Shown: positions 1-64,000 of the stretch, in pieces | Layout of the letters: each line of letters starts with the position of its first letter | Position numbering within the stretch: position 1 is the first letter of the stretch | DNA from: Siphonodentalium dalli | Lineage: Eukaryota > Mollusca > Scaphopoda > Gadilida > Siphonodentaliidae | DNA: 64,000 bases | Assembly (NCBI GenBank): GCA_032622095.1 | Contig: CP136065.1 | Location: forward strand, 40,613,503-40,677,502 | Reading direction: 5' to 3' | The notes under the pieces: model-generated | What the model was told of the DNA's origin: nothing | Databases searched by the model: none | Seen by the model: only the letters and a program-made list of their open reading frames with translations | Program-made: the position numbers and the translations under genes

Positions 1-872
1 CATTGCATTACTAAAGGCCCACTGAAGTGGAACACCAGGAAGTAAACAGTATGCACTACTGTATACATGTGGTATAGAATATTGTGTGCGATATGTGCCC
101 CATTAAAGGCAAGTTCTGGGCTTGATATCAGAGTTCATTCACTGTAGGGACTAACTTTTATGGGATTATGCTGAGAGACGCTTTGTATTAGGTAAGATGT
201 GCCACGTTGTGGGTTTACTGAGATTTTACTGAGGGGGAAATCCCACGGGGATACCTATGTATACCAGCTGATGACATGATAGATCATGATAGGATAGGAT
301 AATTTGATTTACAACAGTTACTGGCTGAAACAGCTTGCTTGAAGTTGCTTCCTTCGGGGACCTTTATTCAGCGTCCGGGGACCCGTACGTGGCCCATGCA
401 CATATATAGAGTATGCACACACACACATATATACACACATATGAATAGTACAATGGAATTAACATATAACATGATAATAATGCAGTCTATTGGTCGGGGC
501 AATTACATAGCCCTGCATGTCGGGTTGACTTCCTGCTTCCCCAAAACAAATATAACTATATTATTATCTACGAACGCGTACACTAACAGACTAATCATAT
601 TATATCAAAGAGCAATCTGCAACAAAATGTTAGGGCATTAGATCTGATGATCGACGCACGCATTCCAGAATCAAAATGTTTATGAGAGTATGGCCCCTAC
701 CGGCCCTCACAAATCCTGAATACCAGTTAACAGACGGGATGAATCCAGCATACCGGTTAAGAAAATATAGAACACAAGTTAATTTACCTTTGATTTTATT
801 TACATTTGATCTTCAGCCTAAGTCGTTGTTATTTCAGTATTTCACACTAAGATGCTAATTTACACACATACT
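1..872. other. No gene recognised
   Basis: This is AT-rich sequence with a short CA/TA tract near 410-450. The short open frames have no recognisable domains. Fragments such as CCAGTTAACAGACGGGATG near 722 resemble the unit of the repeat array that follows. Confidence 0.5.
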
Positions 873-1433
873 TTTGCTGAAGTCATGTCAATAACTTCAA
901 CATATCAAGATGTATGAGACACATATACCCCTCCTTAACTGGTACTCGGGATTCATATATACCCCTCCTTAACTGGTAATCGGGATTCATATATACCACT
1001 CCTTAACTGGTACTCTGGATTCATATAATTTATACCCCTCCTTAACTGGTACTCGGTATTCATATATACCCCTCCTTAACTGGTACTCGGGATTCATATA
1101 TACCCCTCCTTAACTGGTACTCGGGATTCATATATACCCCTCCTTAACTGGTACTCGGTATTCATATATACCCCCCTTAACTGGTACTCGGGATTCATAT
1201 ATACCCCTCCTTAACTGGTACTCGGGATTCATATATACCCCCCTTAACTGGTACTCGGGATTCACATGCCCATTTTAACTTGTATTCAGGATTCAACAAT
1301 AAGGCTGGCACGCAACTTATATAGCATCAAATTATTAAACTTTTGATTATTTCTGAGTCAAAATGACATATTTGAATGTAATTAAGTCTCATACATCTTG
1401 ATATATTGAAGTTATTGATATTACTTCAGCTAA
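873..1433. mobile_element. Inverted-repeat element enclosing a 34-bp minisatellite
   Basis: Arms of about 46 bp (873-919 and 1386-1433) are near-perfect inverted copies containing GAAGT(C/A)AT(G/A)TCAATAACTTCAA and ATCAAGATGTATGAGAC. Between them, at about 925-1264, lie about ten copies of a 34-bp unit with core CCTTAACTGGTACTCGGGAT. It looks like a non-autonomous DNA transposon whose centre expanded as a minisatellite. Confidence 0.7.
925..1264 (+). repeat. 34-bp tandem repeat, about 10 copies
   Basis: The units contain ATATACCCCTCCTTAACTGG followed by TACTCGGGATTC. Copies differ by a few bases (GGTATT or GGGATT; CCCCTCC or CCCCCC) and one has an extra TATAATT. There are no unique spacers. 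Confidence 0.9.
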
Positions 1434-1439
1434 GTTATG

Positions 1440-2010
1440 TGTACCAACATTTGCATATTTACCTTCTTTTGGTCAATATTTTGGACTGACATGGCCATCA
1501 GTTGGAAGTGTTCCAACCTTATGGAGGGGGGTTGTCAGGTTGGACATTTCAAACACTTGGAAAGCTTATGCCCAGGTCTCTCCCCCGTGGCCACTGGCCA
1601 GTCAAAAACTGCTAGTTAACTTAAGAGAACAATATTTTCCACATTTGATAAAAAATGTGGACTGAAATGGTCATCGGTTGGAAATTTTCCAACCTAAGTG
1701 GGAGGTGTCAGGTTTGAAATTTCCAATACTTGGAAAGCTTGAGGCCTGTCTAGATGCTAGGATTTTGCGATTTTCTTGTTCAGATTAAAAAAAATTCTGA
1801 ATCCGGATATATAGTATATCATGTTTCTGTTCCTCCAGCTGACTATAGTGGCAACAAGAGTCGCTCAGCCAGGACTATAAGGTGCAAGGGGGGATATGGA
1901 ATTTCGAAAATCCTAAAAAAAACTTGTGTTTGGTCTGACATAAGGGGGGTGTCCAGTTGGACTTCCTAAGGTGGACACCCCCAACGGAGACCTCTCTAGC
2001 CACGTCCCTG
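1440..2010. mobile_element. hAT-like element fragment with right end CACGTCCCTG
   Basis: The TTTCCAACCT and CTTGGAAAGCTT segments at 1500-1760, and the ATGCTAGGATTTTGCGATTT segment at 1755, recur in reverse orientation at 5270-5830. The right end at 1995-2010 is the inverted form of the CAGGGACGTGGCTAGA end at 2477. I did not find the left end. Confidence 0.5.
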
Positions 2011-2067
2011 GTGACATCCTCGTTTATTACAAACCGAGGTCTCAAAATAAGAAAACAATGATTAATG

Positions 2068-2265
2068 GGGGAACTATACACTAAATCCGGCCATTTATCT
2101 AAACTCATTTTCATTATAAATACCACGTTGTTTACATTGTCCATAGAGCACATATAAGAATATTTTACATTAATCCATGGCTCAAATTCATTCGTTTGTT
2201 GGATATATTCTGTTGAGTATAAAAGGAGATGGTCCCATAAATGGCCGGAGTTAGTGTACAGTCCC
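2068..2265. mobile_element. MITE with ATCCGGCCATTTAT inverted ends, copy 1
   Basis: The ends contain ACACTAAATCCGGCCATTTA (2077 onward) and its inverse ATAAATGGCCGGAGTTAGTG (2237-2256). The interior has no coding potential. A relative lies at 10387-10652. Confidence 0.7.
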
Positions 2266-2476
2266 CCCCCCTTTTATTGATTACAATATAACAATTAAAT
2301 TGGAGAATAAATGTGACAACATGTGATTATTATTTGGCACTACATATCTAAATCAATTTTAATTCAATGTCTATGTTCCTCAATAAAGTGACTAATATAT
2401 GATTTCGTACTGATTGTACTTGAGGTTGCATGTATGCTGTCGGTGCCATTATGTTGGCGAGGGTCCTACCTGTAGC

Positions 2477-5400
2477 CAGGGACGTGGCTAGAGAGTATCC
2501 GTTGGGGGGGGGGGGTGTCCACCTTGGGAAATTATACTATACTAGCAGGGTTACCCGGCGTTGCCCAGGTTAAAGTGATGTGAAACCCTCTGTGGATATT
2601 TGGTGGGAATAGAGAATACTCTTGCTCTTGCGTGTTACACGTATTCTCATAAATTGTATATCCAAATGGCATCACAAAACATGATTCTTACACATGGAAT
2701 ATAAGTAGTGACTCACCTTGTCAGGTCGGGTCGATTATCATTTTGTTTATCGCGTTTAATCCGTCCCACCAATAAAGAAGTATGTATTTATTTACAACTG
2801 CGTATACTTCAGATGTTATAGCATGAAACATGAACATCATAAACACATTAGTTCGAAAAAATAAAAGACGACAATTGTGTTTTACATAGAGATGTAGCAA
2901 TCAATCAATCAATCTAGTTTATAATATCTTCATGAAGATACAGATGTTTTAAAGATATGTCCAGGTGCTCCTCTGTTCTGGTGCTATAATTATACTGGCT
3001 AACCATTTTCAGTTAAAAAGAATTGATGTTATGCACATATAGCAGCTACATGTGCCCGACACAGTGAGATTTTGAGTTGTTTATGTTAGGCGATGAGTCT
3101 GTTCTAAAAAATGAAAGAAATCCTCTGTATCGGGCAGATATACCTTTGTCAGATGTCAATATTGGAGGATCCTGAAAAGTCATGTGCTACGGACTGCGTT
3201 TTTCTTTATCTCAGAAGTAACCATATTTGACTGCACACTGTGACCACTCTTTTTGAACAGGCCTGCTCTACATTTTCATATCTCTTGGCAATTGTAACTT
3301 TTTGTGTGGAAACTATATTGAATGGGACAGACTCAATCGTGTTATAATATATACATGAGCCATTCTAATATGCAATCCTCTGACGATGCAAGGTATCTAA
3401 GTTTGAATGAATATATGTATCTCTTAAATAGATTGATATAAATATACTTTTAATGCTTTCTTCTATGTAGCTATGTTGCTAGATCATTATAGGAATGCCC
3501 TGATTTCCATCCCCATATAAATATGACAGTTGAGAAGATATAATTGTTCAAGTGACTTAATTCGGCAACTAAACAAATTCTTATCATAGTTATCCCCCCC
3601 CCCATCTCTGGCCCAAACGGCACAAATTTCGCGTATTTAAATCACACGTTTATATTCCTCGTATCACGGAGAAGAATAATATATCAATTTGGTCGAAATA
3701 TGTGCTAAAAATAGCCCACCCCCTGACACCAACAACGTCACTTTAGAAAATTTTAACCTGCACCATTATCTTACTCGTAAAAAGTTACCCCTGTTAGACC
3801 GCATTGGTGCCATCTCGATTGTACCCTTAAAGTTATATATAGAACACAGACAGATATTCGCAAATATTTGATTCATTGTACCATTTGAGAAGAACGTGTA
3901 TGATTTTGATGGTAAATGGCACTAAACATATTTGTATAAGTTTTTGGTGACCCTCCCGTCCCTATTTCTGACTCAAGCGGCGCCACTTTTGACATCATTA
4001 AACCACACACTTAGACTCATTATAGAGATGAATATATATAAAATTTATGAAAATTGGTGAGTATACAAATTCGTATCTAATTTAGGGCCAACCCAAAAGG
4101 CACCAATTTGGCGCATTTAAACCACACGATTAGATTATTCGTATCACGGAGAGAAAAATATGTATCAATCAGGTGGAAATCGGCGCTAAACATATTGTTT
4201 ATCAATGTTTGTGTCCCTCTCATCCTCTATGCACCCCTGACTCGAATGGCCCCACTTTTGACATCTTTAAACCACACAATTAGACTCCTGATATCATGGA
4301 GATTATTATTTGTAAGTTTGGTGCTAATCCGCGACTAAACACATTTTTATCAAATTTAGTGCCCACCCCACCCCATCTCTCACCAATGCAGCACCAACAT
4401 GACATCTTTAAAATCACACGATTAGATTCCTCATATCATGGATAAGAATGTGTATCAATTTGGTGGAAATTGGCGCTAAAAATATTGTGTATCAATTTTG
4501 GTGCCCCTCTCCCTTTCAGTGCACCCCTGACTCGAATGACGCCACTTTTGACAGCTTTAAGCCACGCCATTAGACACCTCATATCATGGGGATGAATTTG
4601 TATAAGTTTCGTGGCAATCGGCGACTAAACCAATTCTTATCAGATTTAGTACCCACCCCCCCCCCCCCATCTCTCAACCCAACGACACCAATTTGGCGTC
4701 TTTAAAGCACACAATAAGATTCCTTGTATCATGGAGATGATCTCAGAAGAATGTGCATCAATTTGGTGGAATTATTTTGATCAATTTTGGTGCCCCTCTC
4801 CCCTTCCGGGCATCCCTGACGCGAACGGCGCGACTTTTGACACATTTAAACCACATCATTAGATTCTTCATATTATGGGGATGATTATATATAAGTTTGG
4901 TGGCAATCGGCGACAATTTTATTTTTCTGCCCCTCCCCTTTTTCTGCCCCTGACAACAACGGCGTCACTTTAGAAAATTCTAACCCTCGCCAATATCTTT
5001 CTCGTAAAAAGTTACCCCTATTAGACCCCTTTTGTGCCATATAGGTGGTCCCCTATGAATTTCTATAAAACACAGACAGACAGACAGACATACATTCGCA
5101 AATATAGATATAGATATTCATAAACCATGGTTCTATATTCCCGGTATGAGAACATTCAGATATTTTAACATGAAAATTTCATAAATCCTAACATCTAGTG
5201 GTCTAACTCCAGACAAATGCACAAGGTTACGGACAAGAGACCACGACACACCGGGCCGGCCCGGTGAGAGAAAATTTTGAAAAGTATACAAGAAAATTGC
5301 AAATCCCAGCCTCAACTGAAGCTTTCCTATAGTGTTGAAAATTTCAAATTTCATACTCCCCCTCAGGTTGGAAAATTCTCCAACTGATGACCATTTCAGC

Positions 5401-6069
5401 CCACAAGTTTGACCAAATGTAGTAAAATATTGTTTTGTTAAACTAATTAGCAGTTTTGTATTGGCCACGGGGGGAGGAACAATGACACACCGGGCCGACC
5501 ATGGTTCGGCCCGGTGTGAGGAAATTTTGAAATCTGAACAAGAAAATCGCAAAATCCTAGCATTTAGACTAGCCTCAAGCCTTTCTAGTTGGAAATTACA
5601 AACCTAACACCCCCACTTAGGTTGGAAAATTTCCAACTGATGACAATTCCAATGACAATGTTGACCAGATGTATGATAATATTGTTTTCTTAAATTAACT
5701 AGCAGTTTCTGACTGGCCACGGGGGAGGGACCAGGACACAAGCTTTCCAAGTGTTGGAAATTTCCAACCTGTCACCCCCCCCCCCCTAAGGTTGGAAAAT
5801 TTCCAACTGATGACCATTTCAGTCCAAAATTAGGAGAGAAAAATAGGAAAATATGCAAATATTGGTCCAAAAACAATTAATTCCCTCCAATAAATTGTTT
5901 GAAAATCAAACAACAAGAACATTTTCAACCTATTGTTGGTGTGAAATTTCCAACTAATGTTTTGGCAGGTATGAAATTTCCAACTGTTGAAAATTTTTAC
6001 CAAAGTTGGGGGGGGGGGTGAGACATCCCCCCAAACCCCCCCCCCCCCCCCCCTGTCGCCACGTCTCTG
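2477..6069. mobile_element. hAT-like non-autonomous element with nested insertion
   Basis: The left end CAGGGACGTGGCTAGAGAG at 2477 and right end GTCGCCACGTCTCTG at 6069 are imperfect inverted repeats, both continuing into G- or C-runs. Flanking octamers cctgtagc (2469-2476) and actgcagc (6070-6077) match at 6 of 8 positions, like an aged 8-bp hAT target duplication. The right part (5270-6000) has about three degenerate copies of a unit with GGTTGGAAAATTTCCAACTG. No transposase is visible. A different element (2541-5114) is inserted in it. Confidence 0.6.
2541..5114 (+). mobile_element. Dispersed element, ACTAGCAGGGTTACCCGGCG head, ACAGACAG tail, diverged copy
   Basis: The head is ACTAGCAGGGTTACCCGGCG. 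The interior (3600-5050) has degenerate units with motifs such as ACCACACGATTAGATTCCTC and TTTGGTGGAAATCGGCGCTA. The tail is an ACAGACAGACAG tract followed by ATTCGCAAATATAGATATAG. It is the diverged relative of the two units at 51035-57601 and has no open frame with a known domain. I do not know its transposon class. Confidence 0.75.
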
Positions 6070-6117
6070 ACTGCAGCGTGGATCTGAATTTCACATGCAA
6101 ACTTAATCCATTGTTGC

Positions 6118-6220
6118 TAGTCCAAGTCTTCTCGTACTAAAACCAGCTAAGATATTGGGATGGCGAGATGCTCGCCATCCCAATATCTTAGCTGGTTTTA
6201 GTACGAGAAGACTTGGACTA
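6118..6220. repeat. Perfect 50-bp-arm palindrome
   Basis: Two 50-bp arms match exactly as inverted copies around a 3-base centre (ATG). The arms contain AGTCCAAGTCTTCTCGTACT and GATATTGGGATGGCGAG. There is no gene in it. Confidence 0.95.
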
Positions 6221-6639
6221 CATTGTTGCATGACATTTAAATACACACAGGTGACGTAGAACAATTAGTTCAGATTTAAACTTCGTTTTAAATTGGGGAA
6301 ATCCCCGCTCAAGTTTGCGCGACGGGTTCTATATATTAAATTCGGTATTTGCGTCATGCTAGTCATGTATGTCTACTCATGCATGTGTAAACGCCTTGAA
6401 CTTTCACTATAGGCTCATGCAAAAACTATGGCGGGATACCATACTACCTATTAGTGCGTTGTAGCATGGTACTGATACACCTTTATTCTCTTTCTAAAGT
6501 ATATGTATGTCCCTGAATTTACGTGAGAACACATTGAATAACATACATGTAAGATATCTTTCTAAATATTCCTCGGACTATAGTTGAATTACACGTATAT
6601 CTGTGAGTATTATTATAATTCGCTTCGACTGACATTAAT

Positions 6640-6727
6640 TTAACCCTTTGAGTGCCAGGGGCCGATCTCATCGGCCCAAAACCTACAAAATAAGTCTGTT
6701 AAAGAATATAAGAATAAATTATTAAAA

Positions 6728-6766
<39 letters not shown>

Positions 6767-6890
6767 TTAGGCCAATGCATTCTCTTATATATGTGAGGCG
6801 ACATATGGTCGACTCGCATATATAAGAGAATGCATTGGCACAGGGTATATGGGTTGATACAAAAATCGGCCCTGGCACTGAAAGGGTTAA
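6640..6890. mobile_element. TTAA-flanked MITE, CCCTTTGAGTGCCAGGG family, copy A
   Basis: TTAA (6640-6643) is followed by CCCTTTGAGTGCCAGGG; the right end CCCTGGCACTGAAAGGG is followed by TTAA (6887-6890). The TTAA target and CCC ends fit non-autonomous piggyBac elements. It contains an A tract of about 36 bases (6732-6763) and a palindrome around 6765-6840 that is shared with the other TTAA family. Confidence 0.8.
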
Positions 6891-7340
6891 AGTCCCACCC
6901 AATATGCGAAACTTAATTAAAGATATATAATCAGGTTTAACGCCCCATAATCACTCTTTCTTTGGCTTCGGAGGTAAAACATATTTGATTCGAGTCGAGG
7001 AATCAACCCATCAAAGCTCAGAGTTATCACATATCGATTTTTGAAATCTGTTATTTTTCACCACATGCAATATTTGACGGCCTGGCAAATATTCGACGAA
7101 TGCCGACCGACATACTCTCGATATCAAATTGCGTTGAACAAAATATTGATATATAACAGGTTTTGTTTTGGCGATTTGATACTCTAGTTGACAGTGATTA
7201 GCATTATAGTTTGGCAATCAATGTATTCTGATAACTGAAGCGGCATTTCAAGAAATGTTGTTGTTGTAATCTGATGATATGGCCTATGGGAACATCGAAT
7301 CTGATTGTGTACCTTTAATGTTTAACTGTAATAAAGGCAT

Positions 7341-7778
7341 TTAACCCTTTCAGTGCCAGGGGCCGATCTCATCGGCCCTAATTTACGGTCTGTAAAATAG
7401 GCCCTAAAAAAATAAAAAATATTATGTTTTTAGAATTTTTTGGGTTGAATTTTTTTTGGGTATGCTTAAGCATGCTATAGTGAATTTAAAAACAAACTGG
7501 ATAAAACCTTAGGGGCATGTTATAACTCAAAACTATCACCAAGTATTCAAAGTAATAATTTTGATGCCCATGAAAAACGTAAGATTCCCTGGCACTAAAC
7601 CTACAAAATAAGTCTGTTAAAGAATATAAGAATAGATTATTAAAATTGTAAAAAATTGTAAAAAATAATAACAAATGATGAAAAATCGACCTATGGTCGA
7701 CTCGCATATATAAGAGAATGCATTGGCACAGGGTATATGGGTTGATACAAAAATCGGACCTGGCACTGAAAGGGTTAA
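7341..7778. mobile_element. TTAA-flanked MITE, CCCTTTCAGTGCCAGGG family, copy B
   Basis: TTAA is at 7341-7344 and 7775-7778, with matching ends CCCTTTCAGTGCCAGGG and CCTGGCACTGAAAGGG. It shares GGCCGATCTCATCGGCCC after the left end with copy A. It has no transposase. Confidence 0.8.
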
Positions 7779-7864
7779 GGGAGTCCATGCTAGTTTTTGT
7801 ATAGAAGTCTGTAAAACAACTGTCAACAACAAGTACACGAAAAATAGATTGACTGTGTTTTTCA

Positions 7865-8340
7865 TTTCATTAAAGGCCCTTCATTTTCGAATCCCCAGAT
7901 AATTTTATATAAAATATATGCCATATGATATAACATTTTAAAGAGAAAGCCACAAAACATTGTATTGTGAATTTATTCGCTGAAATAAACTGTGAACATG
8001 TTGTTTTTGTTGAGATACCATACCGACTTGGTGTTCGATCTGTGCTCAAGTTTCATTATTTTCAATGGAAGGGAATACCTCTATATCTTAAGAAATTTTC
8101 AATTTTCCATTGAAAATTCATTTTTAAATTTTGAATTCAGTTGGATTCTGGGGGCCATAACGGGGGGAATCTTTCTGTTTTCGATTTCTCTATGGGCATC
8201 TTCTGAGAAACAGACGTTTCAATGGATAAAATTTCACATATCAAAACCAGTTTATTTAAACAGTACTGTTACATTGGAATCTAGACTAATCAAACTCAAT
8301 TTTGTTTGTTTGTCTATCGGGCTACTGGCGACCAAACTGC
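7865..8340. repeat. Dispersed fold-back repeat, copy 1
   Basis: Left-end sequence TTAAAGGCCCTTCATTTTCG (7870 onward) and interior CCGACTTGGTGTTCGATCTG and CTATATCTTAAG recur, mostly inverted, at 32390-32880. It probably derives from a transposon end. Confidence 0.6.
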
Positions 8341-8354
8341 TGGACCATCAGAGC

Positions 8355-9187
8355 TGAAAATTTGTACTCAGGAGTCAATTGACACGGGGGGGGGGGTGCC
8401 ATGGGATAAGTGCCATTGGCATCAGACGTCGTAAAAGGGCACTAATAATTAATTTAACTAAATAATTAATTATATACCCAAAATGGTCGGAATATGGTTG
8501 TTGAAAATTGATTGACATGAGTACATTTACCCGAGGAGTGTCATTGGATATGTGCCGTTGTCCTCAGACGACTTAAAGTGGCATTAATAACAAAAATAAT
8601 TAAATAATTAATCATATACCCAAAATGGTTGGACCCTGGTCGCTGGAATTTGCTATACAGGGGTAACTTGACCCGCGAGTACCATTGGCTATGTGCCGTT
8701 GACCATACCGGTGAACATAAATATTATATTATCACATATGAGCGAAATAAGCGTTTATTATCAGCCTAGACTATATACAGGAAAATTGGTACACATGGGT
8801 CACCTGACCGGCGGCATCATGGGGTATGAGCCTTTGACTTAACGGTGGGGCTATTCATTTGTATTAACATAGATCATCAACGTAGAGCGTGTATTATCAG
8901 CTAAAAATATGTCGGGAGATTGGCATACATGGGTAATTTGACACGATGAATGTCAAATTATAGGGATAGGTGCCGTTGACATAGATTGACTAAAAGAGAC
9001 AGTAATAAATAACAATAAAGAGCGTTTATTATTAACTTAAAAGTTAGAGGTAACTTTATCCGGATAGTGTTGTGCAATAGGTAATGCACAGTTTACCTCA
9101 GGGGACTAATAATTAATTTAAATGACTTGAAGGGGCACTAATAATTTAATCATTATTTATCCGAGCAACACCGGGTACCCCAGCAAG
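8355..9187 (-). mobile_element. Reverse-oriented, decayed relative of the ACTAGCAGGG element
   Basis: Degenerate tandem units of about 170 bp contain motifs like TATGTGCCGTTGACC and TATACCCAAAATGGT. The right end GAGCAACACCGGGTACCCCA (9163 onward) is the inverse of the head of the 2541 element. Confidence 0.55.
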
Positions 9188-10386
9188 TTACCTATTGAAA
9201 ATGTCAAAGAAATGAGAACAAATATTCTGGAAATCATAACTAAATATCTTAACTCGATTACTACACGATTGGCGATGTTTGTTGACAAATCACTGCGACA
9301 GTTTTGTTCACATAACAACGGTTTTAACAAAATCAATAATCAACATATACAGGCATAAGTTTATCTATTTCTCCGTGTTTTTATATCTTTGTACATTTAC
9401 CCACTGCGACTGCCTTGTGTCCCGCTCTTAAAAACACTTCGGTTAAAAAACGCTCTATCAAAAATCTCCTTGAAACAGGGGGGGGGGGGCTGAAAACTGC
9501 GGCACACAACGTACCGGGGGGGTGGGGGGGGGGGGGTACATAGGCGTCAAAAATTTACACGTAAATTTTTTCCTTATTCATTTAGGGGGGGGGGGGGGGG
9601 GGTGTCGGAAAAAATTTGCATGTGATTTTTTTCCAAATATGTATTTTCAGACTCACAACTTCAATTTTCTCTCATTTTATAAAATATGGATTAACCTTAA
9701 TATCCAAATCATATATACATGAGTAGTACAATCCACCTAAAACAATTTTGGATAACCACTGTCTTGGTTTACATGTGATATTGACCCCATTAACCCTCTT
9801 AATAATGCCGACTATGTCAGTGTCTACCAGTCGAATGCAGAATTCTACCCTGCGATTGCTTATCTGGCAAATTTTTACTGCAGAACTATCCCATGTATTA
9901 AACAATTTCTCCTCCAATGGTATCAGAAAACAGTTATATGCTGGTATCTCACTCATCTCATTTGCATCTTTTTCAAATGACTAGTTGTCATTTTTTAAAG
10001 TGCATACAAAGCGTTGCGATCACCAATATACATGTCTGTACATGTCATGACACCACGAGGTACAAATCTGCGTTCTACTGGTAGACAATGACCATTTTAG
10101 TCATAATAATCTAAACTAAGTTACCAAGCACCTTCTCGTGAATTGTATGCTCCGGTGTTTTTTTCGGTTTCCGGTCAAACCGAGTTGTTGTCCGGCTGGG
10201 GTAGATTTGATTTTTCTGGGGGGGGGGGCAAATGGTCAGTGGAAAAAACAGCAGTTTTTGCTGTTTGGGGGGGGGGTACCCAAACCGAAGAAAACAATTT
10301 TTCCACCCTGTGTCTGCAGTTTTTATCCCCCCCCCCCCTGCTTGAAATGTTTTTAATTGTCTGAATGTCTCCGTTATTTAGTTTAA
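9188..10386. other. No gene; poly-G/poly-C tracts
   Basis: G runs of 8-18 bases occur at about 9480, 9516-9537, 9585-9602, 10219 and 10266, and a C run at 10326. The short open frames across them (such as 10138-10364) are low complexity and not credible genes. Confidence 0.6.
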
Positions 10387-10652
10387 GGGGAGCTGTACAC
10401 GAAATCCGGCCATTTATGGGACCATCTCATTCTACACTCAACAGATAAAAACACCATGGTAATTATGATAAAAAGTTTATGAATCGAGTCATAAACTCAT
10501 ATTCATTATAATTACCATTTTGTTGGAATCGCGCATAGAGCATATGCGTGTATTTTGCACTAATCCAAAGCTTGAATTCATTCACTTGTTGCATATATTC
10601 TGCTGAGTGTTATAGGAGATGGCCCCATAAATGGCCGGATTTAGTATACAGT
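10387..10652. mobile_element. MITE with ATCCGGCCATTTAT inverted ends, copy 2
   Basis: The left end is GGGGAGCTGTACACGAAATC followed by CGGCCATTTATGGG; the right end is ATAAATGGCCGGATTTAGTA. It resembles the copy at 2068. A partial extra right end follows at 10779-10801. Confidence 0.7.
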
Positions 10653-10809
10653 CTCACATTAAATATGGAGAATAAATGTGACAAAATGAGATTATTATTA
10701 TTATTTGGCTCTAAATATCTAAGTCAATTTGAATTCAATATATCTGTTCCTCAATAAGAATATAAAAGGAGATTGCTCTCATAAATGGCCGGATTTAGTT
10801 CATATCCAA

Positions 10810-11334
10810 TACCCCTTTAACACAATCACCCCCTTCGATTAAATCAGAATACTCATTTTGAATTACATAACATCGCGTGGGCACCTGTTACTCAAATTGA
10901 ATACTAATCGCTACCTATACTAATGATGACCCCGATTAGATATTGTTGTATATCTAATCATTTGCGTATTAGTTTCATGAAATATCAACGGAGAGTGTTA
11001 AGACTTCTATTCCTATAATATGACAAAATGAAGAGCGTTTGTCTATAGATTAGCCCATGTCCGTTGAATTCGCGTAACGGAGAAGATGCAGAAAGCATAT
11101 CTTGCAGTATTGGAGCTATAAGAAAAGCAGATATACGCACTTGACACAACCCAATTATGAAATTATAATATGAATCGTACGTGATACGTATAGTGGGACA
11201 ACCACACATGCTGTGCCTCAAATTTGCCTCTCATCGGTGACATATATCACGCTAAGAATAATTTAAGTAGTATCATGCTGGTCCCGATAGAGACGACATG
11301 AGAGGACTTGTCGTGGATAGTGAAATCTTGGTAT
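10810..11334. other. No gene recognised
   Basis: This is AT-rich sequence without repeats or open frames that I can assign. One AAGAGCGTTT copy lies at 11031. Confidence 0.5.
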
Positions 11335-11615
11335 AATCTTGTCTGGATTCTGGTTCACATATCCAAAATGACGTAAATAACATCAGAAACCGTGCCATGA
11401 CGTCTTCGCTGATTTTCATTAAGCTCTGATTTTCATTTCACAAACGAAATTGAAATTAATAGGCCTAAAATCACATGGGAATTCTTCGTAAGTTGTGAAG
11501 TATAGCTAATTTCATTTTAATCGCGATGGTCCATTTCCGAATCCGCGCTTTGGCAATCTCCACACAGTTGCTAACCGGAAGTCACGTGACAATTTCTCCA
11601 AAATCCATACCCGCG
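11335..11615 (-). repeat. Dispersed repeat, inverted relative of 37120-37410
   Basis: Segments such as CTAACCGGAAGTCACGTGAC and AAAATCCATACCCGCGATCT match the reverse complement of 37135-37190. GTCTGGATTCTGG at 11340 matches CCAGAATCCAGAC at 37388. About 280 bp are shared. Confidence 0.75.
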
Positions 11616-12540
11616 ATCTTTGAAAATTCACTGAAGGATATAGAAAAAAATATATGACGCCATTCACCTGTGTCTGAGGTATAAACAACCACGCGCGCCA
11701 GATATTAGTGAGACCACACCTATAGAATATGCTCAACTTACATGGAGCCCACATCTGAAGGACATATATCAAGGACCTCTCTAAAATCTATAAACGGTCG
11801 CTTCAGACGTTCGGATTTCTGTTCTGAAATCCATGCAGCGGGTGAGCTGGACAATTGCTGCAGGAGTCATTGCATACTTACCAGTGACAGAGATTGTGTG
11901 CATTTACGGAGGATCTTTTAAATGGTTGAGGTGTGTTTGGTGTTCAAAATCGATACTTAGTTTCAATGTAAATTTCAGTTATAAATATCAGTTGTTAACA
12001 ATTACTATTTTTTGTCACCGAAAGACGCATTGAAGTCATAAAAATACAACTTTGAACACGAAGTTTTGGATCCCAAACAAAAACAGCCAATTACACAGCA
12101 TGAAACAAAACGAGCTTTGAGTGTTAGTCTATTACCGATATGTAGAAATAAAGAGCGTTTGTTTCACTTCTGCGCAAAACATATTTAAAAGAACTTCTTC
12201 AAACATGCATCTCTGTTATTTCATCAACAATCCTAACCTCAATCTTATAACATCACGCGTGTCACGTGTTACTGCGATTTAATATCAATCGCTATCTAAT
12301 CGTGAATCGCCCACTGAATCGCCGTTAAGTTTCTTTCGCTGTCCAATCGTGTGCGTTTTGGCTGTATTTATTAACATATCTTATATACTTCTTTCCAAAT
12401 TACATAGAACAAATTTGGAAGCTGGCATGACCGTTTAAGTTTTATGCCCAAATTATGTCCCATGCTGGTTTGGAACGACACAGTGCCTACTCTGAAATTG
12501 TTGGTGGCGGCCACATTGATGACATCATATATAAATCCTG
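11616..12540. other. No gene recognised
   Basis: This is non-coding sequence. It has one AAAGAGCGTT copy at 12150. Short open frames at 11512-11772 (minus) and 11833-12033 (plus) carry no recognisable domain. Confidence 0.5.
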
Positions 12541-13200
12541 ATTGATTGATTTATTGCACAAGTCACATAACAGTGAAACAAGCAAAACGTACATACACTA
12601 TGTACACAACTTTGAATATAACATTAATCATTGTTCATTTCATATACACAGCAGTAATTAAATTAGATTACACAATAATAGGCGATAAACTTAACAAGTA
12701 TGATAATTACATGTGTAATTACATAACAATAAATGATTTCGATTATATAGTATAAGACACATTCTTAAAGGCACACCTTAGGATATGCATAGTCTTTTTA
12801 TGAGGCTTATATTTTGTAGGGTTCTTCCAAAAGTACTCAGGGATATATTGTTTTCTGATTTCATCCAAATGACTGCATATAATAACTAAATGGTATTCGT
12901 CTCCTAAATATTTTCCACATATGGTGCATATCCTATTGTCATTATCATTCTGAGATTTCTTCCATCTTGCGCACTCTATAATATAGGCAGTTTATGATTT
13001 GCAGTTCTGAGCTTCAAGAGGTATATCGATAGATTACACGGCAAAATCTTCAAGTAATTTGGGTAACCGTAGTCAGTTTTAATAAAACTATAAAATTGGG
13101 CCCTCGATGAAGCAGATGTGTTTATGTCAACGAGTAGTGCGTCCCAGTCGCGCGACCCCGAGATGTTTTCAAAAGTCTGAGATATCAAGCAACATTCCTA
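12541..13200 (-). pseudogene. LINE ORF2 C-terminal fragment with 3' tail
   Basis: The minus strand encodes LKLRTANHKLPIL, then after a frame break ECARWKKSQNDNDNRICTIC and GDEYHLVIICSHL. This is the C-terminal Cys/His module found after the reverse transcriptase in many invertebrate LINEs. The frame is broken near 12985. Sequence down to 12541 looks like its 3' untranslated tail. The element is 5'-truncated and dead. Confidence 0.75.
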
Positions 13201-13364
13201 GCATATGTAGTGGCTATATTTCTTCGCGAAATTAACACGAAAGGAAAACATCCTCGAGAGCTCTACTATATATACTATAACTTTGGCAAGTCCCCCCCCA
13301 CTCCGAATTGAACCCTTCCAGGACTGTAGCTTCCTGAAAACCCTGTGCCAATGTATTCTCAAAT

Positions 13365-14560
13365 TCAAATTAATTTATTCATCAGATAACTATACATAAA
13401 CAAAAATATAACAATAGATATTGAATAAACTCAGATATCTGATGGGGAGGGATAATGACTGTTCAGTCGTCTTCCTGTCCCACCCCTATGTCATTTCAGC
13501 TATGCATACATCACTGCTGAGTCACTGTGCTATAAACAAAAGATATATTAATTGGAATGGTAGGTTGTTTTTGTTTTCAATGAAAAGCGTTCGCTTGAGC
13601 GTAAACCAATTATTGCAGTCGTGAAAAAAGGTGTTACTGCATTGAACTGTCTGAGGATACTTCTCTACAATAGATTCTGAAAGACGCTTTTTGAAAGAAT
13701 TTCTTGATGAGATAGAACGTATATTTGACTTTAATAAATTCCATTTATGTGGAATGACATGGCAAAAGAGAACGAAATGCAGTTCGGGGTTTTTTTCTTC
13801 TAAGTCTCTGGAATGTCGCGTTTTCCCTTTCTTTATCCATACCAAATAAGGAAGAATAGATTGTGGTATTTTTTGTTTCCACAATCGAAAGCGAATAGAT
13901 TAACTCTTAAAGTATATAAGTCATGGATCTTCAGTATTTTACATTTTGCAAATAGGGGGTCTGTATGGCTCCTGTATCTTCTTAAATTTATAATGCGTCA
14001 GAATTGTCATTAATATGTTACAGGATTTAGCATTCCCCCAAATTTCTATGCCATATTATAAATGGCTTTGTATTAATGTCAAGTAGAGGGTTTTCAGGCA
14101 TGAATGGGGTGATGATTATTTATTCTCGAATTCATATGATAATGAATATATAGAGAATTACAAAGAGTTATTTACAGAAGATAATATAAATATTATGATA
14201 GGGTATATACATTTTTGAATATTTTGGGCTCGGTTTATAAAATACAGCGAATGAGAAATCTTTGATGCTATTGATGCATGATGACTTTTAAAAGTTAGAT
14301 TATCATCTATGTGGATTCCAAGAAATTTAAATGATTGTTTGGGTCAATCGTTACCCTCTACATTCACCTAACATCATTTGAAATTGTAAGTCCGTGAATT
14401 ATCTTATACATGCGAGCCTGTGTATAGTCACATCCGTATTCACAATTGTTTTTACTGAGTCAGAATTTTTTTACTCTACCATTTGTTTTTAATTTAGATA
14501 AATATGTTGTCGAACTTTACCAAGAAATGATAATACATCACGCTCATAGCATGATTGGCC
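13365..14560 (-). pseudogene. LINE reverse transcriptase fragment, decayed
   Basis: The minus strand encodes FKFLGIHIDDNLTFKSHH and KISHSLYFINRAQN (about 14220-14340), the segment after the catalytic YxDD of LINE reverse transcriptases. Further on (13522-13884) come NPELHFVLF and NSFKKRLSESI, like the C-terminal end of a LINE ORF2. Several stops and frameshifts separate the parts. Confidence 0.7.
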
Positions 14561-14572
14561 ATGTAGTAGTTT

Positions 14573-14944
14573 GTTTAACCTTTTCTACACCAAAGCTTCA
14601 TTGATGAATAGCTATCCCATATTAAATGTTCTGATAATAAGTTTAACCCTTTCTACACTAAAGCATCATTGATGAATAGCTATCCAGTATTAAATGTTCT
14701 GATAATAAGTTTAACCCTTTCTACACTAAAGCATCATTGATGAATAGCTATCCAGTATTAAATGTTCTGATAATAAGTTTAACCCTTTCTACACTAAAGC
14801 ATCATTGATGAATAGCTATCCCGTATTAAATGTTCTGATAATAAGTTTAACCCTTTCTACAATAAAGCATCATTGATGAATAGCTATCCCGTATTAAATG
14901 TTCTGATAATAAGTTTAACCCTTTCTACACTAAAGCATCATTCC
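14573..14944 (+). repeat. 68-bp tandem repeat, about 5.5 copies
   Basis: The unit contains GTTTAACCCTTTCTACACTA and CATTGATGAATAGCTATCC. The later copies are nearly identical; the first is more diverged (CTACACCAAAGCTTC). Each unit has a TTTAACCCTTTCTACAC stretch like a TTAA-type transposon end. The array stops abruptly at the LINE insertion. Confidence 0.9.
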
Positions 14945-15687
14945 AGTCGTGGTAAGATATACAAAATTTTTAAGCATGACTTAACTTTTGAAAGGTATCT
15001 AACGTTGAACGTAGTAAACCGGATTACATTATGTAAATTTAGAACCAGTAATCACCATTTACCGATTGAAACAGGACGATGGCGAAAACCTGAACAAACT
15101 GACCGACTATGTCCACTCTGCAACTCCAGAAAGATTGGAGATGAATTTCATTATCTTCTCGAATGCGAGAAACTGTCATTCGATCGACGGCGATTACTAT
15201 CAAAATTCACGAACAGAAAACATAATACTATCACAATGAGTGAAATACTTAACCAGAACAATTCAACAGACATACGGAAATTGTGCGATTTTATTAAAAT
15301 AATCAATCGTGAACTTATAAATTCGGTTAAGCTTGATTAGATACAGAAAAAGATAGTAACTTACACTGCATTCATACGAAGCTAATAAGAAATAACGTGC
15401 ACAAACGACTAAACCAAAGTGGATACATACTCTTAATTATATTACCTCCCTGGTAATATAATTGAGGACGTCTACGCACTTTGGGTTGACCAATCATATG
15501 ACACCATAGTATATAGCGTCAACGGAAATCACCTATGGCAAACAGGTATATTATTTATATTGTAAATACTGTTTATATATTATAATGTATATATATATCA
15601 CTTGAATATTTGTTATGTAAGCCATGTACATAAATGTATTATATGTTATCTTAATACCTATGTAATATGGTCGAAAAGATTAAACAA
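14945..15687 (+). pseudogene. 5'-truncated LINE insertion, ORF2 C-terminus
   Basis: The open frame to 15340 encodes LCKFRTSNHHLPIETGRW and then CPLCNSRKIGDEFHYLLEC, the Cys-Cys-His-Cys module at the end of a LINE ORF2, ending at TAG. A tail without coding potential runs to about 15687. The flanks GCATCATT (left) and ATTGATGAATAG (right) are the two halves of the 68-bp unit, so the LINE entered that array; a short ATT target repeat is possible. This is the least damaged of the LINE pieces, but it lacks the catalytic domains. Confidence 0.8.
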
Positions 15688-15898
15688 ATTGATGAATAGC
15701 TATCCTCTATTAAAAGTTCTGATAATAAGTTCAACAAACGATAGGTCGTTTATTGAACTTATTATCTGAATATTTCCCTCAATAAATAGGACTCCTTCTT
15801 CACTTTTATTTATCCGTCGTCTGCTTTGTATCACCTTACCATCGTTGCAAATCACTTTTAACTGGCTGGGAGAATCCATTTAGTATAGGAAGGGTTAA
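15688..15898. mobile_element. Remainder of the 68-bp-related TTAA MITE
   Basis: It continues the host element after the LINE: GATGAATAGCTATCCTC, then an inverted pair around 15726-15768 (AATAAGTTCAACAAACGA / TTTATTGAACTTATTATC), ending TTTAGTATAGGAAGGGTTAA. A second copy of that end is at 16146-16178, after the next MITE. Confidence 0.55.
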
Positions 15899-16143
15899 CC
15901 CTTTACCCAACAAACCGGCCAAAACCGGCCAAATAAAGCTTCAACAGCCTAAAATATCTTCGGTCTGTCTCAATAGAACCATACAAATATGGATATCATT
16001 GGAACCGGCTCATTGACCACATTGTGATGGTTACAGTTATGCCCTGTGCCAATGCATTCTCTTATATATGCGAGTCGACCTATGGTCGACTCGCATATAT
16101 AAGAGAATGCATTGGCACAGGGCCCTTCTGTTGGGTAAAGGGT
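15895..16143. mobile_element. piggyBac-like MITE, CCCTTTACCCAACA family, copy 1 (short)
   Basis: The left end TTAA-CCCTTTACCCAACAAACC is followed by CCGGCCAAAACCGGCC; the right end is TTCTGTTGGGTAAAGGG. Inside is a palindrome CGAGTCGACCTATGGTCGAC flanked by TATATAAGAGAATGCATTGG arms. Right flank is TTGG, so the target duplication is not intact. No transposase. Confidence 0.8.
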
Positions 16144-16384
16144 TGGTTGGGAGAATTCATTTAGTATAGGAAGGGTTAAACGTGTTTCTCGTCCTTTAAC
16201 TTGAAGTGTAGATTCCGTGTAACATATATTTTTTAGCCAGATAGACCAGTCAACAGGAGCTTTTGTTACTAATAATTTCTTTCTCCAATAATTTATGTGG
16301 ACTGGGATAGAATATCAGGGTATTTTTTTAATTGGAAATATATCTGTTAGAACACTTTAAAGTTAACTATTTGAAATGACAGGT

Positions 16385-18060
16385 GTTGTAGTTGTAATGG
16401 TTTATTCTCAGACACATACATGTGTAATATGAGATATATAACATATATACAAGGTTATGTGCACATAATTACACAGTAATACAAATAACGCAAGTACATA
16501 AGTGCCAGTGTAAACCTGCAAGGAAATGTAAATCAACATCATAATATATAAGTAGTAATAAAACGGTGTTATTTAATTTCATTGATCTTAAACCCATTCG
16601 TGATGTAAATTGACAGTTTCTTCATTGTATTCTCGTTAGTGTCATTGAGAAGGTCATAAAACGCGTCGTGGGAGCCAGTTTTCCATATAATTTCAGGTAT
16701 GTATCGGGTTCTTAGCTCATGCAGTTTAGTTCAGTTCATTATAAAATGAAATTCGTCTCCGTGTTCATGTTTATACAAGCAAGGCGACGAATTTCATTTT
16801 ATAATGAACTGAACTAGAACTAAAAAACTAATAAGGCATAATCCACTATCGGGGTAGGTGCTTTTCTTTTCTTCTTTTTCCATTTGCTCACATCAATGGC
16901 CAATCTGTGGTTAGCAGTTCTTAATTTGTGTATACTAATATATATATATTAAAGGGCAATTTATAATATGCTGATAGGGAGGTAAATATTTCAATTTAAT
17001 ATACAGCTCACCACGCGTAGATTTCTCAACATCGTTTTTCCAGTTCAAATGGAACTGTTTAATTAGCGTCTGATATAGGCTAGTTGTCATCGATTTAGGT
17101 ATTTGTGTTTCCCAGGTTCGACTGAATCCAGTCACCGATAAAATTGATTTGTATCGCTCTATAATTGGTGGTGTTTCTCCACGTTCGTCCATTGCTATAT
17201 AATAGTAAAGAGTACATTTCCGAGGGGTGTCTGTCTCTATTGTCACTTGCAACCATTTTGGACCAGAAAAAGATTATTCGCTTTTTAGTTTGAAGTTCCA
17301 TGGGTCATTGCCCCAATCCACCATAAACCATGTAGTTTGGCTTACTAGATTTCATTCCTGTTAGTAATTTACAAAATTTCAGATGGAAAACTTCTATGTC
17401 TTTCGTATTTTCAAATCCCCATACTTCACAACCGTATAACAAAATAAGTTGAATTAAGATAATCAAATAACTTGTGTGACATATCGACAGGTAAGTGTAA
17501 AGTTTTGACCTTCGACAGTATAGGCCGTACCCGGGACTAATATAACATATGCTCAATTTAAATCATGACTATCCGAGCAATGTAGGAACATAGAACACGG
17601 ACCACTAATCTGTTGTTTGATTGTTGGGTATATTTCACAATCAAAAAATTCAAAATATATTAGACCCAGGCCGTACATAGCTTTGGTTGCCTTTGTGCGT
17701 GTGTTTTTAATCGCTCGACAAAATCTACCATTAAAGAAGAAGTCAATGCCCAGATACCGAAACTCTTTCACGATTGCCAATTCATCATTACCCATAGTAA
17801 ACGTATAGTTAGTGTTGAGATGCTTCCCGGCGAAAAGTATCACCTTAGTTTTCTCTGTGTTAACTTGTAGACCCCATGCACTTGAATAATCATTGAAAGC
17901 ATTAAGCGCGCATTGCATATTTTCGGGGTTGTCGGCATATATAACCGTGTCATCTGCATAGAGTATGCACAAGACTTTAAGAAAATCGAGGTGTTCCTCG
18001 TGTGTTTGTTTGGTAACAACAATCAAATGCAACGTGCCTTCAAACGAGTTTTATAGAAAT
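16385..18060 (-). pseudogene. LINE reverse transcriptase and C-terminus, decayed
   Basis: On the minus strand the 17553-18032 frame encodes LCILYADDTVIYADNPENMQ with the catalytic YADD, then WGLQVNTEKTKVILFAGK and EFRYLGIDFFFNGRF. The next frames encode LLYGCEVWGFENTKDIE (17305-17556), then RTANHRLAIDVSKWKKKKRK and GDEFHFIMN near 16770-16930. Order is that of reverse transcriptase, thumb and Cys/His tail. The frame is broken several times, so it is inactive. The AT-rich 16385-16570 end looks like its 3' tail. Confidence 0.85.
16735..16816. repeat. Local fold-back inside the LINE remnant
   Basis: GTTCATTATAAAATGAAATTCGTC and its inverse (GACGAATTTCATTTTATAAT, GAAC) flank a loop of about 30 bases that still codes LINE residues CLYKHEHGD. 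The inverted copy appears to be a templated duplication of LINE sequence. Confidence 0.8.
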
Positions 18061-18147
18061 GTTACTGTTCTTATTTGAAATTGTACCACGCAGGGCTAGA
18101 TTGAGCATCTTTAACCCTTTCTGTTCTAAATGGATTCTCTCAGTTAA

Positions 18148-18682
18148 AGATACGGGCGGCGTTGGCGGTGGGTATGCTGTTGAAAATATCCAACTCCGTC
18201 AAAAACCGCCATAAACAGAAAGAAAATAGTAAAATATAGACAGAATTTGTCCTTATACCAATTAGAAATATGGCATAAACAGTATGTTATTGTCAAATGT
18301 TTTCCTTTGTTATGTAAACAAAAGCAAAAAAACGTTACAGAAACTGGCTTTAGTTTAGATCCGGATATGGTAAACATAAAGAGCGTTATTTGTTACTGTT
18401 TTCCTGATATGGTAATCATAAAAATCGTTTATATCAGCCGTGTGTGATTAACCAATATAATTGCGCTGTGTTATGTAAACAGAAGCAAAACCTCTGTAAC
18501 ACGAGCAGGTTCTTGTTTACGTACACCATCGTACGTCTTGTCAACAATATACTATTTACGCGCTGATTATGTTTGGCATATGAACAAAACTATATATTTT
18601 TAAATATTCCTTCCGCTGATGGCCATTTGAACACATATGAATATTTCTGCAACGAACACCACCCGTGCCTTTAAAAGGTGTA
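18148..18682. mobile_element. TTAAAG-CACGGGCGGCG MITE, copy 1
   Basis: Left end TTAAAGATACGGGCGGCGTT; right end CACCCGTGCCTTTAA. The whole stretch matches 35016-35545 in the same orientation over about 530 bp with scattered changes. It contains AAAGAGCGTT. The open frames on both strands are not genes. Confidence 0.75.
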
Positions 18683-19277
18683 CATCGGAATGGCCTATTA
18701 TTCATTTGGAGGCCGACAATGTGATAAAAGCAGCCGGCAGACAAAAATAAAAGTGAAGAAGGACCCCCTGTTTATTGAGGGAAATGTTTAGATAAAAGTC
18801 CAACAAACGACCTGTTATCTTAACATTTCCTGCGTAATAAGTACTACTCATTGATGCTTTAGTATAGAATGTGGTTAAGCTCGAAAAGACAACATTAACC
18901 TGGTTTATCCACACGTATGTGTAACTATAGTAACGTGTGGTGCTATTGCCAACGGAAGTCACGCGACTCTCGTGCCCATTCCGCCTACGTATCTATACAC
19001 GTGTCCTGTCAAACAGTTTAGAAGTTGCCCAATTACGTGTATAGCACACGAAATTTGTGGCAAAGAGGAATAATCCAATTTAAATTTTCTAATAACGCAA
19101 CGAATGACCAAATCAGACAGGGCAGTATATGGCAATAGGATTTGACTTGGCGGATTAGGCGTATTTTTATTGACGCCTATTAATCGTATGTACATGTGGT
19201 CCCAACTTGTCTTCGTCACCGACTATTGTTTATGTTTCCCTGCACGCTATATTGTAGTGTGGTCGTCGGGAGGTTTT
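18683..19277. other. Transposon end fragments, no gene
   Basis: The 18760-18890 part (TTTATTGAGGGAAATGTTTA, CAACAAACGACCTGTTATCT, TTTAGTATAGAATG) resembles 34040-34145 and 15726-15890, so it belongs to the 68-bp-related MITE family. The rest is unassigned. Confidence 0.5.
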
Positions 19278-19649
19278 AACCTAGAAAAAATTGTTATAAA
19301 GCTGGTTTGGTATCATATTGTGTGGAAAAGTATCGGGAATAACATATCCAAAATCCGCTCAAATCCGCCTTGGGGAAAATTCAGGATTCAAGATGGCGTC
19401 CAAGATGTCGGCCAAAACTGAAAAATATTCGCAAAACAGCATTAGTCCTTTGTCAGGCAGATATAATGAGATTGCTTTCGATGAAATGTCATCACGTTTG
19501 ACAGAAGATTCCAAATGAGTCACATTGACCAAATATCGGTCACAGGGAGCCAGAAAGGTGGCCACAAAGATGACCACCAAAATGACAAATATGTATTATT
19601 TTTTTTTTTTTATAGAAATCGACCAGTGATGACCAGAATATGGAAATGA

Positions 19650-21900
19650 GTCATACTTTCGGCACTTGTGTATCAGATATATCAATATACTCAAACCTCA
19701 TCATCGTCATCTCCTACCAGTATTTCTTCTGAATTAATGCAGCCCTCTCTACAAGCGATAACACATTTGAGACCATGTTTGCGACATGTGCACACATATC
19801 ACATGTTTTGTTTGTGTCATCTTACACTTGCACTGTACCGACTTGAGCAATACGTTTTGTGTTTCATTCTGGTCAGTCATAACTGGGGCAAGTTCCGTGA
19901 CACGAAGTCCCCAACCCCATCTCTCATGATTAAATACGTCGTTATTCAGTGTTCTCCGATTCATGACCGGCAGATGAACCCTGAGACTGTGATAGTATGC
20001 CGGGCTCTAATGCAGTCTTGCTAGAAGATACTATGTCCATAAACTTCGCATGGCGAAGCGTATTTAGTTAGTCTTCTTTCTTACCACCACACAGAAGGTA
20101 AATCCGCATGTAGGCCTCGCCGATGGTTTCTGATTTTGCACTAGACTCCTGCATGAGTAATATTTTGCGAACTTTAGCAGACTTGTTTATCTTTCTGAGC
20201 ATACTCGTGTTCCCATGTCCGAATAATGGAGAGGTCGTATCACAACATCCCCATACATGTGCAAACATGACATGGGAAGTTGTGAACTGTCCAGCCTTGC
20301 ACACGCCGAATCGCTATATGGCAGCAGCACCTTTGCCAGATTTCCGATTGTCGGCCATGTTCAGATCTGTATCGTCCGCGATAATCATGATATTTCTTCC
20401 ATGCAAGTCAAACTCTAGGGCACGAGAAACTATCAGAGTAGCAACGTCACCACTGCAGTGAACTGCGTGCCCATTATCCGATAAGAGGCGCCCTCAATTT
20501 GATGAACTGACTTTTGTTTCTCTCATTTGGGAGGAAAATTTTCTGGTTATTGTGTGTTGTTCAGTGACCCGAACGTCGGCATGTTTTGCATATCGTGGCT
20601 GTGCTCGTGATCTTTAATAGACGAGCTATGACCGAGCCATCGAACACGATGCAACTCGAGCCATACTTGGTTCGGACTTACTTCAGACAATGCATGGCTA
20701 CTTCCTTGTATGTTGAGTTTTTGATCCACTTCACTCTATGTAGAAGAGCTTCGCTACCAAGAATGGTCTCAATTCCCTTCTGTGAATATTCGCCTTCTAG
20801 AACGAAATCAGTTAGAGCCTTTGCCAATTCGTGTTTTCGCCAACATTAACGTGGACATCAGCCTGTTTTACTTGTGATGCTGCTGCGTCATCGATTCATT
20901 GTCCACAGAGTACTTCTCGACTGGTACAACTTCAGCTATCAACTTATTGAAAAGCGCATAATCAACTAGGTAGAGATCAAGCAAGACCCTCGACACTGCC
21001 TTTCAATATATCATAGGTCGCTGTACCAACCCCTTCATAGTCGAGGCGATACTCCCCATGAAGCTCACTACAGTATTAAATCCTCCGAGCCAACACACTA
21101 TGTTCATCGACTTAGAGGTTATTGTGTTTACCGCCTTGAACCACAACATCTGGTCGAAAGGGATACATGGGGTTTGGATGTTCAATCTACGTACATGTTC
21201 CTCGGCATACATGAGTGTAGAGTAAATGATGGGACGGAACAGAATATCTGATTTCTCAGTGGTCAGTGTCGTCCAGCGAGCAAGCACTTTCATGAAACCT
21301 GACCAGTTCGAGCTAGTTGTTTCACTCTTACTGAACAAACATGCTGAGGGCCACATGCGATCCGTGCTGTGATCAGATGGGAGGGTGTAGGGAGTGGCCA
21401 AACGAAGAAGAATTTTCAGTTTGATATTGGAAATCCTTTGCCAATAGCATCAACATATTTAAGGATGTACACTCCTTTGTCAATCACGAGCTCGTCAACC
21501 TTCAATCGCTTTTGTCTCATGAACACATATCATGGTCAGTGGCGGTGGATCCATGGTGTAGAAATTACAATCATTCCCATTCCATGGAAGGTCCCCCTGC
21601 CATCCAAAGTTGCTATGTTGTGGTCGACATTATCGGCCACCCACTGAGTCCAGGCTCTGGATGAACAGTCATCATTATTTGACTGGGCGTTTCGGTTTAA
21701 CTGACGGATTGCTTTTATCACTCAACTTCTTCGTTGGCAACAGAGAATCCCAACCGAGATTACTCGTTCACTAGTAATTTGGAACAAACACAGGGTTTCA
21801 TTTACTGTCCGAACAGTGATGGTGACACGCGCCCTGCACAATGGAATGGTCGATGCTATTCTGCTTGACATCGGACGGAATTAAAATCTTGAGTAAGCTT
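19650..21900 (-). pseudogene. Remnant of a multicopy metazoan gene family of unknown function
   Basis: Read on the minus strand, pieces in several frames follow one another in order: WVADNVDHNIATLDG (21601-21650) and FHGMG; PFDQMLWFKAVNTI and LGGFNTVVSFMGSI (about 21030-21170); ILGSEALLHRVKWI and YGSSCIVFDGSV (20600-20790); LPNERNKSQFI; HCSGDVATL; AHVWGCCDTTSPLFG (20220-20265); RWGWGLR and PVMTD; then KCKCK and a Cys-rich end near 19750-19830. I recall this motif series from large, mostly unannotated proteins present in many copies in cnidarian, mollusc and arthropod genomes. That recall needs a search. Stops and frameshifts throughout mark it as dead. It lies inside inverted repeats, so it is probably mobile-element cargo. 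Confidence 0.65.
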
Positions 21901-23056
21901 TATTCTCCAAGTAATGGACCACATGTGGACCAAACAAATGCCCGTGTTTCGGCACTACAGAGACTGCGAAACGACTGCATTTAACGAAACAAAACAGTTT
22001 AAATATGGATTTTATTAAAGACTAGATATAAAGTACATACACTTAGTTGTTAATACATAGATATCATATAATCATACTATATCTTGAATAAGAAGGAACA
22101 TATAATTACGAACACAGCAGAAGAGACATTCAGGTTCGATCACTCGAATTTGGTAAATGATTACGTTAATTGCCGATTTTAGTTGAAATCAACATGCGTG
22201 TGGGCTACATTTTAAGAATATAATTATGAAATGAACATGTTGAAATTGACAAGCTTCAAATTCGCCATCAATCGAAGTGGTCCCTAGCGTTACTATCAAT
22301 AATGTCTAATTGCAGTAAAATTATCCAATTATACATTCGACAGCACACATTTAGCTACGTATTTTAAATTATTTGATATGGATCGTATATATTCTGCAAT
22401 AATAATCCATGAAAATCGACAAAAATCCACGAAATAACGATTAGGGTCTGTTCGTTTACATAACTGTATTGGACAGAGTGTAATCTGGTCTGTTAATTTT
22501 ACGGAACTATGGCATGTAATACATTATCAATAATCTGGATTCTCCCACGAAATAACGACTCTGCATATATGTTGTCACCGTTAGGTTTCAACAGGAAACG
22601 TGTGACCGACTCATAAAAAACAACTTTTACTACTTTCACAATTAGGGATATAAAATCGAATTGATAAATGATAAACAACTGTGAACAAATGTGAACTATT
22701 GCTTACACAACTGCAGTGACATGCGTTATGGCGTTCTATGATAACGCATGCACTTTATTACTTGAGCGCACACATGGCTAATGTGTATAATGTCGTTGTC
22801 CTCTAACGCTCTGTATTGTGGAACGCACGCATGCATTGGAGTTCTACTACAACGCTCTTTATTAGTGGAAGGCACGGATGGCCTATACTTTAGTGGGTCG
22901 TACTATCGTATACTCTAATGACAATTATACACGCAAACTTGCCACGGATGCTTGGTTTGCGAACTCACACAATTAAACTGTCTGCATGTATCTGCAATCG
23001 GAAATGGTGTGTCAAAATGACGAAACACCCTGCATGTATTCAAATGTCTGTAAACA
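21901..23056. other. Non-coding interior of the inverted-repeat unit
   Basis: It is AT-rich. The part at 22720-22900 has diffuse repeats with ACGCTCT and GGCACGGATGGCCTATAC and one AACGCTCTTT at 22851. No gene was seen. Confidence 0.5.
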
Positions 23057-23160
23057 AATTTCCCCAAAGCGGATTTTAGCGGATTTTGGATATATTGTTG
23101 TCGAAATATTCCCGGTCAAAATGACACAAAAACTGGCTTTATAACAATTTTTTCTAGGTT

Positions 23161-24150
23161 CACTCTTCAAAATCACTACAACGACTATACTATTGCTCGA
23201 TATCTACACACGTGTATAGGTTTACCCCATAACATCACGAGAAGTTTTCCGCGACGTGCATCTCCGTATATAGCAATATCAATGAAACACACGTTACGCG
23301 TTCGTGTGGCTAAACGTGTCTATATTGCGACCGTCTGATAAATCCAAAGACCTCACAATTATATACGGTTGTCATCAAGGACAAATTAAATTATTTACAC
23401 CAACGATTTCTGGACAAAAGAGTCGTGAAGAGTCGCGATATGCACCATTAGCCTCCCACCATGCTTGCATAATTGACAACCACTTACACAGGTTTATATT
23501 GTAGCACAATGCTGCAAGTCAGTGCATGTGTACCAGTGGAATACAGAGGGGTATACCCTAGAATCAAGTCTGTTTCAAGCCGTTGCACGTTTCAAACAAT
23601 AGCCAACGTGTCTGTAAGTAAAAGTTTTTGACCCGGACGAAAGTCATAGCATTTAGAAAAATCGGACCCGACCTCTCCTCGGTGTGGAGCAATACAGAGC
23701 ATTATTGTTAATGTATTCCCAATATGGAATAAATAAAGAGCGTTAGTCTTAATATTGTGCCAAAAGAATTTAAACTGCTGAAAATTTGCTGTCATGCAGC
23801 GATAGTTTGTTGGGGGCTGGTCACCTTTAAATGTCCAACTGCACCCACTTGGATTAGACAAAGTTGACGAGATTCCATTTTATTCCACACCCATTGACGT
23901 GAGTCACATGTATTCAACGGAACCCCAGCCATTGAATACATATTAGTGTATACCTATAGTGGAATACAAGCCGGAACTATTCTTGTTGACGTTGTCGCCA
24001 AGAAAGATGGCGTACATTACGTCGATCATCCGCTTCCGGTGGTCCCCCCATAATTACTGGTTATTTGTCAGACTTAAATCACAATAAAGGTGGCTGTAGT
24101 AACAATGAAGGTGACATTCACGGATTGAACTTATCTGACTGAACGGTGTA
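23161..24150. other. No gene recognised
   Basis: The sequence is unassigned. AAAGAGCGTT lies at 23735. The minus-strand frame at 23592-23861 has no recognisable domain. Confidence 0.5.
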
Positions 24151-24152
24151 GA

Positions 24153-24316
24153 ATAAATACAGAACACAACTTGCATCATAATCTCGAATCTTTTATCGAA
24201 CTCGTTGCGGACGGCGCAAAGTTATATTTCGCGAGAGCGTATATATCCTTGCGCCATCCGCAACTCATTCGATAAAAGAGTCTCGATTAAGATGCACGTT
24301 GTGTTCTGTCTATTTA
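24153..24316. repeat. Imperfect palindrome with ~65-bp arms
   Basis: Left arm ACAGAACACAACTTGCATC, CTTTTATCGAACTCGTTGCG; right arm CGCAACTCATTCGATAAAAG, GTTGTGTTCTGT. The centre is TTCGCGAGAGCG. Confidence 0.85.
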
Positions 24317-25125
24317 CCCCCTCCATTGGATCGGAATTTTCCAACTGGTAATACCTTAACCTTTACAGCTGTTGAAATATCCATCCAAACGCCCCATTAT
24401 AAGGCTTGAAAATTGCTCACTGATAGTCACTCAGAGCAAAAGTAGGACCAACAAATCCCCATTAATTAATTACTGCTTGGAAATTCAAACTATGAGTATA
24501 ATTTCAACCTATGTTCGGTGTGAAATTTCCAACTATTGCAGACTATTGTGCCTGATATGAGGTTTTCATCTGCTGAATTGTTGACACTTCCCCTCCCACG
24601 TCCCTGATTACGAGTCGCTTGAAACGAGAAAGTCCCACTGTGTTATCCTCAAATTACTGGCACCTCATGACTTATAATTACTCGAACAATTGCATCCAGT
24701 GTGTACATATACCGATCTTACGCTTGCACAAGCGACGTCGTATGTATTTAGTGTATGTTTGCCCGACTTGCTCGCAGGTATTTACAATGGAATGAAAACT
24801 TCCGTGTCTATAAAACGTATCTAAAACATTTACAATGCATGCTTGTGGTTGGTGCATGGCTGCTGGTTTTTCATTGGTTGTGCTTGGATGTCACCAGCTT
24901 GGCACTGTGCCTGTATGTGTGCAGGGAATATCGTAGTCGATTTGTATGGAACTGCATGCATGTATTTGCTAGGTGTATATACCTTAGTTCATTCAACCAG
25001 AATATTTATGGTATGACGTTTCCATCTGTTGAATTGTTGATACATGTACTACCCCACCAACCCTGATTACCAGTCGCTAGAAACGATAAAGTCCGACTGT
25101 GTGGCCCTAAATTAAATATGTGTTT
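24317..25125. repeat. hAT-like fragments, duplicated end segment
   Basis: The 24550-24660 stretch (CATCTGCTGAATTGTTGACA, ATTACGAGTCGCTTGAAACG) recurs at 25015-25115 in diverged form. CCCACGTCCCTG at 24594-24606 matches the hAT-like ends at 2010 and 2477. AAATTTCCAACT motifs link it to 5270-6000. Confidence 0.5.
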
Positions 25126-25414
25126 ATTTTTTTCCGACGGTAATAATACAAATTATTCATGTGTCAGTTGTCTGTGTACTGCAGCATACACTTGTTAATA
25201 TTTATCTCTTTCATTTTGAACTTGTGGGTCGGCATAACTCATAAGATAAGTATGTTCTTTGTTAAATTATATCATACTTCGGATGTTGAAGAAGACGAAA
25301 GCATTGCATGACATTGCACTTGTTATAGCATATCGTCAAATACGTTATATTATTATCCATCCCTTAACTAACACCATTTCCGATTGGGCAAAAGCCGCCA
25401 CGTGATAGTCCTGG

Positions 25415-25490
25415 AAAAAGTCATATTGGACTCCCGCAAGTCATATTGGACTCCCGACTGTACAATATGACTTTTCATATTGGACTCCGT
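25415..25490. repeat. Repeated GTCATATTGGACTC motif cluster
   Basis: AAGTCATATTGGACTCC occurs twice direct and once inverted (CAATATGACTT) here, and again in both arms of the palindrome at 25747-25909. Confidence 0.8.
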
Positions 25491-25746
25491 GACGTCACGA
25501 ATTAATTGCGAAATGAATCGGTGAAATTGTGATGCGCGCGCAACATTGATGGATTTTAGCAGACGTTTCACTTCCGCATTGAGTTTTTTCTCACTTCCGT
25601 GTTTACTTTTCCAAATCATGCTTTCTGATGATCAATATACGGTACAGGCTTTTATAGAGAATTAAGTGCCGACAGATACCAAAAATAACCACAAAAGTTT
25701 TATTTCCAAAATTTGGACAAACATACAGATTGATAATAAAAATGTC

Positions 25747-25909
25747 ATTATACAATGTTGTGTACAGTATGAGTTTTTCTTGTACTCGTCCAGGTTGTGG
25801 TGAAAAAGTCATATTGGACTCGACACTGGCGTGTCTCGTCCAATATGACTTTTCACCACAACCTGGACTCGTACAAGAAAAACACATACTGTACACAACA
25901 TTGTATAAT
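25747..25909. repeat. Palindrome with ~75-bp arms
   Basis: Left arm ATTATACAATGTTGTGTACA onward; right arm ends TGTACACAACATTGTATAAT. The arms match with about four changes around a short centre (CTGGCG). Open frames across it are mirror images of each other. Confidence 0.9.
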
Positions 25910-25919
25910 AACTTTATAC

Positions 25920-27396
25920 TATCATGCCACTTGGATAAAGTCTTAACCTAATTCAATTGTTGTGATATGTGTTTTGAAATGACATTTTGAACACGACAAG
26001 TCGGGTATAGATTATAATAGATTTCAATGTTAAAATTGTCTTATGGAATGGCGTGTACATTACCGAATCATTTTAAAAGAGTATTATAACATATAGGTAC
26101 TTGAGTTACAATGGCATGATTTTGTGTCACAAGACAACACATATATTTCGACAACAGTTCGTCTGTACCTTCATATCGTCGTGAGAATCAGAGCTAAGCA
26201 TTCTTCACATGTCGCAATAACGGGAAATAATACCATGATTTATGGTATTGTATATGCAATGCATACACCTCGGACTATATGTTCAGAACAACGATGCATG
26301 GATTCTATAAGTGCAATCACGCTATATGTAATTACATGAATGTGGCTGGTATTATTAACTACAGATGGGCAACTCATTGAACTACTGTAATAAATTTGAA
26401 TGTCTCATTTTGGGACATGATTGAGCAAACACTAAGGTGAGAATTAGTTTTCGCGAGACCTTCATTTATAAAACTTTGGCACGACCTGTTTTTCGTTCGC
26501 GGCATTTTCATTTTAGATAACCTTCAGGCAAACTGAACGGTCGTTCTCCTCAAATTTGCTAGCCTGCGGTAGTGATTTCGAAGCACAAATATACACTCAA
26601 ATCTACTTTTATGTTCTTGATGCCGAATTATGTAAGCATGGTTTCGTAGGTGTGTACTTTTAATGCGACGCTTTTCTCACAGCAAAACGGCATCTAGACT
26701 ACGTCCCATTTCTATCGATAAAGATATGACTGAATATCTGGCCTAATTGATGACGTGGTGAAATAATAAAATTAATTTTGAAATACGCTCCTTTGTGTGT
26801 TGAAATTCGGCAGCGTTGAAAAAATGCACACCGAAAACGGGACAATATGACTACTTACACCGAACCGCATTCAAGTGATTACTGACTGTGACAATGCTTA
26901 CTTCGAGATAACTTATTCCCTATTTACAGTAGAAGCGATTACAGCCTTCATAAATTGAAATTACTATTGAGCACAACCCGACCGTCTACTATGAGGAAAA
27001 CCTGTAAGTTTATCAAAATTATAACGATAACCGTCTGTTCTCCAGGGCAGTAAACGAAGATACACATTAGCGTCGTGTATCAAAATCACTTCTTATTGAT
27101 ATTAAGTATATATATTTATGTTTTCAACATCCATCATACTTGTGTTTTTAAAAATATTTGTCAAACTATATACCGTGTGCCGATGCTGTTAAGTTAAGTT
27201 AGCTATATAAAGAATAAGTTGCATTGATAAAACATGAATACTCAGTTGCTTAACAGCCTCCGCTCACGGTATAATAATCGGAATTTGTTTTATGTATACA
27301 CGTATTCATTACGCCTTCTCTTTGTACCACCTGATGTGGTGGCTGAAAGAATGAATAAACAATTGTGTCCCAAAATAAGACTGATTGCTCGTTTCG
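25920..27396. other. No gene recognised
   Basis: This is AT-rich intergenic DNA with no assignable repeat, domain or RNA. Confidence 0.5.
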
Positions 27397-27794
27397 TTAA
27401 CCCTTTACCCAACAAACCGGCCAAAACCGGCCAAATAAAGCTGCAACAGCCTAAATTATCTTGGGTCTGTCTCAATAAAACCATACAAATATGGATATCA
27501 TTGGAACCGGCTCATTGACCACATTGTGATGGTTACAGTTATGCCCTGTGCCAATGCATTCTCTTATATATGCGAGTCGACCATAGGTCGCCTCGCATAT
27601 ATAAGAGAATGCATTGGCCTAAAAAAAATCTTTTTTTAACACTTTTTACCATTTTTTCTTACATTCTTTAACAATTTTATAATTTTTAATGTGTTAAGCC
27701 AATGCATTCTCTTATATATGCGAGGCGACCTATATGGTCGACTCGCATATATAAGAGAATGCATTGGCACAGGGCCCTTCTGTTGGGTAAAGGG
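27397..27794. mobile_element. piggyBac-like MITE, CCCTTTACCCAACA family, copy 2
   Basis: TTAA (27397-27400) precedes CCCTTTACCCAACAAACCGG; the right end is CTGTTGGGTAAAGGG, followed by TGGA, so only one TTAA remains. Two internal palindromes (27548-27619 and 27700-27767) share ATGCATTCTCTTATATATGC arms and CGAGTCGACC centres. Confidence 0.85.
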
Positions 27795-28032
27795 TGGACG
27801 GAAATCAAAACACAGGCCCCTGGGGAAAAGTACTAAGATACCTATATAGACTATACCAGTGTTTTGTCTATATTGGTATTTTACTAATTTTCCCAAGGGG
27901 CCTGTGAATTAAAATGGGTCGACCAAAACTGAGATGAGCAGGAATTTATAGAGTCATACATTTTCGAATTTGGACTCATCCACATTGTTAAGATAAGAAA
28001 ACACTCGGTTCTACTACACCGCATAGTTATAC
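27795..28032. other. Upstream flank of the DBB gene
   Basis: An inverted pair ACAGGCCCCTGGGGAAAA (27821) and TTTTCCCAAGGGGCCTGT (27888) forms a small fold-back. No TATA box or CpG island was recognised, and a 5' untranslated exon further upstream cannot be excluded. Confidence 0.45.
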
Positions 28033-28716
28033 ATGCATGGCTTCGATTTCAGAGAACCGAGAAAGGTTTCAGAGAAAACAATGGACACAGGAAAAAAGTC
28101 AGGAAAGAGCACGACGACGAAGCCTCATGACCTGGTAATCGTGTTTGAATGTGAAACCGATGAAGAAAAATGCTGGCCGCCGTATGTGATAGACCTGTGT
28201 ATGGAAGAGTTCCCGGACCAGGATATTGTCCCTGTTGATCGAGAGGTTCTTACCATTGAGCAGGCCCGGGATGAGATAAGCAACACTCGAGCTGTGTTGC
28301 TAATAGCAACGCCGACATTAGTCGATAGCCTCGTTCTAGACTCCCCAGCTTTTGAGGATGTCTTGTGCAGAACTGTCATAGTTGGTGACGTGTGTCGTAC
28401 AGTTGAATCGTGTGTAGAACTTCCTAAGAGTTATCAGAATTATACAAAATGGCGACATTGTTCGTTTGGCGAAACAGAAGAAGAGAACACAAAGAGTGTG
28501 GTGACTATAAAAACTATTCTGGAACAGACTCCGATAGAGTCTCCTATTCTCAGGACGCCCCAGAATGTTCCAAATATTGCGGAACCATCGGGTCCTAGTC
28601 CGGAGCAGCCATCGTGCCAGTCGAAACCAGTGGACGTCACACCGAAGGCCAAACCCCGCCGAAGCGTGACTACAGGAAACTCTGTGGTTGCCGTCATACC
28701 CAACACTATACATATG
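28033..28716 (+). CDS. Exon 1: TIR-like domain and Pro/Ser linker of the DBB adaptor
   Basis: This exon holds 228 codons and ends ATG|GTAGGT in phase 0. Residues about 33-160 form an alpha/beta TIR-like domain: a first strand with LVIVFE, a TRAVLLIATP strand, a VLCRTVIVGDV strand and a final W-x-H-C-S-F strand near residue 149. This fits the divergent TIR of BCAP/BANK1 rather than a receptor TIR. Residues about 165-215 are Pro/Ser/Thr-rich and probably disordered. Two starts are possible. The Met at 28033 is the longest but has T at -3; the Met at 28081 has A at -3 and G at +4 and still precedes the TIR, so it may be the real start. No promoter element was recognised upstream. Confidence 0.9.
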
Positions 28717-31700
28717 GTAGGTTCGATTAAATATTTTTCAATTATGTATATTTCACTCATAACCTACATGCATATGAAATCAGAGGTCTCTCCACAATTA
28801 ATAATCTTGAATCAAGAAATTGCGGCGGTGATGTGGAAGAGAAGTTAGGGCGGCGAACCAAACATTGTATTCAGTGGTCGTATAACTTCGCATCATGCGC
28901 AAAGTTGTACAGTATCTCTGGTATCAATAATTTGTCATAAGTTGTGTAAACTTGCTGACATAACCAGTGCTGGAGGCGATCTTGCGTTTTTTAATTACAA
29001 ATATTTTTTTATATGTTTATTAGTCAAATAAACATTTAATGATAACTCGTTACAAATATAATATTTAAATTATTTCACTCGCCCTTTTATTCCTCTTTCA
29101 TTCCATCTAACTCACAATAAACTCTCCCGTTCTCTCACTCTTCCATTGGTCTTGCTTACATGCACTGGCAAGTTTTTGGTTCTTACCATATTTAGATCGC
29201 TACAGTAGTCATATATCCTATATTGAAATTATAAATGTAGTGGATTGTACAAGTCGGTTAACAAGTCGGTAAAACACGACACTACCAATAAGCAACATAT
29301 CAAAGTAATTTTAGACTATGGATCATTACTGCCGAGTGTCTTTGTCCACCCTTGTTTTAACAAGAACCAGTTCTTTTCAAACTGAATTGACTTCATTTCG
29401 CTTCTTGCTAAAAAATGTCCTGTATATCTTGACCGAAGGTCTATTATAGGAATGAGGTAACAATTAGGCTGTCTGGTGTAAATTGGTAATCGCTTCAAAA
29501 AGGTTTGAACAAAGGGGCATTCGCATAATATGTGGGTAATATCTTCGCATTTTATATTGCATCGATTACATTTATCATTCTGCGGTGCGAAATTTCTTAG
29601 TAGAAAGAATTCTGTGATTATTGCAGCCATTGACGCTTGGTGTCAGGCCAATTACAAACATGGTGAGATTCATCTCATACAGTACAGCTGAGTGGCAGGA
29701 TGCATTGCCTAAATTGCGTATTTAGTCTTTGGTCCCAGAACCATTCGTTTTCCCCATGAACCGAACTCAATGGTCAGACGATGGTTTCGGGTTTCGGCAT
29801 CGGGGAACAGACTACTATTGTTAAAGGTGGTCTATCTCCTCCTATAACAAGTTTTATATAGTTTCCTGGAATCCAGGGTTGGGGCGATTACATGCCAATG
29901 TAATCGATTACGATTACAATTACTTTTGATTTACATGATTACGATTACGATTACTGATTACTTTTTTCCCAATGTAATTGATTACGATTACAATTACTTT
30001 AGTAAATGTAATCGATTACTTTTTGATTACATATGATTACAATTGTTAGTTTCCAACCATTTTGATCGCATAGGAATAAATAATGAATAAATCAAATTAA
30101 AATATAAAATTTGATTGAATAAAAACATCACTACATAACATGGAAACAAGAAACGACTGAAACAATATAGAGAAGCAAGCAATAAACACATAGACTTTTT
30201 ACATTTATATGTATTGGTCAGGTTTCACCATGAAGTTGTCCACAACTTATTGGGAATATATTATGTTTTATGTGTATTTATTTATTTAAATATATTTTTA
30301 ATATATTTTTTAATTTTCTTACATGCATTGAAAATAACGCATACTATTTATGAAGCTATTATTAGAAACAATTATAAATTATTTGCATGCAGGACCTGGA
30401 TATCAAATAATAAATATGAATCTAAGACCCCCCTGCCAGGAAATCCGGCATGAAACTTCAGGTGATCTCAGATAGAGTTTTCCCGCTTGCTATGCTCCAA
30501 ATGTTTACACGAACTTCTCGGAAACGTTCGGAGCGTAGCCAGTGTGGGGGTGGGGGACTCTATCTCTATATGAGGTTGTCTGAAGTCCCAATCGATTGTA
30601 TGTATTATAACAGGACCTCATCAGATTTGACATCTATCTGTATTTGACAAAATATATCTTCGCACGTCACGCATAACATATTATAATTATCTGTGGCCCG
30701 TGGCTGGCGGAACACATTATATAAAATAATTAGACCCTAAACCTGCCCTCATATGTTCCAGTAATACCCGCGTGTATTATCGACATGCGCAGTGCCGTAA
30801 TAGCTTATAGCGTAATGATGTCGATGTCAATGTCGGACCTTTATTATTATGTTAATAAGAATATAATTATGACATTCGATTTGTGTTGGGATATTTAGTG
30901 TTCGCGGTGAGATAAACATTGATGACAAGGGTGGTTGAACAATTTTATCAACATGACAAGACACATTTAAAATGGAACTAAATGTTTACCTGAAGGTGTC
31001 TTTACTTCCCCCTTTGTTGTGATAAGGAAATCAATATTAATTTTTGTTTAACCCTGCCGTTTCGAGATAGTTTTTCCTTGCTAAAATGTGATTATGTGAT
31101 AAAATGGATCTCTTATTTGTCGCAATTATATACTAAATTTATTAGCCTCGTCCACTAAATTCGATTCGAGCCTCGGAAATATTCTGTTGTCAATGAGACA
31201 CGAAACGTGCGATATTAAAATCAGCATTATAGATAAGGCCGTTACTGACTTGAGCATTCGTAACAATTCACGATTCAATTATGCGGAGATTACGAATAGA
31301 CTATATAGTTGTTCTACGATTATCAACGATTGCTTTAATAGATTAGCAACTATTCACCATTAGGAATAGTATATAGAGGATATGGAATGAGTGTTTCTCT
31401 CATATGATATTTATGAAACGAGTCTAAGAATTTTCAGTTTTCTCGAGCCTCCGGCGAGAGAAAACTGAAAATTCGTGACGAGTTTCATAAATATCATATG
31501 AGAGAAACACGAATTACATATTCTATTTATCATATGACACCTATAAATTGATTATGATGTCCAAAACGCACACAAATAACTAAATAGCTATATGACATCG
31601 CAGCAAAAGGTTAATGTGACGTCACTTCATTGCACCGGAAGCCCAATTACACCTGGTGAACTAGCAGAAATAATATGCACGCGAAGATATAGTGCGCTAT

Positions 31701-34700
31701 TCTGTTCTCAGTTTGTGACATTATATCGTATGTTTATTAGATAAATACGAATTACATATTCTATTTATCGTATAACAATGTCCAAAACTATATATGTCAA
31801 GATTATAATTGCGAGAATTTCGGCATCGCGTTGATTGACGCGCACGAATTTGACCTGCATTTAGTCAGAGATGCGGCTCGGCCCCCGGCTGCCATTCAGC
31901 CATTCAGAACACATTTTTGTCAACAAACCAATCAAATTATCGGAAGGTGATATGAATTAGTAATTGATATGAAATTGATTTATGACATAGTTTCCAACGT
32001 AAATAATGATTGAGTCATGTGATAAAATAATATATTATAGTATGATATTTATTTACGGAAGAAGTTTTCAAACAATAATAAATTTATTTAATGGGAGAAT
32101 ATTTCAATCAATAAACATCCCTATAGTACTATATACCGCAAACCGTATTTTATATATGCCTACTTGGAGTTTTTGTTTTTCTGTTTATGATCAGAAACGA
32201 ATACCGCGATCAAAGTACCATGCACATATTTTGTGTGGAGTTTCGTGGGTGACTTTTCAGTTGACTGATTACCTCTGAGGTAGGCCTACACGGCTACATC
32301 AGTTCTATGGGGAACTGTTATAGTGTTAATAGTTGTCACGATTGTGACGTTATATGCGCATGTATCTTCTCTTGGTCTCGAATGTTGTTTAAAGGCCCAT
32401 TTCATTTTCGAGTCACCGATTATTTTTATTATAGTGACTTGATATACGGTTTTAATAACAAAATTCTATGCCATAAAATATGATTAAAATACTATAATTC
32501 ATCACAATTTGAAACGTCTGTGTCTCAGAAGATGCCCATATAGAATTAGAAACCAGCTGAAATCATAGAAAGATTTCCTGCGTTATATGGCTCCCAAAAT
32601 GCAACATAATTCAAACTAAAAATGTATTTTCAATGGAAGGGGAATACTCTATATCTTAAGATATCGAGTTATTCCCCTTCCATTGAAAACAATGAAACTT
32701 GAGCACAGAACACCAAGTCGGTATCTCAACAAAAACAACATGTCCACGGTTTAATACACCGAATAAGTTGATAATGCAATGTTTTGGAGTTTCCTCTTTC
32801 AAACGGAATATAATATGGCATATATTTTATACAAAATTATCTGTGTGTTCGAAAATTAAGTGAGCCATCTCCTCTCAACTGAATGCTGCAGTTCTATATA
32901 AATATATAATTATGGGGTAACGTAGAATAGATTAAACAGTTCAAAATGACTATCTTTATAGATGCACATGCAGCGATTTAAATTATGTTATTGTTCTTAG
33001 AACATTTAATCAACTTGAAACAGATATCCTGATTTGCCATTGCTACCCGTTACTCAACCGCTGAATACAATTCGTTAACCAAATTATGACACTCAGGTCT
33101 ATTTTAGTAGACATTTTAGTTAAACAGATTTTTAGTGTTAATTCTTTGACTTTCTACAGTTCGGAGAACCTGTTGCCATCATACTAAAAAGCAATATTAC
33201 AGACGGCCATAGAGATTCTGTCAGGATAGAAATAGAAGGTGTCGAGAAACAGATCAAATTTAAACTGCTTAATTCAAGCACGATTAGGTTCAAGGCTCCA
33301 GGTATGTGTATACATGCGCATAATATCGAGTGTTGTGGTACGAGGCTCCAGGTATGTGTATACATGCGCATAATGTCGAGTGTTGTGGTACGAGGCTCCA
33401 GGTATGTGTATACATGCGCATAATATCGAGTGTTGTGGTACGAGGCTCCAGGTATGTGTATACATGCGCATAATATCGAGTGTTGTGGTATGAGGTTCCT
33501 GTCATTGTCAGCTTTATACAATAGAGGAACATGTAGCCGGGGCTTACTCAGGCTTTTTGCTGGTGCCCGAACAAAGTTGCACCCAACTCGTCAACAGATC
33601 AACAATCACAATCTTAACATTTCGCCTATATACATACTGTTTCTAATATTTAGCCTATATATACATGCTGTTCTTATTCGGCTAATAATAAACAAATTCG
33701 CCAATACTTTTAATTTACTCGTTATTGTTGTTATCGTTACAATTGTAGTATGCTATACTATTCAAAAATGGCACCATATAGTCTAGAGGGGAAGCGGCCT
33801 ATACGTTATACAATTAAGCTGATGTAGCGGTGGGTGACCCCTCATTTGCGAACTCAATTTAGAGGATAACTGTGGACATTGTGTTTCGTGATTGTCAGTG
33901 TTAAACATTTCTAAACTAACTGTATTCACCAAGTCATTTATAAGAAGTGTACATTGGAACGGTTTTTTTTTATTTGGAGGGATGTTACGGTGATAGCAGA
34001 AGACGACAGATTAATAAAAGTTCAGCACGAGACAAATTTATTGAGGGAGATGTTTAGATAATAAGTTCAACAAACGACTTATTACCTGAACGTTTCCTAT
34101 GGGATAACTACTCATCAATGCATGGTGTTTTATTATAGAAAGGGCTAAACTGATGATTTTCCTATCGCAAATTTAGAAGAGAGAAACGGATATTTGCGAC
34201 AGTAAAACCAGCAGTCTATCACTTAATGACACATTATGGACGTGTTCGGGTGCGTTAAACTGTTACTTGGTATTCAAGCACTGGGCGAATGTAGCATTCT
34301 ACTACAACGCCGAAAATCTGAAGCAAATCGACCGTACCTCTCCATATGGTGCGTTCATACACTGCATGACAAGTTTGCACGGTATGGTTTGCAGGCATTT
34401 TGTCGTAGAAAACGATATGGTACCAGAATATGAACGGAAACAAGCATATAAGATGCAACTGTATCACAGCTAACTACGCGCGATGTAAACTCTCTGTAGT
34501 TCCACCTGTAACGATGCTACCGGAATTTGCCTGTAAATAGCATGCAAGTATCTCGCAAGAATAGACCATACAGGTATTTGAAGGCAAATTACAGTAGCAC
34601 TGTTACAAGTGCATGGAACTACTTAAATTTTACTTCTCATGTCGTTAGCTTTGGTAAAGATGCATGTTATGTGCATGTTTCCGTTCATATTCTGGCACCA

Positions 34701-37700
34701 TGTGGTTTTCTATGACGAAATGCCCGCAAAAACATATCATGCAAACTTGCCAGCGTATGAACGTACCCATAGAAAACATTATCCGAACTACGCTCAATTG
34801 TAAATATTTACTTCTAGATTCGGGACGCAACTATATATCGGCGATAAAGTAACGAAAACGAGTTTGCCATCGATAGTGACTTAATTTAATTAATATATAA
34901 TAATGACAGTATGTGTTGTCAGTTTAGATTTAATATTTGTAAAAATAACTACTTTGAGCAAGATTATCCTCCATTTCTATTTGATCGCCCTATCGGAGTG
35001 TTTCACATCACGTTAAAGACACGGGCGGCGTTGGCGGTGGGTATGCTGTTAAAATATTCACCTCCGTCAAAAACCGCCATAAACAGAAATAATAGTAAAA
35101 TATAGACAGACCTTGTTCTTATACCTATCAGAAATATGGCATAAACAGTGTGTTATTGTCAAATGTTTTTCCTTTGTTGTGTAAACACAAGCAAAACATG
35201 TTACAGAACCTGGCTTTTGTTTAGATCCGGATATGGTACACGTAAAGAGCGTTCTTTGTTACTGTTTTCCTGATATGGAAATAATAAAGAGCGTTTATAT
35301 CATTTGTGTGTGATTATCCAATAGAATTGCGCTGTGTTATGTAAACAGAAGCAAAACTTCTGTAACACGAGCAGGTTCTTGTTTACATACACCATCGTAC
35401 GTATTGACGACAATATACTATTTACGCGCTGATTATGTTTAGCATATGAACAAAACTATATATATTTTAATATTCCTTCTGTTGATGGCGATTTGAACAA
35501 ATATGGATATTTCTGCAACGAACGCTGTCCGTGCCTTTAAAATAACATACCGTAAAATTGTTATCTCCATTCTAGTTCAAAATGTCAAAATTATTCATAA
35601 ACGTAAGTGCAAATGTCGCCTTGTCGACAACATATTTCAAGGGAATTCCGCCTTTTCTGGGAAGTACTAAATACCAAACAACCACCGACTGCTCTTTCTT
35701 CCGAGAAATTGTTCAGAATTAGATAAACGTAAGTTGAAAGTGAAAATATGCCGACTTTATAATTAAATGAAAACAAATTTGATCTCAGATGGTTGTATGA
35801 TCACATTGAAATATCAAAACGCTACCATGAAATATATAGAGGATCTACGAGGCCACAGTTTATAGCGGAATTTATAGAACGAGTCCAGAAAATTAGGTCT
35901 GACAGTGTCTTTGGCGAGTTTTGTGAATTCTGCTATAAACTGGGGACGAGTAGTAGATTATATTTATTATACATGATCTAAAACCTCGACAAAACATACT
36001 TAAATCAACAAAATGGGACGCGAAACTAACATCGGCTTCCATAAGACATGCGATGACGTTTCACGTAACTATGCGTTATTTGCCCGCGTAAAGAAAAAGG
36101 CCCAGGTAAATACAGGCTCTTTGTCGTATTTAATGGCGTATATTTAATTACAAGGCTTTTCAAACTCTTCATTATAGTTTGTTGAACAAATATTGGAAGC
36201 CATAGTATTTTGAGACATAGCGTACGGAATATAAACAGACGATACAGCGGGAGTCAAAGTCACCTGGCACTATTTCCTGATATTAAACGAACGTTTAATA
36301 TCACAATTTATAATAACGGTAGGATCATGTAATAAATATATACAACAGTATATATACATATAGTCTTGATAGTCTTAACATATTATTGTAACGTTAGTTC
36401 TGTATCCTTGGCTCAGGTTATGTCACTAACACATAATTCCATTTTTACAACAGAGCGACGGATGGACATTGAAAATGCCGCGTTAAAAGTCTTTATAAAT
36501 GACAAACCTGTCACAGAGGAGACTGAAAAGGTGAAAATGTCTTTGACGTACGTCAAACCCGAGGTGTCAGCGTTCCATTGTTTGCCGCTGTTGATGAGTG
36601 TATTCGATGTCAAAACGACGGAGGAATTGGATGAGATTCTGTGCAAAGATTTCTCCGACAGCTGCCCAAAAGACAAGTTACTGGACACGATATCAATGGC
36701 TGTAAAAGAACCAGGTATATAACTCAAGATTTAAAACAACCAGGTATATAACGCAACATTTAAAACAACCAGGTATGTAACTCAAGATTTTAAACAACCA
36801 GGTTTATAACTCAAGATTTAAAAAAGATAGTGCTGTGAAATAACCAGGTATATAACTCAAGATGTAAAAAAGATACCACCAGGTTTATTTTTTTAAATAA
36901 AAAAAGAGAGTGCCGTGAAACAACCAGATATATAACTCAAGATTTAAAAAAGATACATCAAGGTATATAACTCAAGATTTAAAACTGATAGTCCTGTGAA
37001 CCAACCATGTATATAACTCAAGATTTCAAACAGTTTAATGTACAAGTGTACATTGACATATATAACCGGGTCCAGACAAACACGCCTATTGCGGGGGTGA
37101 AGGAGAAGATCACTCGATCAGTGATTTTTTTTTAGATCGCGGGTATGGATTTTGGAGAAATTATCACGTGACTTCCGGTTAGCACCCGTGTGGAGATTGC
37201 AAAAAACGCGGAATTGGGAATGAAGCATCGCGATGAAAATGAAAGTAACTAATTCACAACTTAAGAAGAATTCACATGTGATTTAGGTATATTAATTTCA
37301 ATTGGACCAATTTCTTTGGTTAGCTTAATGAAAACGAAAAATGAAGACGTCATGACACGGTTTCTGAAGTCATTTTGGATTTGTGGGCCAGAATCCAGAC
37401 AAGATTGCACAATCCGCGACACGTCTTGTCATGTTGGCTGTCATTTCCGTCGTGATCACTGCGTTCTGTTACATAATTATTCTTAGCGCTATGTCGCCGA
37501 TAAAAGGCAAATTTGAGGAACAGCATGTGTGGTTGCTCCACTACGTGTCACGTACGATTCATATTAGTGGATTTGATATAGTCATGGAATAAACACCTAA
37601 AAAAAAAAATTAAGTCCCCCAAATATATGAGGCTATATTTTCAAAGATATGGGTCAGATTGCTATGAAATTTGGCACAGGTACTCATCACGATCTGATTA

Positions 37701-40700
37701 ACTGTTTCCGTTACGAAATGGTAGATTTCACACAGCACAGCACAGCATCGAAGACGCATGTCCGGAAATGCTTCTATCGATTAATATTGATTATATTTAG
37801 AATATTTTCGGGTCTAAAAACGTGTGGTTGTTTAGCTAACGAACAATAGCGGTGACTGTTAACAGGGACCAGAAATGTTATTGTGTAATTTTGTCACAAA
37901 TAAACGTTAATTAGACTCATTGGAATACAACAATACAATCAATCCGGGGCATTTGACGCTCGGAACGTAGTTATGAGAACAGCCTAATGGTCTCTGTCGC
38001 CCGCCTGAATGGTTTGTTATAAAAATAGAACAAAAATGTCCCAATTAATCATTTCATTTCATAATAAAATATTCGAAATAAAATCAATATTAATTGATAG
38101 AAGCGTTTCCAATCAGTGGTCTTCAATTCATATTTATTATTTTATACCGACGTAACTATTTCAAATTTGTTATTTAAAGAGATAATCCATCTTTAACAAT
38201 ATACTAATCATATTGAAAGATTGAGTGGATCCTTACCAAACATGAAATGCATGCGATGGTGACCACTTGTAAAGGGACGTCACTCCAGGGAGTCATATTC
38301 GCACCTTACTCGTATTTAAATTCGCGCAGTACTATTTTTCGCGCACCCATCGGTACGCGAATTTAAAACTGAGCGAAAAATAGTACGACTCCTGAGTTTC
38401 AACTAATTAACCACAGGGAAAACAAGATCGAGGGTTAATTGTTGATGAGTTACACGCTTTACGAAAGTTTGGACACTGAATAGACATTTACGCCTATATA
38501 CGTGTAGCCCTATATTTACATTCGGTCAACCAATATAAAAAATCATTATTCAATGCCATGCAAGCGACGTACAAATCATGGTAACGTCGACGACGTTGAA
38601 ATGCTTGTAAGAAATACACATATTCTAGATTGCATGTGCATGAAAGCACGTCCCCTATTCACCACTCTGGAGTGAACATACAGTATGAGTTAGTTAGGTC
38701 ATCTCAACCCACAGCCAAGTGTTGATTTTTCTGGAGTCAGTTTCCTTCTCGGTTGTGGTTTTCTGTTTTCGAGTTTAATTCATTAATGTCCATGCAGTCC
38801 GTAACTATTTCAATATCAGAATAATTATTTGGAGCATATAAACATCCATCATCGCAACAAAATTATAATGCATTTGTGGTTTACATGATGTAAAGCCGCT
38901 GTGATCGTGTTTAATATACTCAAGTATCTTCAGATCCACGACTTTTATGAAAATATATTTGTCAGTTTTAAATTCGCGCATATACGTGCGCGAATTGAAA
39001 GTGCGCGAATTCAAAACTGAGCGAAAAATAGTACTGCGCGAATTTAAATACGAGTAAGGTACATACAAATGTGGTAAAAATTGATTTTCGGACTTGTGTG
39101 AGCCAAGGTGGGCTAAATGTAATAAAAATACTGTGTGATGTGTCCTTTGACATTTAAGTGGAATGCAGACTGATTTCGCACGCATTGGATGCTAATTGAC
39201 CAATATAAAAATTCACAATCCTCGAAAAATAAGCTGATACACGTGGACAGTCAAAGTTTTAACATGGGATAATTTCCATGTCATGGTTGTTTGGTGCTGT
39301 GCTCGACTGGGCATTATATACCGAGAAGCATATTCCTATGCATATTACTCGAAACAGTATACAGTAATGCCCAAAGTAATTGACGACTTAACCACAGCAG
39401 AATTATGGGTAATTTTTCAGGATTTAGTCGGAAATATGGCTTGTTGCCATTCATCGGAAAGCTCTCGGCGAGAGCTTTCCTATGAATGGCAACAAGCCAT
39501 ATTTCCGACTAAATCCTGAAAAATTACCCATAATTCTGCTGTGGTTAAGTGGTCAATTACTTTGGGCATTGCTGTATGTGCATGTGTACATTGGTATTTC
39601 ACAGGAATTCTGCTTGACTTAGTCTCCCCCATATCACCATTAACCCAAAGCGCGTGCACATATTGTTAAATTTTAGACTATAGGACATTTAAAGCTAGGC
39701 CTGTTCTTAAATAAACCTAGATTTCGGTGGGTTCTTCGAAGAACCAACTTAGGATTTGGTTACAGATGGAACCAAAGCAGTGTGGAACCAAACTCTTTAG
39801 TTCTATATTGGTATTTGGTTCCATGTGGACCCAAATTGGGAGCTGTTTTCTTAGAGTGTGTTCTCGGCCTGTTCTCGGCACTAGTGGATCACACATTAGT
39901 GCATGGTATAGGTTACAAGAACTAATTATATAGAGTTACGCTTCTTGAAGTAGTGTGATTCGAGTCAGCATGACAACAAATTCTGGCCTCTGATTAGTCG
40001 ATTATCATGAGGGAAGTTTCCCAGAAAATCATAGCCTGCGGAAATATGGCGATAATTTATGTTTAGGTGGCCATGCACGAAGAGTCTGGTGGGGTTCCTA
40101 TAAGTTACGGAAGTTGTCTGGGTATTGTATGCTGCTGAGTTTTGTGCAGTAAATGGGGTAATTGTTGAAATGCAAGAATATCGTTTGAAAAAAAATACCT
40201 ATAAGGGCGCGTTTGTTGTCACGTGCAGTCTGGTGTATCGGATGACGTTCTAATGGAAAAAAATGACCACTTGAAGCTCAAATAGGCTTAACCCATGGCC
40301 GGCGGGACTTAGGTAACGCTGTCGCCCATGGAATATAATTAGTTGTTTGTAACATATACGGTTTGTGAACACATCACGAACGCGGATTCTAATGCATCCG
40401 TAGAGGGTCTACCATTTGTGTTGTATAGCGCATGGGTCGATCGGCACCGTATAAACCATTATTATGAATTTATGCACATGATTATATTATGCGGAAATCG
40501 CTATATATAGAGAGGGTTCTTCATGTAAATATATGCACATTTGATGCGAATGAGAATTAATATATAGGACGCGTTGATTGGCTGAGTTGTAGTCTCCAGA
40601 TTTTTCTTAACCGCGATTACCACCAAAATTCAGCTCTGGTTATTCTTTTTCACAGAAATACAAAGAAAATCAGAGGACTTCTGTCCAACCCTCCTGCACT

Positions 40701-43700
40701 TCGCGGCCTATTACGGGTTAGATGAGCTTGCGTCATGCTTGATGGAATCTGCGTACGGCCCGCGAGCATTCATGATAGAGAACAAATTCGGTCACAATCC
40801 TGGTGATCTGGCAGACTTATCCGGCCGCGAGCGTCTCGCCGAGTACTTCCGTTCTTATATGGTTTGTATGACATCACTCCCTTTATTATCTTAATTATTA
40901 TTAGAGGAGCGAATGTTCTTAGTACCCTTTATGTTCTCAATATATTGTTCTATATTCAGATTTAAAAATATGGGATGAAATCAGATGAAATGACTATTCT
41001 TTTAATGTAGCAATGTTCAGATGATATGATACGCTGTTTACGTTTATCACATAATTATAGCTCCTAAACACGGCCTCATATTTTTAGTGATACACATGTG
41101 TATTATCGGCACGCACAGTGACATAAGAGCTTTGCACAATGATATCGATCAATTATGTCAATTAGAATATAATTATGATATTCAATTTGTGCTGGGCTAT
41201 TTACTGTTGACTATGAACTAGACATTGCGTGATAACGATGGTTGAACAATTTTGTCAACATGAAAAGACACATTTAAAATGGAACTAAATTTTTTCTTGA
41301 AATTGTAATGATTTCCCATTTGGTTGTGATCAGTAAATCAATATTAATTGTGTTGAACCCCAGCCGTTGCGAGATCGTTTTTCCTTGCTAAAATGTTATT
41401 ATGTGATAAACAGGATCTGAAATATGTCGCAATTCTATTCGAAATGTATTAACCCTTTACCCAACAGAAGGGCCCTGTGCCAATGCATTCTCTTATATAT
41501 GCGAGTCGACCATAGGTCGCCTCGCATATATAAGAGAATGCATTGGCTTAACACATTAAAAATTATAAAATTGTTAAAGAATGTAAGAAAAAATGGTAAA
41601 AAGTGTTAAAAAAGATTGTTTTTAGGCCAATGCATTCTCTTATATATGCGAGGCGACCTATGGTCGACTCGCATATATAAGAGAATGCATTGGCACAGGG
41701 CATAACTGTAACTATCACAATGTGGTCAAGGAGCCGGTTCCAATGATATCCATATTTGTATGGTTCTATTGAGACAGACCGAAGATATTTTAGGCTGTTG
41801 AAGCTTTATTTGGCCGGTTTTGGCCGGTTTTGGCCGGTTTGTTGGGTAAAGGGTTAATCTCGTCCACTAAATTCAATCCGAGCCTCGCTTTTATAGGCTT
41901 GCTGTACGTTCTTACACTGGCAAGTTAGTACGGCATTCTGTCGCACGCATTTCGGTACAGAAAGCTACAATATGCCAGAAACCGAATGTAACAATGCTTA
42001 TAAAATGCATCCTCATCACAGCTAACTACATGAGAAGTAAAAAAAACTATGTAGTTCCGCTATAGTAGCGACACTTTCGAAATTTGCGTGTAAAGATCAT
42101 ACAGTTATCTCGCAAGAATCAACCATACAGGTGTTTTAAGGCAATGTGTTATTTGCACCGTTACCTGTGGAACTACCGAAATTATTCTGCTCATGCCGCT
42201 ATCTTTGGTAAATATGCATTGTATATGCATGTTGGCGTTCATATTCTGGCACCGTATATATGGTTTTCTTTGAGAACATGCATGTCTGCAAAAAATGCCG
42301 TGCAAGTTTGCCCACACGAGAGGACGCCAATCGGTTGCACAGAGTATGGTCACGATGTACACCACATTCACGTAGTATAAGCTAACATTTTCCCATTTCA
42401 ATAAAAAATGCCATGCCAGCCACCTCGATGGTATATATTACACGTCTACCCGGTTAGACTGGCATAACCCATGTATATGTACACTGTATTATTTATCTAT
42501 CAGTTTCATATCCAACTCTCCGATGTCGGTCATTTGATAATTAATCGTGTATGATTTTCCACAGGCTATGAAAACTGTTACAACCTCTTATGTAGATATG
42601 TTAAAACCACAAGACCTATACATGGCACCATCGAGTGGAACGGGTACGTAATATTATATTTCGTTCGCTATGGCTATTTTCATTTTCTATTTGGTGTAAA
42701 CAATATTTATTCTCAGTTCATGTTTTTACATACATATATATTTTGACATACATATGTTACAGAGAGAGAGAGAGAGCGAGAGAGAGGAAGAGAGAGAGAG
42801 AGAAATAGAGAGGGGAGGGAGAGAGATAGAGGTAGAGGCAGAGGAGAGATAGGGAGGGAGTGATAGAGAGGAGAGAGAGAGTGCGAAAAAGAGAGGGAGA
42901 GAGAGGAGAGAGATAGCGAGAGATAGATAGGAGAGAGGAAGCGAGAGAGAGAGAGAGGGAGGGAGGGAGAGAGAGAGAGGATAGGATAGAGGGAGATAGA
43001 GAGAGAAAGAGAGAGAGAGGGAATGTATAGTTAACCTACATATAACACCAGGCGCAAAGTGCGTCTGATCTAAAAAAAATTATATAGAAACAGAAACCAC
43101 ACAGAAACCCGTCAACTTAATTTCTAAACAATCAATTTACTGCTAAATCCAGGAAAATATCACTACGTAATTATTTTTAACACTGGATATAACGAACCTT
43201 TGAAATGAAATATATCATGAGTTGTAAGAATGACTGAGTGATATGACGATGAGTTGTAAGAATGACTGAGTGATATGACGATGAGTTGTAAGAATGACTG
43301 AGTGATATGACGATGAGTTGTAAGAATGACTGAGTGATATGACGATGAGTTGTAAGAATGACAGTGATATGACGATTAGTTGTAAGAATGACTGAGTGAT
43401 ATGACGATGAGTTGTAAGAATGACTGAGTGATATGACGATGAGTTGTAAGAATGACTGAGTGATATGACGATGAGTTGTAAGAATGACTGAGTGATATGA
43501 CGATGAGTTGTAAGAATGACTGAGTGATATGACGATGAGTTGTAAGAATGACTGAGTGATATGACGATGAGTTGTAAGAATGACTGAGTGATATGACGAT
43601 GAGTTGTAAGAATGACTGAGTGATATGACGATGAGTTGTAAGAATGACTGAGTGATATGACGATGAGTTGTAAGAATGACTGAGTGATATGACGATGAGT

Positions 43701-46700
43701 TGTAAGAATGACTGAGTGATATGACGATGAGTTGTAAGAATGACTGAGTGATATGACGATGAGTTGTAAGAATGACTGAGTGATATGACGATGAGTTGTA
43801 AGAATGACTGAGTGATATGACGATGAGTTGTAAGAATGACTGAGTGATATGACGATGAGTTGTAAGAATGACTGAGTGATATGACGATGAGTTGTAAGAA
43901 TGACTGAGTGATATGACGATGAGTTGTAAGAATGACTGAGTGATATGACGATGAGTTGTAAGAATGACTCAGTGATATGACGATGAAATCAATAAGGATG
44001 ATGCATGTGATATAATAACACAATTAATTGGATTAAATTTCAAGCCCTTGCCATCAAAATAGATCAGGCAAAGCACACCACTTGTGATTCAATTATATCC
44101 AAACACCGCGCGTTCAAGTCATACACTCTTTATCCCTTTACCCAACAGAACGACCCTGTGCCAATGCATTCTCTTATATATGCGAGTCGACCATATGTCG
44201 CCTCGCATATATAAGAGAATGCATTGGCTTAACACATTACAAATTATAAAATTGTTAAAGAATGTAAGAAAAAATGGTAAAAAGTGTTAAAATAATTTTT
44301 TTTAGGCCAATGCATTCTCTTATATATGCGAGGCGACCTATGGTCGACTCGCATATATAAGAGAATGCATTGGCACAGGGCATAACTGTAACTATCACAA
44401 TGTGGTCAAGGAGCCGGTTCCAATGATATCCATATTTGTATGGTTCTATTGAGACAGACCGAAGATATTTTAGGCTGTTGAAGCTTTATTTGGCCGGTTT
44501 TGGCCGTTTTGTTGGGTAAAGGGTTATTATATGTAATATATATTTGTGATTCGGTTGGGGTTGGCTCATGTATACCCGACCAGTCAACCTGACACATCTT
44601 TTTCTCTTACTCATGCTCATATATATGTAACACTTATAAGAATATAATGTGAATTGTCCGACAAGTGCATGTACATGTAATTGTATACGTTATTTACATA
44701 GGCGGCTTAATACTCAATCTCATAAATTGGGGTCAGGTTACTACGTTTTGGTTCAACCAGAAATCAGTTTTTGTTCAGATTACAGTGAGTTACCAGTATT
44801 AAGGGTTGTCACTTTGGGCCACTCCTTGCCCCTTGTACCGTCGAGCTAGAGGGTGCCCCAGAATGACCGCCGAGGAGGGGTACCGCCCCTCATCGGCGGC
44901 ACTGTTGGGCATGTCCGGTCGAGCTAGGGTGGCCAAGAGTGACTACCGACATGGGTGCTCCAGAGTGGCAGTCGACCCAGGGGTGGACCACATTCCCCGC
45001 CGGCAAGGGTGCCAACAGAGTGCCCACGAGCCAGGGGTGGTCCAGATTACCAGCCGAGGAGGGGTACCGGCCTCCTCGCTCGGCACGACCCAGAGTGTCC
45101 AATAGGGCAGGGGATGGCCCAGAGTGCCCACCAGGAGGGGTGCCCCAGAGTGCACACGAGTGCAGGGGTGTCACAGAGTGCCCACGAGTGCAGGGGGAGC
45201 ATCAGAGTTCCCGCCGAGGAGGGATATATCCCACCCTCGGCTGGCACCCTGAGACATGCCCCAGAGTGTCCATGATGGCAGACAGAGGCACGAGTGACAT
45301 CGAGAGCAGGGGGGGGGGGCACCAGCGTGGCAGCCGATGAGGGGGTGCGCCGGAGTGCCATGTCCAGAGTGTCCAGGTGTGCCCCAGAGTGACATCGAGG
45401 GCAGGAGGTGCACACAGAGTGACATCGATGAGGGGTGCCCCACAGTGACAGGGTCAACGTGAACAGGGGTGGCCCAGAGTGACCACGAGTCAAGGGCATG
45501 CCCCAGATTACCCACGAACCAGGGTGGGCCAGAGTCAAATATGTTCACAAACAAGACGATATATTTTGACAGAAAACTAACACAGTTCGCGAACAATCCG
45601 ACTTCTCGACTTCTAAGGACAGTGTGTTAGGCGAAGGGCGTTCCCCTTCGCTGTACACACTGGATTTAGAAACCGAGAATTCTGGACGTTCACGAAATGT
45701 GTTACTTTTGATTCCGGAAAGTGTTTTATTTGTACCGTAGTACCATTATCAATACAAATATAGCATAATTTACGCCAAACAATTACTTTTACACCAAATG
45801 GCACATTTCACAATGCTACCGTCTTCGAATATATATTCGAACACTTTCGCTTTTGTTAAAAATGCACTAGTAAACACATTTAGTGAACGTCCCGATTTCT
45901 CGGTTTTTCTTCTAAATCCAGTGTGTACAGCAAAGGGAACGCCCTTCGCATACCACATTGTCATTAGAAGCCGATAACTCGGAATGTGCCACCCCTCTCT
46001 CGTTGACACTGGGCCACCCATGCTCGTGGGTACTCTGTTGGCACCACACAACTGTCGGCGGGGACTCTGGCTCAACTGGCACTCTGTGGATCCCCTGTCG
46101 GGTGTGTGTGTATATATATAGTTTAGTTTGTGTAGTTTGACCAGGCGGTCGACGTTGTCGCAACGGCGAGCCCGTGTGGCGCCCGCTTCGCGCATGCGCA
46201 GACGAGATCTCGGAAACGGTGGAGCTATCGACTTGAAATTTGGTAGGTGAATGTATCTTGCCCCGGATACGAATTTTATCGGGTCGCCGAGCCCGTGCGA
46301 CGCCAGCTTCGCGCATGCGCAGACGAGATCTCGGAAACGGGTGGAGCTATCGACTTGAAATTTGGTATGTGAATGTATCTTGCCCCGGATACGAATTTTA
46401 TCGGGTCGCCGAGTCCATGCGACGCCAGCTTCGCGCATGCGCAGACGAGATCTCGGAAACGGGTGGAGCTATCGACTTGAAATTTGGTATGTGAATGTAT
46501 ATTGCCCCGGATACGAATGTTATCGGGTCGCCGAGCCCATGCGACGCCAGCTTCGCGCATGCGCAGACCAGATATCGGAAACGGGTGGAGCTATCGACTT
46601 ATTATATATTTTGGGAAATCTGTGTGTCTGTCTGTGTGTCTGTCTGTCTGTCTGTTCGCGATGGACTCGAAAACGACCGAGCCGATTTCGATGAAACTTG

Positions 46701-47282
46701 GTATGTGAGGGTACTTTCGGCCGGGGACTGGCATGGGCCTATTAATTTGCCCGTGCGACGTGACATTGACCTTGAAATCGGGTCACTTCAAGGTCAAACG
46801 CCCGAATATCACGGGATTTCGATGAAAATTAGTGTCAAGAGATACTTTCGTATGGAGAGTCTCATAAGCCTATTCATTTTCCCGTGCGACGTGACCTTGA
46901 CCTTGACCTTGAAATCGGGTCAATTCAAGGTCAGATCGCGAATTTTGATGGAATTTCCACGAAATTTGATACATAGGGTTACATTTGTCCACTAAGTGTT
47001 TTGGACGGGTTAAATCGTGACCAAGACCTGACATTGACCTTCAAAATGATCAATTCAAGGTCAAATCTGGTAAAACCGGATGGATTTCGACGGGTACTTT
47101 TGTCGTGTACTTTTGTCCCGGCAGTGTTTTGGATGGGTCAAATCGTGACCCCCACCTCACCTTGACCTTCAAAATGGACAATTGAAGGTCAAATCGCGCA
47201 ATTCGCCGAAAAGCAGAGGGGAAACAGCCCGGACGAAGTCGGGTCCACCTTCTAGTATATATATATATATATATATATATAG

Positions 47283-47337
<55 letters not shown>

Positions 47338-50300
47338 CATTTAATTATTGTTGTGTTGCAAACCATTTCAATTTACCTGACCATGGTGTAAGATTCCATT
47401 TTAGCTTACAGCCAACAGAACAGACACAAATTCTAACCGAGGAGGATGAAACTTAATTTAAATGCTTGGTACGCGAAAATCATTGGATGGCTTTCTCAAA
47501 ACAGATCGCCCTTTTGGATTGAATATCGAATATATTTGCATGTGACTCGTCAGAAACACCCGTGCTTCCCTCTATTGTTCAATCGCCAAAATTTCGAAAT
47601 CGCAAGCATTTCCAAACGCAATTTCACATATTTAAACTCCCAATTGCCTGTGATTCTCGACACACGGGTGATTACATCGCAACATTCTTGGTCGATAAAA
47701 TATGAGTCATGTTGAAAAATTATTAGCAGTAAATGTTCTTCTCATAATCGTTCATGTCTCAATGACAAATCTTAAACTCATTAGCGAGTTCCAAAGATGC
47801 ATTTAGGTAAGAAATCACACTGAGCCCGTTCATGCATACTTAATCTTTTCACAATATATAATATATATATATATATGGAAGTACCATGGTATAGTATTAT
47901 TGTTATGTCTTGGTGCTTTTTATATGTACTTTTCCCAAGTGAACCAGTCGACCGATTGGTAGTAACCTGATCCACCAATTACTCTCTACTACAGGGCAAG
48001 AGTTATACACCAATATACCAGAAAATAGGTATATATCCATGAATAATACTAAAACAAGAAGCCAGTCACCCGAGGAACGTTATATGCCAATGGGTGGTAT
48101 TCTTATTCCCAGTATGACAGAAGAGGAGGAATACGAAATTCTCGGACATAAGGCGTATCCCGTCCCAGAAACGAGAAACGAAGGTATTCTACATATATAT
48201 AATTGCCCGAATACTGTTTTGCTTCAAGAGACGTAATGTACCTATACATATTCTACTATATATTTTGAGACTTCCGTATACATGTATGTGTGTGTATATC
48301 CTTTATAGACTCGAAAACGACTCGACCGATTGAACCCAAACATCCTATCTAATGGTAAAACTCCACGAGAAGTGTCATCGCACCGCTTCTGAGGACGTCC
48401 GAGCACTCCTCCGCCATTCGTCCTGCCACCGTGGTTGGAATTGATGGGTTAACCATCAATAATTAAAGAGCGTTCGTATCTGCGGTGTCGTTGTTAAAGA
48501 GCGTTTATATACACGAGTATAAATACGGCTCAATGGAAACTGGGCATATCGAGACGAAATTTCGTACTTAGGACTTCCAAGGGACGGGGCAGATTTTCGT
48601 CGGGTCAGTTTGTCCGCCTGAGGTGACCTTGACCTTGAAACGGGTACCCACAAATGCCCTTGGGCGATATCTCGGTCGTCAGCGGCGACATCGACGTGAA
48701 ATTTGTTATGTATGGTCAACTCGGGACGGGGAATATTTTTGTCGGGTTATTTTGTCGTGCCTGTACGGGATTACATTGAAAAACAAAATTAATGGATCGA
48801 CCAAAGCCATGGGACCAAACCCGCCAGTGGCGGGCTAATCTGCTAGTATATATATGATTAAACTAATTTAACTGGGGGAATGACCGTTGGAAATGAAGGG
48901 TCTATAAACGCTCTATACCTTTTGGTTTGCATTTTCGGTCGTTTTCATCGGTTAGGCTCCTTAAAATAGCCACATGCAATTAATTTGACGAAATTGAAAT
49001 TATATTTCGCGATTTTTCTACACCCCCCCCCCTCGCCATTGTATGCTACCAGTCCTGACGGTGCTGAAACTGTCTTACTCTCAATCGGAATGTATATAGC
49101 GTTTCTATAAATAAGACCTGCGATTCTGAGGAACGGTACCCACCGAATTTAACTTCTGTTTAAACATGAACTGCTGAACGTGCATGGCGGGTGGTCAAAC
49201 TGTGTCTCGAGGCCGTCCGTCTCCTCGCCGTTTTCCTGTATGTTCCCTCGGTTCCATAAATCCCATGTACAACCTCTAGCATGTGTAAACCTGAGCTCAG
49301 TCGAATGTCTTGGTAAGTAATTTTAGTATGTAAACTACTGTCAACACCTGGTGGTTTTAGAGGCGTCCGTGCCGGAACCTGCGCAAATCATAAGCAACAA
49401 ATATCTCAGGTGTTCTTTTACAAATCGGCCTGTACTTATGTGTGTGGTCCTCAAAGATATACCTCAAGATGTTGTCCAAATTTGGGCTGAAGCGGAATTT
49501 TTGTTCATGTGTAATATTCATTTAAGCTAAAGTCAACAGGAGTCAATCAGATCTAACCAACTCCAGGAAAGGCAAGATAAAATTTCAACACTCGTCACTG
49601 GAAAGCGAACACGAACCACTACGTCAAACCCCAAGTGAATTCATGGGAACGAAAGGACCAGGCAAAGGTACAGCATGCATATATCATATCACATATACAT
49701 TTTGAACTGTCATAGGTTATACGAATACTTAATATTTTTTATTAAAACTGATTATTTGAAAAATCTTCCTTTGTTCAGTGCATTTACCACAATATGGTAA
49801 GAAATTTTCCGCATCTTCTGTTATTTACATATCTGACATAATTATCCTATCTTTTCTGTCAGGTTTCGGTCTATTGTATCGTTTCTTTTCAATCGCCAAT
49901 TTGTAAGTTCATACACTGGCAAATTGCACTGCAAACTGCAAAAATGCCATGCCCGGTTGTCGTTTAGTATAAGCTGGCATTTTTGCCGGCTGCCGACTAG
50001 CTCGTGCTCCGTCGTGGCTGGCTGACAACAATCAACGATGTTTGTGATAACGGCGTGTACCTATTTACCGGTTATCACAAAACGAGGCCACTAACAATAA
50101 TTGCTGGTGTCCCCGTTGTCCTTGGTACGAATTGTGTATCAGAGAGGGGCATTGCTAGAACAGTTTGTTCTCTGCGATTGTCATACACACTTAATTATAC
50201 ATGTATACGCTTCGCCGTTATTCGCGAGGAATCTCATGACTGGGTATAAAGAGTCCCGAAAGTGGTAGTTCTCAAGTCAGAAATGTTGGAGCTAGCTAGG

Positions 50301-53300
50301 GGAAGGGGGCTGGCAAAATGGACACAAACAGGGTCGCCAACTGCACAAAACGCATATAAGATTAATGGAGGCACGGACTCAGTATGAGTATTCATTGTAT
50401 CAAATGTGCTTTATTCAATGAGCTTGAACAAGTTCTCATTTATTATCGAAATTGCCACGTATCGAACGGAATGGCACATTGAGAGGTCCCGATTTTCGCC
50501 CATATAAGGGTTGGAACCCGTGCCAACATCGTGTAGCCAAGACTGCGATGATCGCATCCACTTTATTGATATAACATAGTTGTTTTGAAAGTGATGTTGC
50601 TTGTGTCATGGTGTGGGTCTTGGCAGTAGTGATACTGGTTAGTCTTTGGCATTGATAAAGTATATACATTTATACAACTATTCAGTCAGTTATGATGTGC
50701 ATATGCATAGGCTATTATTACGTAAATAATAATAGGCTGACATAAAGCATAAAAACTACAATCTAACTCGCATGGACAAAGCCGGATAGCCCAGTTAGTT
50801 AACCATTTAACCAACAGAACGGCCATGTGCCAATGCATTCTCTTATATATGCGAGTCGACCATAGGTCGCCTCGCATATATAAGAGAATGCATTGGCTTA
50901 ACACATTACAAATTATAAAATTGTTAAAGAATGTAAGAAAAAATGGTAAAAAGTGTTAAAAAAGATTGTTTTTAGGCCAATGCATTCTCTTATATATGCG
51001 AGGCGACCTATGGTCGACTCGCATATATAAGAGAACTAGCAGGGTTACCCGGCGTTGCCCAGGTTAATGCGATGTGAAACCATCTGTATGCTGTGGATAT
51101 TTGTTGGGAATAGAGAACACTCTTGTTCAAAGTGTTATACGTTTTCTCATAAATTGTATATTCAAATAGCATCACACAACATGATTATTACAGTCATGGA
51201 ATATAAGTAGTGGCCCACCTTGTCAATTGTCATTCTGTTTATCGCGATTAATCCGTTCCACCAATAATGAAGTATTTATTTATTTACAACTGCGTATACG
51301 TCAGACGTTATAATATGATACATGGAAATCATAAAGACATTAGTTCGCATAAATAAAAGATGACAATTGGGTTTTACATATTGAGATGTATCAATCAATC
51401 TAGTGGGTTGGACTAAGATCTCGAGGATACCTGGCTATCATATCTCCATGAAAATACAGATGTTTCAAAGAAATGTCCAGGTGCTCGTCTGTTTATGGTG
51501 CTATATATTGGCTAAATATTCTCAGTTTCAACGAAATGTTGCTGCGCCTGCATATCAGCTACATTTGCCAGACACAGAGCGAGATTTTGAGTTGTTTATG
51601 TCAGTCGATGAGTCTGTTCTAAACCCCTTGTCAGGTGTCAGTATTGGGAGGATCCTGAAAAGTCATGTGCTACTAACTGCATTGTATTGTATATCAGAAG
51701 AAACTATATATGACTGCACACTGCGACCACTATTTTTGAACAGGCCTTCCATATATCCTGACAAATTGTAACTTTTTTGTGGAAACTGTATTGAATGGAA
51801 CAGACTCAAGTTTGTTATAATATATATGAAATCCTCTGACGGTTCGAGGTCTCTCAGTTTGCACGAATATATGAATCTCTTCAATAGAATGATAAATATA
51901 CGTTTAATGCTTCTTCTATGTATCTCTTTTTGCTAGCTCATTGTGTGAATGTCCTGATTGCCATCCCCATATAAATATGACAATTAAGAAGATATAATTG
52001 TTCAAGTGACTTATAAGTGGGTTACCATTTGTCGGGATTGTGAAATGTGAACGCCCAAATCTCCTTTAAATGATATGGAGATGGCCTGGGTGACTATATA
52101 TAACTTATATATGGATAACGGCGAATAGCAATCTTATCTATATGAAATTGGTGAAAATTGGCGAGTATACAAATTTGTATCAAATTGAAGGTCCCCATAT
52201 CTCTCACACATAGGGCACCAATTTGTTGTGTCTAAACCGCACGATAAGATTCCTCGTATCACGGAGAATAATATGTATCAATCTGGTGGATATCGGCACT
52301 AAACATATAGATATAATGTCCCTCTCATATCTATACACCACTGACTCGAATGGCCCCGCTTATGACATCCTTAAACCACACAATTACACTCCTGATATCA
52401 TGGAGATGATTGTTTATAAGTTTGGTGATAATCGGTGACTAAACAATGTTTTTTTTTTATCAAATTTGGTGCCAATCCCTCCCTCCCCATCTCTCAAATA
52501 ATCTATGTATCTCTTTTTGCTAGCTCATTGTGTGAATGTCCTGATTGCCATCCCCATATAAATATGACAATTAAGAAGATATAGTTGTTCAAGTGACTTA
52601 AAAGTGGGTTACCATTTGTCGGGATTGTGAAATGTGAACGCCCAAATCTCCTTAAAATGATATGGAGATGGCCTGGGTGACTATATATAACTTATATGTG
52701 GATATCGGCGAATAGCAATCTATCTATGATAGTGCATATCCGCTCGCCATCCGTGACGCAAACGACACAAAATGTGATTTAATTCATGGTATATCATTAG
52801 ATAAAAACATGTATGAATTTGTTGGAAATTAGTGCCAAATATATTTGTATCAGCTTTTGCCTCTTCGATTGTACCGCGTGAAGTTATATATAGAACACAC
52901 AGACAGACAGAAAGACAGACAGACAGCACACTTTGATTTCTTGTATCATTTGAGAAGAACGTGTCTGAATTTGATGGTAATTGGTACTAACAATATTTTG
53001 TATCAGTTTTTGGTGACCCTCCCGTCCCTATTTCGGACTCAAGCTGCACACACTAAGACTCATTAGAGATTAGAGATGCATATATATATGAAATTGGTGA
53101 AAATTGGCGAGTATACAAATTCGTATCAAATTGAAGGTCCCCATATCTCTCACCCATAGGGCACCAATTTGTTGTGTCTAAACCACACGATAAGATTCCT
53201 CGTATCACGGAGAAGAATATGTATCAATCTGGTGGAAATCGGCACTAAACATAAATATAATGTCCCTCTCATATCTATACACCACTGACTCGAATGGCCC

Positions 53301-54257
53301 CACTTGTGACATCCTTAAACCACACAATTACACTCCTGATATCATGGAGATGATTATTTATAAGTTTGGTGATAATCGGCGACTAAACAATGTTTTTTTT
53401 TATCAAATTTGGTGCCAATCCCTCCCTCCCCATCTCTCACACAAACAGCACCACTATGGCGTCTTTAAATCACACGATCAGATTCCTCGGATAAGAAAGT
53501 GTATCAATTTGGTAGAAATTGGCGCCAAAAAAATTGTGCATCAATTTTGGTGCCCCTGTCCCTTTCAACACACCCCTGACTCGAATGAGGCCACACTTGA
53601 CAGATATAAGCCATAACCATTAGACTCCTCATACCATGGGGATGCTTTTGTATAAGTGTGGTGGCAATCGGCGACTAAACCAATTATTATCAAATTTAGT
53701 GCCCACCCCCTCCCAATCTCTCATCCAAACGACAACAATTTGGCGTTGTTAAATCGCACAATTAGATTCCTTGTATCATGAAGAAGAATATATATCAATT
53801 TGGTGGAAATCGGCTCTAAAATTAGTTTTTATCTATTTTGGTGCCCCTCTCCCCTTTCGTGCAAATCAGACTCGAACGACGCCACTTTTGACATATTTAA
53901 ACCACACCGTTGGATTCTTCATATCATGGGGATGATTATATGTAAGTTTCGTGGCAATCGGCGACAGAACAAAAATCTGCCCCCTCCCCCATCCGGGCAC
54001 CCCTGACGCGAACGGCGCGACTTTTGCCATATTTAAAACACACCATTAGATTCCTCATATTATGGGGATGATTATATATAAGTTTCGTGGCAATCGCCGA
54101 CAAAAAAAAATTCTGCCCCTCCCCCTTTTCTGCCCCTGACAACAACGGCGTCACTTTAGAAAATTTTAACCCCGACCATTATCTTTCTCGTAAAAAGTTA
54201 CTCCTAGTAGACCCCTTTGGCATCATCTTGATGGTCCCCTGTGAATTTCTATAGAAC

Positions 54258-54304
<47 letters not shown>

Positions 54305-57300
54305 TTCGCAAATATAGATATAGACTAGCAGGGTTACCCGGCGTTGCCCAGGTTAATGCGATGTGAAACCATCTGTATGCTGTGGATATTTGTTGGGAAT
54401 AGAGAACACTCTTGTTCAAAGTGTTATACGTTTTCTCATAAATTGTATATTCAAATAGCATCACACAACATGATTATTACAGTCATGGAATATAAGTAGT
54501 GGCCCACCTTGTCAATTGTCATTCTGTTTATCGCGATTAATCCGTTCCACCAATAATGAAGTATTTATTTATTTACAACTGCGTATACGTCAGACGTTAT
54601 AATATGATACATGGAAATCATAAAGACATTAGTTCGCATAAATAAAAGATGACAATTGGGTTTTACATATTGAGATGTATCAATCAATCTAGTGGGTTGG
54701 ACTAAGATCTCGAGGATACCTGGCTATCATATCTCCATGAAAATACAGATGTTTCAAAGAAATGTCCAGGTGCTCGTCTGTTTATGGTGCTATATATTGG
54801 CTAAATATTCTCAGTTTCAACGAAATGTTGCTGCGCCTGCATATCAGCTACATTTGCCAGACACAGAGCGAGATTTTGAGTTGTTTATGTCAGTCGATGA
54901 GTCTGTTCTAAACCCCTTGTCAGGTGTCAGTATTGGGAGGATCCTGAAAAGTCATGTGCTACTAACTGCATTGTATTGTATATCAGAAGAAACTATATAT
55001 GACTGCACACTGCGACCACTATTTTTGAACAGGCCTTCCATATATCCTGACAAATTGTAACTTTTTTTGTGGAAACTGTATTGAATGGAACAGACTCAAG
55101 TTTGTTATAATATATATGAAATCCTCTGACGGTTCGAGGTCTCTCAGTTTGCACGAATATATGAATCTCTTCAATAGAATGATAAATATACGTTTAATGC
55201 TTCTTCTATGTATCTCTTTTTGCTAGCTCATTGTGTGAATGTCCTGATTGCCATCCCCATATAAATATGACAATTAAGAAGATATAATTGTTCAAGTGAC
55301 TTATAAGTGGGTTACCATTTGTCGGGATTGTGAAATGTGAACGCCCAAATCTCCTTTAAATGATATGGAGATGGCCTGGGTGACTATATATAACTTATAT
55401 ATGGATAACGGCGAATAGCAATCTTATCTATATGAAATTGGTGAAAATTGGCGAGTATACAAATTTGTATCAAATTGAAGGTCCCCATATCTCTCACACA
55501 TAGGGCACCAATTTGTTGTGTCTAAACCGCACGATAAGATTCCTCGTATCACGGAGAATAATATGTATCAATCTGGTGGATATCGGCACTAAACATATAG
55601 ATATAATGTCCCTCTCATATCTATACACCACTGACTCGAATGGCCCCGCTTATGACATCCTTAAACCACACAATTACACTCCTGATATCATGGAGATGAT
55701 TGTTTATAAGTTTGGTGATAATCGGTGACTAAACAATGTTTTTTTTTTATCAAATTTGGTGCCAATCCCTCCCTCCCCATCTCTCAAATAATCTATGTAT
55801 CTCTTTTTGCTAGCTCATTGTGTGAATGTCCTGATTGCCATCCCCATATAAATATGACAATTAAGAAGATATAGTTGTTCAAGTGACTTAAAAGTGGGTT
55901 ACCATTTGTCGGGATTGTGAAATGTGAACGCCCAAATCTCCTTAAAAAGATATGGAGATGGCCTGGGTGACTATATATAACTTATATGTGGATATCGGCG
56001 AATAGCAATCTATCTATGATAGTGCATATCCGCTCGCCATCCGTGACGCAAACGACACAAAATGTGATTTAATTCATGGTATATCATTAGATAAAAACAT
56101 GTATGAATTTGTTGGAAATTAGTGCCAAATATATTTGTATCAGCTTTTGCCTCTTCGATTGTACCGCGTGAAGTTATATATAGAACACACAGACAGACAG
56201 AAAGACAGACAGACAGCACACTTTGATTTCTTGTATCATTTGAGAAGAACGTGTCTGAATTTGATGGTAATTGGTACTAACAATATTTTGTATCAGTTTT
56301 TGGTGACCCTCCCGTCCCTATTTCGGACTCAAGCTGCACACACTAAGACTCATTAGAGATTAGAGATGCATATATATATGAAATTGGTGAAAATTGGCGA
56401 GTATACAAATTCGTATCAAATTGAAGGTCCCCATATCTCTCACCCATAGGGCACCAATTTGTTGTGTCTAAACCACACGATAAGATTCCTCGTATCACGG
56501 AGAAGAATATGTATCAATCTGGTGGAAATCGGCACTAAACATAAATATAATGTCCCTCTCATATCTATACACCACTGACTCGAATGGCCCCACTTGTGAC
56601 ATCCTTAAACCACACAATTACACTCCTGATATCATGGAGATGATTATTTATAAGTTTGGTGATAATCGGCGACTAAACAATGTTTTTTTTTATCAAATTT
56701 GGTGCCAATCCCTCCCTCCCCATCTCTCACACAAACAGCACCACTATGGCGTCTTTAAATCACACGATCAGATTCCTCGGATAAGAAAGTGTATCAATTT
56801 GGTGGAAATTGGCGCCAAAAAAATTGTGCATCAATTTTGGTGCCCCTGTCCCTTTCAACACACCCCTGACTCGAATGAGGCCACACTTGACAGATATAAG
56901 CCATAACCATTAGACTCCTCATACCATGGGGATGCTTTTGTATAAGTGTGGTGGCAATCGGCGACTAAACCAATTATTATCAAATTTAGTGCCCACCCCC
57001 TCCCAATCTCTCATCCAAACGACAACAATTTGGCGTTGTTAAATCGCACAATTAGATTCCTTGTATCATGAAGAAGAATATATATCAATTTGGTGGAAAT
57101 CGGCTCTAAAATTAGTTTTTATCAATTTTGGTGCCCCTCTCCCCTTTCGTGCAAATCAGACTCGAACGACGCCACTTTTGACATATTTAAACCACACCGT
57201 TGGATTCTTCATATCATGGGGATGATTATATGTAAGTTTCGTGGCAATCGGCGACAGAACAAAAATCTGCCCCCTCCCCCATCCGGGCACCCCTGACGCG

Positions 57301-57547
57301 AACGGCGCGACTTTTGCCATATTTAAAACACACCATTAGATTCCTCATATTATGGGGATGATTATATATAAGTTTCGTGGCAATCGCCGACAAAAAAAAA
57401 TTCTGCCCCTCCCCCTTTTCTGCCCCTGACAACAACGGCGTCACTTTAGAAAATTTTAACCCCGACCATTATCTTTCTCGTAAAAAGTTACTCCTAGTAG
57501 ACCCCTTTGGCATCATCTTGATGGTCCCCTGTGAATTTCTATAGAAC

Positions 57548-57582
<35 letters not shown>

Positions 57583-60500
57583 TTCGCAAATATAGATATA
57601 GATGCATTGGCACAGGGCATAACTGTAACTATCACAATGTGGTCAATGAGCCGGTTCCAATGATATCCATATTTGTATGGTTCTATTGAGACAGACCGAA
57701 GATATTTTAGGCTGTTGAAGCTTTATTTGGCCGGTTTGTTGGGTAAAGGGTTAATATATCTGAGCATTCTCATGTAAACCTATTTCAATTAAGGCAATAC
57801 TTTACCATCAGGGACGTGTGTCAGGGGTGGATCCAGAAAGTAAAACATTTGGACATTTCATGCCTGACACAACATTAGTTAGAAATTTCCGACCAATATA
57901 GTTTGATTTTGTGCTCATAATTTGATATACCAAACAGTACTGTAGTAGGTGTGATATTTGTTGTTATTATACAGAAAGACCGAATTGTTTTACTGAAGTA
58001 TAGCAATCAGTTGAGAATTATCAACTTTAGGGGTGTTACGATGGGATATCAAATAGTTGGACAGTTTTATAATAGATATTCAGATTAAATCATGCATGTA
58101 TGTTACAATGGGGACATTTCATGCATACAGTGGTAATTTTGTTGAGTGAATTGCCAATCATGGATGTTAGGTTAGGAATTTCCATCGACAGTTTTAAAGC
58201 TTGTGGTACCAGTTAAAAAACACCAATACAAGGCGGGTGGGTACCAATGGGATTTCTCCGTTGAGTCAAGTGCGGACCCACCATATACCCTCTCTATGTT
58301 GCGTTTATGGTACTCATATATGAGCAACATCCCATCGATGGAACTGGCCGCGCAGCGATCTCACATTCCAACTTATCAAGTAACATTATTTTGACTGGCC
58401 TAAGAATACCAACACGCACTGTGTTCTTAATATATTGTGAACAACTCAGCGATATCACCAGTCACGCTAAAACCTCTGTCGTTCATTGATCACAACTAAC
58501 GCTGATTTGTTGACAACTGGGAGAAATTAATCCGTTTTGGCAATTTTGCAGCTGGCATTTTTGCAGTTTGCAGTGCAATATTGCCAGCGTATGAACGTAC
58601 CCTTACCCTTATTCCCCTTACATATCTGGTAAATTATTTTGAAATATTAAAGGGGTACTGTACGCCAAATGTTGTTGTTGGTTTCTATAGTCTCCGAGTC
58701 GGAGAATAAGGTAACAATTTTTCCATTATTTGAAAGTCTGTTGAGTACGAAGTCATGTTACGGATGACAAATTTACCGGAATGCAAAAATACAAATTGTC
58801 GTTGTCGAGTAATTTTTGTAAAGGTTTCAACCAAATGAATCAAATAAAAGTTATATTATATGCATACTAGTCCCATATAATCATTTAAGTTATTGTATCA
58901 TCGCTAGTCAGTGAGTGGCTTGAGTGTTCTCCCCGTATCATCATAATATTTTAAGCGATCGTGTGTGCGATCGGTTTAACAATCCAGTATCCCTCAATTA
59001 CTGTTTTTGATTACGGTAATTCGTAATTTAATTGACGCCATTTTATGGGTCCAGTCATATATTCAATTTATATCAAATTATTAACTTTTAAATTATTAAA
59101 TTTTAAGATAGCCTATTAACCTGAGCGTTTACAGAATACATCTTCGACTCAAATTACTTATGTTTCTATATATTATCGATATTAGATCGTTGTTGTCACC
59201 GGAAATTTAATGAAAATGGCGTACAGTACCCCTTTAAGCTTAAGATATTTTTGACATGGGCAGGGTATTTCACTGTCTGTTATATTTTTGTCTACGACTG
59301 TTATTTTTAACCACCACTTAGCCGGGTGAATTTATTTAACTAGACAAATGGATATCTTGGTCCATGGGAGATGGGACTTGATTGGACCAAACATGACCTA
59401 GATTTAACAACCCAATCACTGATATACAAGAGAAACTATGTGTGCCGTTGAATACATGTTTGCTATATATAGCTTCTAGGATCATATAGTAGTTTGATAT
59501 CTTATCAATTTATAGTTTATATAGGTGTTAGACTGTCATATGTATATATGATGTTACCCCTTTTTGTCTACGTAATGATGTTTATAGCAATTACTAGTGT
59601 GTTGGTTGCATATCTCTATATGATTATATGTATGATACTGACTAACCCTCCTCTAACATTTGTTGTTACCTTTGAGGAATATCGTATCACTCGACATGGT
59701 TTAAATACATTTGTAATCATAATGGGACCAAAGACTTGAAAATAAAAAATATATATTATTATTGAAAAGGTCACCACATAATTAATGTTGTCATTCTAAA
59801 ACGTTGGAATTGTATAACATAAAAGAATAAAAACAAACCAATAATGAACAAGTTGATGCCTTAATATGGCACCGCTTGTTTCAACTGTGTTATTTTATAC
59901 ACTAGAAACTGAAAATAAAGCACATCATAATTCGGTCTTGAGCTCTGTATAGCATGTTTAACCCTTTTTATACCAAATACTCGTTGACTTGTGTTCCCTT
60001 ATAGGAACTATCCAGTTAACAGGCTATATAGGCAGTTTCTTTAACTTGTTATCTGATTATTTCCCACCAATTAATAGGAATCCATCTGCACTTGTATTGC
60101 CTGTATTTATCGTATGCCTGTCGTCTGCTCAAACACCATGAATATCCCCTCAGATGAAGAATATACCATTCAAATGCTTACAATTATAAGTGATCTGAGA
60201 TTCTATTTTGTAAAGAACGGGTTAATATTCCTTTTTTCTTTTCTTTTAGACATAAAAGAGCCGTTGGTTATGGGCTCCAGTGCCTTAGCTCAGTTGGAGG
60301 AGATAAGACAGTCATCCAAGGAGGGCGTTTACACGGAGGACGAAGCTCTGCGTTTGTACAATCTCTGGAAAGAACATTATGGCGAGGGCACACGTTCCTT
60401 CAAAGAAAGAAGGGTATGCATTTAAAATATGCAGGGCTATAAACGCCCTTTTTACTGGATACGCATTGACTATAGGAGCTCCCTTAGAACGTTTTTAGAT

Positions 60501-63500
60501 AATATAAGTTCAACAAACTTAGGTCGTTAGAATATGAACCTTTCTGCACTTGTAGAGACCCTCTAGCCATGTCCCTGTGGAAGGCGAATAACTACTAGGT
60601 TTAGTTCAAGGTTTTATTGCCCCGACCCCGACTCCATCCCTGACCCGGACTTTGGACACTTTAAACAGCACACACTGACTAATTCACCGAATGATGTGCA
60701 CGCATTAGATGCTCCTGTATTATCCGGAAACAAACATTTGGTTTGGAGTGATGTTATTGTCGGCACTCAAAGCAGTTTCCGTGAGAAAACACAAATCATA
60801 GCTAAGAAGCAGGCAACATAAATCGTAGCTGCAATAAGCGTGTAGACATGTATATATGAATTTACAAGTGTTGTAAGGAATACTTCTGCAAATTCGATGA
60901 CCAGGTCCGGGCAATCAATCTCTTGACCAATAGAAATGTAGGACCACATGAGATGAGTAGATAGAAGGTCGTGTGCAAAGCTAAAAGTGCAACGTACATT
61001 ACTATTAACTCATGTCGTGCCGGTTATTGTGATAAATGTCTCGCGTACTGCGGAATATATTGATATTATTAACGTTGATTCTATTATGTATGTAAATGTA
61101 ATTTAGTCTGACAAAGTCACCGTATAACATATAGACTACTGTATATTCTTCTCCCATGCACTGCTACGTTTTTGGTTCTTGTTTTATTATGCCATCGACC
61201 CCGAAGGTGGTTCGGGGTATACATGTAGTCGAGGGCTCAGCCGTCCATCAGTCTGTCCAACGCTCCGTACGAACTTATATATCTCCTAACTCGCGTGTTA
61301 ATTATCCGATTTCGTTTGTTCTTTGGCATTGTAATAGCACTGCTGTCGGGAATTACCCATATACTAAAGGTTTCTCCATTCATTTTTACCACAGCTACGG
61401 CTCTTTATTATTTGGACATTTGTGAGTTTAAAACATTTAATCTTGTAACTCGGACATGGATCATTTGATTTGGTTGCTTTCGCATGTTGACAACACGCCT
61501 TGGGGAAATGATACCACATACTACGGGTTTCATTCATCTTACCAGAGTTCCGGCCCTTGTTTGACTTGGTCAATTGTGAATGTTGTGTCCGAAAGAACAT
61601 TTTAGCTTGTACCTTGGGCAATGGTCATCGGATTCAGTTGTGATTTGGCATGGTGATAGCACAGCCATGCATTTTTACAAGATTAACTTGGGCATGGATA
61701 ATCGGATTTGGTTGTGCTTTGGTATGTTGATAGCCCAGTTTAGGAGGAAAGGGGACTTATTTGCGCACGATGTTCGTCCATTCATTGTTACCATAGTTAT
61801 GACACATGTTGGGCTTAGGATTATGTTGGATTTTCACTCTGTACATACATTTTATATTGTAACTTCAGTGGCAAAGGTCAGACTTGGATGTTACTTCGAA
61901 TACCAATAAATCAGGATTGATTGAATGATATCGACATGTTTTGTCCATGTATTGTTATCACAGTTATTGCCCTTGATGGAGATAGCAAGAATCTCCATCT
62001 TTGCTTCACATATATATACCATTGCTACTCAAGTACCAACATAATTGTTATAGGTCAATATGAGAGAAAGGATCCTTTCATTTTCTCAGAGTGATGGACC
62101 TTCTTGGCTTTGAACAAATATTTTTGTTTTCCATCCATACACATATCTAGTATGAGCGTCGGTGCATTATTGTTATAACTATATATAAATTCACATATAT
62201 ATCTACATAATTGCTGCTATGTTTATAAGGTTGATGTTTTGTTTCCTTTTTGCTTTTTATCTGATTTTTAAACTGTTTCTTTTCTTTTTTGTTCATGTTC
62301 GCATTTGTTTTCAACAGGAGGCGCTTGAAAATCTACGGTATCGGTTTTATGAAAATAGTAAGGATGTTGACCAGTTGAAGAAGTGTTTCCACAACGCAAA
62401 GAAGAACAAGAATCAACGAAAGAATCTACAGAATATCACAATAACGGTAAGCGAGCGCCAAATATCGTAATGGCGATAAGTGAACATCGATTATGAAGAT
62501 ATTCAAGATAATGTAGCATAATTAAAATATCTAAATAGCGGTGAGCGAACGCCAAATATCTAAATATCGGTAAGCGAAATCCAAATATCTAAATAGGGGT
62601 GAGCGAACGCTAAATATCGAAATATCAAAGTTACCATAAGAAAACACCAAATATCAAAATAACGGTGTAAAGCCAACTACAAATATAATAACTAATTAAA
62701 GGTGAGCGGACGCCAAACATCGAAATGTCGGTGAGCGAAATATCTGAATGAGGATGATTGAACATCGATTTGAACATCGATTACGTTTAGTCTGATGCCA
62801 GCACTTAATGCGCATAAGATTGTCCACAGTCCACTTATAAACGGACAATCCGTACCTAAAATGATCGTTAATTAATGGACAATCCGACCACGCGTGGCAC
62901 GCGATCTTGGGATTGTCCACTAAATCACGACATATATTGATAATCATGCATGTTAACTTCATATTAAATCTGAAGGGTAATAACTCTATAAAGAATGTAC
63001 CTTTATTAAATAACGGAGATTTGTATGAGAAATTTGCAACACCACAACAGATAAACTCCTGTGAAATAAAAGTCAAATTCTTCCCTTGGGTGGGTGGGCT
63101 TGGGGGAGGTTTGGGATACGCTCTTTAAAAACACTTCTTCTTTAAAAACACTTCTTCGAATATTTCCGTTATTTCGTCAAAAACCCTTCTTCAATTATTT
63201 CCGTTATTTGTCACAAACACTTCTTATACAAATCGCCGTTATTTAGTAAATTAACATTCTTTATAGAGTTATTGCCCTTCATATTAAATATGAAGCTAAC
63301 ATGCAGGATTAGCTATACATACATGCCACCATTCATTTCCATTTCAGCTCATTATATCTTGAATGGGAAACAAAGGATCTAGTCACAACGATTTCGCTTA
63401 TATTCTTGTACAAATTTATACCGTAATATGTTTACGGTTAAGATATTCTTTATTGCCCCCTTATATATGCATGTTCACCAACTCACATACATATTATTTA

Positions 63501-63554
63501 CAGATGGAAAAATCATTCCGAAAGCTTATCTGGAATAATTGCGGTCCAATTTAG
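28033..63554 (+). CDS. DBB-family adaptor gene (Dof/BANK1/BCAP-like), 11-exon model with introns
   Basis: This is the whole-gene span; coding exons are listed separately. The joined exons (28033-28716, 33160-33301, 36454-36714, 40656-40861, 42565-42643, 47995-48183, 49361-49409, 49540-49667, 60250-60413, 62318-62446, 63504-63554) give about 693 aa. Intron phases are 0,1,1,0,1,1,2,1,0,0 and every join keeps the frame. Family knowledge: Dof/stumps, BANK1 and PIK3AP1/BCAP share a TIR-like domain, a TIG-like segment, a DBB motif, ankyrin repeats and Tyr motifs, and act as cytoplasmic adaptors bringing PI3K p85, Grb2 or phospholipase C to tyrosine kinase or Toll-type receptors. Seen here: all those segments in that order, plus YVDM (Y440), YISM (Y470), YMPM (Y487) and YTNI (Y462). 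No signal peptide or membrane segment is visible. I infer one orthologue of the vertebrate BANK1/PIK3AP1 group but cannot say which is closer. Small exons could be missing in the 10.6-kb intron 8. Confidence 0.88.
29300..29660 (-). pseudogene. LINE ORF2 C-terminal fragment in intron 1
   Basis: The minus-strand frame (29316-29630) encodes NDKCNRCNIKCEDITHILCE and CPFVQTFLKRL, a C-x2-C-x-H-C module of the kind ending LINE ORF2 proteins. It is truncated and lacks reverse transcriptase. It lies opposite to the host gene. Confidence 0.7.
29875..30060. mobile_element. GATTAC-rich hAT-like fragment in intron 1
   Basis: It begins CAGGGTTGGGGCGATTACAT, as hAT-type ends do, then alternates TGTAATCGATTACGATTACA motifs. 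These simple TAATCGATTAC repeats are common at the ends of animal hAT MITEs. The other end was not found. Confidence 0.5.
30725..31178. repeat. Dispersed repeat in intron 1 carrying an unoccupied MITE site
   Basis: It matches 41060-41455 plus 41858-41897 (GGTTGAACAATTTTATCAAC, CACATTTAAAATGGAACTAA, TTTTTCCTTGCTAAAATGTG, CTCGTCCACTAAATTCGATT). At 31140 it lacks the MITE present at 41449-41857. Confidence 0.85.
31179..32390. other. Intron 1, no gene; one palindrome
   Basis: This is AT-rich. It contains the palindrome listed at 31391-31510. ACGAATTACATATTCTATTT occurs at 31510 and 31748, so a short direct repeat follows the palindrome. The frame at 32006-32278 has no recognisable domain. Confidence 0.5.
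31391..31510. repeat. Palindrome with ~52-bp arms in intron 1
   Basis: Left GTGTTTCTCTCATATGATAT, right ATATCATATGAGAGAAACAC; the inner arms are ATTTTCAGTTTTCTC and its inverse. A few mismatches lie near CGAGTCTAAG/CGTGACGAG. Confidence 0.9.
32391..32880. repeat. Dispersed fold-back repeat, copy 2, intron 1
   Basis: It begins TTAAAGGCCCATTTCATTTT and ends GTTCGAAAATTAAG. The centre is a palindrome at 32627-32690 (TCAATGGAAGGGGAATACTC and its inverse). The second half is the inverse of 7900-8090. Confidence 0.7.
33160..33301 (+). CDS. Exon 2: Ig/TIG-like segment of the DBB adaptor
   Basis: This exon has 47 codons plus one base. It is preceded by a pyrimidine-rich TTTGACTTTCTACAG acceptor and ends CCAG|GTATGT. 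The product begins FGEPVAIILKS, a pattern of beta strands that matches the TIG/Ig-like segment after the TIR linker in BCAP and BANK1. The donor lies inside the first unit of a 50-bp tandem repeat, so three further copies of the donor follow downstream. Only the first donor keeps the frame: the second and third shift it, and the fourth (150 bases later) is in frame but reads through a TAA at 33421. Confidence 0.85.
33294..33500 (+). repeat. 50-bp tandem repeat at the intron 2 donor, 4 copies
   Basis: GGCTCCAGGTATGTGTATAC starts at 33294, 33344, 33394 and 33444, with a decayed fifth start at 33494. The first copy contains the exon 2 end and its donor (33302). The units are nearly identical (one A/G change), so the expansion is young. 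Long open frames on both strands are products of the repeat. Confidence 0.95.
33501..34020. other. Intron 2, no gene recognised
   Basis: AT-rich with a small TAGCCTATATACAT duplication near 33630-33665. Nothing else could be assigned. Confidence 0.5.
34021..34145. mobile_element. Fragment of the 68-bp-related TTAA MITE family
   Basis: TTTATTGAGGGAGATGTTTA, AATAAGTTCAACAAACGACT and TTATTATAGAAAGGGCTAA match 18770-18885 and 15726-15890. Confidence 0.55.
34240..34880. repeat. Fold-back repeat, relative of 41900-42400, intron 2
   Basis: GGTACCAGAATATGAACGGA (34419) and TCCGTTCATATTCTGGCACC (34680) form inverted arms around GTATCTCGCAAGAATAGACC. The latter and CACAGCTAACTAC recur at 42010-42120. 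Short open frames on both strands are mirror products. Confidence 0.7.
35016..35545. mobile_element. TTAAAG-CACGGGCGGCG MITE, copy 2, intron 2
   Basis: It starts TTAAAGACACGGGCGGCGTT and ends CTGTCCGTGCCTTTAA, and matches 18148-18682 along its length. It has two AAAGAGCGTT sites (35244 and 35286). Confidence 0.75.
35546..36453. other. End of intron 2, no gene recognised
   Basis: Short frames near 35591-35776 and 35793-35981 have no recognised domain. The frame upstream of exon 3 (36366-36453) lies before the acceptor. Confidence 0.45.
36454..36714 (+). CDS. Exon 3: DBB motif region of the DBB adaptor
   Basis: This exon has 86 codons plus split codons at both ends (phase 1 in and out). The acceptor is TTTTTACAACAG and the donor CCAG|GTATAT. 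It encodes the conserved core SAFHCLPLLMSVF and a following acidic Leu-rich helix ending near LLDTISMAV. In Dof/BANK1/BCAP this region is the DBB motif just before the ankyrin repeats and has been linked to self-association and function. The splice donor is the first unit of a 29-bp tandem array that fills the start of intron 3. Confidence 0.9.
36707..37035 (+). repeat. 29-bp tandem repeat at the intron 3 donor, about 9 copies
   Basis: AACCAGGTATATAACTCAAG begins at the exon 3 end. CCAGGT copies start at 36711, 36740, 36769 and 36798, then at longer steps (46 bases) with extra AAAAAGATAGTGCTGTGAAA. Later copies decay to CCAGAT, CAAGGT and CCATGT. Confidence 0.92.
37120..37410 (+). repeat. Dispersed repeat, inverted relative of 11335-11615, intron 3
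   Basis: It contains AGATCGCGGGTATGGATTTT, ATCACGTGACTTCCGGTTAG and GACGTCATGACACGGTTTCT, all found inverted in the first copy. Confidence 0.75.
37411..38302. other. Intron 3, no gene recognised
   Basis: Non-coding. GCAGCATGTGTGGTTGCTCC and the frames at 37383-37592 and 37649-37849 carry no recognisable domain. Confidence 0.45.
38303..39062. mobile_element. 760-bp inverted-repeat element in intron 3
   Basis: The ends ACCTTACTCGTATTTAAATT and AATTTAAATACGAGTAAGGT are about 40-bp inverted copies continuing GCGCAGTACTATTTTTCGC. Inner GCGAATTTAAAACTGAGCGA segments occur at 38356 and 39005. There is no coding potential. Confidence 0.8.
39361..39575. repeat. Near-perfect 215-bp palindrome in intron 3
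   Basis: Two ~107-bp arms (from ACAGTAATGCCCAAAGTAAT to GGCATTGCTGT) match with three changes and almost no spacer (AGCTCTCGGCGAGAGCT). There is no gene in it. Confidence 0.95.
39576..40655. other. End of intron 3, no gene recognised
   Basis: Unassigned sequence with GGTTCTTCGAAGAACC (39730-39745), a perfect 16-bp palindrome, followed by repeated TTGGTTCCA and GGAACCAAA. Confidence 0.45.
40656..40861 (+). CDS. Exon 4: ankyrin-repeat segment of the DBB adaptor
   Basis: This exon has two bases of a split codon plus 68 codons, with acceptor TTCTTTTTCACAG and donor ATATG|GTTTGT. The protein has two ankyrin-like helical pairs: PTLLHFAAYYGLDELASCL, then NKFGHNPGDLADLSGRERLA. Both have the T-LH-AA-x-x-G and G-x-x-P-x-D-LA signatures. 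In BCAP and BANK1 the ankyrin repeats directly follow the DBB motif, as here. The open frame lacks an internal Met start, so it can be read only as an exon. Confidence 0.9.
41060..41448. repeat. Dispersed repeat in intron 4, host of a MITE
   Basis: It is the paralogue of 30725-31178 and continues after the MITE at 41858-41897 (CTCGTCCACTAAATTCAATC). Confidence 0.85.
41449..41857. mobile_element. piggyBac-like MITE, CCCTTTACCCAACA family, copy 3 (intact)
   Basis: TTAA at 41449-41452 and 41854-41857 exactly flanks CCCTTTACCCAACAGAAGGG and TTTGTTGGGTAAAGGG. It has two internal palindromes and a triple TTTTGGCCGG unit before the right end. It is the best preserved copy in the window. No transposase, so it must have been moved by another element's enzyme. 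Confidence 0.92.
41900..42410. repeat. Fold-back repeat, relative of 34240-34880, intron 4
   Basis: It contains CACAGCTAACTAC, ATCTCGCAAGAATCAACCAT and TTCATATTCTGGCACCGT, and recurring GTTC(T/A)(T/A)ACACTGGCAAGTT end sequences also seen at 49905 and (inverted) 58590. Confidence 0.65.
42565..42643 (+). CDS. Exon 5: Tyr motif exon with YVDM
   Basis: This exon has 26 codons plus one base, acceptor GATTTTCCACAG and strong donor CGG|GTACGT. It carries YVDM (about Y440), a YxxM site of the type bound by the SH2 domains of PI3K p85, and LYMAP (Y450). It lies directly after the ankyrin region, where BCAP also places its PI3K-binding tyrosines. Its frame joins exon 4 (phase 0) and exon 6 (phase 1). 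Confidence 0.82.
42764..43020. repeat. GA-rich microsatellite in intron 5
   Basis: About 255 bases of almost pure purine GAGAGA with GGGAGG, GATAGA and GCGAGA interruptions. Confidence 0.95.
43216..43986 (+). repeat. 32-bp satellite array, about 24 copies, intron 5
   Basis: The unit contains GATGAGTTGTAAGAATGACT then GAGTGATATGAC. Copies are almost identical; one near 43355 lacks two bases. Because 32 is not a multiple of 3, the 215-codon minus-strand frame is periodic over three units and is an artefact. Confidence 0.97.
44130..44527. mobile_element. piggyBac-like MITE, CCCTTTACCCAACA family, copy 4, TTAT flanks
   Basis: Ends CCCTTTACCCAACAGAACG and TTTGTTGGGTAAAGGG with the two internal palindromes. 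The flanking tetramers are TTAT on both sides (44130-44133 and 44524-44527) instead of TTAA. Confidence 0.88.
44815..45540 (+). repeat. G-rich degenerate minisatellite, ~30-bp units, intron 5
   Basis: About 24 imperfect units of the form GGGGTGCCCCAGAGTG(A/C)C, followed by CACGAG or CGCCGAGG. It is far richer in GC than its surroundings, so all frames stay open. The open frames have no domain and are rejected as genes. Confidence 0.88.
45630..45951. mobile_element. MITE with ~75-bp inverted ends inside the minisatellite
   Basis: Left end GCGAAGGGCGTTCCCCTTCG then CTGTACACACTGGATTTAGA; right end is the inverse (TCTAAATCCAGTGTGTACAG, GAACGCCCTTCGC). Interior about 170 bases. No coding potential. 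Confidence 0.85.
45975..46105 (-). repeat. Inverted part of the G-rich minisatellite
   Basis: Its reverse complement contains GTGCCAACAGAGTACCCACG and GGGTGGCCCAGTGTC, matching units near 45008-45040. So the array has opposite orientations on the two sides of the MITE. Confidence 0.75.
46184..46600 (+). repeat. 122-bp tandem repeat, about 3.4 copies
   Basis: CGCATGCGCAGACGAGATCT recurs at 46191, 46312, 46434 and (variant) 46556. Each unit also has CTTGAAATTTGGTATGTGAA and CCCCGGATACGAATTTTATC. Confidence 0.93.
46600..47260 (+). mobile_element. Dispersed non-coding element with TCTGTCTG head
   Basis: A TGTGTGTCTGTCTG tract is followed by GATGGACTCGAAAACGACCG, ATTTCGATGAAACTTGGTAT and alternating GACCTTGACCTTGAAATCGG units. 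The end is CCCGGACGAAGTCGGGTCC then CTTCTAGTATATATAT. A relative is at 48240-48855. Such elements are common in invertebrates; I cannot name the class. Confidence 0.65.
47254..47335. repeat. TA microsatellite
   Basis: About 80 bases of alternating TATATA broken once by AGC. It follows the TAGTATATAT end of the preceding element. Confidence 0.95.
47995..48183 (+). CDS. Exon 6: Tyr motif exon with YTNI, YISM, YMPM, YEIL
   Basis: This exon has 62 codons plus split codons at both ends, acceptor CTCTACTACAG and donor AAG|GTATTC. It encodes YTNI (Y462, the pYxN type bound by Grb2), YISM (Y470) and YMPM (Y487, close to the preferred YMxM site of p85), then an acidic EEEEYEIL (Y504) and YPVP. Dense tyrosine motifs with acidic residues before them suit a kinase substrate. 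The assignments come from motif rules; phosphorylation is inferred. Confidence 0.85.
48240..48855 (+). mobile_element. Relative of the 46600 element, intron 6
   Basis: GACTCGAAAACGACTCGACC (48309), GACGAAATTTCGTACTTAGG, GGTGACCTTGACCTTGAAAC and the end CCAGTGGCGGGCTAATCTGC then TAGTATATATATG. It has two AAAGAGCGTT sites (48465 and 48496). Confidence 0.6.
48856..49360. other. End of intron 6, no gene recognised
   Basis: Unassigned sequence before exon 7, with a C run at 49023-49032. Confidence 0.45.
49361..49409 (+). CDS. Exon 7: short linker exon
   Basis: This exon has 49 bases: a split codon, 15 codons and two bases. The acceptor is GTGGTTTTAG and the donor CTCAG|GTGTTC. The product is a short Pro/Ala/Ser linker with no motif. 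Support comes from position and from phase: it takes phase 1 from exon 6 and hands phase 2 to exon 8, and both fit. It is too short to identify by sequence alone. Confidence 0.6.
49540..49667 (+). CDS. Exon 8: basic/polar linker exon
   Basis: This exon has 128 bases, 42 whole codons and split codons on both sides, acceptor AAAGTCAACAG and donor AAAG|GTACAG. It encodes a Ser/Lys/Glu-rich stretch including NSRKGKIKFQHSS and an HEPLRQTPSEF segment, without a recognisable domain. It joins exon 7 in phase 2 and exon 9 in phase 1, each completing a sense codon. It probably forms the disordered linker before the conserved helical segment. Confidence 0.7.
49668..50798. other. Intron 8, no gene; one inverted-repeat end
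   Basis: GTTCATACACTGGCAAATTG then CACTGCAAACTGCAAAAATG (49907 onward) is the inverse of 58550-58605. The frame at 50004-50249 has no recognised domain. Confidence 0.5.
51035..54323 (+). mobile_element. ACTAGCAGGG element, tandem copy 1
   Basis: This copy is 3289 bp from ACTAGCAGGGTTACCCGGCG to the ACAGACAG tract (54248-54302) and ATTCGCAAATATAGATATAG. Internally, 51916-52100 recurs at about 52502-52690, and 52140-52500 recurs at about 53085-53450, so it is itself built of repeats. Open frames such as 51403-51771 have no known domain. Confidence 0.92.
54324..57601 (+). mobile_element. ACTAGCAGGG element, tandem copy 2
   Basis: It is almost identical to copy 1 in direct tandem. Differences seen by eye: one extra T near 55069, A for T near 55948, G for A near 56804, A for T near 57124, and a shorter ACAGACAG tract (57547-57580). 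There is no sequence between the copies. Confidence 0.92.
57755..58646. repeat. hAT-like end and inverted-repeat end, intron 8
   Basis: CAGGGACGTGTGTCAGGGGT (57810) resembles the CAGGGACGTGG ends at 2477, with GAAATTTCCGAC and GACATTTCATGC repeats after it. GCTGGCATTTTTGCAGTTTG (58551) pairs inversely with 49907-49960. No gene. Confidence 0.5.
58647..59237. mobile_element. TTAA-flanked MITE, AGGGGTACTGTACGCCA ends
   Basis: TTAA at 58647-58650 and 59234-59237 flank AGGGGTACTGTACGCCA and its inverse TGGCGTACAGTACCCCT. About 580 bp, AT-rich, no coding potential. A third TTAA-type family in this window. Confidence 0.82.
59238..60249. other. End of intron 8, MITE fragments, no gene
   Basis: TTTAACCCTTTTTATACCAA (59959) and TTATCTGATTATTTCCCACC (60049) resemble the 68-bp-related MITE family. 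The frame at 59494-59739 is hydrophobic and low complexity, without a recognised domain. Confidence 0.45.
60250..60413 (+). CDS. Exon 9: conserved helical segment of the DBB adaptor
   Basis: This exon has 54 codons after a split Asp codon. It has a strong acceptor (a T-rich tract ending TTCTTTTAG) and donor AAGG|GTATGC. The protein is helical, with LAQLEEIRQSSKEGVYTEDE followed by ALRLYNLWKEHYGEG. This resembles the segment in BCAP and BANK1 where a short helix is followed by an E/D-EAL-x-LF/Y-x-x-W pattern. An apparent upstream open frame (60114-60249) is intronic. Confidence 0.85.
60414..61155. other. Intron 9, fragments only
   Basis: AATATAAGTTCAACAAACTT (60501) is another piece of the 68-bp-related MITE family; AGACCCTCTAGCCATGTCCCTG (60555) resembles a hAT-like end. 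Nothing else assigned. Confidence 0.45.
61156..61990 (+). repeat. Degenerate tandem repeat, roughly 170-bp units, intron 9
   Basis: Recurring motifs are ATCGGATTTGGTTGTGCTTT, GCATGTTGATAGCA and CATTCATTTTTACCACAG in diverged copies. The open frames at 61156-61425 and 61580-61909 follow the repeats and have no domain. Confidence 0.6.
62318..62446 (+). CDS. Exon 10: basic coiled-coil tail of the DBB adaptor
   Basis: This exon has exactly 43 codons (phase 0 at both ends), acceptor TTTGTTTTCAACAG and consensus donor ACG|GTAAGC. The product is a charged helix with LENLRYRFYENSKDVDQLKK and a Lys/Asn/Gln-rich end, probably coiled coil. The donor is the first of several GTAAGC/GTGAGC copies in a tandem repeat that opens the next intron. 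A hydrophobic run encoded just upstream (62219-62317) lies before the acceptor and is not part of the protein. Confidence 0.8.
62443..62760 (+). repeat. 29-bp tandem repeat at the intron 10 donor
   Basis: GGT(A/G)AGCGA(A/G)CGCCAAATATC starts at the exon 10 end (GT at 62447) and recurs with donor-like GT at 62541, 62570, 62599, 62702 and 62731, i.e. 29 bases apart within clusters. Confidence 0.88.
62761..63503. other. Intron 10, no gene recognised
   Basis: A small inverted pair GGACAATCC occurs around 62840-62920, and AAAACACTTCTTC direct repeats at 63128-63220. The minus-strand frame 62696-63076 has no recognised domain. Confidence 0.45.
63504..63554 (+). CDS. Exon 11: possible last exon, 16 codons and stop
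   Basis: After the acceptor ATATTATTTACAG the phase-0 frame reads MEKSFRKLIWNNCGPI and a TAG stop. It keeps the frame of exon 10 and is basic-amphipathic, which suits a C terminus. No good polyadenylation signal was seen in the 450 bases that follow, so intron 10 could instead run on to an exon outside the window. Confidence 0.4.
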   Translation: MEKSFRKLIWNNCGPI

Positions 63555-63748
63555 AGTTAAATATTATGTTTTGTCAAAGTAAACATGCAACTGCCATTCT
63601 ATAGTTCAGAGGGATGTCACTATTACCCAACACAACAATCCTGTTGGAAATTTTCGGCCACAAGAACTTTTTTTTTAGCCAAAACTAGTTACAAAGGTAT
63701 TGCAACCGACTCGATGGAACTATACCGTTGTTCATTGACAATATATAG

Positions 63749-63909
63749 AGAGTAATCAATTGGTTCCGAGAATTACGTTAAATAATTCCATGAATTCACG
63801 AGAGGCGAGAGACTTCGGTAAGAAACGAGTGCGCGTTAGCGCACGAGTACCTAAAGTCTCTCGCCTTGAGTGAATTATTTAACTTATTTTCAGAACTAAT
63901 TGATTACTC
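63749..63909. repeat. Imperfect palindrome downstream of the gene
   Basis: GAGTAATCAATTGGTTC and GAACTAATTGATTACTC are the outer ends; inner arms GGCGAGAGACTT and AAGTCTCTCGCC flank GTGCGCGTTAGCGCAC. Small length differences separate the arms. Confidence 0.85.
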
Positions 63910-64000
63910 TAGTTATTACACTCCTGCATAAATTTGGTTCGCCAAATATGATTAATACACACATAATTAATGCATGAAAGTCACGATATGGAGAAACATC

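Follow-up and report, generated by a model that had tools for sequence, protein, structure and literature searches.

Tandem arrays spanning splice donors in a BCAP/BANK-like gene and in sampled motor-protein genes, with likeness to lancelet mirages

Exon-intron boundaries that are repeated in tandem in the manner of minisatellites, termed 'mirages', are known from lancelets, where they were described for Adh3 and the globin genes BflGb6 and BflGb9 (PMC3087553) as well as for PGBD5 and troponin C (PMC3902484). Lancelet mirages have units of 10 to ~160 bases, occur at either boundary in several genes and are variable in copy number, and for some of these genes regular splicing was indicated by RT-PCR or transcripts (PMC3087553, PMC3902484). 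Two further systems are related. In the Rogers model, an exonic segment with AG|GT is duplicated in tandem and thereby gives rise to an intron, and in the human UBC gene a dual-specific AGGT array was reported (PMC10809524).

The arrays described in the following share several features with lancelet mirages, namely a unit spanning the boundary, occurrence in several genes, duplication of either boundary and copies that can carry splice signals. They differ in that the present genome is probably not that of a cephalochordate, and in that prevalence (15/204 donors) and excess were quantified here. Moreover, regular splicing of some lancelet genes is backed by RT-PCR or transcripts, whereas in this study it was deduced from reading frames. 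As in the Rogers model, a duplication across a boundary provides splice signals, but here many copies are present within an apparently pre-existing intron. The UBC array likewise consists of tandem AG|GT sites in a gene; however, it delimits coding units and is variably spliced, whereas most copies tested in this study break the reading frame and 8/17 donors have no AG. Based on the gene analysed in the window and on the sampled genes, the arrays are quite probably mirages, i.e., a stretch straddling the boundary was duplicated in tandem and subsequently expanded and homogenised, with the first donor being used.

Donor arrays in a BCAP/BANK-like gene

The window, i.e., the complete 64-kb stretch of DNA that was analysed, contains a gene whose model is based on the joined frame of exons 1 to 4, which is open over 415 codons. 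In the joined product, the DBB domain of Dof/BCAP/BANK was identified using Pfam (E = 9.1e-7), and residues ~339-413 matched designed ankyrin-repeat proteins in the PDB. Furthermore, the exon 1 product showed a TIR_3 match of 16.5 bits, which is under the Pfam cut-off of 26.1. Taken together, these three matches suggest that the gene encodes a putative BCAP/BANK-type signalling adaptor. Its exons and donor arrays are as follows:

28081..28716, + strand: exon 1 (from the first ATG), TIR-like region; donor 28717 without array (open frame, TIR_3, TRF)
33160..33301, + strand: exon 2, within the DBB domain; end CCAG|GTATGT (joined frame, Pfam)
33293..33499, + strand: intron-2 donor array, 50 bp x 4.1, 97% matches; unit of 9 exon and 41 intron bases
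36454..36714, + strand: exon 3; end AACCAG|GTATAT (joined frame)
36703..37030, + strand: intron-3 donor array (donor 36715), 29 bp; unit of 12 exon and 17 intron bases (overlapping TRF rows)
40656..40861, + strand: exon 4, ankyrin-like; donor 40862 without array (joined frame, PDB matches, TRF)
47995..48183, + strand: probable exon containing the YxxM-type motifs YISM and YMPM; donor 48184 without array (TRF)
60250..60413, + strand: probable exon; donor 60414 without array (TRF)
62318..62446, + strand: probable exon; end ATAACG|GTAAGC (from the sequence)
62431..62766, + strand: intron-10 degraded donor array (donor 62447), 29 bp; unit of 15 exon and 14 intron bases

Seven donors are definable in this gene, compared to the ten introns of a preliminary description, and three of the seven sit within tandem arrays. 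That introns 2, 3 and 10 open with arrays containing their own donor, as had been described, was confirmed, since the units span 9, 12 and 15 exon bases, respectively. No array was detected by TRF within 60 bases of donors 28717, 40862, 48184 and 60414; the former statement that the other seven introns are free of arrays accordingly holds for these four donors within a set of seven, not ten.

The three arrays differ in their state of preservation. Within the intron-2 array, CCAG|GTATGT donor copies are located at 33302, 33352, 33402 and 33452. A dispersed repeat as origin of this array was rejected, as a genome search with it (common words being skipped by the tool) returned one place only. 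The intron-3 array keeps its 29-bp register in the first four copies and is irregularly spaced afterwards. The donor-containing core is matched at 18/20 positions or better in eight places, and, counting the first donor, the array has seven AGGT donors (six CAG|GT and one AAG|GT), while one late core is devoid of its GT (AACCAGATATAT at 36922). The intron-10 array is degraded, and TRF alone recognized only 62525-62624, which begins 78 bases from donor 62447. Nevertheless, its assignment was corroborated by the donor-bearing first copy (62431-62459), which is identical to the TRF unit at 23/29 positions, compared to a best background value of 20 on the + strand. In total, ten places match the unit at 19/29 or better, with starts between 62431 and 62738, whereas the + strand of window positions 1-62000 features two places of at least 18/29.

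Prevalence and placement of arrays in sampled genes

The assembly to which the window belongs (2,226,750,531 bases, 9 contigs) was searched for exon families, which yielded 123 kinesin, 85 myosin and 89 dynein exon matches. For kinesins, 11/123 rows were dropped as presumed near-identical paralogues, nine of them belonging to a family that is 96-98% identical at one exon, and the other 112 were merged into 109 loci. Together with 31/85 myosin rows, these represent a sample of 140 loci, each comprising 350 flanking bases per side. For dyneins, 10/89 rows were dropped as presumed paralogues and the other 79 were merged into 76 regions; the first 60 of these, taken with 600 flanking bases, comprise 63 complete exons and one exon cut by the stretch, i.e., 64 exons. 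ABC transporters (19 rows only) and kinases (search dominated by one tandem cluster) were left out of the sample. Splice boundaries were assigned using a consensus rule based on a scoring matrix, except for three donors, which were set by eye. Arrays were counted if they reached a TRF score of at least 80 and a period of at least 15 and crossed the called donor or acceptor.

Applying this rule, donor arrays were found at 11/140 kinesin/myosin loci and at 13/140 once two loci with donors re-picked by eye (L009 and L108) were added. Acceptor arrays were recorded by rule at 5/140 loci, including the doubtful L139, with L078 and L103 as additional borderline cases; by eye, those of L096, L101, L114 and L135 are clear and those of L139, L078 and L103 less clear. 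Among the dyneins, arrays were assigned by rule to 1/63 donors and 2/63 acceptors, and to 2/64 donors including the cut exon (L149, by eye). As a counterpoint to the mirage reading, the dynein sample alone, with its 2/64 donors, also features multi-copy arrays inside introns. Across the three families, 15/204 donors carry an array (~7 in 100; 12 by rule and three by eye). The donor rates of kinesins/myosins and dyneins do not differ significantly (13/140 vs. 2/64, Fisher P 0.15), nor do donor and acceptor frequencies by rule (12/203 vs. 7/203, P 0.35).

Boundary-spanning arrays are thus present in several unrelated genes of this genome, at donors and, within the sample, also at acceptors. The probability of at least 3/10 array donors in one gene is 0.032 at the 15/204 rate and 0.058 at the kinesin/myosin rate. 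It had been argued that three cases in one gene are hard to attribute to chance; the value of 0.032 lends modest weight to this argument, as the gene was chosen for showing arrays. Rather than being peculiar, the BCAP/BANK-like gene is best regarded as one instance drawn from a pattern that is genome-wide. A shared cause of its arrays, as formerly considered, is supported, but is not specific to this gene and acts across the genome (15/204 sampled donors).

In order to evaluate the placement of arrays, they were distributed uniformly within their own arm in 200,000 simulation runs, with a reach of one period into the exon being allowed. For arrays of at least 2.5 copies, a threshold chosen after the first sample had been inspected, 11 donor crossings were counted vs. 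2.23 expected, with five arrays lying wholly in the intron arm, and 0/200,000 simulations reached 11. At acceptors, five crossings were counted vs. 2.19 expected, with 10 arrays inside the arm (P 0.04). For arrays of at least 1.8 copies, the corresponding values are 13 vs. 5.27 with 21 inside the arm at donors (P 0.00065) and 6 vs. 3.2 with 18 inside the arm at acceptors (P 0.083). Judging from the two thresholds, the excess is mostly due to multi-copy donor arrays, which implies that the boundary is favoured either during expansion or during retention. The test leaves out the dynein acceptor array of period 263 (period limit), L121 (overlap rule) and the cut dynein exon. As sampling started from exons, loci with repeated exon words could be over-represented; the control positions come from the same loci.

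These results bear on the assumption that minisatellites are placed randomly in introns and that some overlap a donor because such overlap costs nothing. In accordance with this assumption, array coverage is approximately flat (11/140 at the donor vs. 10-13/140 at 30-210 bases into the intron), two-copy duplications as well as some multi-copy ones (5 on donor arms, 10 on acceptor arms) also occur inside introns, and the window itself contains 42 TRF rows. However, much of the flat coverage stems from arrays starting in the exon, and when arrays are counted by their starts, multi-copy donor crossings exceed the expectation about fivefold, as given above. Chance overlap is consequently considered improbable. 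The comparison of donors with other intron positions that the preliminary description had called for was thereby run on the sample, and multi-copy arrays do exceed expectation at donors.

Anatomy of the unit and fate of extra donor copies

Within the donor arrays, the unit extends 4 to 72 bases into the exon. Its phase is broad and its edges lie off the splice site, which argues against RNA ends or slippage starting at the exon edge. Slippage from exon edges, one of the causes suggested before, is therefore not supported. Whether the unit leans towards the exon depends on how the start of the array is read. With mixed length sources, the exon and intron shares are 32 vs. 17 bases on average (n = 20, Wilcoxon P 0.022), and TRF starts alone give P 0.013 (n = 12), whereas a single-rule reading gives 27 vs. 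19 bases (n = 17, P 0.29); the claim of an exon-leaning unit was dropped. Periods are divisible by 3 in 5/17 arrays, as expected if the frame is ignored. AG|GT is present at 9/17 mirage donors, while 8/17 are without AG before the GT. This share of AG|GT does not agree with a dual-specific splice-site array, in which each copy has AG|GT and serves as 5' as well as 3' site.

An alternative origin is intron birth according to the Rogers model, with the arrays being what is left of introns formed by tandem duplication of AG|GT segments in exons, to which copies were added later. Intron gain from mirages was proposed by the lancelet authors (PMC3087553). The possible exonward lean of the unit, with the divergent P values just given, and one dynein unit with 51/53 exonic bases by TRF start would agree with such an origin. 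However, the units also contain intron sequence, the arrays continue into other intron DNA and only 9/17 donors have AG|GT, which makes intron birth very unlikely as the source of the arrays.

Regarding the additional donor copies, all 14 tested in the window break the reading frame (two shift it, and twelve are preceded by an in-frame stop). For 9/11 cases of the sample, splicing at the second donor copy would lead to a frame shift or a stop, with L103 and L109 staying open. Most simply, these frame breaks suggest that splicing takes place at the first donor and removes the remainder, so that the extra copies would best be regarded as intronic DNA that is tolerated. To call them potential decoy donors, as was done previously, is fair in principle, but each of the 14 window copies would disrupt the product.

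Three kinesin paralogues (96-98% identical) share one array at the same exon end, with 11.5, 14.5 and 14.5 copies and 10, 13 and 13 exact donor cores, respectively. This difference in copy number is as expected if the array changed in length after gene duplication. Retention of the array in all three paralogues, together with the multi-copy excess at donors, could also indicate that donor copies were selected as back-up or regulatory sites for splicing robustness or isoform tuning. Several observations speak against selection: most extra copies tested break the frame, periods disregard it, and one late intron-3 core has lost its GT. Moreover, the consensus scores of mirage donors are not clearly below those of other donors (median 2.8 vs. 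3.6, mean 2.9 vs. 3.1). Selection of this kind thus has little probability. Owing to the same lack of a clear score difference, weak donors were also discarded as a cause of the arrays.

For the preferred mirage reading, a mechanism comprising four steps is proposed. Judging from the units, a tandem duplication across the donor would come first, followed by growth of the array via slippage or unequal exchange. Judging from the reading frames, the spliceosome would then take the first, exon-side donor, and the other copies would leave with the intron. Finally, the process is active in many genes, at donors and acceptors alike, as was seen in a sample.

Host lineage, significance and further leads

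Joining two exons (L131 and L121) resulted in a muscle-myosin fragment whose best PDB chains scored 262 and 256-253 bits, compared to 238 bits for Myosin-7. Of these, 3i5f (262 bits) is presumably a squid chain, and the chains at 256-253 bits presumably come from scallops. Lancelets usually have GFP-family proteins. In searches of the assembly run without positive control, neither a GFP-family match nor a molluscan haemocyanin domain was found. Considering sequence similarity, the host lineage is likely spiralian and non-chordate. Among the matches listed in a literature search, which did not cover the early mirage paper (NAR 2002), no mirage report outside lancelets was encountered. Boundary-spanning minisatellites are therefore of a known kind, and their occurrence in a non-lancelet lineage, which the present one probably is, would be new.

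A bolder interpretation, put forward tentatively and regarded as possible but doubtful, is that a mutational process of this probably spiralian lineage acts preferentially at boundaries, donors above all, where it expands short tandem duplications. It would thus turn ~7% of donors into natural arrays with a number of near-identical copies ranging from 2 to at least 13, of which the spliceosome would pick the first. At the other end, the dullest reading allowed is neutral duplication that is best visible where a conserved exon anchors one copy. If mirages exist outside chordates, boundary-spanning minisatellites would be a process that recurs among genomes instead of a peculiarity of lancelets, and their donor excess would call for a mutational or retention mechanism. 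How a splice site is chosen among identical tandem donors has been studied mostly with engineered constructs; if ~7% of donors are natural arrays, RNA would reveal for a large number of genes whether the exon-side copy is always preferred.

A palindromic element following the array was noticed as a potential trigger. An inverted-repeat score of at least 20, a cut-off chosen afterwards, was reached in 5/17 mirages vs. 19/189 controls (Fisher P 0.033), and a test by ranks gave P 0.29; L052 was excluded, its tail being too short. The element is regarded as a lead only.

Furthermore, the assembly was searched by pattern. Three successive copies of CAGGTAAGT resulted in 807+685 matches vs. 144+137 for the backward control, and three of CAGGTATGT in 1291+1651 vs. 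504+267. Genome-wide counting by these ratios was set aside because many of the matches listed, which are the first ~100, overlap within single satellites. Reading of five distinct loci found in this way identified one dispersed repeat, two copies of which (L002 and L003) were consequently rejected as mirages, and two loci of doubtful kind (L209 and L212), from whose arrays L210-L211 and L213-L216 also originate. The remaining two, L004 and L005, are clear mirages and add to those within the 15/204 count.

Palindromic elements downstream of the arrays

Short palindromic elements were observed 3' of the arrays in five of the 17 mirages (minisatellites whose tandem unit spans an exon-intron boundary), namely at loci L004, L013, L095, L107 and L206, where they begin at most about 120 bases past the array and represent two kinds. 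Among the control donors, an equally strong palindrome within 200 bases was present in 19 of 189.

A single kinesin exon (L206-L208) carries arrays on both flanks, as follows.

Arrays flanking the L206-L208 kinesin exon
Upstream: 37-bp array, 28-35 copies
End near the acceptor: 69-bp array
At the donor: 30-bp array

Further repeats within the window

Besides the donor arrays, the gene region contains a tandem duplication with near-identical copies at approximately 51385-54304 and 54674-57582 (offset 3289-3290 bases), between which open reading frames and Tandem Repeats Finder (TRF) rows are repeated, e.g., a 128 aa frame at 51385 and 54674. Furthermore, TRF recorded two strong minisatellites distant from definable exons.

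Strong minisatellites distant from definable exons (window positions)
923-1264: 34 bp x 10, 92% matches
43217-43986: 32 bp x 24.1, 99% matches

Gene clusters and satellites elsewhere in the assembly

Within the same genome assembly, protein-kinase matches at C2:149.83-150.60 Mb form one tandem cluster of more than 80 matches with near-identical scores, the majority of which lie within a single open frame of about 281 aa. Closely similar exon matches to muscle-type myosin heavy chain are likewise clustered at C4:274.2-275.5 Mb, which suggests tandem gene copies. The places listed by the pattern search included satellites with units of approximately 26 and 45 bp at C1:231.98-232.05 Mb and C1:15.566-15.571 Mb, and in these units CAGGTAAGT or CAGGTATGT occurs as a perfect donor word.
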